The translations under genes and the position numbers were made by a program. This document shows positions 1-64,000 of a stretch of 64,000 nt of DNA, one piece after another (position 1 is the stretch's first letter; each line of letters opens with the position of its first letter). Source of the stretch: Tomocerus qinae (Eukaryota; Arthropoda; Collembola; Entomobryomorpha; Tomoceridae); NCBI GenBank assembly GCA_020055645.1, contig CM034546.1:130717875-130781874 (forward strand), read 5' to 3'. The notes below the pieces were generated by a model. That model had not been told where the DNA came from. It did no database searches and saw nothing but the letters and a program-made list of their open reading frames with translations.

Positions 1-381
1 GTTCTCCTGATGCATACCAAGAAAAAATTCAAAAAGCCTTCAAAACTGTTTGGGAGCAATGAGCAAACAGTGTGGACGGAAAACCAAATCAGTTCCTTAA
101 ATTTCTTGCACATGGCTGCTATCATTTCATGAATCAGGAAACTGAAGCCGCCGTCGAGAAATGGCTAAAAATAACTACCACTCCAAATGAATCAACTGCA
201 GGGATTTATTTTAATGTATGATCAACATTATAAAACTTACAACTTATAATTACATTGGCTACCGACATTCATTTAATTAAACCAATAGAGTGTAATATTC
301 AGGGAACAAAAAGCCGTTCTTTTTTACAAAAAAGGAAAAAGCAATATTTTTTAAAGCAGGGTCAGTCCTTTTTACCTTTTT

Positions 382-1472
382 AGCTCGCCTGAGGAAGCGA
401 GCTTATAGAACCGCACAGTCCGTCCGTCCGTTCGTCCGTCCGTTCGCCAACACTGTAACTTTTGAACGCAACGACGGAAGTTAACCAAACTTAACAAAAA
501 CAATGCCTACGGACCAGTGACGAACCGTATTCATTTTGGTTCAAATCGGTCTATAGGTTGCTAAGATGCCGCGCGCTCGACTTTGTCTTCATTTTGATAG
601 TCAAAATGAAAAATTGGCATTAAATGGACATTAAAAGTTTAATTGTGTTTCCTAAGAATTGTTAGATAATAGTATATAATATTTAACTCCGCTTCGACCA
701 AATTTAAGATTTTATAATAAAGTAAATATAACAGGAAAATAACTATTATAGGACGGAAATAAATCTATTTCGCATTTATATGAAATTGATAGTCAAATTT
801 ATATTTTTCGAATTTCTTTTCATTATGATAGCCAACATTAATCAATTTTGATTTTCTGTTGATTTTCATAGTTAGCATTAAACAATTTTGTTTTTCTGCT
901 GATTTTCATAGTCAACATTAATCACTTTTGATTTTCTGTTGATTTTCATAGTTAGCATTAAACAATTTTGTTTTTCTGCTGATTTTCATAGTCAACATTA
1001 ATCACTTCTGTTTTTCTGCTGATTTTCATAGTCAACATTAATCACTTCTGTTTTTCTGCTGATTTTCATAGTCAACATTAATCACTTCTGTTTTTCTGCT
1101 GACTTTCATAGTCATAGTCATAGTTGATTTTCAAAGTCAACATTAATCAATTTTAATTTTCTGTTGATTTTCATAGTCAACATTAACAATTTTGAGTTTT
1201 TGTTGATTTTCTTAGTCAACATTAATTAATTTTGATTTTCTGTTGATTTTCATATTCAACAATTATATATTTTGATTTTCTGTTGATTTTCATAGTCAAT
1301 GTTAATCTGCTTTGGTTTTCTATTGACTTTGATGGTCAAAATTCGTAAATTTTGATTTTGATACTGAATATTAACCAATAGATATGAAAATAAGCCTATT
1401 TCTATTATTCTACTAAAACTGTGTACACGGTCCCTTTCACTCAGGCGAGCTTCTGTTACGGCTTGCCGTAGG
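382..1472. mobile_element. AGCTCGCC-family element nested in the MITE
   Basis: The element starts AGCTCGCCTGAGG and carries CTCAGGCGAGCT close to its right end. It is flanked by TTTTT on both sides (377-381 and 1473-1477). It interrupts the MITE between a CCTTTTT and an ACTTT that are adjacent in the free MITE copies. The first 30 bases can form a small hairpin (AGCTCGC with GCGAGCT). Shorter relatives lie at 28375-28931 and 42318-42584, with a right-end scrap near 27109. No coding sequence is seen. The superfamily is unknown. Confidence 0.7.
830..1320. repeat. Minisatellite inside the nested element
   Basis: About ten units of roughly 48 bp, each built on the words TTTTCATAGTCAACATTAAT and TTTTGATTTTCTG with alternating variants. 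The short relative at 28375 has only one or two such units, so most of the size difference between family members comes from expansion of this minisatellite. The same array recurs at about 22560-23050. Confidence 0.85.
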
Positions 1473-2393
1473 TTTTTACTTTGTTTACATGTAAAGTGGA
1501 AGTAACTGAGGCACGCTGATACCTTTTTAATAAAAAAGGTAAATAAAGGTCTTTTTGTTCCCTGGTAATACTATTCACGCATCCAGTATGCTAACAAGAG
1601 ATCACATTAATACTTTCATAACATTCTACTTCTCAAAATATTATAATTTTGAAAACATTTTATAGTTGATAGCTTTTAAGAAGTAAGAAAATTTTATTAA
1701 AATTGAGTATTTTGCAAGGGAAAAAGTTTTAAGTAAGAAAGATTTTAGTGTTTCAAAACATGTATTTGCATTTTTATTATTCTTTCCATTCCATTATTTT
1801 TTCTGTCTACAAATGAATTATTTTATTCAAAAAGACTTATTTCGGTTATAATTATTGTTTTCGCAAAAAATTTAAGGCTAAATTAAATATCTAAAAAGAT
1901 ATAATTTTGCCCAGATTTTAAACGTTTATGAAAAGGATTTTAGGTCAATAAAAATATTTGAAGTGGGCATTTAGCATTCGGATTATGCACATGTTATTGT
2001 TATTGATTGTAGGAATCTGTTTTTTTGCAGGATCTGCAAAGTGTTAAAAAGACACATTGTTGGACGCAGCAAGCTGGAGATATTATGTTAAAACTAGAAG
2101 ATATTCAGAGATTACTTGAAATGAAAATCCGTAGGGCAAGAAACCCAAACGATGAGAAAATATTGCAATTTCATAAAGATAGTATATTGTCTAATAGATC
2201 AACAGACAGAAATGGAGGAGAAATCCTCGGTCTCAAGGGCGAGGTTGTCAAAATTGGCGAGAGCGAGGCGACAACTCAAGATCTTCACAGAGTCAGGCTT
2301 ATTATGGTGGTCATCAGAGACGACAGTATGACGCCAACTACCAAAGACGAAATCCTAGCCCAGATAATTGGCGTTCTTAGGTATAACCCATAG

Positions 2394-3704
2394 AATTCCT
2401 TAGGGAAAGATAACTTTGTTTACACTGATTGATTTGGGGTAAAACCCATCTAAATTAAACAGTTTGACGATATTTTTGAGGTTTTATTATCATAATTTTA
2501 TTTGCATGTTGTTGGTCGTGCATAGTTGCTTATCAAAATGTTCTTATTCTAATCTGGTCTCAATTGCTGGAAACATTTACTATTTTGATAGGAGTTAGGT
2601 ACCACGTTTCTTATTTACAGAAAATTAATTCAATTGTCTCATCTTACAATCTTGAGCATTATTGAAAATTTTGACAACATATTGTCCGATAATTGACTTT
2701 AAAATTAACTGAAAATTTATTTATTCTTTTCAGCAAATATTTTTGATGCTAAAATCCTCGTTTTAGATTTTTATTGGGAACACATGTAGCACATCTTTTA
2801 CAATAGTATTGCTTAATTCTATCACATCAAAACTTATCAGAAAAAAATTTTGCAACATTATTACAAATTCATGGCTACACTCATCTTGAATATACATTTC
2901 ATACATAAATCACTAGGCCTAATGGATACTGTCGTATTTATCTAGTTTACCCTCAATACTAATAAATAATTCTGCCGACTTCTCATTACTGTTGTCCAGT
3001 AAATATTGCAATAGAGCACTTAACCAATTTATTAATAAGGTTGTTGGTTTCTTATACATTGGTATACATTAGGCACGCATATGTGGTTTTGCTTGTTTCT
3101 TATCAATCATGACATCATGACTTGACCAAAGTTGTAGTACATGCAAGCATAAGCATTACTTGTAACTATCTACTTATAGAAGTGTGTAATGCTTTATTTG
3201 TTTTATGTAGTAGTTAATTAATATATGGATAGAATTGTGAAGGATATTTTAGGAAATTTATATTACATATCGTGTAATTATTATTTTAATTGGCTTAATA
3301 AGTGTGGTTTATGGTTGGTTTTACTTTAATATACAATCGTCTTCAATTTCCTTTCTGACAATTCTAAGTAATTGAAACAAGATTGGCATTTTAATTGTTA
3401 TTTCCACTGTATCATTAATAATAAACCTCTACTTAAGCATTCAGTTTATTAAACTGTGCCTAGTAGTAAGTTTAATATTATTAAATATCGGTAGCAAATA
3501 AAGAGGTACGTACTATGAAATCTAAATTCTTAAATACAATTTCAACTTTACTAAATTCGTTAAGCAAACAGTTTTAATTAAATTTTTGAAAATGTTTGAA
3601 TGAATATTTAGAATAGCGTACAATAATAAATCCGGAAAACGGAGGCTGACAAGTGCATACTGGAGAAAATAAGAAACATTCTGTGAAAATCATAGTGGAT
3701 TAAA
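2394..3704. other. Spacer between TPR-like gene and VAMP
   Basis: AT-rich DNA with no open frame, splice-site pattern or repeat that I can interpret. It presumably holds the 3' end of the TPR-like gene and the promoter of VAMP. Its twin is 24113-25436. Confidence 0.5.
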
Positions 3705-3732
3705 ATGGAGAGGAATGATAAAGATTCTATTA
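3705..3732 (+). pseudogene. VAMP, first nine codons only (copy 1)
   Basis: The start codon and the first 28 coding bases (MERNDKDSI) are identical to the VAMP gene at 25437. A transposon begins at 3733 and the rest of the gene does not return anywhere in the following 18 kb. This copy cannot encode a SNARE protein. Confidence 0.85.
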
Positions 3733-4135
3733 CACAGAGAAAAAAGTTGTAGTCCACAAGCTGTGTAAACTCAAATTTACGCAACATTGAAAATTAATTC
3801 ATCAACATGCAACTATTAATTACTCAGCATCATGTCTAATGCTGATCGACCACAGAACTGCTGAAACTTTTCCTAAGGTTGTATTTCTTGTTGTGTATTA
3901 TTTCACAGCAGAATCAAGTGAAACCATTGCGTACAACATTGAGCATATAATAATGAATGTTGTATAATTACCGGGAAAAATACAGATGTTGGTTAATAAT
4001 TAAACAATGTTGTTCTTTGCTGGCATTTCAATCATTCAATCTAACCACGAAGCACTGTACAATTACTGACTGTCAAATTTGTTTTGAAAATTTTGTCTTC
4101 AAACTTTACTTAAAATTTTAAACCCGGATATTGGA

Positions 4136-7100
4136 ATGGATAGTTTTACAACCCAAGTGCTGGAGAGAGCTAAAGTTTCAAGTTTAATTCCAAAATTTGC
4201 AGGTAATTGTTTTAATTTTCTTTACATCATCATTATTTTATAGAATTGGCTGGATTTAGACAGCTGAACTCGTTGACTCTGTTGCATGCTTTCGTTACCC
4301 CTTCCCCCATTGCCCCTAGTTTAGTTACTTAATTTATTACTTTAATATATTATCCCCGTTCCCAATAGTCATTATTTTTGCCTCTTTTTGGCCTAACCTA
4401 GTAAAAAATAAACCGTTGACTGTTGTATTGCTGAAGCACAACAAACAAAAAATAAAATTTTTGATTGGGTTAGGTCAAAAAATGGTAAATATGGTAACCG
4501 GAACCAAATGGAAAAAACGTAATAGGCTTACGGGCTAAACTAGAGGTACCGGGAGAGGGGACGACGGAGGCAACAAGATCCCGGTACAGACCTAAATCCA
4601 GCCGCGAAAGGTTCAAATTTAATCCTAAAATTTGCAGCTAACTACCTTTAATTTAATTTTCTTAATCATCATTAGTTTTGAATTTACAATTTTTTGTCTA
4701 AAAGATTTTGTCCCATTATTGTTGTATTTTCAAGTTTTTAATTTATTTTCAGAAGAAGAAATAGACAAGGATGTCCTTTTGAAAATTTTAAATTCGGAAG
4801 AAGGATCCATTGAAGAGCGACAGTTTGTTACGCTGGTACCAATCACAGGACAACGAGTAAGAATATTGTCGGCGATTCGTAGTTTTTTGTCCGAAGAAGG
4901 AAAAGAAAACCAAGGAAATTTGGAAGATACGACTACGACTATCGAAATATCAGATTCTAATTTGGTAAAATGTATCAAATATACATGTAGTTTATGTTCA
5001 ATGCAGCTTGAAACTTTAAGTGATTATTGGACTCACTTAAGAAAATTTCATGAATTGAAAGGTAGCAAAGCTAGAATATCGTGTCCATTTTGTAAAATGT
5101 TATTTAGTGATCTATATCACCTTAAACGACATTTGTTTAAAAACGTATGCAAATCTAACAAACTAGATTTATCGACGAAATATATTACGGAAAGTAGAGG
5201 TAGTAAAAAAGGTTTGGTATCATCTGTTTCTGAAGTATCTGAAGATGTCGTTATTGAAGGTAATGACTTTAGCGATAATACACGTGAAAAACCTGTATTA
5301 GGCTTTATAGCCTCTTTGCAAAAAGATGGATACCTTCCTTATCGAAATCTCGTCAGATACTTCAAAGCGCCAATACTTTGGTAAATGATATATTAATAGA
5401 TTTAAAAAATGACTTGATTTCATCCATAAATGGCTTGTCTATTGAGGACAAAGTAAAAATTTCATCGATAGTTGACGCAGCTAAAAATCCAATAGACATT
5501 GAGTTTTCGTCTAACTATAAAGTAGAAAAATATTTGCAATCGAAAGGTTTTCTTATTAAAGCTAAAGAACTTACTTTGGGTAATGAAATTACGTACAATC
5601 CAATTAAAAGGAAGTATAAAAAGACATTCCACAATATGTATTATTTCAAACCAGATTTGTTATTAAGCTAGATTTTTAAAAATTATGATTTGGTAAAGTT
5701 TTTGAAAGGAAATGATAATGAAAATGAAATATATACTTCTTTCAAAGATGGCAGTTATTGTCATCAATTAAAAACTAATGACCACACGATATACGTTCAG
5801 CTTTTCTACGACGACTTAGAAGTGTGTAATCCGTTAGGTAGCAAATCTAATCTACACAAGCTAGGAATGTTTTACTTTTCTATTAGTAATTTCCCGCGCC
5901 ATATTAACTGTAAATTAGACTTTATATTTCCTTTAGCTATTGTGAAAACTAGATATATTAAGGAGTATGGCATGAACAAAATATTAGAACCAATTGTTAA
6001 TTCATTAGTTAAATTAAACGAAGGAGTGGAAATTAATAACATAAAATGCAATGTACAACTTCTTCAATTTTGTGGTGACAATTTGGGATTACATGCATTA
6101 TTGGGGTTCTCTGAAAGTTTCGTAGCAAATTTCCCATGTCGATTTTGTAGGGCACCAAGACAAATGTGCCAGCAGCTAGTTTATGAACAGGAAAGCCTGC
6201 GGCGAACAACAATTAATTACGAAACGGATTTAACGATTTCGGATTTATCCAGAACAGGAATAAAACACAACTCAATTTTAAATTCAATTCCTAATTTTCA
6301 CGTTACAAAAAACTTTGCTCCTGATGTCATGCACGACTTTCTAGAAGGAATTTGCCACGAAGAAATTAAATTACTTTTAAAGCACATTATTTCTACCAAA
6401 CGTTTGTCTATTGAACAAATTAATTTTAGAATTAAAAACTCCGTATATAAAAATTCTTATCAAAGTAGTCGCCCTCCCAATTTAACAATGAACTATATAG
6501 AAGGAGACTCCCATTCTGGTATGACAGCTTCACAAATGCTGACATTTTGTTTATATACACCAATTTATTTTGGGGATATAATTTCAGAAAAAAATGAAAT
6601 TTGGATTATGGTAATGCTCCTAAGAAAAATAATAAGGATCGTATTGTCTCCATTAATTAGTTCAACGGGAATTTTAAATCTTAAAACAACCATCGAGGAT
6701 CATCATTTATTATTTCTTAAAGTTTCACACAGCCACCTAAAACCGAAACATCACCATTTATTGCATTATCCCCATGCAATAGAGCAGTTAGGACCTCTAA
6801 AGCAATTTTGGGCGATGAGGTTTGAAGCAAAACATAGATTTGCTAAGTCAGTTGTTAAAAATACAACAAATTTTATCAATATTCCTAAATCAGTTGCAAA
6901 TAGATATTCATACAATTTAGCGTCTTTGTTTCAAAAGGAAATAAATGATGATGATTCCATGTCTATTGGTAAAGGAGTTGATGTTCTAGTAAAGGATAGT
7001 GAGTTTGTTATTCCTTTAGTTGAATCTGGATTAGAATTAACAGACACAATTTTTTGTTACACAGTTTATTGATTATAATGGCACTACCATAAAGGCCGGT

Positions 7101-7364
7101 GATGTATTTGTCTCTAATTTTAATGAACATGGTCCCAATTTTGTACAAATTTTTGCTTGCTTGCTACACAATAGCGTTCCTTTATTAATTACAAGGAAGT
7201 ATAACTGTATTGAAAATGTTCTGTCATATTCTTTTGAGGTATTAACACAAGAAAATTATTTAGTTGAAAAATGTAAAACATTAATGTTAGAATATTATAT
7301 TCCATGTGTTTCCAGTTTTGATAAAAATTGTAACATATTACTATGCCCATTTCAAATTGTGTAA
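4136..7364 (+). pseudogene. Transposase-like gene of the CACTA-like element
   Basis: Exon 1 (4136-4202) starts MDSFTTQVLERAKVSSLIPK and joins in phase to exon 2 at 4753 (EEEIDKDVLLKIL), giving a SAM-like N-terminus. Next come two C2H2-type zinc fingers (about 4984-5150: CSLC...H, CPFC...H). The core lies at 5690-7072: the block YVQLFYDDLEVCNPLG, a GDNLG stretch, then CRFC, and later FAPDVMHDFLEG. This order resembles the catalytic region of CACTA/EnSpm transposases, with the Asp of GDN and the Asp of PDVMHD as candidate catalytic residues (inferred). A C-terminal piece continues at about 7060-7364 in another frame. The frame changes near 5380, 5670-5690 and 7060, so at least three breaks separate the pieces. 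The intron carries a MITE. Confidence 0.65.
4248..4603. mobile_element. MITE in the transposase intron
   Basis: A 356-bp insert with ends GGCTGGATTTAG and CTAAATCCAGCC. The end sequence resembles the inner arms of the palindromic element at 25644 (GGCTGAATTTAGGCAGCGG). About 75 bp of flanking sequence, including the 3' end of exon 1, is present in diverged form on both sides (about 4174-4247 and 4610-4680), far longer than a normal target duplication. Confidence 0.6.
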
Positions 7365-7378
7365 TTTAAATTTTAAAG

Positions 7379-9767
7379 ATGACTCCCGATCCAAATGTAT
7401 TTTTTCAAACAAGTACCGTAGATGGCACTGAATCTCAGTTTGTACTTCATTTTGTGGTAATAACCTAAATGTTTTTAATTATAAATAGAAATGTCAAAAA
7501 TAAAGTCATACGCATTTTAAAAAATGGCATTTCGTTTTTATATTTTAGAACAATAATGATGACGTTTCTACTGAACAAGGTGTAGTAACTGAAGCCGATT
7601 CACACGATAATGCTACGACAACCTCCGCAAATGTTTGCGCAACTGACATATTATTTGTAAGTGAATTGTTACGTTTATTACATGTGATGTTATTAATAAT
7701 GATTATTATCGTATAGTGACACTATAAATATCTATTTCTGCAATAATCTTATATGTGCTCTATTTTTTATGTAACAATTTTTATTTAATTTTAGGATATA
7801 CACAACATACTGAAGGACACAGATGTGAAAAAAAACTCTGTGAAAGGAGCGAATATAATAATAGCGTGCCAGAAGGGAAGTTTGAATTTTCAAGAAAAGA
7901 AAACCTTAAAAAGCAGAGCAGTTAAGAATATGGTCGACAGATTTGGTTATTAGTGAGTATTTACCACAAAATTGACATCTCTAAAATTCAATTAAATTTT
8001 AAAAAACTTAATCCGTTGGTTTTTAATAGTCCATCTAAGGATATCAAAGAAAATTTAGCATCTTGTATTGCTTCGCAATTGTTTCCCAACTTACCGCTTT
8101 TCAAAAGGCTCGAAATACAGGTAATTTTAAAGCTATAGTGAATTGATTCATAAATTAAAGGTTCTTCTATATAATTAATGATACAATTTTGCTTAATTAC
8201 TTACAGGAGTCGTTTTATTCGTCTTCAAAATTAATTAAGCCTAGAAAAACCAGGAAATGAATATGGCGTCTCAGTCTCCTTCTGCCAAGGAATTGAGAAT
8301 TCCAGCTACAGGCTTTATTGAAGACTATCTTAAGCGCTTAAGGCAACAAAAAGGTGTAAGGATAATGCAGCCAAAGCTAAAACAAAAAGGGGGTATGCGT
8401 TTATTTTATCCATATTGTGCATATTGTATCGGTTATATTATATTTTTTTATATGAAATTGTTGTACATTTTGAACAAATAGATGACAATGAATCTTCAAA
8501 TACGGAAGATCTTGAAAGACAAAGGGAGATGCAAAAATGGCTGCTGCATTCAAAGGGACCTTTAGATGTGGTCTGTGATTACATGAAACAAACTGCGGCC
8601 ATCAGAAGAGACGACTTTTTGACTTCAGATAATTTAAAATCTGCTTTAAACAGTTGGCCTAGGCTACTAGACACTCCCGGAATGGTAACTTCCGTAATAA
8701 TATATTCCTGCATGATTCTGATGGTGATGATAATGATGATTCTCTTATAAGTACTGATAATATATTTATTTCAGATCTACAATGATTTTAATTGGCTACA
8801 CCCTGATCAGGGGGAACATCTTGTTCAGAAATGGGCGAATATATCAACCAAAATACTTGAGTACGCCAAAAACTTAAATATAGACATTAGCGAGTGGGAT
8901 GGGCATAAATTACCGTGTGACTTATCAACAGGTAACCACTGCCTAAAATTGTTTTACATATATACTACCATGTAACAACAACATGTATAAGATAACTAGA
9001 AATCGTTATAATGTTGTTAACTTTATTAATATTCGTAGATCAGACTGAACTACTGGCGTTCCTGTTACTGCCGAAAATTTTACAACAAACTAGCAAACGG
9101 GGCAGAAAACGAAGTCGAATTACGGCAGTAGAATCTATGGATTACTTCATTTCTTTTGTTCCGGTAATACCAATACTTCGTTAAAATAATTTATAGCATA
9201 TTTTTAATGTCTTATATGTTTATTTAGGCTTGTTAATTAAAAGGTGATCAAAGTTTTATTGTTTGCTATAGGCCAATATATTTTAATTTGAATGGCAAAT
9301 TACTATAGTTAAACTATTTGTTTGTTATTTGTCTCACCAATTTTTTTTAAAACTGCTATACCCTATGTTAAAGTAAATAATTATACATTTAGTAAACTGG
9401 TTTGGTTAATTTGTAGTTTTAAATGATATTTATGATACTCTTATAGGTGGGAACAGACTTGGAATCCCTGCGTTGGAACGAATCAAAAAGAAAACAGCCG
9501 TTTATTGTTTGTATGGGAAACGTATTTACTTTAGAAGTCAGCGAAGTTTATGTTATGGTTGAACGGGAACTTATTTGTGCCTCGACGATGATTGGAGCAG
9601 TGGATTGTTGCTACAAAACATTTTTTATTTTACAAATTGAATTCCCAGAAGAATGTTCATCTGTATGGTCGTTTTTTGAACACTGCATTTATGAAATGAA
9701 GGTTTCTGGACGATTATCGAGTGCTTGCCTTTTACTCAGCGCATTTGTTGGAGAAAATACGCTTTAA
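7379..9767 (+). pseudogene. Second gene of the CACTA-like element
   Basis: A chain of short exons can be followed from ATG at 7379 (MTPDPNVFFQ): 7379-7455, 7551-7657, about 7795-7951, about 8030-8118, 8207 onward, then 8257-8700, 8775-8930, 9040-9162 and 9447-9767. Clean GT and AG signals are visible at most borders, such as GTAAGT at 7658 and TTTTAG before 7795. The frame near 8250 is unclear, with a TGA close to an internal ATG. I do not recognise a catalytic domain. A second open frame of this type next to the transposase-like gene is what I would expect of a two-gene CACTA-like element, so an accessory role in transposition is inferred from position only. Confidence 0.5.
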
Positions 9768-10600
9768 ATATAATTATAACGTAAAAGCTCTGTGGAATTT
9801 AATTTTAATTGCATGCATATATGGTACGAATTGATTGTACTTTTATCAGGTTAGTTCCCTCCGATGAACTCAAAATAAATCTCACTTTTGTTTGGACTTA
9901 AGTTCATAATGTAAAAATATATTTTTATATTTCATATGTTTTATACTTTCGCAAGTATAAAACATATATAAAATATAAAAATTATACTACAAAGAAGATA
10001 TATATATATCATCTTTAAAGTTTTCGAAAAGTGAGATTTCTTTTGAAACTCTTCGTGAGAACTAACCTATAATAAGATCTAAATTTAAAAAAAATTGATT
10101 TTCTCCATATTTATGTTATAACTAAATAATAAATTGTTTTGTGTTAACTAAGTTAATTAATTCACATATATGAGCTGTATATATATAAATATATTCTCTA
10201 TTATATGTACTACTTCATATATATAAACATAGAATGGGCATGTATTTATAATGCCATGTAGTATAATAACTTTTGTGTTTGGTAATTTTTGTAATTTTTA
10301 ATTAATTTTGTCTAATAAAGAGTTATTCCAAAATTAAATGAAGTCGAAACAAATTTTCATCTATTTTATATAACGTAACATCAATCTATCATTCACTCAA
10401 TGGTTGCATATATTAGGCCCACATAGGTTGTGCAAAGTGTTCACAACTTTGAGAACTCAGATACGGCTGTTGTGCAAATTGAAATGCTCAACGTTAAGCA
10501 CTCATACACCGATGGTTGTAAAAAGGTTGCACAACTCTCGGCATTAAAATACACAACATTTGAGTAAAACGGAGTTGTGCAAAAAGTATACAGAATGCGA

Positions 10601-11896
10601 GACTTCTTAAAGCTAAATGCCGTAATTCATTGGAACATTGTATCTGTCGAAATCAGGCTACCATGTTTAAAATTAAATGAAATTTTTAACGTAAAACTTC
10701 ATTCAATATCACATTACCCTTTTGTCACAAACTGATTAAGAAAGTAAACACATTGCTCCAGGGCCCGAGGAAATACTGTACGATGAGTAGAATGCATTTC
10801 AGATACATATATTTTATGCATAAATTCCAATTCAACCCGTGGCAAACCCCCATAGAAAATCTCAAAAAGTAAAGAATTTTTTTTTGACGTCATCTGCAAT
10901 ATATCTTAAATGGGAAATTCTTTGGCTGAATTTAAGCAGCGGTACCTCGTTGCCGGTGTTTCCGGTACACTTGCTGCCCAATCATTTTTTACCGGCAACA
11001 CTGGCAACGTCAATACCGGATACACAAGCAACACCCTCATCTGATTGCCTTTACCATTTATAGTATCGATTGAGAATAGGCCATTTTGAGGTCAAGTTAG
11101 CCTCCATTGATAATGTAGCGTCAAGTGGTCAATTAGAAAATATACTTTTGATTGTAAAATTTTGGTCCAATAAGAGAGAGTTTGAACTTTTATACGGGAC
11201 TTTCTTCAAATTCATCCCATTATTCCAGAGTTCCAGTGTATAATTTTGATTCTCACTGGCATGAAGTTGTTCTGGTTCGGACTTCGGACGTGTTGAGGTT
11301 TGCCTCATGAAGTACGTTCTGTTAAGTAGGATTTAATTGCTTGGTGGCGTTTTAGATTTACGGCAAATCAACACACAGAAGTACAAACAGGCCGACGGAA
11401 TTGGTCACCTCGCATGTCTAACATTTGCTTTATCTAATAGTAATGATTAGATGCTATTAGTATAATATATACTACACATGTCATTGCCACATGTAAATGT
11501 AACCTTAAGTACATTCACTTCCATACTATACAACTACAACGTCTACACTACAACTACAACAACTAGAAGAACAAACAAAATCCCTCCACTGCTATTTGCT
11601 ATTCTTATAGTGCACACTACGACTATGATAAGTATCCCAAATCCCGAGTCTGCTTCTTCGGCTCATTCCGTCGTCGTCGTCGAAGCGGTAAGCAAAGCAG
11701 CTTAAGTGACAAAACAGAGTAGTAACAAACAACAAAACAAAAGGTGAAAGGAATAAGGAACTAAAATTTTTAAGTCAGTAAAGCCGTCCAAAACGGGTAG
11801 TACTGGTGACTGGTGATTTCGGAAAGGTTCGCATTATTTAATAACTGATGATTACTTTTGTAGAATGTAAGTTCAAGGTTAAAAAATATATAATCC
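10601..11896. other. Intergenic; scrap of GGCTGAATTTAG family
   Basis: No supported gene. A minus-strand open frame of 61 residues lies at 10714-10899 but has no recognisable domain. Bases 10924-11050 resemble the arms of the palindromic element at 25644 (GGCTGAATTTAAGCAGCGGT, then variants of TTGCCGG), so this is a decayed relative. Short CAACTACAAC and GTCGTC runs lie near 11530-11690. Confidence 0.5.
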
Positions 11897-11904
11897 TTAA
11901 TCAG

Positions 11905-12045
11905 CAAGGCCACAGCGTGGGGGGCACCGGGGCAAGTGCCCCGCCCGAAATCGAGAAAAAGAAATTTTGTATAAAATCGCAAAAATTTTCGCAAAAGTTG
12001 GCTTTTTTTTGGTGACCCCCGAATTATTTTCTGGCTGTGGCCCTG
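11905..12045. mobile_element. hAT-type MITE, 141 bp
   Basis: Terminal inverted repeats CAAGGCCACAGC and GCTGTGGCCCTG are flanked by a perfect 8-bp target duplication TTAATCAG (11897-11904 and 12046-12053). A GC-rich core (GGGGGCACCGGGGCAAG) sits next to the left end. An 8-bp duplication with CA...TG ends is the hAT signature. It is noncoding and lies about 500 bp upstream of KNTC1. Confidence 0.9.
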
Positions 12046-12563
12046 TTAATCAGTGATGTCATCTGACGCTTGTCACTTGTGATTTCTTTAATTTTTCAGA
12101 ATTTTGGTCATAGTTACAACCACAACACAACCAGGGGTTCATAAAGGAGCAAACGTTTAAGGTAATTATTATCTGTCATCATCATATTATATGCCATCTG
12201 TCCAAACTGTATTCGATAACCATGCCGTCGTTTTGGAGAAAAAGTTCATAACGAAGCAACGGCCATGAGTTAGAAGTCAAGATAGTCAGATTTATTTATG
12301 CAGATTCCTCCCCGTCATATAGTTGATAGTACAGCAGCATAAAACTATACAGCCTATACTGTAAGATGAAATGCAATGGACAGTCACCTCAGCTGTCCTT
12401 GCATTTGCATACTAGGATGGGCGAGCTTTGGCGTCCTTTCCAGTGTGTCGCAATCTCATTGGATTGCGCACGGTTGACTCCTGTGATCCCACCCACTACA
12501 ACAAATTACGTGGAAATGCATGCACTATTTTTTCTCTGATTTCGACATTTTTAAATTTTACAG

Positions 12564-15500
12564 ATGAATAATGCGACGCTTGCAGTGGATCCCTTTTGTG
12601 GAAGGACCCTATCCACCCTTAGAGACACCACAATATGTTCACGAAAAGATAATTCGGATTCCTTGTTTGAAATTAGCCCGAAGCATTTTTTTCCCTTTGG
12701 AAGCGATCAAGAATCCCAATCAAAAGTAATGCTTTTCTATTTTCATGCTAGTTAGGTTATTGTATTGTATTAAGTAGTTGTATTATATTGTCTATTGTAT
12801 TTAAGTAATTATTGTATTATCATATCGTATTGTATTAAGTGTTAAATATTAAATCTTGTTATCTTAATTATTGAATTTTAAAAGGTGTCAAGTTCGTTGA
12901 AAGGAACAGCCTCGGAGGTGGGCCTGGCAGTTGTCGTAGGAAAGAGATTGCTCATTTTCGATAAGGATTTGGAAAGTCCCTTATATTCCGGTTCATTTGA
13001 AAACTCCATTGATTTTGTGGTTTGGAGACGCTCATTACTTTTGTTGGGTACTTCTGCCTCAGACATCATCCTCCTCTGCCCTACAGCCTTTTCTGTTAAA
13101 GAAAAAGTGTAAGATATTAACTTTAGATTGATATTAATAAAAGTTTTATAGCTCTTTAAATATTCATTTAGATTACATGTAATTTTTGTTTTGTTTATTT
13201 TTGCGTAGGAGAGTCAACCCTAATTTCGACGCTTCGGCAGGTCAATATTTCGTAAATGGATTTATACATTCAAATGTAAACCCAAAAATATATTGACATG
13301 TCTGCTATTGATGTGCATGGAAAGCGGTACTGTTTCGAAAATGTACCACTCACTGTTGGATCCTTGGATATGACAGTGAACGCAAACCAAACTTTAGATA
13401 TCGATTTTGGGGGCAAGAGTGGGACGATCGCTGCACGATTTATGGGAGATGAACATCATGATCTGGTAACATTTTACGCCGTTTAAAATTGATTTTCATG
13501 CTAGTATAATTGAATTCATATATTATTGTAGGCAGATTTTTTAAAAAAATCTAACTTAGTAAAGTGCAATTTCTTTTTGGCTACTCCGTCCATAGATAAA
13601 CTTTGCCGAGTCTCCAACTCGTGATATGCTATTCACTTCGGATGAAGCTGGAAGAATTTGTCTTTTCGAGCTGGAAAAGAGTTACAATGAGGATAATGCT
13701 TACAGCGTTAATTTAGTAGCTAATATTTTAGAGGAATATGGCTTGGAACCTTCTGTCAAAGTCAAGAGGATGGTCGATAGAGAAGGGTAATTAAGTAAAC
13801 ATCAAAAAAATCCGTTGGCTATCTTTTTTATACAAATTATTTATAATTTTTAGAGTTCTGTTCGTGTTGTTATCTAATGGGATGTTGCTGTTGTTGGATG
13901 AAGAGAATTTGAGCATTGATACCGAACTCATCCTGCCATCGCCCTCCTTCATAGTTCATGACTTCTCTGTTATTTGTTCGAGGATGGCAATTAAACTTTG
14001 GACTATTTTTGGCGTTCCAGACGGTTTAGAAACATACGTTGGAATTTTTTCCGGTCCGTCGTTCAATTTGGAGTTTTCCTTGAAGATTACGACTGTCTAC
14101 GAAGAAGGGATGATGGATAAAGACAGCCCTCGCTCGTATTTGTTTCCATCAACAACCTCGTCTTATGAAGAGCCTTTCGCATTCCTAGAAGTCTACTCTA
14201 ATGGGTGCAGAGTGTACAAAATGGCCGAGACAAGCACAGATACAACAATTCAGAAACTGTTGACCAAAGGGCGTTTTGACGAGGCAGAGCAATTGACACG
14301 ACAATACGGCAAAGACATGGACATCGTATATAAAGCTAAAGTTAGGGCTCGCGTTATGGAAATATTTTCCAATAAAGGAACATCCGCCAATAAAGATTTG
14401 GGTAACAATATTTGACATTATTTTGTAACTTTCTTAGCTTTTTGTCCTATAATAGTATAATGAATACATGGACGACCTTTTTGGCAGTCAAATATGTGTA
14501 TGCATTTTGTGTCTTAATCTGTAATTAATAATTAATGTGTTTTTTCTTAGATTGTGTCTTCAAGGAAGTATTGCTAACATTGGCCCAGATTCAAGATGCA
14601 GAGTTTGTGTGTTCATTCTCTTTGGAACACCCCTGCCTCGTGTGAGCTGGTTTAAAGATATATTGGATACTGGAATGAGGCGAGCAAACGACTGCTATGC
14701 TACTGAGGCTGCAAAAACTATTGCTGACCCGGAAAAAGTTTTACACGTTTGAACAAGTCATGTCGACAGGAACAATCGAAGAGTGGGATGAGTTCAATAA
14801 CGAAATGATGTATTCACAAAGCTTGTTGTTTGTACAAAATGTATGCTTCATGTATTTAAACAAAATGCATATTTTATTTTAATGTATTGTAATTATATTT
14901 TGGATTGCTTGTTGTTTTTTAAATTTTAGTATGAGTTTAAAAAATGTGAAATGGTGTGGAGACGTCATTCCGACGAGTTTATGGATTCCATTAGGCTGAT
15001 GGACTTTGTCCCTTTCTTCATGGCCTTGTTCAGTAAAGTTCTGTCGACCGACGATTGTGTGTCGCTCTTCCGAGTCATTTTTGTTGATGCCATTAACAAG
15101 TGCATCAAGGAAGAAGAGGAAGCAAGTCAACTTACGCCTGTCGGGAAGTCTCCACCACCGGAAGCTAGTGTTGGGCTCAATGGAATGGTTCAGCTCGTGT
15201 CTACACAGATTTTGTCGTTGGAAAGAGAACTGGACTGGCCTAAAGGAGCTCTGTTCTTTGTAAATAACCTTATTAACACGATTACAGACACGGCATCCAC
15301 TTTTGAAAAGACCTTGGGAAATGTGGATGAGAAATTGTCGAGGAAAAGAGCCATTTGTGCCAAAATTATGGATCATCTCAAAAGATTTCTTCAAGGGCTG
15401 AACGAGTTATCCGAGTTGAAGTCATCTCACTCAATCAGAATTGCTTTTAACGACTACACCCGTGACAGTCGTTACAATGTCGTCAACTCTATGCTCAATG

Positions 15501-17837
15501 AGCTTTTTATACAAGCGGAAATTGAACGATTCATTGCCAAATTCCTCTTCCCGTTTGCAAGTAGAGAAGAACTTGTCTTGGATGACTTGTTTGAATGCCA
15601 CATCAAGGTCAGTGCTAAAGACAATTTTCTAAACAACGAATTCTATTAATAGTTAATGTAAATATTGTAAATAGTAAATATTGTAATCAATTTTCTTTTG
15701 GAGCAGGCAGTGATGCAAGATCTACCGTATTTCATTAGTTCCACGGATATCCCTTATCAAGATCGTATTGTTACGCTCATCTCGTATATTTCTTCAACTG
15801 TGATCAAACTTCGGTGCGTACTATTGATTGCTATGGAATGGCCAGTCCCATGGTCGGCCATAATCGACAATATGGTTTCTAAAACATTGCAACTCAAAGT
15901 AAACGATGATCACGTCTGTTTCGATATGCAAAAGAAAATAAAAATTCTCAGGGATCAGGTTCCCTTCCGGTGTTTACTTATCAAGCATCGATTAACCGCT
16001 GCCAAAGTTAGGCGATCAGATGGACTCCATGTAAGTTATAATTTTAGGAAGAAATCAATAATTCATTTCCGGTCTTAGGAAGGGAACCTCAGATTTTAAA
16101 AAGTTTTGTCTGAAATTATACTAAAAATGATTTAACTCTTTTTGATTGGATGTTTTCTTCCTGTTTCTGTTTGCAGATGGCTCTTAGGAGAATATTAAAG
16201 CACAAAAAGGCGAATTACATGGAAGACTGTTTTGAGCTCATTCGGCATTCAGATATTTTCACGGAGGAAGATGTGTTGGTGATGAAGTTCATGTTGACTT
16301 TAGAAAATAATGAAGGAAATGTGGAAGACAACATTCCAAGTGGAAGTACCTCTATGCTCAAACAAATTTTGTATCGTCTCCACCAGCATTTTCGATGCAT
16401 CGACGCCAAAGGCATTACGGAGCTTCCCACCAGATTTGTATATGACTGAGCAGGACTGGGAGACTTTCAGTTTGGCCACCAAGATCGTTGCGAGTAAACT
16501 AAACCACACGCCTACGTTAGAATTTCTCCAGTTACGGAAGTTGGTTCCGGATTTATGGGACGTGGACACGTCATACTCAGCCAACTATCCGTTTTCTGTT
16601 CTTGCCGAATACTTGCCGAAATCGGCTCACAAATCATCTTCAGAAATCATAGCCGACTGTAGATCACTGGGTGACATCACTTTCCACCACTCCACGGATA
16701 TCCTTGCAGCTGCTGCCATGTATTTTGAGCCAGAAAAGGACCAATCTCTGGAGAAATGGTGGGACATCGTCACAGCTATTGTCCGAACTCCAGATATACT
16801 GTCAAAGACCAATCCCATTACCGAGAACGCCGCTTTTAATATATGCTGTCTTCTCATTAAACAATGTCCCTTCGCTTCGGACGAACAAATGGAAACTATT
16901 CACGAGTTCTTGGTCCTTTATTGCTCGTCCTTTGATAAAATGCTTATGCACGTCTGCAAACTTCTTAGTATTCATCGGATATTCTCTACCCTTAGGGAGC
17001 AGGAAATCCCGTTGGAGAAAGAATTTCTATATATTTACAATTGTAAGTCTGATTCAATGAAATTGATCTTTTATTCCTTTCCTTCATTCCTTGTCTTATG
17101 GAGAATAATAATTGTTATGTCTAATCATGACAATTTTTTAATTTAGGTTATCAAGGAGGGAATGAGGATGATTGTGATAATTTCATCGACAAGCTGAAAG
17201 AGTTTGGCATCGTTTTGCTTAAGTTCGGCGAAGTTGATCTATTTAATTCCGTGTTTACAACCATTCAAAAAGATTACATGGAGCAAGTGATGCTACTGGG
17301 CAACTCTAGTGAGAAGGAAGAGGAAAGAAAAGCATATCTGTATGCATGCGAACATATTAAGGAATTACAAAGGGAACTACTCAATATCCGGTCTCAAATC
17401 AATGAAGAGGAGAGCAATATGTAAGAGAATTAAAAGCAATTAAAATTTTATTATTTTTTGTTCAAATAAATGATTGTTTTGTTTTCAGAGTCATCAACGA
17501 GTTACTGGTTGAATTAAACGAGGTTGGAATCACTCTGAATGCTTATGCTCTGCGGAAACGGAGCAAAAAGAAGTTGGTGGAAAAGTTAACCGAAATGAGA
17601 CATTTCGATCTTGCTTCTGGAGTTGCGCTATTCTTCGGCTTTAAGGAGAAGGAGTCTTGGTCAAGAATCCTCCAAGGATTTTTGAGCTTGAACGACGCTG
17701 CTAAACTGCGAAAAGTCCTGGAAAGAATCAAAAATTATCACGAGCTTTGGATTCTTCCCGAATTTGCAATGGCTTGGTTGTGCGTGTCCAAAGATGATCC
17801 TGGTTTCAAATCAATGTGCCCAATTCCTCTCATGTAA
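12564..17837 (+). pseudogene. KNTC1: KNTC1 / Rod kinetochore protein, frame-broken
   Basis: KNTC1 (Rod) is the large scaffold of the RZZ complex (with ZW10 and Zwilch), which builds the kinetochore corona and holds the spindle checkpoint. Twelve exons can be drawn: 12564-12725, 12885-13108, 13209-13297 plus 13298-13465, 13596-13786, 13854-14401, 14551-14840, 14930-15607, 15707-16030, 16177-17042, 17147-17420 and 17489-17837. Family resemblance is clear at KGRFDEAEQLTRQYGKDMDI (exon 13854), at WPVPWSAIIDNMV (exon 15707) and at LRKVLERIKNYHELWILPEF (last exon). Splice phases agree. The reading frame breaks near 13290 (two bases short in a TA run), near 14643, near 14700 and near 16400. The total is about 1,390 codons against about 2,100-2,200 in flies and vertebrates, so much of the middle is missing. 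It is either a pseudogene or a real gene with assembly indels. Confidence 0.75.
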
Positions 17838-19096
17838 TATTATACCAATCATATAAAGTCCACTTATTCTCGCTGTCACTGACGGTAGTAATGGTAGTAT
17901 TAACATTAATCTATTGTATAAACGGAAATTATAAATACTCTGACGTCATAATAACTCCGCCTAATGTTATAATATACTATTGTGTAGAGAAGTATAGTAA
18001 CGCAAGCAACTGGTTACAGTAACACTCAAAAATTTGCGCGAAATTCATAATCAGTCCCGATATTAAACGAGCGGATAGTATATTCATACCGATGTTTGTA
18101 CTTAAATGGAGTAGATGGTTAAATTTGTTCTTTTCTAGTTACATACAGTAGTGTTATAGCGTTCAGTTCTCTACAGATGTTTTCTTTCTTATTGTATAAG
18201 CGGTATTATGGAAGAAATCATGAACTGAATCAGGACAATAGTATGAATGCTGTGTAATAGGCAAATTATATTTATCAAAATATGATATTATGTATTACCA
18301 CTCCAAATGTCTTATCAATATTGTAATAATATTAATTATAACCTTTGTGAACGCAGCTGAGTGGAACAATTGAATCTGTATTTTGATATTCGCATGATAA
18401 AAATAAAAATAGTTTGATTATGCTCTATATAGCATGATAACATTTATTTATGGTATATAGGTTATAAACCTGACGTGGCAATCTATTGCGTGATGTCCTT
18501 TGACAGCCAATAATAGTGTTGTCGGGCCCAACTGGCGTACACATAGGTATTATGAGAGAGAACTGTATATTGATTTTGTCGCTCAACTTGACAAAACAGA
18601 CGTGAGTAATGCACCAAAACAGTTGAGTAGGGGGAGGCCAAATTTGGTCGGGTGGCCAAAGCTTGTGCTTACCAAAATACACAGTAGGGGATCGGCCGTA
18701 CTCACGCTCTCCCCTTGAGTAGCTGGGCTGAGTCGGCTGAGATTTTCATCGTTGATTGTTCGCCCTGACTTCAATCGTCGGGGGTCGGCGAAAGAGAAGT
18801 AGTTCTGTTCCGTTACTCATTACCCCACTCAATCTACTCACAGCTGGGTATAAATACAAGCTCTCCTTTCCTCAATTCATTTATTCCGCTCTCCAAAGAA
18901 CTGTTTTTTGAACATGTATGGATCATTTCAGTGATTTATTATTGTGCGTTTGCACATTTTGCCAAACTATCCCCATTGGTCAAATTTGCGGCAAAAAACT
19001 TTTGCCAAATCGACCTACCACCGATTTATTTTATATTTTGATAATACTCACAATCTATGGCGTAATTTATTCCAAAAATTCATTTTGATATTATAG
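17838..19096. other. Intergenic, GC-richer patch
   Basis: No gene is supported. Bases 18510-18900 are richer in G and C than their surroundings and end with a TATAAATA box at about 18847 followed by a pyrimidine-rich stretch. This could be a promoter of the TPR-like gene downstream or a piece of a transposon. I see no flanking duplication that would settle it. Confidence 0.4.
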
Positions 19097-19761
19097 GTCG
19101 TTTTGCTAGATCAGTCCAACTTTAATTGGAGTTATTTACTGGTTATGCGACTTCGATATGTCCGAAAGAAGTTACATGGTTCAAATTCCAAACCAAGCAA
19201 GGAAGAAATAGATGCCGCTGTTTGTGCAGTTGAACTAACAAAAGGAACGGTGCATGAAGCATACTGTCTGGGCGCCTACTGCCAGGCACTCGGAAATCCT
19301 GCATTGGAGATGGAAAAACAAAGAGCCAGGCCAACGATTTGTATTTTTGGAAACCAAGAATTTACTTCTACAGAAGCACTCCAATATATAAAAGATAATG
19401 CAAAGTACACATTTTAAAGCCTAGTTTTTAAATTAAGAAAATTTTTAACTGTAATTTTTAATTTTGACTTTTGACATAAACCACTAAAGAGTTACATAGT
19501 GCGGGCACTAAAATTTATTCAAAATCCTTTACTTTTTGAGTATTAAATAACTAACTCGAAAAACTAATTTCATTATCTATTAAAGCAAGAAAATTTTAAA
19601 ATTCAAATACCACAATTTCTCTTCATTTGCTTTCACTTTGTGTTTTTACAAAAGGCAGAAAAATCAAAAAACACTGAATTTTTAAGATTGGCTCCTATCT
19701 GCTTTTTTAAAATAAAAAGTCAATTTTTGCTTGTTCTTTGAATAAAGCTAATACCATTTTC

Positions 19762-21367
19762 AATAATTGAGTTTACTAGAAGAAGAAGTGCCGATTTCAA
19801 AATCTGTATATGTAGGGATAAAATAAACAAAATTTTAGGGGTCATTCAACAATTTTGGGATACCAAATGTGATTAAAAAATTAAATTGTAAAATGAATCG
19901 CTTCAGGTAGCAGTGGTGATCTCTTTTTTGGGCTATTAGAAAAAATGTTTGCTTGATCGCAAAAAAATCCGCACAGATATCAACAAAACTTAAATTAAAT
20001 TCAGAGATTACTGTCGTCATCCACGAGTTCTGACAGGTGATTTAAAATTTGACCTAGGTCAAGCCCCTCTCTCTATGGTCCAAATTTTTTGTCATTAGCT
20101 AATGAAATTGTAGATATCCAAGACTTAAATTTATACGATTTCCAAAATGCATTTTAAGAGGTACCGTGAATAGCGAATATTATGCACTCATAATAAAGAA
20201 ATTAATATTGGGACAAATGCAAATCTAAATCTTATTTGCATGGACATTTGAGGTATTGGAAATAACTTGTGAATTAAAAGATGCAGTAATATCTACAGCT
20301 AAAATCTGGAAATTAAATTGAACATAGTCATGAAACTGAAGTTTCACGGTAAAGAGATTTTGTGTCACTTGAGTTGACTTTGAAAGCTTTGTATCCATTT
20401 TGAAACGAAAGGAATAAAAGGTTAATAATATAAGTTTATTGGCCTAAAACCTTCCTAAAACAAATAAGATTAATTTTTAAAGGTTTTATCTCTAAGTAAT
20501 TTCCAATTATTCAACTATGTCCATACAAATGAGGTTGCAATGAGATTTAAATTTAGCATTCATCCTAGAGAGTTGCACTGGCACATGATACAGAATTTTC
20601 ACGGGCGAGCACAGGCAGATCAAGGATACCCACGGGTGGGCACGGGCAGCCACGGGTAAATCGGGATGCTCACGGGCAGGCATGGGCTCATTTGCCACGG
20701 GCAGGAAAATTCATGCAACTCGCGGGCGCCAGTATATACCCGTAAATATATATAGTAAAAATACCAAAAATTTTGTTTTTTTGTGTGCCCGGCCCGTGCT
20801 CATACTACAAATTTCTCACGGGCGGGCACGAGCACACAGCACAGAATTTTCACAGGTACAGGCGGGCAGGACACGGGCCAATCAAAGATGCTCACGGGCG
20901 GGAGGCAAAGACAAATCCGAAAGCTCACAGGCGGTACGAGCGGGCATGGGCTCATTTTCTACGGGCACGGTATTCACGGTATTTGCTTCATTAAATCCTA
21001 CCCCTTAAAATACATTTTGGAAATCGTATAAATTTATGTCATTATGTCATGGAAATCTGCAATTTCATTGGCTAATGACAAAAAAATTGGATTAATCAAA
21101 GAAGGGCTTGACCGAGGTCAAATTTTGAATCACTGTCAGAAGAACTCATGGTGACGACTGTAATATAGACTACAAATATGACGGTCTACGTGGTTTACGG
21201 AATTTCTGAATTTGAAAGAAAATGTAAAATATTATCTATTCAAACAGCAAATGTGCGCGGAAATAGTTTATGAAAATACCCCCAGGTCTGCAGTTGACCG
21301 AAAATCTCTATGGTAATTATTGGATTTTTTGAAATCGGCACTTCTTCTTCTAGTAAACTCAATTATT
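19762..21367. mobile_element. Foldback element with CACGGGC words, in intron
   Basis: Arms of about 400 bp are inverted copies: the outer 41 bases (AATAATTGAGTTTACTAGAA...) at 19762-19802 return as the complement at 21327-21367, and further matches continue inward to about 20165 and 20985. The centre (20590-20960) is filled with degenerate CACGGGC/GGGCACGGG words. The right end lies 11 bases before the AG acceptor of the next exon of the TPR-like gene. No transposase is seen, and no clear target duplication. Confidence 0.75.
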
Positions 21368-22030
21368 TTCCTTTACAGTTTGGCTTTGCAGTCTCCTAGT
21401 GTTACTTTTGGAGAGCTAATAAGATATGGCGAAATGTTTTCGTCTATGCTACCCTGGGAACATCGTGACAACGATTTGGCAAAGGAATTCTATAATGCAT
21501 GTTTAATTTCTGGTTCGGAAAACAGTAAAGCGAACCACAAAATAGGCAAATTTTTTCTGAACGGGGTTGGTACAACATTCTTATTCAAATATTACACACT
21601 GAGTATAATTAATAATTTATATTTTATTTAGTATAAGGATGTAGAGAATGCCGTAATTCATCTAGAAAAAGCTGTATAGTGTGAACCTTTTAATTTTCCG
21701 GGATGGCTGGACTTGATTCAAACTTTATTGGGTTCTCCTGATGCATACCAAGAAAAAATTCAAAAAGCCTTCAAAACTGTTTGGGAGCAATGAGCAAACA
21801 GTGTGGACGGAAAACCAAATCAGTTCCTTAAATTTCTTGCACATGGCTGCTATCATTTCATGAATCAGGAAACTGAAGCCGCCGTCGAGAAATGGCTAAA
21901 AATAACTACCACTCCAAATGAATCAACTGCAGGGATTTATTTTAATGTATGATCAACATTATAAAACTTACAACTTATAATTACATTGGCTACCGACATT
22001 CATTTAATTAAACCAATAGAGTGTAATATT

Positions 22031-23297
22031 CAGGGAACAAAAAAGCCGTTCTTTTTTACAAAAAAGGAAAAAGCAATATTTTTTAAAGCAGGGTCAGTCC
22101 TTTTTACCTTTTTAGCTCGCCTGAGGAAGCGAGCTTATAGAACCGCACAGTCCGTCCGTCCGTTCGTCCGTCCGTTCGCCAACACTGTAACTTTTGAACG
22201 CAACGACGGAAGTTAACCAAACTTAACAAAAACAATGCCTACGGACCAGTGACGAACCGTATTCATTTTGGTTCAAATCGGTCTATAGGTTGCTAAGATG
22301 CCGCGCGCTCACTTTGTCTTCATTTTGATAGTCAAAATGAAAAATTGGCATTAAATGGACATTAAAAGTTTAATTGTGTTTCCTAAGAATTGTTAGATAA
22401 TAGTATATAATATTTAACTCCGCTTCGACCAAATTTAAGATTTTATAATAAAGTAAATATAACAGGAAAATAACTATTATAGGACGGAAATAAATCTATT
22501 TCGCATTTATATGAAATTGATAGTCAAATTTATATTTTTCGAATTTCTTTTCATTATGATAGCCAACATTAATCAATTTTGATTTTCTGTTGATTTTCAT
22601 AGTTAGCATTAAACAATTTTGTTTTTCTGCTGATTTTCATAGTCAACATTAATCACTTTTGATTTTCTGTTGATTTTCATAGTTAGCATTAAACAATTTT
22701 GTTTTTCTGCTGATTTTCATAGTCAACATTAATCACTTCTGTTTTTCTGCTGATTTTCATAGTCAACATTAATCACTTCTGTTTTTCTGCTGATTTTCAT
22801 AGTCAACATTAATCACTTCTGTTTTTCTGCTGACTTTCATAGTCATAGTCATAGTTGATTTTCAAAGTCAACATTAATCAATTTTAATTTTCTGTTGATT
22901 TTCATAGTCAACATTAACAATTTTGAGTTTTTGTTGATTTTCTTAGTCAACATTAATTAATTTTGATTTTCTGTTGATTTTCATATTCAACAATTATATA
23001 TTTTGATTTTCTGTTGATTTTCATAGTCAATGTTAATCTGCTTTGGTTTTCTATTGACTTTGATGGTCAAAATTCGTAAATTTTGATTTTGATACTGAAT
23101 ATTAACCAATAGATATGAAAATAAGCCTATTTCTATTATTCTACTAAAACTGTGTACACGGTCCCTTTCACTCAGGCGAGCTTCTGTTACGGCTTGCCGT
23201 AGGTTTTTACTTTGTTTACATGTAAAGTGGAAGTAACTGAGGCACGCTGATACCTTTTTAATAAAAAAGGTAAATAAAGGTCTTTTTTGTTCCCTGG
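22031..23297. mobile_element. hAT-type MITE with nested element (copy 2)
   Basis: Second-copy counterpart of the composite at 300-1564, with the same ends, the same nested AGCTCGCC-family element and the same minisatellite. It sits in the intron between the third and last visible exons of the TPR-like gene. Confidence 0.8.
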
Positions 23298-24112
23298 TAA
23301 TACTATTCACGCATCCAGTATGCTAACAAGAGATCACATTAATACTTTCATAACATTCTACTTCTCAAAATATTATAATTTTGAAAACATTTTATAGTTG
23401 ATAGCTTTTAAGAAGTAAGAAAATTTTATTAAAATTGAGTATTTTGCAAGGGAAAAGTTTTAAGTAAGAAAGATTTTAGTGTTTCAAAACATGTATTTGC
23501 ATTTTTATTATTCTTTCCATTCCATTATTTTTTCTGTCTACAAATGAATTATTTTATTCAAAAAGACTTATTTCGGTTATAATTATTGTTTTCGCAAAAA
23601 ATTTAAGGCTAAATTAAATATCTAAAAAGATATAATTTTGCCCAGATTTTAAACGTTTATGAAAAGGATTTTAGGTCAATAAAAATATTTGAAGTGGGCA
23701 TTTAGCATTCGGATTATGCACATGTTATTGTTATTGATTGTAGGAATCTGTTTTTTTGCAGGATCTGCAAAGTGTTAAAAAGACACATTGTTGGACGCAG
23801 CAAGCTGGAGATATTATGTTAAAACTAGAAGATATTCAGAGATTACTTGAAATGAAAATCCGTAGGGCAAGAAACCCAAACGATGAGAAAATATTGCAAT
23901 TTCATAAAGATAGTATATTGTCTAATAGATCAACAGACAGAAATGGAGGGAGAAATCCTCGGTCTCAAGGGCGAGGTTGTCAAAATTGGCGAGAGCGAGG
24001 CGACAACTCAAGATCTTCACAGAGTCAGGCTTATTATGGTGGTCATCAGAGACGACAGTATGACGCCAACTACCAAAGACGAAATCCTAGCCCAGATAAT
24101 TGGCGTTCTTAG

Positions 24113-25436
24113 GTATAACCCATAGAATTCCTTAGGGAAAGATAACTTTGTTTACACTGATTGATTTGGGGTAAAACCCATCTAAATTAAACAGTTTGAC
24201 GATATTTTTGAGGTTTTATTATCATAATTTTATTTGCATGTTGTTGGTCGTGCATAGTTGCTTATCAAAATGTTCTTATTCTAATCTGGTCTCAATTGCT
24301 GGAAACATTTACTATTTTGATAGGAGTTAGGTACCACGTTTCTTATTTACAGAAAATTAATTCAATTGTCTCATCTTACAATCTTGAGCATTATTGAAAA
24401 TTTTGACAACATATTGTCCGATAATTGACTTTAAAATTAACTGAAAATTTATTTATTCTTTTCAGCAAATATTTTTGATGCTAAAATCCTCGTTTTAGAT
24501 TTTTATTGGGAACACATGTAGCACATCTTTTACAATAGTATTGCTTAATTCTATCACATCAAAACTTATCAGAAAAAAATTTTGCAACATTATTACAAAT
24601 TCATGGCTACACTCATCTTGAATATACATTTCATACATAAATCACTAGGCCTAATGGATACTGTCGTATTTATCTAGTTTACCCTCAATACTAATAAATA
24701 ATTCTGCCGACTTCTCATTACTGTTGTCCAGTAAATATTGCAATAGAGCACTTAACCAATTTATTAATAAGGTTGTTGGTTTCTTATACATTGGTATACA
24801 TTAGGCACGCATATGTGGTTTTGCTTGTTTCTTATCAATCATGACATCATGACTTGACCAAAGTTGTAGTACATGCAAGCATAAGCATTACTTGTAACTA
24901 TCTACTTATAGAAGTGTGTAATGCTTTATTTGTTTTATGTAGTAGTTAATTAATATATGGATAGAATTGTGAAGGATATTTTAGGAAATTTATATTACAT
25001 ATCGTGTAATTATTATTTTAATTGGCTTAATAAGTGTGGTTTATGGTTGGTTTTACTTTAATATACAATCGTCTTCAATTTCCTTTCTGACAATTCTAAG
25101 TAATTGAAACAAGATTGGCATTTTAATTGTTATTTCCACTGTATCATTAATAATAAACCTCTACTTAAGCATTCAGTTTATTAAACTGTGCCTAGTAGTA
25201 AGTTTAATATTATTAAATATCGGTAGCAAATAAAGAGGTACGTACTATGAAATCTAAATTCTTAAATACAATTTCAACTTTACTAAATTCGTTAAGCAAA
25301 CAGTTTTAATTAAATTTTTGAAAATGTTTGAATGAATATTTAGAATAGCGTACAATAATAAATCCGGAAAACGGAGGCTGACAAGTGCATACTGGAGAAA
25401 ATAAGAAACATTCTGTGAAAATCATAGTGGATTAAA
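24113..25436. other. Spacer upstream of VAMP, copy 2
   Basis: Same AT-rich spacer as 2394-3704. No gene seen. The ATG of VAMP follows at 25437. Confidence 0.5.
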
Positions 25437-26820
25437 ATGGAGAGGAATGATAAAGATTCTATTAGTGGAGAAGAAGTGCCTGGGAATCAGAAATCTCAAA
25501 TAACGAAGCTGGAGCAGGTCCAGGCTCAAGCAGATGAAGTCACGAATATAGTAAGAACCTCTGTAGAACTACTTATGAAACGAGGCGAAAATCTAGACAA
25601 TATTGTACAGCAGTCTGAAACTCTAAAAGAAGAAACGTGTCTACAGGGTGTCAAACTAGGATTCAGGCCCTATGTATCTAAAGAACTGTAAGTAGCACGA
25701 CAAAACCGTTAATACCAATCGAAAGCCCGTGCAAAGTTACATTGAAACACCGGTTTTCATCAACTTATTCGTACGCATTCGCTTACACCAGCAGTTCTCC
25801 CAAAAAAAGTTGAAAATATGAATAAATTACTAGCTAATTCGTGACCAAATCTCTCGCGGGGGCTGAATTTAGGCAGCGGTACCTTGTTGCCACTGTTTCC
25901 GCTGTTGCCGCTGGGAGGTATGGGGGTGAGCGGCAACAGCATGACAGTGGAGACAGTGGCGACACGCTACAACCACTGGCGGCAACAGTGGCGACACGCT
26001 ACAACCACGTGCGGCAACAGCGGCGACACGCTACAACCACTTGCGGCAACAGCGGCGACACACTGCAACCACTAGCGACAACAGAGTCACATTAATCTGA
26101 TTTCCTCTGTTGCCGCTAAACCTAATGTAAGCCAGTGCACTGTTGCTCTGAGCTCAATGCTCTAAGACAAGAGCAACACAGAGGAAACCAGATTAATGTG
26201 TCTCTGTTGCCGCTGGTCAGTGTTGCCGCTAGTGGTTGCAGCATGTCGCCGCTGTTGCTGCAAGTGGTTGTAGCGTGTCGCCGCTGTTGCCGCACGTAGT
26301 TGTAGCGTGTCGCTACTGTTGCCGCCAGGGGTTCTAGCGTGTCGCCACTGTTGCCGTTGTTGCCACTGTCTCCACTGTCATGCTGTTGCCGCTCACCCCC
26401 ATACCTCCCAGCGGCAACAGCGGAAACAGTGGCAACACAGTACCGCTGCCTAAATTCAGCCCCCGCGAGAGATTTGGTCACGAATTAGCTAGTAATTTAT
26501 TCATATTTTCAACTTTTTTTGGGAGAACTGCTGGTGTAAGCGAATGCGTAGGAACAAGTTGATGAAAACCGGTGTTTCAATGTAACTTTGCACGGGCTTT
26601 CGATTGGTATCAACGGTTTTGTCGTGCTACTTACGGTTCTTTAGATACATAGGGCCTGAATCCTAGTTTGACACCCTGTATATTTGAAAAAACTTCCAAT
26701 AATGTGCACAAGAAATCCGAGGGTAAAAACAGGAAGTTGAAAATCATTTTTGGACTCATCACTCTGATAATACTTCTTACTATGTTCATCTTCATTTTTG
26801 TCAGAATTTATTACGGCTAG
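25437..26820 (+). pseudogene. Synaptobrevin/VAMP, split by a palindromic element
   Basis: VAMPs are vesicle R-SNAREs that zip with target SNAREs to fuse membranes. The first part (25437-25643) encodes MERNDKDSISGEEVPG and then a v-SNARE motif (ITKLEQVQAQADEVTNIVRT...) with the central-layer Arg in NIVRT. The second part (26683-26820) encodes FEKTSNNVHKKSEGKNRKL, then a transmembrane helix (IIFGLITLIILLTMFIFIFV) and a stop. Together the parts make about 114 residues, the length and gap-free alignment expected of a VAMP8/brevin-type protein. A 1,035-bp transposon splits codon 69 from codon 70. Four surplus bases (TATA) remain around the insert, so even exact removal down to one TA would leave the halves out of frame. 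No AG acceptor stands before the second half, so splicing the insert out looks unlikely. Confidence 0.85.
25644..26678. mobile_element. Palindromic (foldback) element, 1,035 bp
   Basis: The ends CAGGGTGTCAAACTAGG and CCTAGTTTGACACCCTG are perfect inverted repeats, and the arms stay complementary almost to the middle (about 26110-26150). TA flanks both ends, as in TA-targeting elements of the Tc1/mariner type. Each arm carries several degenerate copies of a word like GCGGCAACAGTGGCGACACG (25930-26080 and 26210-26370). Inner arm sequence GGCTGAATTTAGGCAGCGG also occurs, decayed, at 10924 and at the ends of the MITE at 4248. No coding sequence. Confidence 0.85.
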
Positions 26821-28374
26821 CTGGTAGATGGATGGTATTAATTTTATTATTGTTGTATACGAAAAAAAATTTGTTATCAACATCAAAGACAAATTCAGTT
26901 ATAAGCTAATTCATTTAAAAATATTGTATTTATTTTTAAAAATTAAATAAAATGGATTTGGGACTTGTAATGTATATATCAATTGTTCAAATACTCATTC
27001 TTATTTATACATACATTCATCCAAGTACGCTTTCAAACGGCTAAGCTTGGTTTGTAGTAGTTTGGTGGGCTAGACCACTGCTTTCGGACTCAGTAACATA
27101 ATAATGGGTACAAGGTCCCCTTTATTTGGGCGAGCTTCTGGTATGACTTTGCTTTTTTAAACTCTTTTGGTATTTGGTGCAGATTTAGACTAGTTTTTAG
27201 ATTTAAAGTAAATATTTAACTATTTTTGCATCTTTTAAGACTACCTTTTCATACTTTGATAACAAGCAATGGCTTAGTTGGCTCCAGGCGGCAATAATGA
27301 CAGTACATTTTAGATGCAGTTTTCTCAATACTCAAAACATTTATACATGAAACATGACTAATGGCTAAGCCAATTGATGGTTTATTGTATTAACGTAAAT
27401 TATATATAATGTAATGTGGTAGAGTCTCTGCATATAGTGTCTGATTGATAAGATATTTATAGTCTGTCGTCGACATTTCCACAGTAGATATGACTCACTA
27501 TTAATTCCTAATAAACAACGTTCATAAAAATCTGGTTGAAATATCAATGATAAGCTCCCTATTGCCATGCACTGCACTCCATTCATTTACAATTGAATTA
27601 ATACTTATGTTGACATCACATACAAACGTTTTTTTATATTGAATGCTATGCGGAACACCTTGGGTAGGGAAAATATATGAGAACTTTGAAGAAAGATGAG
27701 CAGTTTGTACACCAAGATCTGCCAAGAATAGTGCTCCCAGAAGATAGATAAACGCTAAGTTGTAATTAAAATGTTTTTGTTATATACAATACAATTTTAG
27801 ATGACAGATTGAAATGCTGTGAAATGGTTTTTAAGGATGCCAATCATACCATACCGTGCAATTACAATGACATTTTGCTATACGATACTAGAAGTAATTA
27901 ACAAATTGGATTTGGAATTTAAAGAAATTTTATAGAAAAATCCTAAGGAAATTACGAAAAAGGAACCGACAAATATTGTAACTATAACCATAGTACCATC
28001 TTAAAGCAATATATTTTCTGTATACCTACCTAAACTACCTCCTATAAACTGTTAGTTTTTTTAAGGTGAAGAAATTATGGCATACCTTTTCTTGCATTTT
28101 TGAAAGTTTTAGGGTAAACAACAAGGTAAAAATGATTTTGCGCACTAATAAAGTGCTTTGATATCATTATCCAACTTTAAGTGACTTGCAAAAACTTGAC
28201 TTGGACACGTGAAAATAAGTGGTATTAAATATATAGCTGTCATCATGCATTGCAAAATGACAAATTATACTGGATTTACTTACTATTACACTATGTAATA
28301 ATATGCTATGTATGTAATTTACGTCATGCGGAATCTGTAAATAATTTTAGGCATGCAGACCTTATACACGTTTT
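26821..28374. other. Intergenic with a right-end transposon scrap
   Basis: No supported gene. Bases about 27109-27150 match the right end of the AGCTCGCC family (GGGCGAGCTTCTGG). On the minus strand, 27522-27760 is open and begins with a hydrophobic run (LAFIYLLGALFLADLG) like a signal peptide. No start codon or domain supports it, so I leave it as a weak exon candidate. Confidence 0.4.
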
Positions 28375-28931
28375 AGCTCGCCTGAGAAAACGAGCTTATA
28401 GAACCACACAGTCCTTATGTCCATTCGTTAAAAAAATAACTTTCGAACGCATTGACGGAAATTAACCAAACTTGGCGTAAACAATGCCTATATGGCGACG
28501 AGCCCGATTCATTTTCCAGAATCCCATTTAGGTTGCTGAGACAACGCTCGCTCACTTTGTCCTTATTTTGATAGTCAAAGCAAAAAATAGACGTTGAAAA
28601 TTCCAAATACGTTTCCTATAAATTGTTCGCTAAATAGTATAAAATAGTCCGCTTCGACTGAAATTTATAGTAAAGCAACTAAAACCGAAAAATACATGCC
28701 ATAATACCAAAATCAATCTACTTTCCATTTCTTTTTAATTTGATGGTCAATATTAATCGACTTCGATTTTATTTTGGATTAAGATAGTCAAAATTAATCA
28801 CTTTTGATTTTCTGTTCATTGTGATTATCAATGTTATTTCACTTTCAAATTATATTTTCAATATTATTTTATCAGAGATCTGTAAACGATTCTCTTTATC
28901 CAGGCGAGCTTCTGTTTCGGATTACAGTTAG
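28375..28931. mobile_element. AGCTCGCC-family element, 557 bp
   Basis: Starts AGCTCGCCTGAGAAAACG, has CAGGCGAGCTTCTG near its right end, and is flanked by GTTTT on both sides (28370-28374 and 28932-28936). It has only one or two units of the minisatellite that makes the copies at 382 and about 22113 twice as long. Noncoding. Confidence 0.75.
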
Positions 28932-28948
28932 TTTTGAGTATGACAGAC

Positions 28949-29529
28949 AGTGTACAAAATACCATTTACCACTTACCAGTGGTAAGTGGTTTTTAATGGT
29001 ATTTAACGTTAAATACCACTACCTAAAAAGTAGTGGTAAGTGGTATAAATGGTAAAAATGGTAAAAAATAGTTTCATTTAAATTTCTTGTTTAAATTTTG
29101 AACAAAATTCGGGGGCAAAGTACGAAATAGCTTAGCAGATGATCATTGTTGTCACAAATTGATGAGTGCTCATCAATCAGAGTAGGATTCAACAAATGAA
29201 GGCGCTAACAACCCTTGCCGATTGAGAAATTAATTGCAATTAAATTAGCATCAATTTTAAATGGGCGATACCAAATACAATCTTTCTTTCTTCATTTTTT
29301 TTAACTTTTGGTGTACAATCAAATAAATATGATTAATTTAATTGATATTGGAAATATTTCATAGAAAACAAATTTTTAAAACTTTTATTTTAGGAAGTCT
29401 AATGTATCTGTACCTAGCTGTCTAATCAATCGCTAACCATTTTTACCATTAAATGCATTTTTACCATTAAGTGCATTTTTACCACTGTGATGGTAAAAAA
29501 GGCTAAAAAGTGGTAAATTTTGTACACTG
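28949..29529. mobile_element. hAT-type element CAGTGTAC, 581 bp, copy A
   Basis: Ends CAGTGTACAAAAT and ATTTTGTACACTG, with a perfect 8-bp target duplication ATGACAGA (28941-28948 and 29530-29537). The interior begins with palindromes (TACCACTTACCAGTGGTAAG) and ends with a series of ATTTTTACCATTAA words. No open frame. A near-copy lies at 43176. Confidence 0.9.
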
Positions 29530-29616
29530 ATGACAGATAATTGAACTTGTTTATCATTTGTGCATATACCATACGTGTGTATTCCGATAAGTATGTCCAA
29601 CATGAATCATAGATAC

Positions 29617-29967
29617 TGTCAGGTTAAGCGTGGAACTGGGGATGATGCGGCCTCAGACGATAGAGCTGGCACGGTTGCCTTTGGTCTGACCCTACCGATC
29701 TGTCTCGTGCCTACCCGGGTACTAGTTATGCCAGTAAACCATCTCCCGAAAACGACCACCAGTCAAGACTAAGAATGACTTTATTTGTAGCTTCTCGTTC
29801 AAACTCCAATGGCACAATGATAATAGCGGCTACTTCTCCGCTCCTTTTCTATCGAGTCTACTGCGGCTTGGGCAATCTCAGCCAGCACTTGCGTGTCGGT
29901 CTGCTATTGGCCAGGTCGCAGCAGAGCCGCTAGTTACATTTTATTCAAAACTCAAAGCCACATGACA
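29617..29967 (-). repeat. 3' LTR of the retrotransposon
   Basis: 351 bp, TGTCA...TGACA, matching 34977-35327 closely. The few differences I saw cluster in the first 30 bases of the plus-strand reading. Confidence 0.9.
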
Positions 29968-30232
29968 TCACCTTATTCAAAAGACCGTCTGTTCCATCAG
30001 ACTACAACTTAATGACATTTCCCAAAACCCTTACATTAGAAAAAAGTACATAATAGTCCCAAAAAGAATACCCTTCACACTTAACTATAACTCTAACAAA
30101 TAACACAAATTAATTCTTTCAACCCAAAAATAATATAGCTTAGCAAATATGGCAAATTAACTATACTCAAAATTAATTATATAATTCTCCAAAAATAATC
30201 AAGTCACGCAGAGCAAAACACAATCGTAGCAC

Positions 30233-30898
30233 TTAGTCTCCATACAATCCAGTGTAATAGGACAAACACATTCTGCACAGTCTTCCCAATGTTCCTATGC
30301 GTTGGCCACATCGAACACATTCACGATTGGCTTGTGCTTCCCTTTCCAAGAGACTGACATGAAACAGGTCACAACTGGCCATTAAGTGACCTTCCACCCC
30401 GCACCTATGGCATATTCGATTTCCTACACGATTTGAGTTTATTTGTGCAATAGAAAACTGCCAATGGCGGTTACGAACACGACCTCCTTGCACACGATTC
30501 AATGGATCGTTCTGTGGCTGATTATTATTTTGTCGGCCGTTTGAGCCTCTGGAGCCACGTCGTCGACGACGACCTCCTCTCGCATTCCCGTTTGCCGAGG
30601 CATTTGCCGATGCGCTTGACGGTCCAGCTGACTCATTACGACGTTGAGAATTATCTTCTCTCCTTGAATTTCCTGGCTCTGGGTGTGGGCGACTTTCGAC
30701 ATGGGCCCCTCTACCTCGGCCTCGACCTGGTCGCGCACCACTTCCCGGTTGTCTCCACTCGTTCCATAAATTAGGAACCTGCCTGGCTAGAGCGTCCAAA
30801 TCAAAAGGATTGGGCCGTCTCGGCGCCTCTTCCCAGCTGTCTTCTTCCGGATCTCTCCGAACCAACACCACAGCTCGATCGTCTCCTCCGCTAGCCAT
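30233..30898 (-). CDS. Zinc-knuckle open frame of the LTR fossil
   Basis: A 221-residue open frame. The middle is basic and Arg/Gly/Asn-rich (GGRRRRRGSRGSNGRQNN), followed by a CCHC zinc knuckle (CHRCGVEGHLMASC) and a further cysteine cluster (CVRCG...LCRMC). Zinc knuckles of this type bind nucleic acid in nucleocapsids. Its place near the 3' LTR, apart from the gag-like region, is unusual. It belongs to the fossil element at 29617-35327. Confidence 0.6.
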   Translation of the reverse strand: MASGGDDRAVVLVRRDPEEDSWEEAPRRPNPFDLDALARQVPNLWNEWRQPGSGARPGRGRGRGAHVESRPHPEPGNSRREDNSQRRNESAGPSSASANASANGNARGGRRRRRGSRGSNGRQNNNQPQNDPLNRVQGGRVRNRHWQFSIAQINSNRVGNRICHRCGVEGHLMASCDLFHVSLLEREAQANRECVRCGQRIGTLGRLCRMCLSYYTGLYGD

Positions 30899-30928
30899 TT
30901 AATCTGTACACAAAAAATTGAAAAAGAA

Positions 30929-32377
30929 TCAATAAATGCCACACAACAATTGCACTACACTTGCAATCTTGCATAGCCGTTTAAGATGACCTCTTTTACC
31001 AATCATGTCCGAAGGCACACTGAAACCAAATCTATCTATTGGTTTGGTGGTACGAGTACTCCGACGCGCAGAGCTCTCCTCAGTATCCCCCGCCCCCGTT
31101 TCAGCCGATCCGTCCTCCGCTGACGGATTTTCTAGTATACTACCTTCGGGCGTACGAAAATTATCCTGACCACTCCCTGGAGTATGCACAGTACTCTCCG
31201 CACTCCATAATTTCTCACTTTGTACATTACTTACATCAAAAATACTACTAGTATTAGCAGTATCACCCAAAATATTAGAATTGTCCCCTGACATTGAATT
31301 ATTTCCCAAATTATTAGAATTGTCCCTTGACATTGAATTATTTCCCATAACTGAATTATTACTCAAAACTGAATTATTTCCCAAACCAAAATTATCAGAA
31401 CTATCCCCCAAACGAGAACTACATGCTCTAGACTCTCCCAAACCAGAATTACTTACTGTGGACTCTAAAATATCATTATTACTATTTTCAAAAATACTAT
31501 TACTCTCTTGGCTTATATTATTACTAAAATCATTCACACTCACACTTTCACTACTCTCATGATCTATACTTCTCCCGTTAACTATTTCATCACCCAAGCT
31601 ATGATTTTCCATCGATCTTCCTGTGCTATGAGTTTGTGCATTACCTACTACCGAATTTACCAAAACACTACTGGCTGTATGATCTTCTGATGCCACATTA
31701 CGTTCTCGAGGACCCATCGCCTCCTCTACGTTCAACCAATGAGTGATTTCAGTGTACACGGTTGCGTCACTGATATTCCCCGACTCGTCTGTATTTGTTT
31801 TAGACTCACTAAAATCAAGGAAATCATTACATGATAAAATAGGATCTCTAAACATAACAGAAGGTGATTTATCAGACAAATTAGTTACAATTTCAACTGG
31901 CAATTCGACTTCATCGTAGAAATCGTATTCGGAAGCTGAGTCCGACGTAAACTCAGTGAAATATGGTTTTAAGTGTCTAACATTTTCATCCCTCTCTTGA
32001 CCTTTTGAAGCTTCACGTTCATCTGAAATTAGGTAGTTTATTGGACCTGTCTGTTTTAATACCGTAAACGGTCCCTTCCAGTGTACCAACCATTTAGCTA
32101 CCTTTCCTGGAATACGCTCAAAGTTCGCCAGCCATACTCTATCTCCTATTTTATAGTCTCTGGGTTTATGTTTGGCGTCCCAGCGTCTCTTTTCCATTAT
32201 CTGGAATTTATCCGATCTTTCTTTAGCAATTTGTTGAGCTCTCCGAGCTCTAGTCATTACAATATTCGGTTCATCATCACCTGCTTTTTCCAAAATTGTA
32301 GGAGAAACCACAAATGCCACATGGTGGGAATACATTGCGTACATCACGCATTCTACTAAAACGTTGGGACTGACCAC
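30929..32377 (-). CDS. Integrase C-terminal-like segment of the LTR fossil
   Basis: The first part resembles the end of Ty3/gypsy-type integrases (RRWDAKHKPRDYKIGDRVWL, then WKGPFTVLKQTGPINYLI and VRHLKPYF). A long Asn/Ser-rich stretch with repeated NNSMSGDNSN-like words follows. It is part of the incomplete element at 29617-35327, not a host gene. Confidence 0.65.
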   Translation of the reverse strand: MVSPNVLVECVMYAMYSHHVAFVVSPTILEKAGDDEPNIVMTRARRAQQIAKERSDKFQIMEKRRWDAKHKPRDYKIGDRVWLANFERIPGKVAKWLVHWKGPFTVLKQTGPINYLISDEREASKGQERDENVRHLKPYFTEFTSDSASEYDFYDEVELPVEIVTNLSDKSPSVMFRDPILSCNDFLDFSESKTNTDESGNISDATVYTEITHWLNVEEAMGPRERNVASEDHTASSVLVNSVVGNAQTHSTGRSMENHSLGDEIVNGRSIDHESSESVSVNDFSNNISQESNSIFENSNNDILESTVSNSGLGESRACSSRLGDSSDNFGLGNNSVLSNNSVMGNNSMSRDNSNNLGNNSMSGDNSNILGDTANTSSIFDVSNVQSEKLWSAESTVHTPGSGQDNFRTPEGSILENPSAEDGSAETGAGDTEESSARRSTRTTKPIDRFGFSVPSDMIGKRGHLKRLCKIASVVQLLCGIY

Positions 32378-33386
32378 CAGAAAATCTCGAGTTCGAATTC
32401 ACGGGTCCCGGTACAAAAGTACTTCGTGAACTAGAACTCTTTGATGTAGAATCATGTTTATTAATTGCGTATATTTCTGCCATTTTACGCAATTTGTCAA
32501 GAAATTCCCCCGTGGAATTAAAGTCTTGACCTATCAAAGTTTTCTGTAAATCAAAAGGCAAGGTCTTAGTCAGCTGCTCGATTTTTCGCTGAATGGACAT
32601 GTTAGGCTCAATGTTACGCAAGATTTCAAGTTTACTAGCAACGTATTGCTGTGGATCATCACCAATCTTATATTCAAGCGCTTTGTTCTGCATGCGATAG
32701 TAAGTCTTTTGTGAGGAGTGATCAAAAAATTTAAGAAATTTAATTTTAATGTTAAGCCAGATTTCCTCAAAATCAGGATCGTTAACTTTTAATTGGGTAC
32801 TGATCGTTGGATACTCTGCCGCCCACCAATTGCTGGCGTCAGCGTCCAATATACGATCGAAATTGTAAATAGCCCATTGTTTAGACAACCCAATAAAGTC
32901 TAAATCTGTTTCAAATTTCAACAAAAACTCCTCAGCGTCGGACTTGCCATCATAGTGACGCAATTGTTGAATAGCTTGGTGATGCGCATATAAATTAGGA
33001 TTTACCCCGATATTATCAGTATTCGATCTGGCTCTGTTAGTATTGAAACGTACAGTACCTGTGTCTCCTGCATTAATAGTGTCAAACCGTTGCTGTAATT
33101 CTGCGAGATGTCGTCGCAAGATAGCCAACTCATCCTCTCTTGCATTATTCTGTGCAGCTGCACGATCATTTGGTATAACAGCGGCACCATCATTCTGTAC
33201 AGCAGCAGCACCTTCATTGTGTACAACGTTGGCCTGTGCACCGTCGCCTGCTGCCTGATTGGCTTGTGCACCGTCTCCTGCTGCCTGACCATTCTCATTA
33301 CGCCCGTCGCCATCATTTGCATTTTCATCACCACGATTATCTTCCCTGTGCCACTCCTGACCATCATCGTCTCCCACGTAACTCAT
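32277..33386 (-). CDS. gag-like region of the LTR fossil
   Basis: An Ala/Asn/Gln-rich N-terminus is followed by a capsid-like helical region (IQQLRHYDGKSDAEEFLLKF, then DFDLQ-type motifs and a tail of Ser/Arg). This order is typical of Ty3/gypsy-type gag proteins. It lies just downstream of the leader when read on the minus strand. Part of the element at 29617-35327. Confidence 0.65.
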   Translation of the reverse strand: MSYVGDDDGQEWHREDNRGDENANDGDGRNENGQAAGDGAQANQAAGDGAQANVVHNEGAAAVQNDGAAVIPNDRAAAQNNAREDELAILRRHLAELQQRFDTINAGDTGTVRFNTNRARSNTDNIGVNPNLYAHHQAIQQLRHYDGKSDAEEFLLKFETDLDFIGLSKQWAIYNFDRILDADASNWWAAEYPTISTQLKVNDPDFEEIWLNIKIKFLKFFDHSSQKTYYRMQNKALEYKIGDDPQQYVASKLEILRNIEPNMSIQRKIEQLTKTLPFDLQKTLIGQDFNSTGEFLDKLRKMAEIYAINKHDSTSKSSSSRSTFVPGPVNSNSRFSGGQSQRFSRMRDVRNVFPPCGICGFSYNFGKSR

Positions 33387-34976
33387 CTTGTGTCAAATAA
33401 AGGTTATCTCACAAAAAACAAAGTAGGATTAATATATGCACACAACCTTTATGCTTATCACCAGTTTTACTCCCCCTCAAATTATCATAGCATACACCGT
33501 AGACATCAATCTTTCAACTTTCCGTTCAAATCTATTCATAATCAGTAAATAATTTAAATATGCCCAGTCAATGTCACTAATTAATATTCATTGGCGTCTC
33601 TGAAGGCTCATTAGAGATTCATTTCCTTCTTTCTGACATTAACTCAAAGTCAAAAGTAAGATTAGACAGGAAAGTTCAAGTCTCAGACTGTCGCCATAAA
33701 TTATAATATAACCATCGCTTAGCATACAAGAGTTAGAACAACGTCCCGTATCTATCCACCGAGGAATAGAAAGTACTATTACTATTCAATAATGCATGGG
33801 GCGAAATAAGAAAATTTAGAAAATTTTGCCAGAGTTTTGTCTAGAAAATGTACCTTTAGTGTACTGAAAACTGCCAAAAACAATCAATAATAGTCGCGCA
33901 ACACGTTAGAAAAATGTGCAGAATTTTCCTCAGCTGTTTGCTTTGACACAAGAAAATATTTGAAACCTTTCAGAACTGAGCCAATATAAAAAGTTAGGAA
34001 ACGAGCTGTTTGTGCACTTCCCCAATAACGACCATTAAAGTAGGTTTCAATAATAGAACAGATCTTATAAGTCTCAAAGTTACACGGCAATTCGTTTGAT
34101 AATACTTGAATGTAGCAATTATAACGAAATGCTTCATCTAAAACGCATAATGGATGAAATGGAAACATTGCACATTCATTGCACATATACTTCAACAATT
34201 TTCATTGGAAGTACCGGACTCACTGCGGCTCACGCATGAACTCAGTGCTGGTACGAAATAGAATTCAATTTTCAACAAAAATATGCGCGCATAATAATTT
34301 TTAGTACAATTTGACTTTGAAAAACACAAAAATCGGTATTCTAACAGAAGTACCTATAATGTGTCGTATACGCAAAATGTATCACGACTCACCGTGCACT
34401 CGATGCAATGCACATGTCTATGTTGCCACAAACCAAAATGTTGTAAAATACACCCCTTGATTTTTTAATAGAAATTCAACTCCCCTTAATTGTATGATTT
34501 TATGCTCCCATAAATGATTTTAAACTATAACATAATTATTTTAACCAGAATAACCGAAGTTGTAGTCAGTTACGCACGTCTCCCCTTACACAAAACTCAT
34601 TTTCACCTCAAAATGCGCAATTTTTGCGTAATTCGGTACACACATAGGTCATATATCTATGTAAAAAGCCCCATAAACAATGACCGAATGAAAATAACCC
34701 CTTTTAAAATTTACTATTCGATTTTAACCCCATTAAATCAAAATTGAATGAATCGAAAATTGACGACACTGACTATACTCCGCCCAATCAACAATACACA
34801 CAATTCAAAAATCCCCTAAAGTTAATTGCACGGCTTTTTCCTATTTTGCCCATAATCATCATAAAATATAACGTTTGAGAAATGGTTGTTGTCTTACCCG
34901 AAGTAGTGTCTTACCCGAAGAAGTGACGAAAATCCGTAGAGTGCAGTTGCCCAAAGACGAAAGCGAATCCGAATCT

Positions 34977-35327
34977 TGTCAGGTTAGGCTGGGACTTGGG
35001 AATGATGCGGCCTCAGACGATAGAGCTGGCACGGTTGCCTTTGGTCTGACCCTACCGATCTGTCTCGTGCCTACCCGGGTACTAGTTATGCCAGTAAACC
35101 ATCTCCCGAAAACGACCACCAGTCAAGACTAAGAATGACTTTATTTGTAGCTTCTCGTTCAAACTCCAATGGCACAATGATAATAGCGGCTACTTCTCCG
35201 CTCCTTTTCTATCGAGTCTACTGCGGCTTGGGCAATCTCAGCCAGCACTTGCGTGTCGGTCTGCTATTGGCCAGGTCGCAGCAGAGCCGCTAGTTACATT
35301 TTATTCAAAACTCAAAGCCACATGACA
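34977..35327 (-). repeat. 5' LTR of the retrotransposon
   Basis: 351 bp, partner of 29617-29967. The outer flank ATAC at 35328-35331 matches ATAC at 29613-29616. Confidence 0.9.
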
Positions 35328-35528
35328 ATACTTAGGTAATTACGTACGTATTCAAAGTATTTATTGATTGGGATTTATAATAATTTTTGTTTTGCTATCA
35401 CGCACGGTGCGGCTATCCGTAAGCATTAGATATGTAGGTTCCTACTTCCTTTTCACAGCATTTCATTTACACTTGCATAAATAAATACATAGTAAATACA
35501 CGCAAATACAAGTAAGGGTACCAATTTA

Positions 35529-36465
35529 CAGGGCTGTAAAAATAATTATTTAGGCGGTAAAAAGAAATTTTTAGGCAGTTTTTTAATCGGCAGTAAACTT
35601 TCATTAGAAAGGCAGTAAAAACAAATGCAAATGGCAGTAGAACCAATTATAAAAGCAGTACCAAAAAATTGCTTTTTACATGTGCTTTAATAGAATATGT
35701 TCACTTAAAATTTTGGATTGGATAATTTGTGACGAAGATAACTCTGTTTTAAGGTGCTTATGTCTAGTAAAAGGCTACTTAAGCTTGTCACATACCAAAA
35801 GCATGTCCATGATGCTACCTATAAACTAAACTGCAACGGATATCCTGTCTTTTTGTTCGAAATAACCGTCAGGAAAAAATTATTTCATACGTAATCAGCA
35901 CTTACATGAGTCCTAATCTAATCGTTGTAAAAAGTGGAGAACTTTTGAAGGATTTTGTCATCTGAAATTCCCATGTGGCAGATTATATTCACCACTCTGA
36001 CAATTATAAAAATTCGCTATGCACATGCCCGTTTTTTTTTTGAAAAAATTTACACATGTAAACACATCATTGCCATTGTCAGAATAAACAAGGTACGTAT
36101 TAGGTATTCACATTTCCTTCCACCCATTGTTAAGCAGATATTGATTGCAATTAAACGGAGACGTCCTCCAGGCGTATCGAAAGCACTTGTGAACCCGTAA
36201 ATTTTGATTACACTGATACTTTCATTACTTTTCCTTAAATACTGACATTGATTTATTTACATTGAATTAATCCTAGAAGTGGCCTATAGTTGAACTAATC
36301 CTTCATTTGACTATATAAATATCACTATTTTGTTATTGCCTTAATTATTGGTTCTACTGCCTATCGCAATTGTTTTTTACTGCCCCACTTGATTAAAATT
36401 ACTGCCTTAAAAAAACTGTCTAATAAAATTCTTTTTACTGCCTAAATAATTATTTTTACAGCCCT
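35529..36465. mobile_element. Inverted-repeat element, about 937 bp
   Basis: Ends AGGGCTGTAAAAATAATTAT and its complement ATAATTATTTTTACAGCCCT, with the similarity running inward through GGCGGTAAAAAGAA. The subterminal parts repeat the words GGCAGTA and TACTGCC. No target duplication is clear and no transposase is seen. It is probably a nonautonomous hAT-like element. Confidence 0.75.
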
Positions 36466-38800
36466 CGAAATGTTTACCCTAAAAGTAATGCTTCGTTGCC
36501 AATGTATTTAGCATGATGTCTGCTATAAATAAATACTATCATACAAAAATCACGTTACCTTTTGACCATTGAACAGAAGTGAAACTGACAGCCTCAATTA
36601 CTATTCCCGACCTTGCCATTTTTATTATTAATGATTTACTTATAACAATAATATGTTATGTATCAGACCACTGTGCAATATCTCCTTATTTCTGTATATT
36701 CATTGCATTTCTCTACTCGAACGTATTTTTAAAACTATTCCATATGAACATTCCGCAGACATAGACCTTACTCAATTACAGGTAGATTACTGCGTACTAA
36801 GCCACCGATAAGTATATTATTTAGCTAGTAATCTAGACTAGACTGGATCTTAGTAATCTGCTAAATTATTCTACAAACAATAATGTTATGAGCGTGAAGA
36901 TAATATTTTACAACATTCCATTTGACATTGACCGTTACTTATTTGATTAACTTAATCTACATGTATCTAGATAAACGTTAGTGTAACATTGTGAAACAAA
37001 TTATTCAGACAATTTATCTCCTCTGTATAAAATCATACTTTCGAAAGTTTTGATCTACAAAAATGCAATCTTTAGGTTAAGACAAACCCGGAGTTTGTAA
37101 ATGAGCAAAATCGAACAGCTCTGATTTCGGAAAAAATTAAAAAAATTAATAAAAATCGTTGTAACTTCAATTCCAAAGTCGAGTGATGTTGAACCTATCG
37201 AGCCTGTTTGAAATCTAATATTAACTTTGCATTATTTTCTAGCCAAAAATTAAATGCATGTCATGTCAGTCATGTAAAGTGTGTAATATCGAATTATTAT
37301 TTTTTATTTTATATATCAACCCCACCCCATAGTTTATCACTGACATGGTAAAAAACTAAATAATATTTCAGGCTCTTGAAGAGTAACAATCAGCAAGCAA
37401 AAACGTATTCATTCTAGTTTATTGATAAATTTAATACTTTTAGACAATCTTTAAGAGCAATTGAAATGCACTTGAACATAAAACTTTTATGTCACACATG
37501 TCGTTCCTAAGGTCACATCTACTCGATTAACTGCAACTGTAGTTGTTTGAAAAATAATGAAAAAATTTGAAATTTATCTGCTTCAAGGGGTATTCAAGGT
37601 TTTGTCGAAGAATACTTACCCAGGATAATTAATAACTGACATAAATACAACATATGCATCAGTCATCAATACCTTGTATTATAAGGTCATAAATCATAGT
37701 GATCTTATTCAGAACCTTGTAAGAATGTAAGGCAAAGAACCATTGTACTGTAAAACTAAACCGTTTAATAGACTTGCCTGGGTTCATTTAATTAAGGGAA
37801 TACGATGCATTATGACCATTGCGTGTATAAACTTCAAATCAGAAATTATTATTATATATAGTGATGCGTCACTATATTATTGAAGGTAACAATTATGAAG
37901 TTGTATTTTAATGATTAATCGATCTTTTGTCAATCAATCTACGGCTAGTCAACTGATGTAATATGCGTAATCAGCTTACCAGTATTCGATCATCCACGAG
38001 TGCATTTTTATTAATTGTGTACAAGCTTAACACGAATTACTATTGACGTCGGGTTTCATCCGAACTCAGAACATATGATAAGTACGTGTTTGTACGTGAT
38101 TCAATGTCATGATATGTTGAAATAAAATTCTGTATTGTTTTGTCAAGCTTTTGGTATATTTATGTTAAATCTGTACTATGCCTTGGGAATCAAGTATAAC
38201 CCAAAACATTTTTGTTACAGCACGGATTCAAATATATAAACATTTGGAATACCTTTTGTTCTTGATTCTTGTACCTACTTTTATTAGGGGGCACAAATTT
38301 AAAAGAATTTCTGGACTACGAAGTAAAAATTTAAATTATTGATGGGAATGATGGGATAAAATATGCTTCGTACTTAAATAGTTTGCTTACTAAAAGAAAT
38401 CTTCTTTGCCCAATTTTGAAATGAAAATATTTGCTGTTTCGTTTCCGTCCTTGTCTCCGTTCGTGTTTTACATAGTTTTAGATGAATGAGATGATGTTCA
38501 GCATATGTATTTTTTAGGATTTAAGGAGCTTTCATATATTGCTTTTAATTGAAATCTGTGATCCCAGTTGTACTCCAACCTGTCACAAAATAAAGCTCAA
38601 TGGCACAATTGAGAAAGTCCCAGTATAATTGATTCATCTCTCACTCTGTCTATGTCCATTCGATAAAAACAATTGGAGTGCTGTATAATATTAATTGATA
38701 TACCCAAGTACTTATGACCGTGTTATTTTTTCAATGTTATCAGTAGTCAGAAAATAATCATCGTTCCACTTAGTCAGAGGTAATTTTTATCTTTGTTACC
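36466..38800. other. Intergenic, no feature seen
   Basis: 2.3 kb of AT-rich DNA without a supported gene or repeat family. It leads up to the promoter of the DOMON gene. Confidence 0.5.
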
Positions 38801-38808
38801 TTGCTACA

Positions 38809-38814
38809 TATAAA
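38809..38814 (+). promoter_or_regulatory. TATA box of the DOMON gene
   Basis: TATAAA lies 135 bases before the chosen ATG, a plausible distance for a short 5' leader. No other strong TATA motif lies closer. Confidence 0.5.
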
Positions 38815-38948
38815 GGTGTCGAACGTCCTTCAATTTTTATTTTAATCCCAGCTCCAATTTGGCCAACACTTGGTTGTTGCATTGCCTAGTTGTAGAGCCT
38901 CATAGATATCATTCAAATCTATCCGAATTCTTTACAATTCTATTCATT

Positions 38949-40997
38949 ATGAAAGTCGTAGTAATTACACTTCTTCTTTCCTTACTTTCTAATCCAATCC
39001 TTGGAGAATTTCAACTTTCCTCCAATGACGGCCACTTTTCAATTCTGGGTGAGGTGGAGCCTCCTTTTGTACAGTTCCAAGTGACAGTCCGCTCCACAGG
39101 TTGGGTCGCATTAGGAATTAGTAAAGATCCAAAAATTTCAGAAACGGATCTGTTTATTGGCGGAATTGATGACAACAGTGGAAAACCTTATTACGGTGTA
39201 AGTAATTACACTTATTTCCCATTCATTAATCCAACCTAGTTATCCAATTATAGCATAAAATTATTTTAAAATCAGATTTATTTTTTGCATTGCATTGGCA
39301 TCATATTTCTAAACACAAGCTATTCCGTTTTGATTGGTCTTGGAAATTTTCAGTATGTTAGTTTAGAAAAAGGTTAAAATGTGTTGTAATTTAGTTCTAA
39401 GTTGAAACGGATAAATACCTTTTTTGTATAATAAAATTACAATACCGAAAACACAAGGCACAGTAGTAATTTCCTAATGCACATTATAATATGTACTATT
39501 ATAATGTAAAATATTATGAATATAATAATTTATAAGTAATTTGCAATTGTTTTGATTTTCAGGATTACTATGGAATGCTGTATGGATCAGCTATTGAAGA
39601 TAAAGTCAATGATTGGAATGTTATTGAAAAAGAATCGTGGCAAGATGACAAACAAACTCATCTAACTTTCACTAGAATGCTGAAGACCAATGATACACGG
39701 GATATCGAAATCAAGGTATTTGAATCTTTATTTGGACTTACTGCCTCTGTTGTAAGCTATAACTGTTACGCCTGAATTTATCGTTTAATTTTGGTATTCT
39801 CTGTGGTTCTAGGATGAAACTATTTATCTAGTTTATGCATACGGGATAAATGACGATTTGTCACAGCCTGCTACAGATGAAGGTTATCAAAAAGTCAATA
39901 TTTACCACAGCGGCCAGGATATTGATTTTGAGGACGATTTCAAAAAAGATGAGCCTACGACTCCGGAAGCTACAACTCCAGAGGCTACAACTCCAGAGGC
40001 TACGACACCAGAAGCTACAACTCCAGAAGCAACAACTCCAGAAGCTACAACTCCAGAGGCTACAACTCCAGAAGCTACAACTCCTGAGGCTACGACTCCA
40101 GAAGCAACAACTCCAGAAGCAACAACTCCAGAAGCAACAACTCCAGAAGCAACAACTCCAGAAGCAACAACTCCAGAAGCTACAACTCCAGAGGCTACGA
40201 CTCCAGAGGCTACAACTCCAGAAGCAACAACTCCAGAAGCTACGACTCCAGAGGCTACGACACCAGAAGCTACAACTCCAGAAGCGACAACTCCAGAAGC
40301 TACAACTCCAGAGGCTACAACTCCAGAAGCTACAACTCCTGAGGCTACGACTCCAGAAGCAACAACTCCAGAAGCAACAACTCCAGAAGCAACAACTCCA
40401 GAAGCAACAACTCCAGAAGCAACAACTCCAGAAGCAACAACTCCAGAAGCTACAACTCCAGAAGCTACAACTCCACAGGCTACGACTCCAGAGGCTACAA
40501 CTCCAGAAGCAACAACTCCAGAGGCTACGACTCCAGAGGCTACAACTCCAGAAGCAACAACTCCAGAGGCTACGACTCCAGAGGCTACAACTACTGATAC
40601 TACGACACCTAGTTCCACACCTAGTTCCACGCCCAGTTCCACACCCAGTTCAACCCCTAGTTCGACACCTAGTTCCACACCTAGTTCCACGCCTAGTTCC
40701 ACGCCTAGTTCCACCCCAAGTTCAACCCCTAGCTCCACCCCTAGTTCCACCTCAAGTTCGACACCTAGTTCCACCCCTAGTTCAACACCTAGATCTACAC
40801 CTGGCTCTAGTTCCTCAACTGGATCTAGTTCCTCACCTGGCTCTAGTTCCTCAACTGGATCTAGTTCCTCACCTGGATCTAGTTCCTCCCCTGGACCTAA
40901 TAGTACACCAGTGTCTACTACAGAAAATAGTGGTGATACTTTGAAATTCTCCTTCACTCTCTTTCTTGTTGCAGTGGTTGGCAGAATGTTGGTTTAA
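38949..40997 (+). CDS. Secreted DOMON protein with mucin-like repeat tail
   Basis: Three exons join in phase: 38949-39197, 39563-39715 and 39813-40997, giving 528 residues. The ATG at 38949 is chosen because a signal peptide follows at once (MKVVVITLLLSLLSNPILG); an ATG at 38859 would bury it. Residues about 20-155 form a DOMON domain (STGWVALGISKDPKISETDL, then HLTFTRMLKTNDTRDIEIK and TIYLVYAYG), a heme- or sugar-binding fold found in dopamine hydroxylase relatives. Next come about 40 TTPEA pentads, then TPSS repeats and GSSSS blocks, all Thr/Ser/Pro-rich like mucins and probably O-glycosylated. The hydrophobic C-terminus (FSFTLFLVAVVGRMLV) fits a GPI-anchor signal. A cuticle, gut-lining or egg-coat role is possible but not shown. 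A polyadenylation signal AATAAA lies at 41271. Confidence 0.9.
39950..40600 (+). repeat. 15-bp coding minisatellite (TTPEA)
   Basis: About 42 units of 15 bp coding for TTPEA, with synonymous variants (gct/gca, gag/gaa, aca/acg). A pattern of variants starting near 40001 returns near 40256, giving a higher-order unit of 255 bp (17 pentads), so the array grew at least once by block duplication. A second array of TPSS-type units follows to about 40800. Confidence 0.9.
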
Positions 40998-42317
40998 CAA
41001 ACTTAAATATTAGTTTTTACATAAATTGATTATTTGCCTTGCCATCTGAAACGACTGTAAGTATTAATAATATTTTCTATCCGCAGGGCATGAAAACACC
41101 AGGGTTGTTACTGTTTGGTACCCAAAAATCTTTTCATGCCTTGTCTATTCTACTGCAAAATTATTTATGCATTAATTATTTGTTAATACCTATATAATGT
41201 ATAACATTCCTGTATTTATTTTCTGAAAGAATCGATATTTTATACTATGACGCGTGTGGGATCTTCTTTTAATAAAGTTTTAAACAAGGAACAGAAAACC
41301 GTTTGAGGGATTGTTAATTATGTAAGCTTCATGATAATAAGACGAATGAAATTATTGTAGGTACGTTAAGTGTATAGGCCTTCGCCCCTTAAAATTTTTT
41401 TTGATCTGCATGCTGGTTCAATCACTGATCAAGTTTTGAAGTTTTATTTTTCTTGTGCAATTTTGAATACGTATCTGGAGGAAAGTTTATAATTAAACCT
41501 ACAGTCTGCAGAGAAGATAACTCTTGATAAGAAAGCAAGGCTATGGCAATTGTTATGATTTTTGAGTGATGTAACAAAAAATTAATTCCAATTTCATATG
41601 CATGGCGCTTATTTGAATTTGATAAGGCGTTACATTTGTAAGCAACTAAAAAAATAAATGGCATTTTCTACATCTATAGGATGCTTCCTAGCACCCCTTG
41701 CAAATTCCATAGCACAAGTCAGCAGGGAATTTTTAGCATACTTTTTTGTTTCCCAAATCCTAACCTAATTAAAAATAGTTCTTTTATTAGTTTAGGTCAG
41801 AAAAGACGCAAAAGTAGTGACTGGCAACGAGGTGTCGTTGCTTAAATTCAGCCTTTACTTTAATGATATACTTTGCTTTCGAGAACTTTTCGAAAATGTA
41901 AAAAGGATGCTAGAAAGTTCATGGCGACATTTTAGCAAATGCTTGGAAATTTATAAGGGATGGGATGCTAGAAGAAAAGTCTCCGGGGACTGTCCTAGAT
42001 GTTTTTCATTTGACAATTTGAATTTATATTGCTGACGTTTGTCTGACGGTAGGAAAAAGGCTAATAAAGGAATTTAACTTGTATAGGAAGCAGATCCGGC
42101 CCTACCATAATGTAGGCAAACTATAGAAAAATGCATGCTTAAGGTCTTAGGTTCCGGGTTGGATTGTGTACTTATGCTACTAAAATATAAAAAAGGGGTT
42201 ATGATTTTTTTTAGCTATTTATTAACAGGCTAGTATAAACTCTATGACGTGCTACAATGTAAATAGCTAGTTTCTGATAATAAATATTTAAATGTTTGTA
42301 GTTTTAAACTCGTTTTC
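40998..42317. other. 3' region of the DOMON gene and intergenic DNA
   Basis: Apart from the AATAAA at 41271-41276 I see no gene. A stretch near 41690-41840 has a degenerate CTTGCAAATTCC/GGCAACGAGG composition like old transposon DNA. Confidence 0.4.
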
Positions 42318-42584
42318 AGCTCGCCTGAATAAGGCAGCTTATTGAATCGCACAGTCAGTCCGTACGTTTGTAATCACGGTAACTTTCGATTGCAATGACG
42401 GATATTGACAAAACTTTGTAAAAGCAATAAAACAATGCCTATGGACCATTGATGATCCATATTGATCTAATTTGAATTACTGCACATTTTAGTAATCAAA
42501 ATAGATCTATTCTACTATTATTCTACCAAAAATCTGCACACGGTCCCCTTTCCTCAGGCGAGCTTCTGTTACGGCTTTCTGTCC
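42318..42584. mobile_element. AGCTCGCC-family element, short form
   Basis: Begins AGCTCGCCTGAATAAGG and carries CCTCAGGCGAGCTTCTGTTA near its right end, with conserved inner words (CGCACAGTCAGTCCG, AACAATGCCTATGGACC). It lacks the minisatellite completely. The right border is approximate. Confidence 0.6.
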
Positions 42585-42850
42585 CACTGTCTGTTAAATC
42601 CCACTTTTCATTTTAGTTGACATTGTCCGCAGGTTGGAGTTCTATGAATTAATTAGTATCGTTTGATCATTTTGTGGACTTTAGATTACGTCAAGCTTAA
42701 TTTTAAAAAGTTTTTCACTGGCTGTAGTCATCGTTGTGTACTTAAATAAATAATTGGTTTTAAGTATTAATAATTTCTATTGGGCAGCAAGAAAACTAAC
42801 TAAAAAAAATTAATTTACATAAACTTAAATTGACGCCCGTCAATTACTTT

Positions 42851-44211
42851 CAAGGTATCGAAAAACCCGGGTTTTTTAGGAAAAAACCCTCGACCCCGGG
42901 TTTTTTAGGGTTTTTTTGGTTTTTTGGGTTTAAGGGTTTTTTTATATAACTATAGGTATAAATACAAACCTATACTATACCATATTTGAAACTACAGCTG
43001 ACAACAACAACAACCGTGTCAACTACTATTACTTACGTCAACGAAAAGAAAAATTAAAGCATAAATAGTTTAATTTTATTATGTTGTAACGTAGCAAATG
43101 CAGCATTTTTGTGAACACCTATATTATTATTATTACTGTTTGATAACAACTAGTGAAAAATGCCTTGTGTATACTCAGTGTACAAAATACCATTTACCAC
43201 TTACCAGTGGTAAGTGGTTTTTAATGGTATTTAACGTTAAATACCACTACCTAAAAAGTAGTGGTAAGTGGTATAAATGGTAAAAATGGTAAAAAATAGT
43301 TTTATTTAAATTTCGTGTTTGAATTTTGAACAAAATTCGGGGGAAAAGTACGAAATAGCATAGCAGATGATCATTGTTGTCACAAATTGATAAGTGTTCA
43401 TCAGTGTTAAGTGTTAATTGATAAGGATTCAACCAATGGGGGCGCTAACAACCCTTGCCGATTGAGAAATTAATTACAAGTAAATTATCATCAATTTTAA
43501 ATGGGCGATACCAAATACAATCTTTCTTTCTTCATTTTTTTATAGCTTTTGGTGTACAATCAAATAAATATGATTAATTTAATTGATATTGGAAATATTT
43601 CATAGAAAACAAAAGGAAGTCTAGTGTATCTGTACTCAGCTGTCTAATCAATCGCTAAAATTTACCATTTTTACCATTAAATGCATTTTTACCATTAAGT
43701 GCATTTTTACCACTGTGATGGTAAAAAAGGCTAAAAAGTGGTAAATTTTGTACACTGAGTGAAATATTAAGCATTATAATATTTTACTGATTATATTGAC
43801 TTTATGATATTATTCCTTTGTTAATTTGAAGCTTTAATTGCAAAGCATTACAGTAATGAATATGTAAGTTATAAATTGAAATTATGAGTACAACAATATT
43901 ATAAACATAATCTTTACAATGCAATGACTAAAGTATACATAAAATTAATACTATTATAGTCCTCACATTACGATACATTAATTACGCGTAGAAGTGTAGA
44001 AGCTATATTTGTTTCCACCTGATTATGCATTTGTTTACATTTTTGAATAGAAATTAGTATGTATTGCGTATCTAGATGGACCTGTAGTGCACATTTTTGT
44101 ATGTTTTGTAAAAAACCCAAAAAACCCAATAAACCCGGGGTTTTTAAGTAAAGCGGGGTGGGTTTTTTGCCAAAAAACCCCAACCCATAAAAAACCCGAC
44201 CCACAACCCTG
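42851..44211. mobile_element. hAT-type element with AACCC-rich ends
   Basis: A perfect 8-bp target duplication ATTACTTT (42843-42850 and 44212-44219) brackets ends that start CAAGGTATCGAAAAACCC and finish CCCACAACCCTG. Both subterminal zones consist of AAAACCC/GGGTTTTTT words in inverted arrangement. The middle is interrupted by a second element at 43176-43757. Without it the element would be about 780 bp. Noncoding. Confidence 0.85.
43176..43757. mobile_element. hAT-type element CAGTGTAC, copy B, nested
   Basis: 582 bp, nearly the same as 28949-29529 from end to end. It sits inside the AACCC-rich hAT element. Unlike copy A it has no recognisable 8-bp target duplication (TGTATACT on the left, AGTGAAAT on the right). 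Confidence 0.85.
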
Positions 44212-44368
44212 ATTACTTTATTTGTGTCAAACATGATCTGTTAAACTTACAAGTGTCCTTAAATTTGTAGCCAGAAGCGTAATGTAAAACCGTCAATACT
44301 AAATGTTTGTATTATGGCGACCGTTTTATTCAAAAATTTTGAAATACGAATAGATAGATTACATTATT

Positions 44369-46446
44369 TTAAATCGTTTTATGAAGGCACGAATATAGCA
44401 CTTCGTAAATAAATGCAATTAGAGTTAAAATGGTGCAAATGACAAAAAATAGAATTACAGGTATAAAGGCATGCAAATTCAAAGTTTTGGGATTTTCAGT
44501 CGTTTGCTTTTCATCAACTACAGTTTCAATAGCATCTTTGTCTCGAAATACAAAGCCTGCTGAAGATGCAGATGTACTATCCTCCCTCCTCCCCTCTTCA
44601 TAAATAAAATTTTCTTCCCATTTCCCATACAAACCAGATTCAAAAAGTGCAATGATTTTTTCCGCCAAAATAACGCCATAAATATTTCTTCGGACTGTCC
44701 ATTCCCATTTTATTTTGAGTAAACTGGAATCCTTTGGTCCAAATATAAGATGGGCGTCAATAATATCAGGAGTCTTTTCTAATTTTTCAGCAAAGTGATT
44801 CAAATTCTGCAATTTGTTTATGACAGCAAATTCATTATTCGGTTCAAATGTAGTGCAATTTGAGAGATGGGAATTAATATCTTCTTTGCATGATGTTAGA
44901 AGGGTTTTCTTTATTGAAGCCAAGTAAAGCTGCATCGTAGGGCGGACGTCAACCAAGAACATTTTAGATGCCAATTTTTTAATCATAATATCTGACTGGG
45001 AGGATGCATTACAATTACAATTGCCAATCTTTTGTTCAAACGAAGAGTAATGATATTCAAAGCGAATATTAGTAGAATAGAATAGGTCAATAGAATGTAA
45101 TGAATACCGAATTTGTTCATTGCAAATAACTTGCATTTCAGATTTGACAAGTTCGTCTATATTATTTGGTATTTTAGGAATTGTTGGTCTGGTTATCAGG
45201 GCAAAAAGTTTCCCCTTGTAGCCACTACTGATAGATATGGTAAGTAAAATCCAAATTGCGACCAAAAATCGAATACACTTCGAAGAATCAGAACTTTTTA
45301 TCGAATTTGTCAGATATACTTGACTTTGTTCCAAAAGAGCTCCGACAACCGAGAATAAAGTTGCGAATTTGTCATTGAAGAAGCCAACTGAATTTTCTCT
45401 AAGAGAAACTAAATCTGTATGGTGGCGAAATGGCCATGATGAACTCAACTCAAAAACAATACTAAATAATAAAATCAACAATCCCAAGAGAAACCAGGAG
45501 AAAATGTCAAGTGGTCTCCAAAGGAGCAGCCAATTAATTTGTCACATTTTTGCCTGTAACTATTGCATAAGTGTATTCTTCAATTTTGAATGGTACTGAA
45601 AGAGGGAGAAATCTTAAATCATTCTCTTTCAATTCAAAATCTTTATAATCGCGTACAGAAAAAATTATTGATGCGATATCTAAAAGATTTATATTATTGT
45701 CTTTCTTCACTCCATTCAATGGAATTTGACTAGAATCTTCTCGGAAATCTTGGATGGTAAAATTTAAATGTATTCCCATATTTACGATCAGACATTGTTG
45801 TTCCGAATTTTGTTGTAAATTTTCAACCGATGAATATAAATAGAACTTTCCAGGGAAATTGTTATATTTGTACTTGTTGAACTTTACTGCACCTCCATGA
45901 AAATTTCTGTAGACTTGAAGCCAAAATTTATTGACTTTGGCCAGCTGATCAGTACAACTGTAGTGAAAAATTATTACTTTCAGTAGAAATATCCACAAAG
46001 AAAGTTTTCGAAGTTGTATCAAATGATGTAAAAGTTGAGTACAACATTTCAGCCGCCGATTCATTTGTAATTCCATGAAATACAACGGAATACTCTGCAT
46101 TCTTCCTGACTGTACTCGATGAAAATTGATGTCCGGTTAGATGAAATGGGAGAAAAGAGTCAATGACCAAAATATAATATTTCACATAGCAAAGAACAAA
46201 CCTTAGTTGTGTTTTACTTCCCAAATCGTTTTTGTCCATTCCTGAAGGGGATTCCCAACCGTTCTGAATTATGAAGCCAGAATTCAAATCCTGCTTGTAA
46301 TGACTACTCGTAAGTTTTTGGAGAAAATTGGTTTGCATTTCGATGTTATTTTTCACCGTATGAATCGGGTATAAGGTTTCATTTAACGGTGAAATTATAA
46401 TAATGTGCAGCATACATTTGGAAAACAAAGTAAATAAATCAGACAT
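44369..46446 (-). pseudogene. Divergent ionotropic receptor (IR), frame-broken
   Basis: IRs are chemosensory ion channels derived from ionotropic glutamate receptors. From ATG at 46446 the N-terminal domain runs to about 45990; the ligand-binding part continues in another frame to 45534; the channel part (45533-44369) is in a third. Landmarks are WLLLWRPLDIFSWFLLG (start of the first transmembrane helix), CIRFLVAIWILLTISISSGY followed by KGKLFALITRPTIPKIP (pore side), and a last helix FIPVILFFVICTILTLIAF. The change of frame at 45530-45539 is a direct doubling of AATT compared with the paralogue (ACAAATTGG there). The other lies near 45990. The gene is about 70% of a normal set of domains but is probably dead. 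Confidence 0.75.
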
Positions 46447-47402
46447 TTCTAAAAATCCCTCAGAACCAATTCTTACAGGGAGTTTTGCAAATTACTACAA
46501 CTAAGAATATTACAATGACGATTTAAGACAGACAATTTACAATTCGATAGTAACTAAATCGTGACTGAGACCGAAATGTACACTTATCGCCTTTGTACAT
46601 GTAGACCGATGAAATAAACTCGTACATTAGCAAATTAAACGAGAAAAATGTTATTAAATCAATAATAATATTTTTACCAATTCGTTTTCAAACTGAAGGT
46701 CACAAAAGATCAATTAGGAATCCATCGAAACGGTAATATTTACACACATAATATTATGCTTAAGTACCTCCTTATCCCTTACTCAAATGTCAGATAGTAT
46801 GTCAGACGCAAATCAATTTAAATGCAGTATTGATAGAGATAAGTAGTTTGTGAAGCTCAAAAACAAATTCTTATAGTGATTGCATTCAATTTATAAGAGT
46901 AGATATATCGTAATATTACCACTTAGCTATGCTCATAGTTGTAATAATTTGACTACTTGATTGTCATTTTAATACATGTAAACATTATTGGTTCAATAGT
47001 ATAAATAGACAGACAGTTTGTTTATTAACAAAAGAGATGTCTGGAAAAATTGCGAATTGATTGTTAATGATGAAGATATTGTACAAAAGCTAAAAAGAAT
47101 ACCAACATAAACAAGTGTCACATGCAGGATTGTATTATGTCCGGAAAAACGTTTACTGTCCAGGAGGAAATTAATTTTATCCACTGAAGGAAATTAATTT
47201 CGTCCATTTTATTTGGAAAAATAACTTGTTCCTAATTTTATCCTTGAAGAAATTAATTTTGTCCAATTTTATCCAACCCCTCTATTTCATCCACCGCAAC
47301 CATGGTCACAGGTAATAGGATTAATGATTAATCTTTAGAACAATGTTTTCCTTTTTTGAAAATTTTTACTCAGCCATCATACAATATCGAAAATGTATTT
47401 AT
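46447..47402. other. Intergenic between IR and Gr genes
   Basis: No gene seen. Bases 47165-47290 contain four imperfect copies of a word like GAAATTAATTTTATCCA, perhaps the end of an old transposon. Confidence 0.4.
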
Positions 47403-49114
47403 TTATTGAAAATAACTACTTGGAAAGGCAATGAGTAAAGAAGCTATGTAATTAGACATAGTCATGTAAAAGGCTAGAAGGTACAAAGGTCTGACTGCTC
47501 GTAAAATGCCAACACGAATTCCAAATAACGGCAAACTGGCAACATGTCGAATATACACTGTTTTGAACAGCAAAGCACTTTTCAGTTTTCTTTTGCATGT
47601 AGCAGAGCCTTCGTAGACCTGAGATGCAACGATGAAGAACACAGTTACTGTAATTAAGCAGCTTACAAAAGAAACTAAAAATAGAATGTAAGTCGTTATC
47701 GGGACGATTCCAGCCAGCCGAATTGTTGCAAATAATGGAAAAATTGCAAATGCAGACAAAATCATGATGATGAATGGGATTAATCCATTTGTAAGGCTCT
47801 TCTTAAAGTGGATGTTTAGAATTTGTAGTCTCCGATAGTTAACAATATTCAAGGCCATCCTGTTTACCATACTGCGAGAAAAATATACACAAAAATCAAT
47901 TAGCTAATTAAAAATTTTATTGCAATATTTAATTGAAGTATCTACAAGTCTTAAAGCCATAATTAATTTAAATATATTTAATTCATAGTACCATTTAATG
48001 CAAGTTACCTCAATGTATTGAGCCAATGGGTAGCAGTGGAAATGTACATTTGAATATACATCATGGAAAAGACAATTGCAAAACCAATCACAAAATGTGA
48101 CAATGTTTGAAATATAACCAAAAGTACAATCACAAGTGGATGACTTATATAAGATGATGGAAACAAGGAATAGAAGTAATGCTTATGCCCGAATTGGACA
48201 ACACTCATCAAACCGAAAATACTTGTGAATGTCAATAGCGCCGTCAAATAAAAAAGCATAAGGGCTTCTAAAATTTTGGATGAGATTCCTCCATTGCTCA
48301 GTTTGAACTCGTCTAAATTAAAATCGATTCAGTAATAAGTACGGCAATTACAAAAAATATTGAGTAATATTCAACACAGATTGATGAAAAATAATTTAAC
48401 AGCTAAAATATGAGATATATTTTAAGGGTCCCTGAAAAAATTTAAAAGTCCCTGAAAAATAATTGAAACGGTCAATTGCTGCATGACTATGTCCTTTGGT
48501 TTAATCAAGTTTAAACATTAAATAGCACACTTAAAATATTTCCATGCAATTTGTAATTCTGCATATCATTGTTTGCCTTCTGCTGTTTCCTTTTATTAAA
48601 TGTAAGTAATAAATATCACCAGCAAATCCTGCAGAAAAGCAGTAACGCCACTAGGACACTAGTGCCAGCAATAATTGAAATTATATTGTTTCTATTGAAA
48701 GTTTTAGTATTTGCTGGCTTTTTAATAAAAACGAAAAAAGTGGAATTGCGTACTTTGAAACAATTTATCCATGAGTAAGAGTTGTTGAAGAAATGCAACG
48801 ACGTCGTTTTCTCTCTTGTGATAATTGTAGTAGAGCACTCCTCCCCACATGTAGCCAAAGGAAAATTGAAACAAAAGTGTCAGTTCCGAAAATTCCCTTG
48901 AACCTCGGTAAATTTCACTAAAAAGTCGGATGAAATTGTACAAACAATAAAGAGCCATATGGAGACCAGCAAACTTCCACGCTCCTCGTTTCCACTTATT
49001 TTGGACAATGAAAATAGTCTGCAAATCGTCATTCCAATAAAATGGGGATATTCCGATGAATGAGCCTATCTTTAAAATCATTCCAAGTAATCGTAATATT
49101 TTGTTTGATATCAT
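47403..49114 (-). CDS. Gustatory receptor (Gr) family protein
   Basis: Three exons join in phase: 49114-48754, 48312-48009 and 47871-47403, giving 377 residues with about seven hydrophobic segments. Grs are seven-helix ligand-gated cation channels of arthropod chemosensory neurons with an intracellular N-terminus. The N-terminal ILRLLGMILKIGSFIGISPF, a middle exon made almost only of membrane helices, and a C-terminal exon with FGIRVGILRAVRPLYLLAFY fit the family. The ATG at 49114 gives an intact frame. An open frame just upstream (49211, MKVEFIKTELLVEEYLQII) overlaps it in another phase and also looks like coding sequence, so about 40 residues may be missing through one indel. It lies between two IR genes on the same strand. 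Confidence 0.75.
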
Positions 49115-49211
49115 CCTTATAGAGTTTCACACTAAAAATATCCTTCCAGATGTTTATGATTTGTAAGTACTCTTCCACTAATAATTCTGTTTTTATAAAT
49201 TCAACTTTCAT

Positions 49212-50029
49212 AGCGTCTACTATAATTATACAGATAGGATATTTTATTTTTTTAATTTAACTCAACCAATTAATCTTCAACACAGAGCCCGAGCCATTTG
49301 TTGCAGTCAAATGGGTTTAAATTGTATACAATCCTTTGTATTTTAAGCCTGATATTTTTTAAACCTTTAATTTATGAAATAGTTTTGGTTGAAGAATAGT
49401 TATTTATAAGTTGGCCTTTTTTGCAGTCCCACAACAACTAGGTATTAATTTATTACGTCGTCCGTGTCCGTGCAATATTGTAAGACTAAAATATTTGTAA
49501 GATTTATTACAGCTGGGTTGTTACAGTTTTATGACAATAATGTAATGTTATCAAATTCTTAATAAGTATGCATCTGATAAATAATACTACCTACTATAAT
49601 ATTATATTATGTCATACTAATGCAAAACTACTGCTCTAGTTCGGCATCTCACTTGACATAATAATGACTTCTCTGTATTTTTCTATTGGAGCCCGCCGTT
49701 CGTAATTCAGGAGATAGGGACAGAACTGTTGTGTTATTGCCTGAACAGGTTAATTTTCGGGGTAATTCCCTGTCTCTGTGAATGACATCCACAACGACGC
49801 CGAGACCGAGATGCGCGACAGCAGTCTATTATTCTGTATTAGTGTAATTAAATTTGACTACCTACACTTAGTTTAAACACTTAGTTTTACGCACTAGAGC
49901 ATTTATTTAAAGAAGCAGGCCCCATTTGAGTGATATTTTTGTCCTTCGAGGAAATTGGCCATACCTTTATGTCCACCTTTACATAAATATAAATAACGTC
50001 CACCTCAAAATATTTTAATGTTAAAACCA
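49212..50029. other. Intergenic, no feature seen
   Basis: AT-rich DNA upstream of the Gr gene. Nothing recognised. Confidence 0.5.
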
Positions 50030-50103
50030 TTCCTATGAATTCCTATGAATTTGTATGAATGAATTCCTATGGATGGATGAAAATCCTATGAATTCCTATG
50101 AAC
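50030..50103. repeat. Short tandem repeat TTCCTATGAA
   Basis: About six imperfect copies of the 10-bp word TTCCTATGAA directly before the MITE at 50104. Part of one unit forms the target duplication of that MITE. Confidence 0.7.
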
Positions 50104-50331
50104 CAGGGAATAAAAAAGTTACTCCTTTTTTACAAAAAAGGTAATATAAAAAATCAGTCCTTTTTACCTTTTTTACTTTATTTACATGTAAAGTGTAAGT
50201 AAATGGGGCACGCTGCAACATCAAAAAGGTAAAAAGGCAAAAAGGACTACTTTTTTAAAATCTTACTCCAATCTTTTTTATAAAAAAGGCAAAAAAGGTA
50301 AAAGACAAAAAAGGTCCTTTTTTGTTCCCTG
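50104..50331. mobile_element. hAT-type MITE, 228 bp
   Basis: Ends CAGGGAATAAAAAAG and CTTTTTTGTTCCCTG-like, with a perfect 8-bp target duplication CTATGAAC (50096-50103 and 50332-50339). Inside are many AAAAAGG/CCTTTTT words and the block ATTTACATGTAAAGTG, also present in the composites at 300 and 22031. This copy shows what the family looks like without a nested insertion. Confidence 0.9.
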
Positions 50332-50443
50332 CTATGAACTGAACTATACAATTTTAACACTCAAACAATATAAAGTTAAGCTAATACAGTTAAGCTAAAG
50401 TTAAGTTAATATAATATATTTAGTTATTGTTAATATATTTAAG

Positions 50444-50686
50444 CAGGGGACAAAAAAGGTAATCCATTTTTTACACAAAGGTAAAAAAGGTAATTTTTAC
50501 AAAAATACAACGTTTTCTATAAAAGCAGTCCTTTTTACCTTTTTTACCTTATTTACATGTAGAGTGGAAGTAAATGGGGCACGCTGCTACATCAATAAAG
50601 GTAAAAGGGCACAAAGGACTGCTTTAAAAAAATCTTATTCTAAACTTTTTATAAAAAAGGCAAAGAAGGTCCTTTTTTGTTCCCTG
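50444..50686. mobile_element. hAT-type MITE, second copy, 243 bp
   Basis: Same family as the element at 50104, starting CAGGGGACAAAAAAGG and ending CCTTTTTTGTTCCCTG. The flanks TATTTAAG and TATAAGGT do not form a clean duplication. It lies only about 80 bp beyond the 3' end of the IR gene that follows. Confidence 0.8.
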
Positions 50687-50762
50687 TATAAGGTTTGAGA
50701 TATTGGAAATTGGGACACAGAAATGGATTTAAATGATAAAGAAACGGCTTGGAATAATAGCA

Positions 50763-53239
50763 TTAATAAGCAATTCCAGTACAGCATAAGGGTAATATTA
50801 GAACTTCAAAGAGGAATGTGAATAAATTAAAAATGACACAAATTATGTAAAATAAAACAACCGGCTTAAACGATTGTAGACTCAAAACTTCAGGATTTGC
50901 ATTCGCTTGTTTTTTGTCAATCAATGTGTTGATGTCTTCTCCGTTTGTGGATACCACGGAGCCTGCCGCACCACCTCCCTTATGACTATTAATATACCCA
51001 CTGCCATTTTCACAATTAACTCCTGTTTCGATAATGCCAACTCCATCATTTATAAATCTATTGTTTTCACTCCCCTCATTATTATTTATTCCAACAAGCA
51101 TTTTTTCGTCATTATCCATTCCTAAACTGACATTTCCATAATTATCTATTCCCAAAGTGACGTTTCCGTCATTTTCCATTCCTAAACTAACACTCCCATA
51201 ACTATCAATTCTATTTCTTCCATAACTTCCCTCAGCTACATAATTTTCCACCCCTGAATTATCATTTCTATCATTTTTTACACCCCCGGTAAAGTTTGCA
51301 ATTGCTTCACCCGTATCTGAGTTACACCCGGTATTTTTGTATCCTCCACCTTGATCTATTTGAGAACCATGATGTTCCCCTTCTGGCTTTGTCCTCTCAT
51401 TTTCCAACACGATCCTTTCCTGTCTAGCCTGATCATATTTTCGATATTCGACCCATTTGTGGTACAAACCAGACTCAAACAATGCGAAAACTTTATCAGT
51501 AAAATGTTTTCCATAAATATTTCTTTGAGTGATCCAGGGAACTATTATTTTAAGCGGACTGGTTTCAACAGGACCAAAGATGAGATGTACAGGGCTGTGC
51601 CGGGTGTCAAAACTTGAGTAACTTCTCTCCATCACTGATGCAAACGGGTGCAATAGATCTACATGATCGATTATAGCAAATTCTTTGCCTAGTATAAAGG
51701 AGCTTCCATTGCATGAATTTTCGTCATGTCCAAGACTTGTATTTTTGTCCCCGCAATCATTTAACTTCAATGGAATTTCCCATTTGGAGGATAAGTAAAT
51801 TTTTAATAGGGAATCATAATGGCGAACAGATGTGATTTTAGGCAGGATTCCCTGTTCAATATTTTTCATTTTTCCAATAAACTCGCAAGTAAATTGCCTG
51901 CAAACAATTTGAAGAGAAGATTTCTCAAGTTCATTCCAGTTCCTCGGGATCTTTGGCATTGTTGGCCGGGTTATTAGCGAAAAAAATTTCCCTTTGTAGC
52001 CACTGCTAATTATCATGGCAATTACAATCCATAATGCAACGAGAAATCGGATACATTTCGAAGACTCGGTAGTCCCAACTGGTTTTGTGAGACATGATGG
52101 ACATTGCTCCAAAAGAGTGCCAGAAACCGATAACAACGCTGTCAATTTTTCATTGAAGGACTCGTATGAATATTTTTTGAGTGTGGTCAGTCCCGGATAT
52201 CGAAATGGCCAAGATGAACTCAATTCGAAAACAATACTAAATGCTATAATCGATAGGCCTAAAAGAAACCAGGAAAATATATCTAAAGGCTTCCAAAGAA
52301 TCAACCAATTTGTTCCCATTTTGGCGGAAATTGTAGCAAACGTGTAAATGTCAATTTTATATGCGACTGGAACGGCGGAATATTTCGAAACATTTTTCAA
52401 ATGGCTTAGGTTGTAAGCATAACCTTTAAAAATTACAGTTCCAAATTGCAATGGCTTTGGGGAATATTCCGTTTCAGGTCCGTAAAAGCTAATCAGGGTA
52501 AAATTTAATTTAGAAGAGATTTTTTCCATCAGACAATATTCTTCGGGATGTTGTGGATCATTTCCAAGCTTGCTTGTAGATAATAAATAGCATTTTCCAT
52601 ATCCAGGAATGTACAAGTTGACATTAGACTTTATCTGACCTCCGTGAAAATTTAAATATATGTTTGACCACAATTTATCTAACCTGGTCAATAATTCATC
52701 TGGTCTTGTATTATTGTTGCTATTCAAAGACTTTAAAACTTGTAGATTTTTCCTAACTGACAATGACCACAGTACATCTGGAGAATCAAATCATCAGAAG
52801 TAATATCCACAAAGAAAGTTTTTGTTACCGTATCAAATGTTGTGAAAGTTGAGTACAGAATTTCAGCGAGTGATTCATTTGATATTCTATGAAATACAAC
52901 GGCATATCCTGCATTTTCTGTGATTGTTGTCCATGAATACTGATATCTAAGAATATCCGATAGCGAAAAAGAATCAATCACATAATATTTCACGTAGCAA
53001 GGAACAAATCTTCGCTGTGTAAATGTTATATTAGTTTCCAAATCATGTTTATGCATTCCAGAACCAAATTCACAATTGTATTGAATTACAAACCCAGAAT
53101 TTAATTCTTTATGGTTATTAATTAGTTTTTCGGTGAAATTACTTTGCCCATCCTTCTCAGTATGATTCGATTTATTCATTGGAGAAATTATAATAATGTG
53201 CAGGATACACTGCGAAAACAGAGCGAGAAATTCTGTCAT
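50763..53239 (-). pseudogene. Divergent ionotropic receptor (IR), one frame change
   Basis: Paralogue of the receptor at 44369. The N-terminal part starts at ATG 53239 (MTEFLALFSQCILHIIIISP) and runs to about 52785 (FFVDITSDD); the frame then changes by one base and stays open from about 52785 to 50763 for some 670 residues. That long part holds the ligand-binding lobes, TM1 (WFLLGLSIIAFSIVFEL), TM2 (CIRFLVALWIVIAMIISSGY) with KGKFFSLITRPTMPKIPRN after it, and a last helix (FKPVVLFYIICVIFNLF). Before the last helix comes an unusual insert of about 120 residues rich in Gly, Asn and Asp (DNYGNVSLGMDND repeats). With one base restored it would be a full receptor, so this may be a live gene with an assembly indel or a young pseudogene. 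Confidence 0.7.
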
Positions 53240-54139
53240 TTTAATAGCAACGTTTCAGCAGAATTACTTTTTCACTTTTCAATAGAGACGGATTTTATAA
53301 TTTCTATCGCAGAGATGAAATAACTATGCAATTGTAGGTAGCAACCTTGTGAATAGAAAGAAGGTCAAACTTGTCGTTGTATTTATAAGTTTACGTAGTT
53401 TATAAATACACTGAGACAGGGAAATTAAATTATGAATCCAAACAAACAATACCTAACCTACATTACATAATTAAATAGATAATAAGATGTTATTTGTTAC
53501 ACATAATAATGCTAAGTGCATCCAAATCTAGAGTCGAAACAAACAATTGCTATTGCCACCAGATAAACCAATTAAATTAGAATCCTATGATATTAGGCTG
53601 CATTTCTTTTTCTTTACCTACGTCATAGAGTCAATTCATCTATTGATCTTAGTAGTTGACGTTGACATTTTAATATTGTCATTATTAAATTTGACATTGC
53701 CACTTATAGTCAAGTGAAATGAAAATATGCAATGAAGATTAAAATCAATCGCCCACCTGAATTTATTCTAAAGAAATGATGATCAGCACTACTTAATTTC
53801 GAAAATGCTCAATGACGAAAATGCCAAATATTTACAATTGCAATGCATCGCTTAGAAAAATACAAGAAAATAATTTATTCCTTTTCCGTTAGTTGTACTT
53901 TGTACTAAACTCGATTATTTATTGAATAATTCATTGATCGTCATTCTTCTCATCACTTGTCAGTTTGAAAACCCATTATAAATATTAAAAAATAAAAAGA
54001 GTCATCTAATAAAATTGTACAAATGTCTATTTATACATACAATATTTGAAATGTAAAAAATATCGTACCTACACAATGATTGGTTGATTATTTGTGAAAA
54101 TATTTCCATCGATAGTCAATGTGTTCAAATGACTACCAA
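53240..54139. other. Intergenic, no feature seen
   Basis: AT-rich spacer between the IR gene and the Gly-rich gene. Nothing recognised. Confidence 0.5.
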
Positions 54140-54613
54140 CTACGAAATCCATCGCAGCAGAACCGAAGCCAATATGAGGAAAGAAATTTGTACACTAATA
54201 CATCCGGCTCCATTGTCATCAGCTTCACCTCCAGATTCATTACCTCCAGGACAGGCACAACATCCAGAACCACCACCTCTTTGAACACCTCTACCCGGCC
54301 CATAACCTCCAGGGCCTCGACGACCCATTCCCCCAGATCCTCCATAGTTACCACCGGCTCCTCCAGAGGCATCACCTTCAGGTCCCGCTCCTCCAGAGCC
54401 ATCGCCTTCAGCTCCAGTACCACCACCAGCGGCATCGCCCCCATCACCAGCGCCTTCAGGCCCAGCACCTCCAGATGCATCGCCTCCACCAGCACCCCCA
54501 GAAGAATCGCCTCCACCAGCTCCGGCGCCTCCATCGCCATCATATTGAGCAAGAACAAAAGCCACCAGCATTCCGATTATTAACAAAGTCTTCAAAGTAA
54601 ATGCAAAGTTCAT
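54140..54613 (-). CDS. Small secreted glycine-rich protein
   Basis: A 157-residue single-exon frame. The ATG at 54613 is chosen because it opens a signal peptide (MNFAFTLKTLLIIGMLVAFV, then LAQ); an earlier in-frame ATG at 54733 adds residues with no such pattern. The mature part is about half Gly with Ala, Asp, Glu and Ser in repeated GGAGPEGDASGG-like words, then a basic GRRGPGGYGPGRG stretch and a CCACPGG cluster. The C-terminal 20 residues are hydrophobic (ISFLILASVLLRWIS) and could be a GPI signal. Secreted Gly-rich proteins of arthropods are often cuticle, silk or antimicrobial proteins, but no choice is possible here. Confidence 0.7.
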   Translation of the reverse strand: MNFAFTLKTLLIIGMLVAFVLAQYDGDGGAGAGGGDSSGGAGGGDASGGAGPEGAGDGGDAAGGGTGAEGDGSGGAGPEGDASGGAGGNYGGSGGMGRRGPGGYGPGRGVQRGGGSGCCACPGGNESGGEADDNGAGCISVQISFLILASVLLRWIS

Positions 54614-54767
54614 CTTGATTCTGGTAGTCAAAAAATTGGCGAGAGTGAGGATTTGGAAATTATCAGAGATCGATGTTGCGATACAATATAAGATAAAAAT
54701 ATTCAAAATGTATCTAATAAAAGAGGATGACAATTTTTATTTATACAGTTACTTACAGTGTAGATAA

Positions 54768-55067
54768 CATCCAATCCACTTCAATGCTAATTTAAATCTG
54801 AAAGGGATTACCCAACAACTGGAAAGATCATTTGGTCACGCCAAGAAAAAGGTTGATATCTTTGTTCGTCCAAACGGTGAAATGTGTTTGGTATTTACGA
54901 CCGAGTCCAAGATGAATATTGTACATGTGAAAGTATACGGCTTGCTTCAAATCCGGGAAACATTGCCGCCCAATTTTCTAAACAGAGTTGGAGTCTCAGA
55001 ATTATACTTTGAACGTCGAAAAAATAATAAACCTATATGCTTTGTGTGTAATTATTTTATCATTTAA
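54768..55067 (+). CDS. Unrecognised open frame, possible exon
   Basis: An open stretch of 99 codons whose residues look protein-like (ITQQLERSFGHAKKKVDIFV, then VKVYGLLQIRETLPPNFLNR). The only ATGs are internal (54882), so it may be a 3' exon of a larger gene or a remnant. A candidate acceptor (CTTACAG) lies at 54752-54758, but a TAA follows it in this frame. No domain recognised. Confidence 0.3.
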   Translation, partial: HPIHFNANLNLKGITQQLERSFGHAKKKVDIFVRPNGEMCLVFTTESKMNIVHVKVYGLLQIRETLPPNFLNRVGVSELYFERRKNNKPICFVCNYFII

Positions 55068-55643
55068 ACTAATGGTATAGGTCAACTGGTATATAGCTAA
55101 AAGCAACCATCATGTTTACTAATTCACTTTATACGTTAGTCGATTTTAATTAAAATTAAATTTACAATACATCTGGTAAATGAAATAATAATGAAACATT
55201 TAGCGATCATGATAATAAGACTACACAGTATTTACTTCCACATAAGCTCCTTTATTAGATTTAATTACAATTGCACATTAAATGCTTCGCCTTCGTCACG
55301 TTACCACCACCACAGAATATTTTCATATGCATATATTTTATCGATCTCAGTAGACTTGAGAAATACTTCTTTAAGAAAAATACAATATTGTACATGGAAG
55401 AGAAACAAGATTGATTGATTGAGTTGGCGTTTCTGATTGTCAATACAAATTGCAAGCACGTCAACGAAACCAATACAATATATTAATAAAAATATTGGAA
55501 CCATTGGAATGGAAAAGAAGTCTGGATTTTGTAACATTTACATATAATTTTAATAATCCATAGGGAGTGAATATATGGCAGCTAGAATATGTACACAAGT
55601 TTACTTCGATTCAAGACACGAACCAATCCAGTATTAGAGAGAG
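55068..55643. other. 3' flank of ATIC
   Basis: No gene seen. It includes the 3' untranslated region of ATIC on the minus strand, but I could not identify a certain polyadenylation signal. Confidence 0.5.
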
Positions 55644-58600
55644 TTAATGATGGAACAATCTGAGGTTAGTATGAGCCATGGCAATATTGTGACCATTGCA
55701 AGCTTCAATGACCAATGCGTCGTTATTAGAACCGGCAGGACTGGCAATGTATTCAACTCCACTCTGAAATTGTTGTGAAAAATGTCAATCAATTAATTAT
55801 TATTTGTCAAGTTTATGTCAACCATGAAATTTTTCTATTTTTTGTTCAATACACAACCAAATAAATGGGAAAGTGCAATAAATATACAAACAAATGCAGA
55901 CAAAGTGACTTAAACCTTGACACTAATTATTTTGTGCAATTAATCAGAAAAAAATCTATAATTTTACCTGTTTGGCCCGATCAATATTATCTGTAAATGG
56001 GAAGAAGGCATCAGAGCTGAGAGCGACTCCAGAAAGTGTAGCAATCCATTCCGTCCTATCGTTTTCTGTGAACAAAGCTGGAGGATTGTCATAATTAGCC
56101 TGCCATGAGGCAAGATCCATATCCTTTCCAACAGTTCCTCCCACATAATTGTCAATGCAATTAGCGATCTCTGCTCGCTTCACTCCTTTTTTGAACTGCA
56201 TTGACAAAACTCTGGGATGATGACGAAGCCACCACAAATTGGCCTTGTCACCAGCCAATCGAGTGCAATGGATTCTTGACTGTTGTCCAGCACCAATTCC
56301 AATTACTTGTCCGTTCTTAGCATAACATACAGAATTAGACTGAGTGTACTTGAGAGCAATTGTAGCTACGATCAGATCTCTAATGGCGTCTTCAGAAATC
56401 TTAAAAAGTACAAAAGAAAATTATTTAATCTCATTTCTACTAGATTAAAAAAGGGAACAGTAATTGAATTAAGACAGTAAAACTCACATCTTTTCTGCTT
56501 GTCACCAAATTGCTAAACACGGATTTGTCAATGACAGCGTCATTTCTCTTCTGTTCCATGTTAAGACCAAATAACGTCTTCATTTCAATATCTTTTGGAA
56601 CGTAATTAGGATCCATCTACCAAAGAAACATAACGTCATATAATAAGACACTAATTTCTTGTCTAATTTCGATAAAATGCAATGCTATTTGAAAAGCGAT
56701 AAGGAATGATTCATATTTTCGATTTGGGGGAGGGTAGGGGTGCGAAAAGTAGACGATCCATGTATAAGGAGGTCAAAAATAGAGACTAAAGGGGAGGAAG
56801 AGGTCCAACTAGGGCAAAAATCGCAGACGTCATAAATGAATCGTCCCTAGTATTTATAAAACTATGAAATACTTGTCATATAATCGTAATGCATATAAAA
56901 ATCCCCATGGCTATTGGTGAGTACCTGCAAAACGCAGTAGCCGCCTCCTTTCTTTTTCTTCAGGGTGTCCAGAGCTTCCGGCGTGTAGCCTGGAGCAATG
57001 ATTCCATCAGAAACTTCTCGAGAGATAATTTTTGCTGTTTGTAGATCACAAACATCACTCAATGCAACAAAATCTCCGAATGAAGACATACGGTCAGCCC
57101 CTCTTGCTCTAGCATAGGCTGCAGCTAGAGGAGTTAGCTCTCCAAGGTCTTCCACCATACAGACTTTTTTCTAAAAAATAACAAAAATACAATACAATAT
57201 TTATTAGTAAAACTTGTATTTAATGCAACATGTTTTTAGAATTATTAATAATAATACCTCATCGTCAGAGAGCGGAACACTAACGGCAGCTCCGGCGGGG
57301 CTAACATGCTTAAAAGAAGTTGCAGCAGGCAGTCCGAGTCCTGCTTTTAATTCCTTCACAAGCTGCCATCCATTAAGAGCATCGCACAGGTTAATAAATC
57401 CAGGAGAACCATTAACAACTATTAAAAACAAAATATTACAAGTCAATTACATAGCCAAACTAAATATAATGGCATGTGTGTGATATTGTATTTCATAAGC
57501 TACTATTAAATATGGAGAGTATTCAATACAGATAATCCAGAACTCTTATTTACAACTTATTATATAACATTTTAACGAAGTAAACTTTCTGTCGGCTTGT
57601 CAAGATTATCTTACAAGATGACTCAACATAATGTCTTTATAGTGGATATTATTAAGGTTTACTTACAAGTTTACATTTTACATATACACATATTTAAAAA
57701 AATTCTTAGCGTGCTAACCTTACAATTACTATATTACATAAATGTCGACAGTTTGTACAGCCGCTGTCATATCGGTCAAGGCTGAATACATCTTACCCAA
57801 CACTTAATTAGACTCGACAATAGTGCTTGTAGTGAAACCATTTAGATTAATAGCTATTATATTAATATAAACTCTACTTGTCTGCTTGCATCGCTCTGAA
57901 ACAGTCCACTACTGGAATTAAAGAGTAATCAAAACCAAAGCCATATACCAATTACTCACCATCATTATTGAATCAATACAAACGAACGACAAAAGATTGA
58001 ATTCATACCTTTCAGAGGCAATTCAGCTAATGTTGTGTAAAGTTGAGCAGGCTTTTGGTGAGGATTCATGCCATAGCGTAATGTCAGCTGTGAGACTCCA
58101 CTCGAATACTGCTTCCGAAAATAGTCGGAGATTGCTGCATCGTAATCGGCTGTGTGTGTAAATGCTTTGAGGGCTAAAGTCTTTCTGCAAAATTAAGATA
58201 TATTTAAAAATTAATTTAAACAACATTCAAATTTTTGCTGTTATTTACATATACATACATTTATAGACATTTACTACTTGTATGAATCTGTCATGATTAT
58301 TTCAATGTAAAAATAATTGCGAAATCTTGTCACATTTTTGTATTTGCAAAAGTAATTATTACAAATATTTGTATGTGAAAGTCTACGAATTATATATTTA
58401 AATATATAGTAAATTATAATTGCTTTTGAATTGCAGCCATAACATGTTTAACTTAATTATTTCAAAAAATTATTAACGAGTAATATTTGACTTAATAAAA
58501 AAACTGTCCAAGTTACATTATGTTGAAATAAATAAAATATCTGTTCACTTTTGGATGAGCTACAGATAAGTATAAGCATCTGCATTGAAGATTAATTTTA

Positions 58601-59979
58601 TCTTATCAGGCAGCATATCGGATTACCACTAAATGATGTTGATGTGTATTCATAATTACTATGTAGGATAAGTATATAGTAAATGCTTAAAAGTACTTCC
58701 TACGTTATTAAATCTTATCGAACATGCCATACCCACCGACTTAGTAATACATTGAAGTATATTACATCATAAGTGGCTTCTGCATTCCACTGATCCTAAC
58801 TACTTTCGTTATCTAAGAACTTGAACCGGACTGACTGACCTTGTATCTTCTTTGGTATCACAAGACCCAGACGATTCCATTTCTTTAGCAACAACTTCAT
58901 AATCGCTTGGGTCGCAGATGACGGTTACACGTGCATGATTTTTAGCCGCAGCTCGCAATAAAGTCACACCACCTGAAGATTTAAACACATTGTGCAATGG
59001 ATACAAATTATATTAAACACATGGGTCATAAGAAATTGCACAACCACACATTGATCATACTTGTCTGCTATATTGCAAATAATTTAAAATGATGTCTAGT
59101 TTTTTATTTAGATACCAATGTCAATGTTTTCAACGGCATCTGGAACAGTTACTCCAGGGGTTGATACAGTTTTTACGAATGGGTACAAATTGCATACTAC
59201 AACTTGAATCCAATGATATCCTTGTGCTTTCATATCAGCTTGATCTGACTCAAGAGCTCTGGCTAAGATACCTGAAGACAGCATAAAATGACATTAAAAA
59301 TGACATTGAGCATAAAAAATATTTTTTAACATGACAACTGACCTGCATGCACTGCTGGATGCAAAGTTTTGACACGGCCACCAAGCATTTCAGGAGCTCC
59401 GGTAATATCTGACACATCTTTAACAGGAAGACCCGCATCGCGAAGAGACTTGGCCGTTCCTCCGGAAGCTACTAACGTCAATCCCAATTGATTCAAACGG
59501 GTTGCCAATTCCAAAAGCCCAGTCTTGTCGGAGACACTAAGGAGTGCTGCGGATTAATAAACCATATTCAAATCAAGAGCTTTGTCCAGAAAACGTTGAA
59601 CGTTCTCGATTTCATTAAATCTTATTTACTTGTACCTAAAGTCAAAAGTTCAAAAAACAATATAGTAAAATATTCATGAATATAATATAGTAAACATTTA
59701 ACTTCAGCATTCATTCTTTCATCATAGAAAGAATGAAATAACATTGCAATGTTATGGAAAACCCCAGCAGGGTTTTTGTTATGAAAAATCAGCTGATAGC
59801 GGATTATTATCAATTATTGCAATTTTGAATTTTTTATCGTTTTTAAGGGAATTATTATTATCTCTAGTCACTAGTACCACCCCACCACCACCTGTGACCT
59901 GTGTACAGTGTATATTGTGTGTGATGTAACGACATAGGCTATATTTTTGAATTAATAAATTCGTACCGTAATTAACCAT
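55644..59979 (-). CDS. ATIC: ATIC, bifunctional purine biosynthesis protein
   Basis: ATIC catalyses the last two steps of de novo purine synthesis in the cytosol: it formylates AICAR with 10-formyl-tetrahydrofolate and closes the ring to IMP. Ten exons fit without a break: 59979-59967, 59546-59343, 59271-59116, 58972-58840, 58184-58009, 57418-57258, 57170-56925, 56616-56488, 56399-55968 and 55763-55644, giving 589 residues (human 592). The N-terminal IMP cyclohydrolase domain starts [10 protein letters not shown] and includes [15 protein letters not shown] and the [18 protein letters not shown] block. The transformylase domain has [12 protein letters not shown] with Lys264 and His265, the expected catalytic pair, and [14 protein letters not shown]. 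The end is NLRLFHH, as in animals. Exon 1 codes for only MVNY plus one base; it is inferred from splice phase and is the least certain part. All other borders have GT and AG. Confidence 0.95.
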
Positions 59980-61234
59980 TTTTCTGGATTGTTGATTTAA
60001 CTGCTACTGATGACTGGGGCTTATTATTTTCCAAACGAAAATACTGCGTAATACCGAAAAGGACGACGAAAGAAACTTGAAAATGGGAAGACCAAAGTCA
60101 CGCAAGAGTGTCTTTCTTGCTGGCTGGAGAAGGAGTGGAAACTGGACTTGGCTGGAGGATCTTCTATCTCCAAATTCCATGCATTCCCACTCCATAGTTC
60201 ATACATACATACCCTTCGATTCGACTATAATATACACAGAATACACAGCAACACACACAGCAACACAGCAACTTGTTGCATGCAATCATGCAATGCAACA
60301 AAGTTAAAACTATTCCAATGTTTATGTTGTGTACCCAGAAGGTTTTATCGGCTAAAAGGCCGAGGACGATTCATAGATAACGATGGTAGATTATAGGAAG
60401 TGGAAGTGGGGTAAAAAGTCAAATTGAGTTTCAAAATGAGCATTGTATTTAGAACTCCGTTTGGGAGGTGTTTAGACGTCGTATAACCAAAACTACCAGT
60501 CATATTCGAGGAAAATGTTGGCTATCATATTTGGCAAAAATGAGTCTAAAATAGCCTTAAAATACAATATTATCTCAACAATACAATTTGAGCTTTACTA
60601 GAAAAAAATTCCATTTTTTCTATATCAGGGGGGATAAATATCCCTCTCAATTCAACTTGACATCTTATAACTTATAATATTAATTATTATACTTTATAAG
60701 TAAGTATAGATATTATATTAATTAGCACTACTGTGGTGTTCCTAGAAATCTATGAAACTGAAAAAATGTAATGGTTTTGTGATCCAATATTTTATCTGTC
60801 TTGCACCAAAATGTTTAGTAATTCAATGTGACATTACCTTTTTAAAATTTTTCGTATTCTTTAGTCTCTAAAGATATTTATTTAGAACGTGATCTAATTT
60901 CCAAATATTTTTTCGACTTCGCCTTCCCAAAAGTATATGGACCATATTACGGGGCGTTATAAGTAGGTTACTATACTTACTGCTAGCAACAATTTTTTGT
61001 TTGAGCGCAAAGTAATAAATACTATGGTTAAACGTATCCGAAAATTCAATAGACTCAAATATAATTTTTCTGGGACTGATACTTCCTAGTAGATCACGTT
61101 GTATGTAATATTTCAATTCATGGTATATTCACAGAAATTATCGAAAAGGGTATAATATGGCTTCCATAAATTATGGTGTGCGTTACTATAATGTATGTTC
61201 CTTGAAGGAAAAGAAGGAGCACAAGCACAGCACT
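59980..61234. other. 5' flank of ATIC and intergenic DNA
   Basis: No supported gene. Short ACACAGCAACA repeats lie near 60235-60300. No TATA box stands out upstream of ATIC, as is common for housekeeping genes. Confidence 0.5.
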
Positions 61235-61663
61235 CATGCTAGTTTCTGGCTCGGCGAGCTAGGCTGGCTTGGCTTGGGTCGGTCGAAATGTTTTCATAGA
61301 CCTTGGCTCGGCTCGCTGAAACATTTTTTAAAGCACTGGCTCGGCTTGCTGAAATTTTTTAAAGGGCTGGCTCGGTTCGATTCGCCCTATTGGATGATGT
61401 GGCTCGACTCGCCCTTGGCCCAGCTCGGCTCGCTCAAAAATTTTGCGGCCATTTTTATTTTAAACCAACAGCTTTCTTAACCATTGGTGGCTTGATTTTT
61501 CAGCGAGCCGAGGCGAGCCATGGACCTGGCTCGACTCGGTCGAAATTTTTTGATAGACCTGGCTCGGCTCGGCTGGCCAAAATTTTTTTTAAGGCTGGCG
61601 CGACTCGGCTCGCTCAATGTTATTAGATGCCAGTGACTAAGCTCGGTGACCTAAACTAGCATG
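61235..61663. mobile_element. Inverted-repeat element with GGCTCGGCTCG words
   Basis: Ends CATGCTAGTTT and AAACTAGCATG enclose 429 bp filled with degenerate GGCTCGGCTCGC words spaced by AAATTTTTT runs. Near the right end the word becomes GAGCC/GGCTCG in mixed orientation. No coding potential and no clear target duplication. Such GC-word filling of inverted-repeat elements is known from nonautonomous hAT elements, but the class is inferred. Confidence 0.65.
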
Positions 61664-62723
61664 TGTGCACAACAGCACATTCAAATTTTCTTTTATGGAT
61701 GGTACTATGGTACATTGGATATGGTGTTGAATAGAATAGTATGGCGCAAACAGTATAAGTATAGAGTATAAAGTTGAGAAATTATTGATCGATAGGAAAA
61801 CACTTGCAGTTTCAACTTTGTTAACCCGAACCCAAACTTTGCCCAAACTCTTTAGGAGTACCGGGTATATTGAAGTCATAAAATAAGTCATTTTCAGGGT
61901 CGCAGCTAGAGGGGCTGACCTTTTAACCAGAGATCTAGATCTCCCAGTTACCTTATATATTATTAATTACAATGTAATGTATTTTATTATAGGTATTTTT
62001 AGTTTTCTGTGGAATTTCATCTGACATTTTAAAAACTAATTCAGACCGAACCGGACATTTTAAAAACTTAAAAACTAAAACAGCTACAGGATACTATTAA
62101 CGATCTCTAATAAAAGTGTACAGATAGAACCAAACTGAATGTTGTAGTAATGAAAAATCCGAGAAAACCGACCTAACCAAAACTGTAAAGAAAATGGATG
62201 CCAAAAAGCTATTATGAGCCACAGATTCCAATTTTTTTTATCAAGTAGATATCTCAATAAAAATTCAAAATTACTTAACCAGTAAAATATTTAGAACCGA
62301 TTTGGCACAGACGAACCAAAAAAGTTCGACGATCCGTTAATTAAAACGTATATATATATCAGGTTACAGAGTTAATCTATTTTGACTTATAAATCTAGCG
62401 GCTTGTAACCGCTAGCTTTATATTTCCACCCTGTGCAATCTGTCTGTTTATAGTGATTGAGTTATTGAGTGTTTGTAACGGTCTGGATCACAGTACCTTT
62501 TGAATATACAATGAAATAACTCAATAATAATCCAGAATGAGTTGTAGGGACAATGACCAACTTTGAGGTCCAGATGGGCGTGGATATGACCTTTGACCTT
62601 AGAATAATTTTTTATTTTCGTCACTAGGATTAGAATAAGAAGCTTAAATTTTTTATGTATCATTAGGGCAAACTGAGATCACGTGGATAATCAGCAGCGC
62701 GGAATCAAGTTTAGATAATTCGA
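61664..62723. other. Intergenic, no feature seen
   Basis: AT-rich DNA without a supported gene or repeat. Confidence 0.5.
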
Positions 62724-63612
62724 AAACCCTAGACAGTTTGACAGTTTTACAACCATAGACAGTTTGACAGTTTTACAACCATAGACAGTTTGACAGTTTT
62801 ACAACCATAGACAGTTTGACAGTTTGAAAGTTTTACAACCATAGACAGTTTGACAGTTTTACAACCATAGACAGTTTGACAGTTTTACAACCATAGACAG
62901 TTTGACAGTTTTACAACCATAGACAGTTTGACAGTTTTACAACCATAGACAGTTTGACAGTTTTACAACCATAGACAGTTTGACAGTTTTACAACCATAG
63001 ACAGTTTGACAGTTTTACAACCATAGACAGTTTGACAGTTTTACAACCATAGACAGTTTGACAGTTTTACAACCATAGACAGTTTGACAGTTTTACAACC
63101 ATAGACAGTTTGACAGTTTTACAACCATAGACAGTTTGACAGTTTTACAACCATAGATAGTTTTACAACCATAGATAGTTTTACAACCATAGACAGTTTG
63201 ACAGTTTTACAACCATAGACAGTTTGACAGTTTTACAACCATAGACAGTTTGACAGTTTTACAACCATAGACAGTTTGACAGTTTTACAACCATAGACAG
63301 TTTGACAGTTTTACAACCATAGACAGTTTGAAAGTTTTACAACCATAGACAGTTTGACAGTTTTACAACCATAGACAGTTTGACAGTTTTACAACCATAG
63401 ACAGTTTGACAGTTTTACAACCATAGACAGTTTGACAGTTTTACAACCATAGACAGTTTGACAGTTTTACAACCATAGACAGTTTGACAGTTTTACAACC
63501 ATAGACAGTTTGACAGTTTTACAACCATAGACAGTTTGACAGTTTTACAACCATAGACAGTTTGACAGTTTTACAACCATAGACAGTTTGACAGTTTTAC
63601 AACCATAGACAT
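62724..63612. repeat. 26-bp satellite, about 34 units
   Basis: Head-to-tail copies of GACAGTTTGACAGTTTTACA plus ACCATA, almost identical to each other. Exceptions are a unit with an extra GACAGTTTGA piece near 62816, two shortened units near 63150-63190, and one G-to-A-type change (TTTGAAAG) near 63330. The low divergence means recent expansion or active homogenisation. Confidence 0.95.
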
Positions 63613-64000
63613 TTTTAGGAATCCAGCAATTTAAAAAGTAAATCTTACCGCTGCTTTAGTACAACGTTTGCCAGGGTTTATTAATGTGCTCCATTTTTCA
63701 ACGTACCGTAGTATCGAGTATTATAATATTTTGTACTTACATATTCTCAACTTCAGTTAATTATTGATCTATTCCACATGTTACGGCACTGCATACACAT
63801 GCATACACGGACTAAGTATGAAGTATAGTTAGTGCCCTAAACTTACCACCGCTTTTTTGTCTAAAATTATAATATATGTATATATGATTGATATGTATGT
63901 AATGAACACATAATAGTACAAATATTAGGAAACTTGATTATTCTTAATATACTAAAAAGACCTTCAGGTTTTGGAAACTTTTAAAGATTGAAACTAAAAA
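63613..64000. other. Right flank of the satellite
   Basis: Nothing recognised in the last 390 bases apart from a TATATGTATATATG run near 63875. Confidence 0.5.

Follow-up and report, generated by a model that had tools for sequence, protein, structure and literature searches.

Two near-identical stretches of one chromosome of the springtail Tomocerus qinae, lying in direct orientation and differing within the window only by one-base indels, raise the question of whether part of this genome was duplicated very recently or a single locus was assembled twice. The window is a stretch of 64,000 nucleotides (C1:130717875-130781874) from a 334-Mb genome in 115 contigs, to which we added flanking chromosome as nine 10-kb stretches on the left and six on the right. 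Coordinates to the left of the window are negative, in a numbering that includes position 0.

A sequence-only reading had reported two 3.7-kb direct copies that differ by about five one-base indels and no substitutions. Global alignment of 1-3732 with 21732-25464 confirms this, with five such indels and no substitution, as does BLAST (0 mismatches, 5 gaps). The indels sit at positions 307, 579, 1551, 1721 and 2216 of the left-hand copy (A), and all but the one at 579 fall in single-base runs. The limits proposed for the copies describe what the window contains but not the true unit. The start at base 1 is an artefact of the window edge, and in the flanking chromosome the repeat extends leftwards to the positions in Table 1, so that about 11 kb of it, including most of A, lies outside the window. 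The full unit measures 14,862 bp in A and 14,861 bp in the right-hand copy (B), or about 14.86 kb, with 99.85% identity over an alignment of 14.87 kb.

Across this unit A and B show 21 differences, of which 5 are substitutions and 16 are indel events, 15 involving one base and one involving two. The number of substitutions rises from 0 in the 3.7-kb part to 5 in the whole, all confined to -9295 to -7209. Thirteen of the 16 indel events are in runs of at least three identical bases, one (-1362) is in a run of two, and those at 579 and -5313 are in no run; for one-base indels alone the figures are 15 in 14.86 kb (1.0 per kb), with 12 of the 15 in runs of at least three. No run of N was found between or beside A and B in the 214 kb examined; the sole such run there, of 100 N, spans -85662 to -85563 and is distant from A and B alike. 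A gap-bounded haplotig at the copies was rejected, there being no N there.

Table 1. Positions of the two copies, the element between them, their joints and the gene-like stretch that they share
Feature	Position	Strand	Details
Copy A	-11129 to 3732 (start = C1:130706745); right part 1..3732 in the window	.	Alignment to B
Copy B, complete	10604..25464	.	Alignment to A
Transposon copy, spacer between A and B	3733..10603	+	Left end intact (CACAGAGAAAAAAG); last 75 bp, including the right terminal repeat, missing
New joint 1	3732..3733	.	Last base of A / first base of transposon; same point uninterrupted at B/right flank
New joint 2	10603..10604	.	Right-truncated transposon / first base of B; no shared bases
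Old joint	25464..25465	.	B / right flank; undisturbed, without element or footprint
KNTC1/Rod-like coding stretch	13864..17146 (B; also in A)	+	One frame broken in B at 16421

The interval between A and B is filled, to the exact base, by a transposon of 6,871 bp. It is matched over its full length and at 99-100% identity at C4:13646332, C1:59389096 and C1:37953620, giving a family of four near-identical copies in the genome. The three other copies are complete (6944, 6940 and 6940 bp), and each is 75 bp longer at the right than the copy in the window. They have inverted terminal repeats, CACAGAGAAAAAAG and CTTTTTTCTCTGTG, the right end mirroring the start, and all three are flanked by 2-bp target duplications (TG, TA and AA), their 3-bp flanks being different. 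When 74 of the missing 75 bp were used as a query, perfect matches occurred at only the three complete copies, with three more at 79-84%.

CACTA/EnSpm elements have terminal inverted repeats starting with CAC and produce target-site duplications of 2-3 bp. The terminal repeats of the spacer transposon also begin with CAC and its target duplication is 2 bp, but the classical CACTA start is lacking. We take these ends to point to the CACTA/EnSpm group, which suggests a CACTA/EnSpm-like DNA transposon. A 460-aa frame of the element matches no Pfam family up to E 10, and the C2H2 zinc-finger matches of a 250-aa frame stay below cut-off. Another element, of 1.6 kb with 41-bp perfect inverted ends, lies inside the repeat at 19762-21367 (also in A) and has 14 more near-full-length matches at 85-99% among the scored candidates.

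At the second joint the element reads ...GCGAGAC and is followed directly by B from TTCTTAAAG; the right terminal repeat is absent, so no intact right end is joined to the target. The outer edges are different in kind. The right edge of B is crossed by a related block at C1:130522001-130523070 (around 89% identity) without the element or inserted bases there, and the left edge of A is crossed at 97.4% by a related locus at C1:129568313, in which no difference lies closer to the edge than a 4-base indel about 22 bases left of it. As related loci run uninterrupted across both, the outer edges are old, and novelty is limited to the joints on either side of the element. The element seems never to have occupied the right edge of B. 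Just to the right of B lies an imperfect palindrome of 1.04 kb (25642-26680, 88%). It is absent from the related block at 130523070, where the counterpart of 25638 is followed by that of 26679, and it looks like a fold-back insertion.

The four transposon copies at separate loci, all of one family, provide a control for the indel rate. Over 6.87 kb the pairs of copies show 5, 7, 8, 10, 11 or 14 one-base indels (0.7-2.0 per kb), without exception in runs of at least three, together with longer indels and 6-36 substitutions; the one-base indels private to each copy number 2 (window), 5, 8 and 2. Separate loci in this assembly therefore show one-base indels at a rate similar to that between A and B. 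The argument of the sequence-only reading that indels without substitutions betray one locus assembled twice accordingly fails, and within the reach of this control, one family in four copies, such divergence is ruled out as proof of double assembly. One-base homopolymer indels look like background consensus errors in the repeats of this assembly, and we infer that most of the one-base differences between A and B are consensus errors rather than mutations. The control offers no parallel for the few indels between A and B that lie outside homopolymers. In another near-identical pair of the region (1769 bp at -87430 and 121777) substitutions outnumber indels 5 to 1. The 5 substitutions in 14.86 kb between A and B are fewer than those in any transposon pair over 6.87 kb, and the earlier statement that the duplication, if real, is extremely young is upheld.

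Although the overall A/B error rate equals that between the transposon copies, the errors are unevenly placed. The departing copy was judged from relatives at 134.34 Mb and 79.09 Mb and in the 130.52-Mb block, mostly with a single relative per difference; position 579 was judged from five copies of an abundant repeat and the 130.52-Mb block. An assignment was reached for 18 of the 21 differences, with A departing in 9 clear and 2 probable cases and B in 7, and the remaining 3 are without assignment. All 8 departures in the right half of the unit are in A, against 3 in A and 7 in B in the left half. With halves chosen post hoc, Fisher tests give p 0.004, 0.011 when the two ambiguous cases are left out and 0.021 when only unambiguous indels are counted; rank tests of error position on the same three sets give p 0.056, 0.14 and 0.13. 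The number of errors per transposon copy also varies fourfold. Given this variation and the post hoc halves, the concentration of errors on the inner sides of A and B is moderate evidence for reduced read depth there, as might arise if the duplication were heterozygous or false. What argues against a contig-end effect is that no differences fall in the initial 1.8 kb of B or the final 1.5 kb of A.

Both copies contain a putative KNTC1-like coding stretch, which matches PF24520 (E 7.2e-7, 29.7 bits, cut-off 27.3) and, under its cut-off, PF24516 (E 1.3e-4). Its PDB match is weak, and a PDB search with a 278-aa frame of B returned nothing credible. Relatives at C1:134343826-134349688 (- strand) and, for the left-hand stretch, C1:129563137-129569817 show that the gene region is present several times. 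Three KNTC1-region frames on the left side of the unit, of 343, 117 and 100 codons, are open in A and in one relative (L033) and disturbed in B. On the right side the reading frames of A and B go out of register with each other at -2390 and 2216, and the open frames are similar in length, so the frames there do not show which copy is correct.

C1:130506294-130632211 is largely collinear with -39556 to 123545 of the window numbering, at about 80-97% in the parts compared, some blocks being absent, and its tail is present once more at C1:130451341 (92%). This left block and the window probably belong to an old tandem array whose units measure roughly 100-200 kb. We considered whether the block (C1:130.506-130.632 Mb) is the other allele of the window, in a comparison that covered 130501875-130551874, the matches to one locus (L018) and little of 130.571-130.628 Mb; the degree of collinearity, the missing blocks and the additional copy of the tail make the old array likelier. 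The final 1.77 kb (-87430 to -85663) of the contig that precedes the 100-N gap recur 209 kb rightward at 121777-123545 (99.66%). The same contig end is matched over 2,498 bp, with 1 mismatch and 1 gap opening, by positions 17638-20135 of an unplaced contig, C34 (66,987 bp), which continues like the right-hand copy at 121777-123545 (99.45%) and may belong in or near the gap.

Elsewhere in the window, two stretches on the - strand (44369-45487 and 50763-52763) match Lig_chan under its curated cut-off (E 1.7e-5 and 6.7e-5) and are perhaps tandem ionotropic-receptor-like genes. Three frames at 30233-33386, also on the - strand, hint weakly at a retroelement through a zinc knuckle match (E 0.0059) and an integrase C-terminal match (E 0.0085), both under cut-off. 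Self-comparison reveals tandem arrays at 39951-40807 and 62712-63617 whose shifts are multiples of about 15 and 26 bases. The telomere motif TTAGG in five-fold repeat has 531 overlapping matches genome-wide, and the first 100 of these lie scattered inside C1 and not at its ends.

On balance we lean slightly towards the view that the 14.86-kb direct duplication is real, very young and associated with the transposon. This reading is favoured by a spacer that the element fills to the base, with no N and no shared bases at the join; by a cut within 75 bp of the element end, where by our reckoning a random contig end would fall about 1 time in 100 (75 of 6944); by outer edges that continue in related loci and a substitution count below that of any transposon pair; and by an architecture matching that of Bar1 and px1 in Drosophila. 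The error skew would be unexpected if both copies were at full depth, the region is poorly assembled (the 100-N gap is 86 kb to the left, and C34 matches a contig end), and regular transposition would leave an intact right end and a 2-bp duplication, neither of which is seen. The competing reading, a false duplication, has a substantial probability; the weights given to these two are judgements and were not computed. It supposes that the transposon insertion is heterozygous and that the assembler set two haplotypes in tandem: haplotype 1 (left flank, A, element, right flank), interrupted within the element, would have been run without N into haplotype 2 (left flank, A, right flank). The inward skew of the errors, the three frames disturbed in the left part of B and an untidy region with contig-end overlap are in line with this, and false duplications with extra errors and haploid depth are described as common (PMC9516828). 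Near-identical neighbours are shared with such cases, and extra errors and haploid depth may be. Ko et al., however, describe false duplications as usually separated by gaps, with rarer cases joined by unsupported sequence (PMC9516828), whereas here there is no gap and a truncated transposon stands at the seam. The join also lacks overlap, the break near the element end would be chance alone, the would-be contig ends (1.8 kb at the start of B and 1.5 kb at the end of A) are without differences, and no second locus with the right end of the element adjoining the right flank was found in the assembly, in which near-identical right ends occur at only the three other loci.

Two further routes to a real duplication fare much worse. 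Unequal crossing-over between two element insertions 14.86 kb apart, one per homologue, is the explanation offered for Bar1 of Drosophila melanogaster, a 203.5-kb direct duplication with a complete roo retrotransposon at its seam (PMC13322080). It predicts a single element exactly between direct copies with clean outer edges, as is present here and as Bar1 shares with this locus. We nevertheless consider it very improbable: it needs a second insertion of a four-copy family exactly at the left edge of A, and crossing-over between complete copies should leave a complete element, so that this second insertion must already have lacked the right 75 bp. The scale and the element differ as well, 203.5 kb with a complete roo contrasting with 14.86 kb with a DNA transposon without its right end (PMC13322080). 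That a plain tandem duplication came first and the transposon inserted later at the seam accounts for the presence of the element and nothing further; the insertion must strike the exact seam base and the element be cut exactly where B starts, and we reject this order of events as improbable in the extreme.

The preferred reading, a real duplication, could have arisen as follows, although we hold this specific scenario only tentatively. In a single failed insertion, an element that normally gives a 2-bp target duplication would have given one of 14.86 kb, duplicating part of a KNTC1-like gene and remaining heterozygous. The left end of the element would have become attached to the end of A on one chromatid, while its right end was cut or broken with the loss of 75 bp. 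This damaged end would then have been end-joined to a sister or homologous chromosome that was broken 14.86 kb upstream and had no element there; unfinished gap repair would lead to the same product. The resulting order is left flank, A, transposon minus its last 75 bp, B (A again) and right flank, formally resembling a single insertion whose target-site duplication is 14.86 kb rather than 2 bp. A duplication that was heterozygous or rare in the sequenced material would yield fewer reads at the inner sides, and the error skew suggests that this was the case.

Direct duplications that carry a single transposon at the seam have been described before, and this locus would be one more of them. The plexus allele px1 of Drosophila melanogaster is described as a 1.5-kb partial gene duplication with a 7.4-kb DM412 between the copies (PMC13322080); it likewise joins a partial gene duplication to an intervening transposon, but with a shorter duplication and an LTR retrotransposon. 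Closer in element type, reversed-ends transposition of maize Ac, for which PMC3744419 describes duplications with intact ends and 8-bp target duplications and recovery of the reciprocal deletion, also places a cut-and-paste element at the seam of a direct duplication; the Ac ends are intact, whereas here the right end is missing. Hybrid element insertion, in which transposon ends on sister or homologous chromosomes generate rearrangements with duplications, requires intact joined ends (PMC2775673), which joint 2 does not have. Neither the intact end nor the target duplication that alternative transposition (reversed-ends, sister-chromatid or hybrid element) requires is found at joint 2. Loss of the right end is expected neither from plain crossing-over, if the elements involved are complete, nor from regular alternative transposition, in which the ends stay intact.

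If the duplication is false, a partial extra copy of a KNTC1-like gene enters the annotation. In either case, indel-only divergence is no proof of false duplication where an assembly carries such errors in its repeats. If the duplication is real, it is a fresh one with its likely agent still at the seam, and would be useful for understanding how cut-and-paste elements seed gene duplication.
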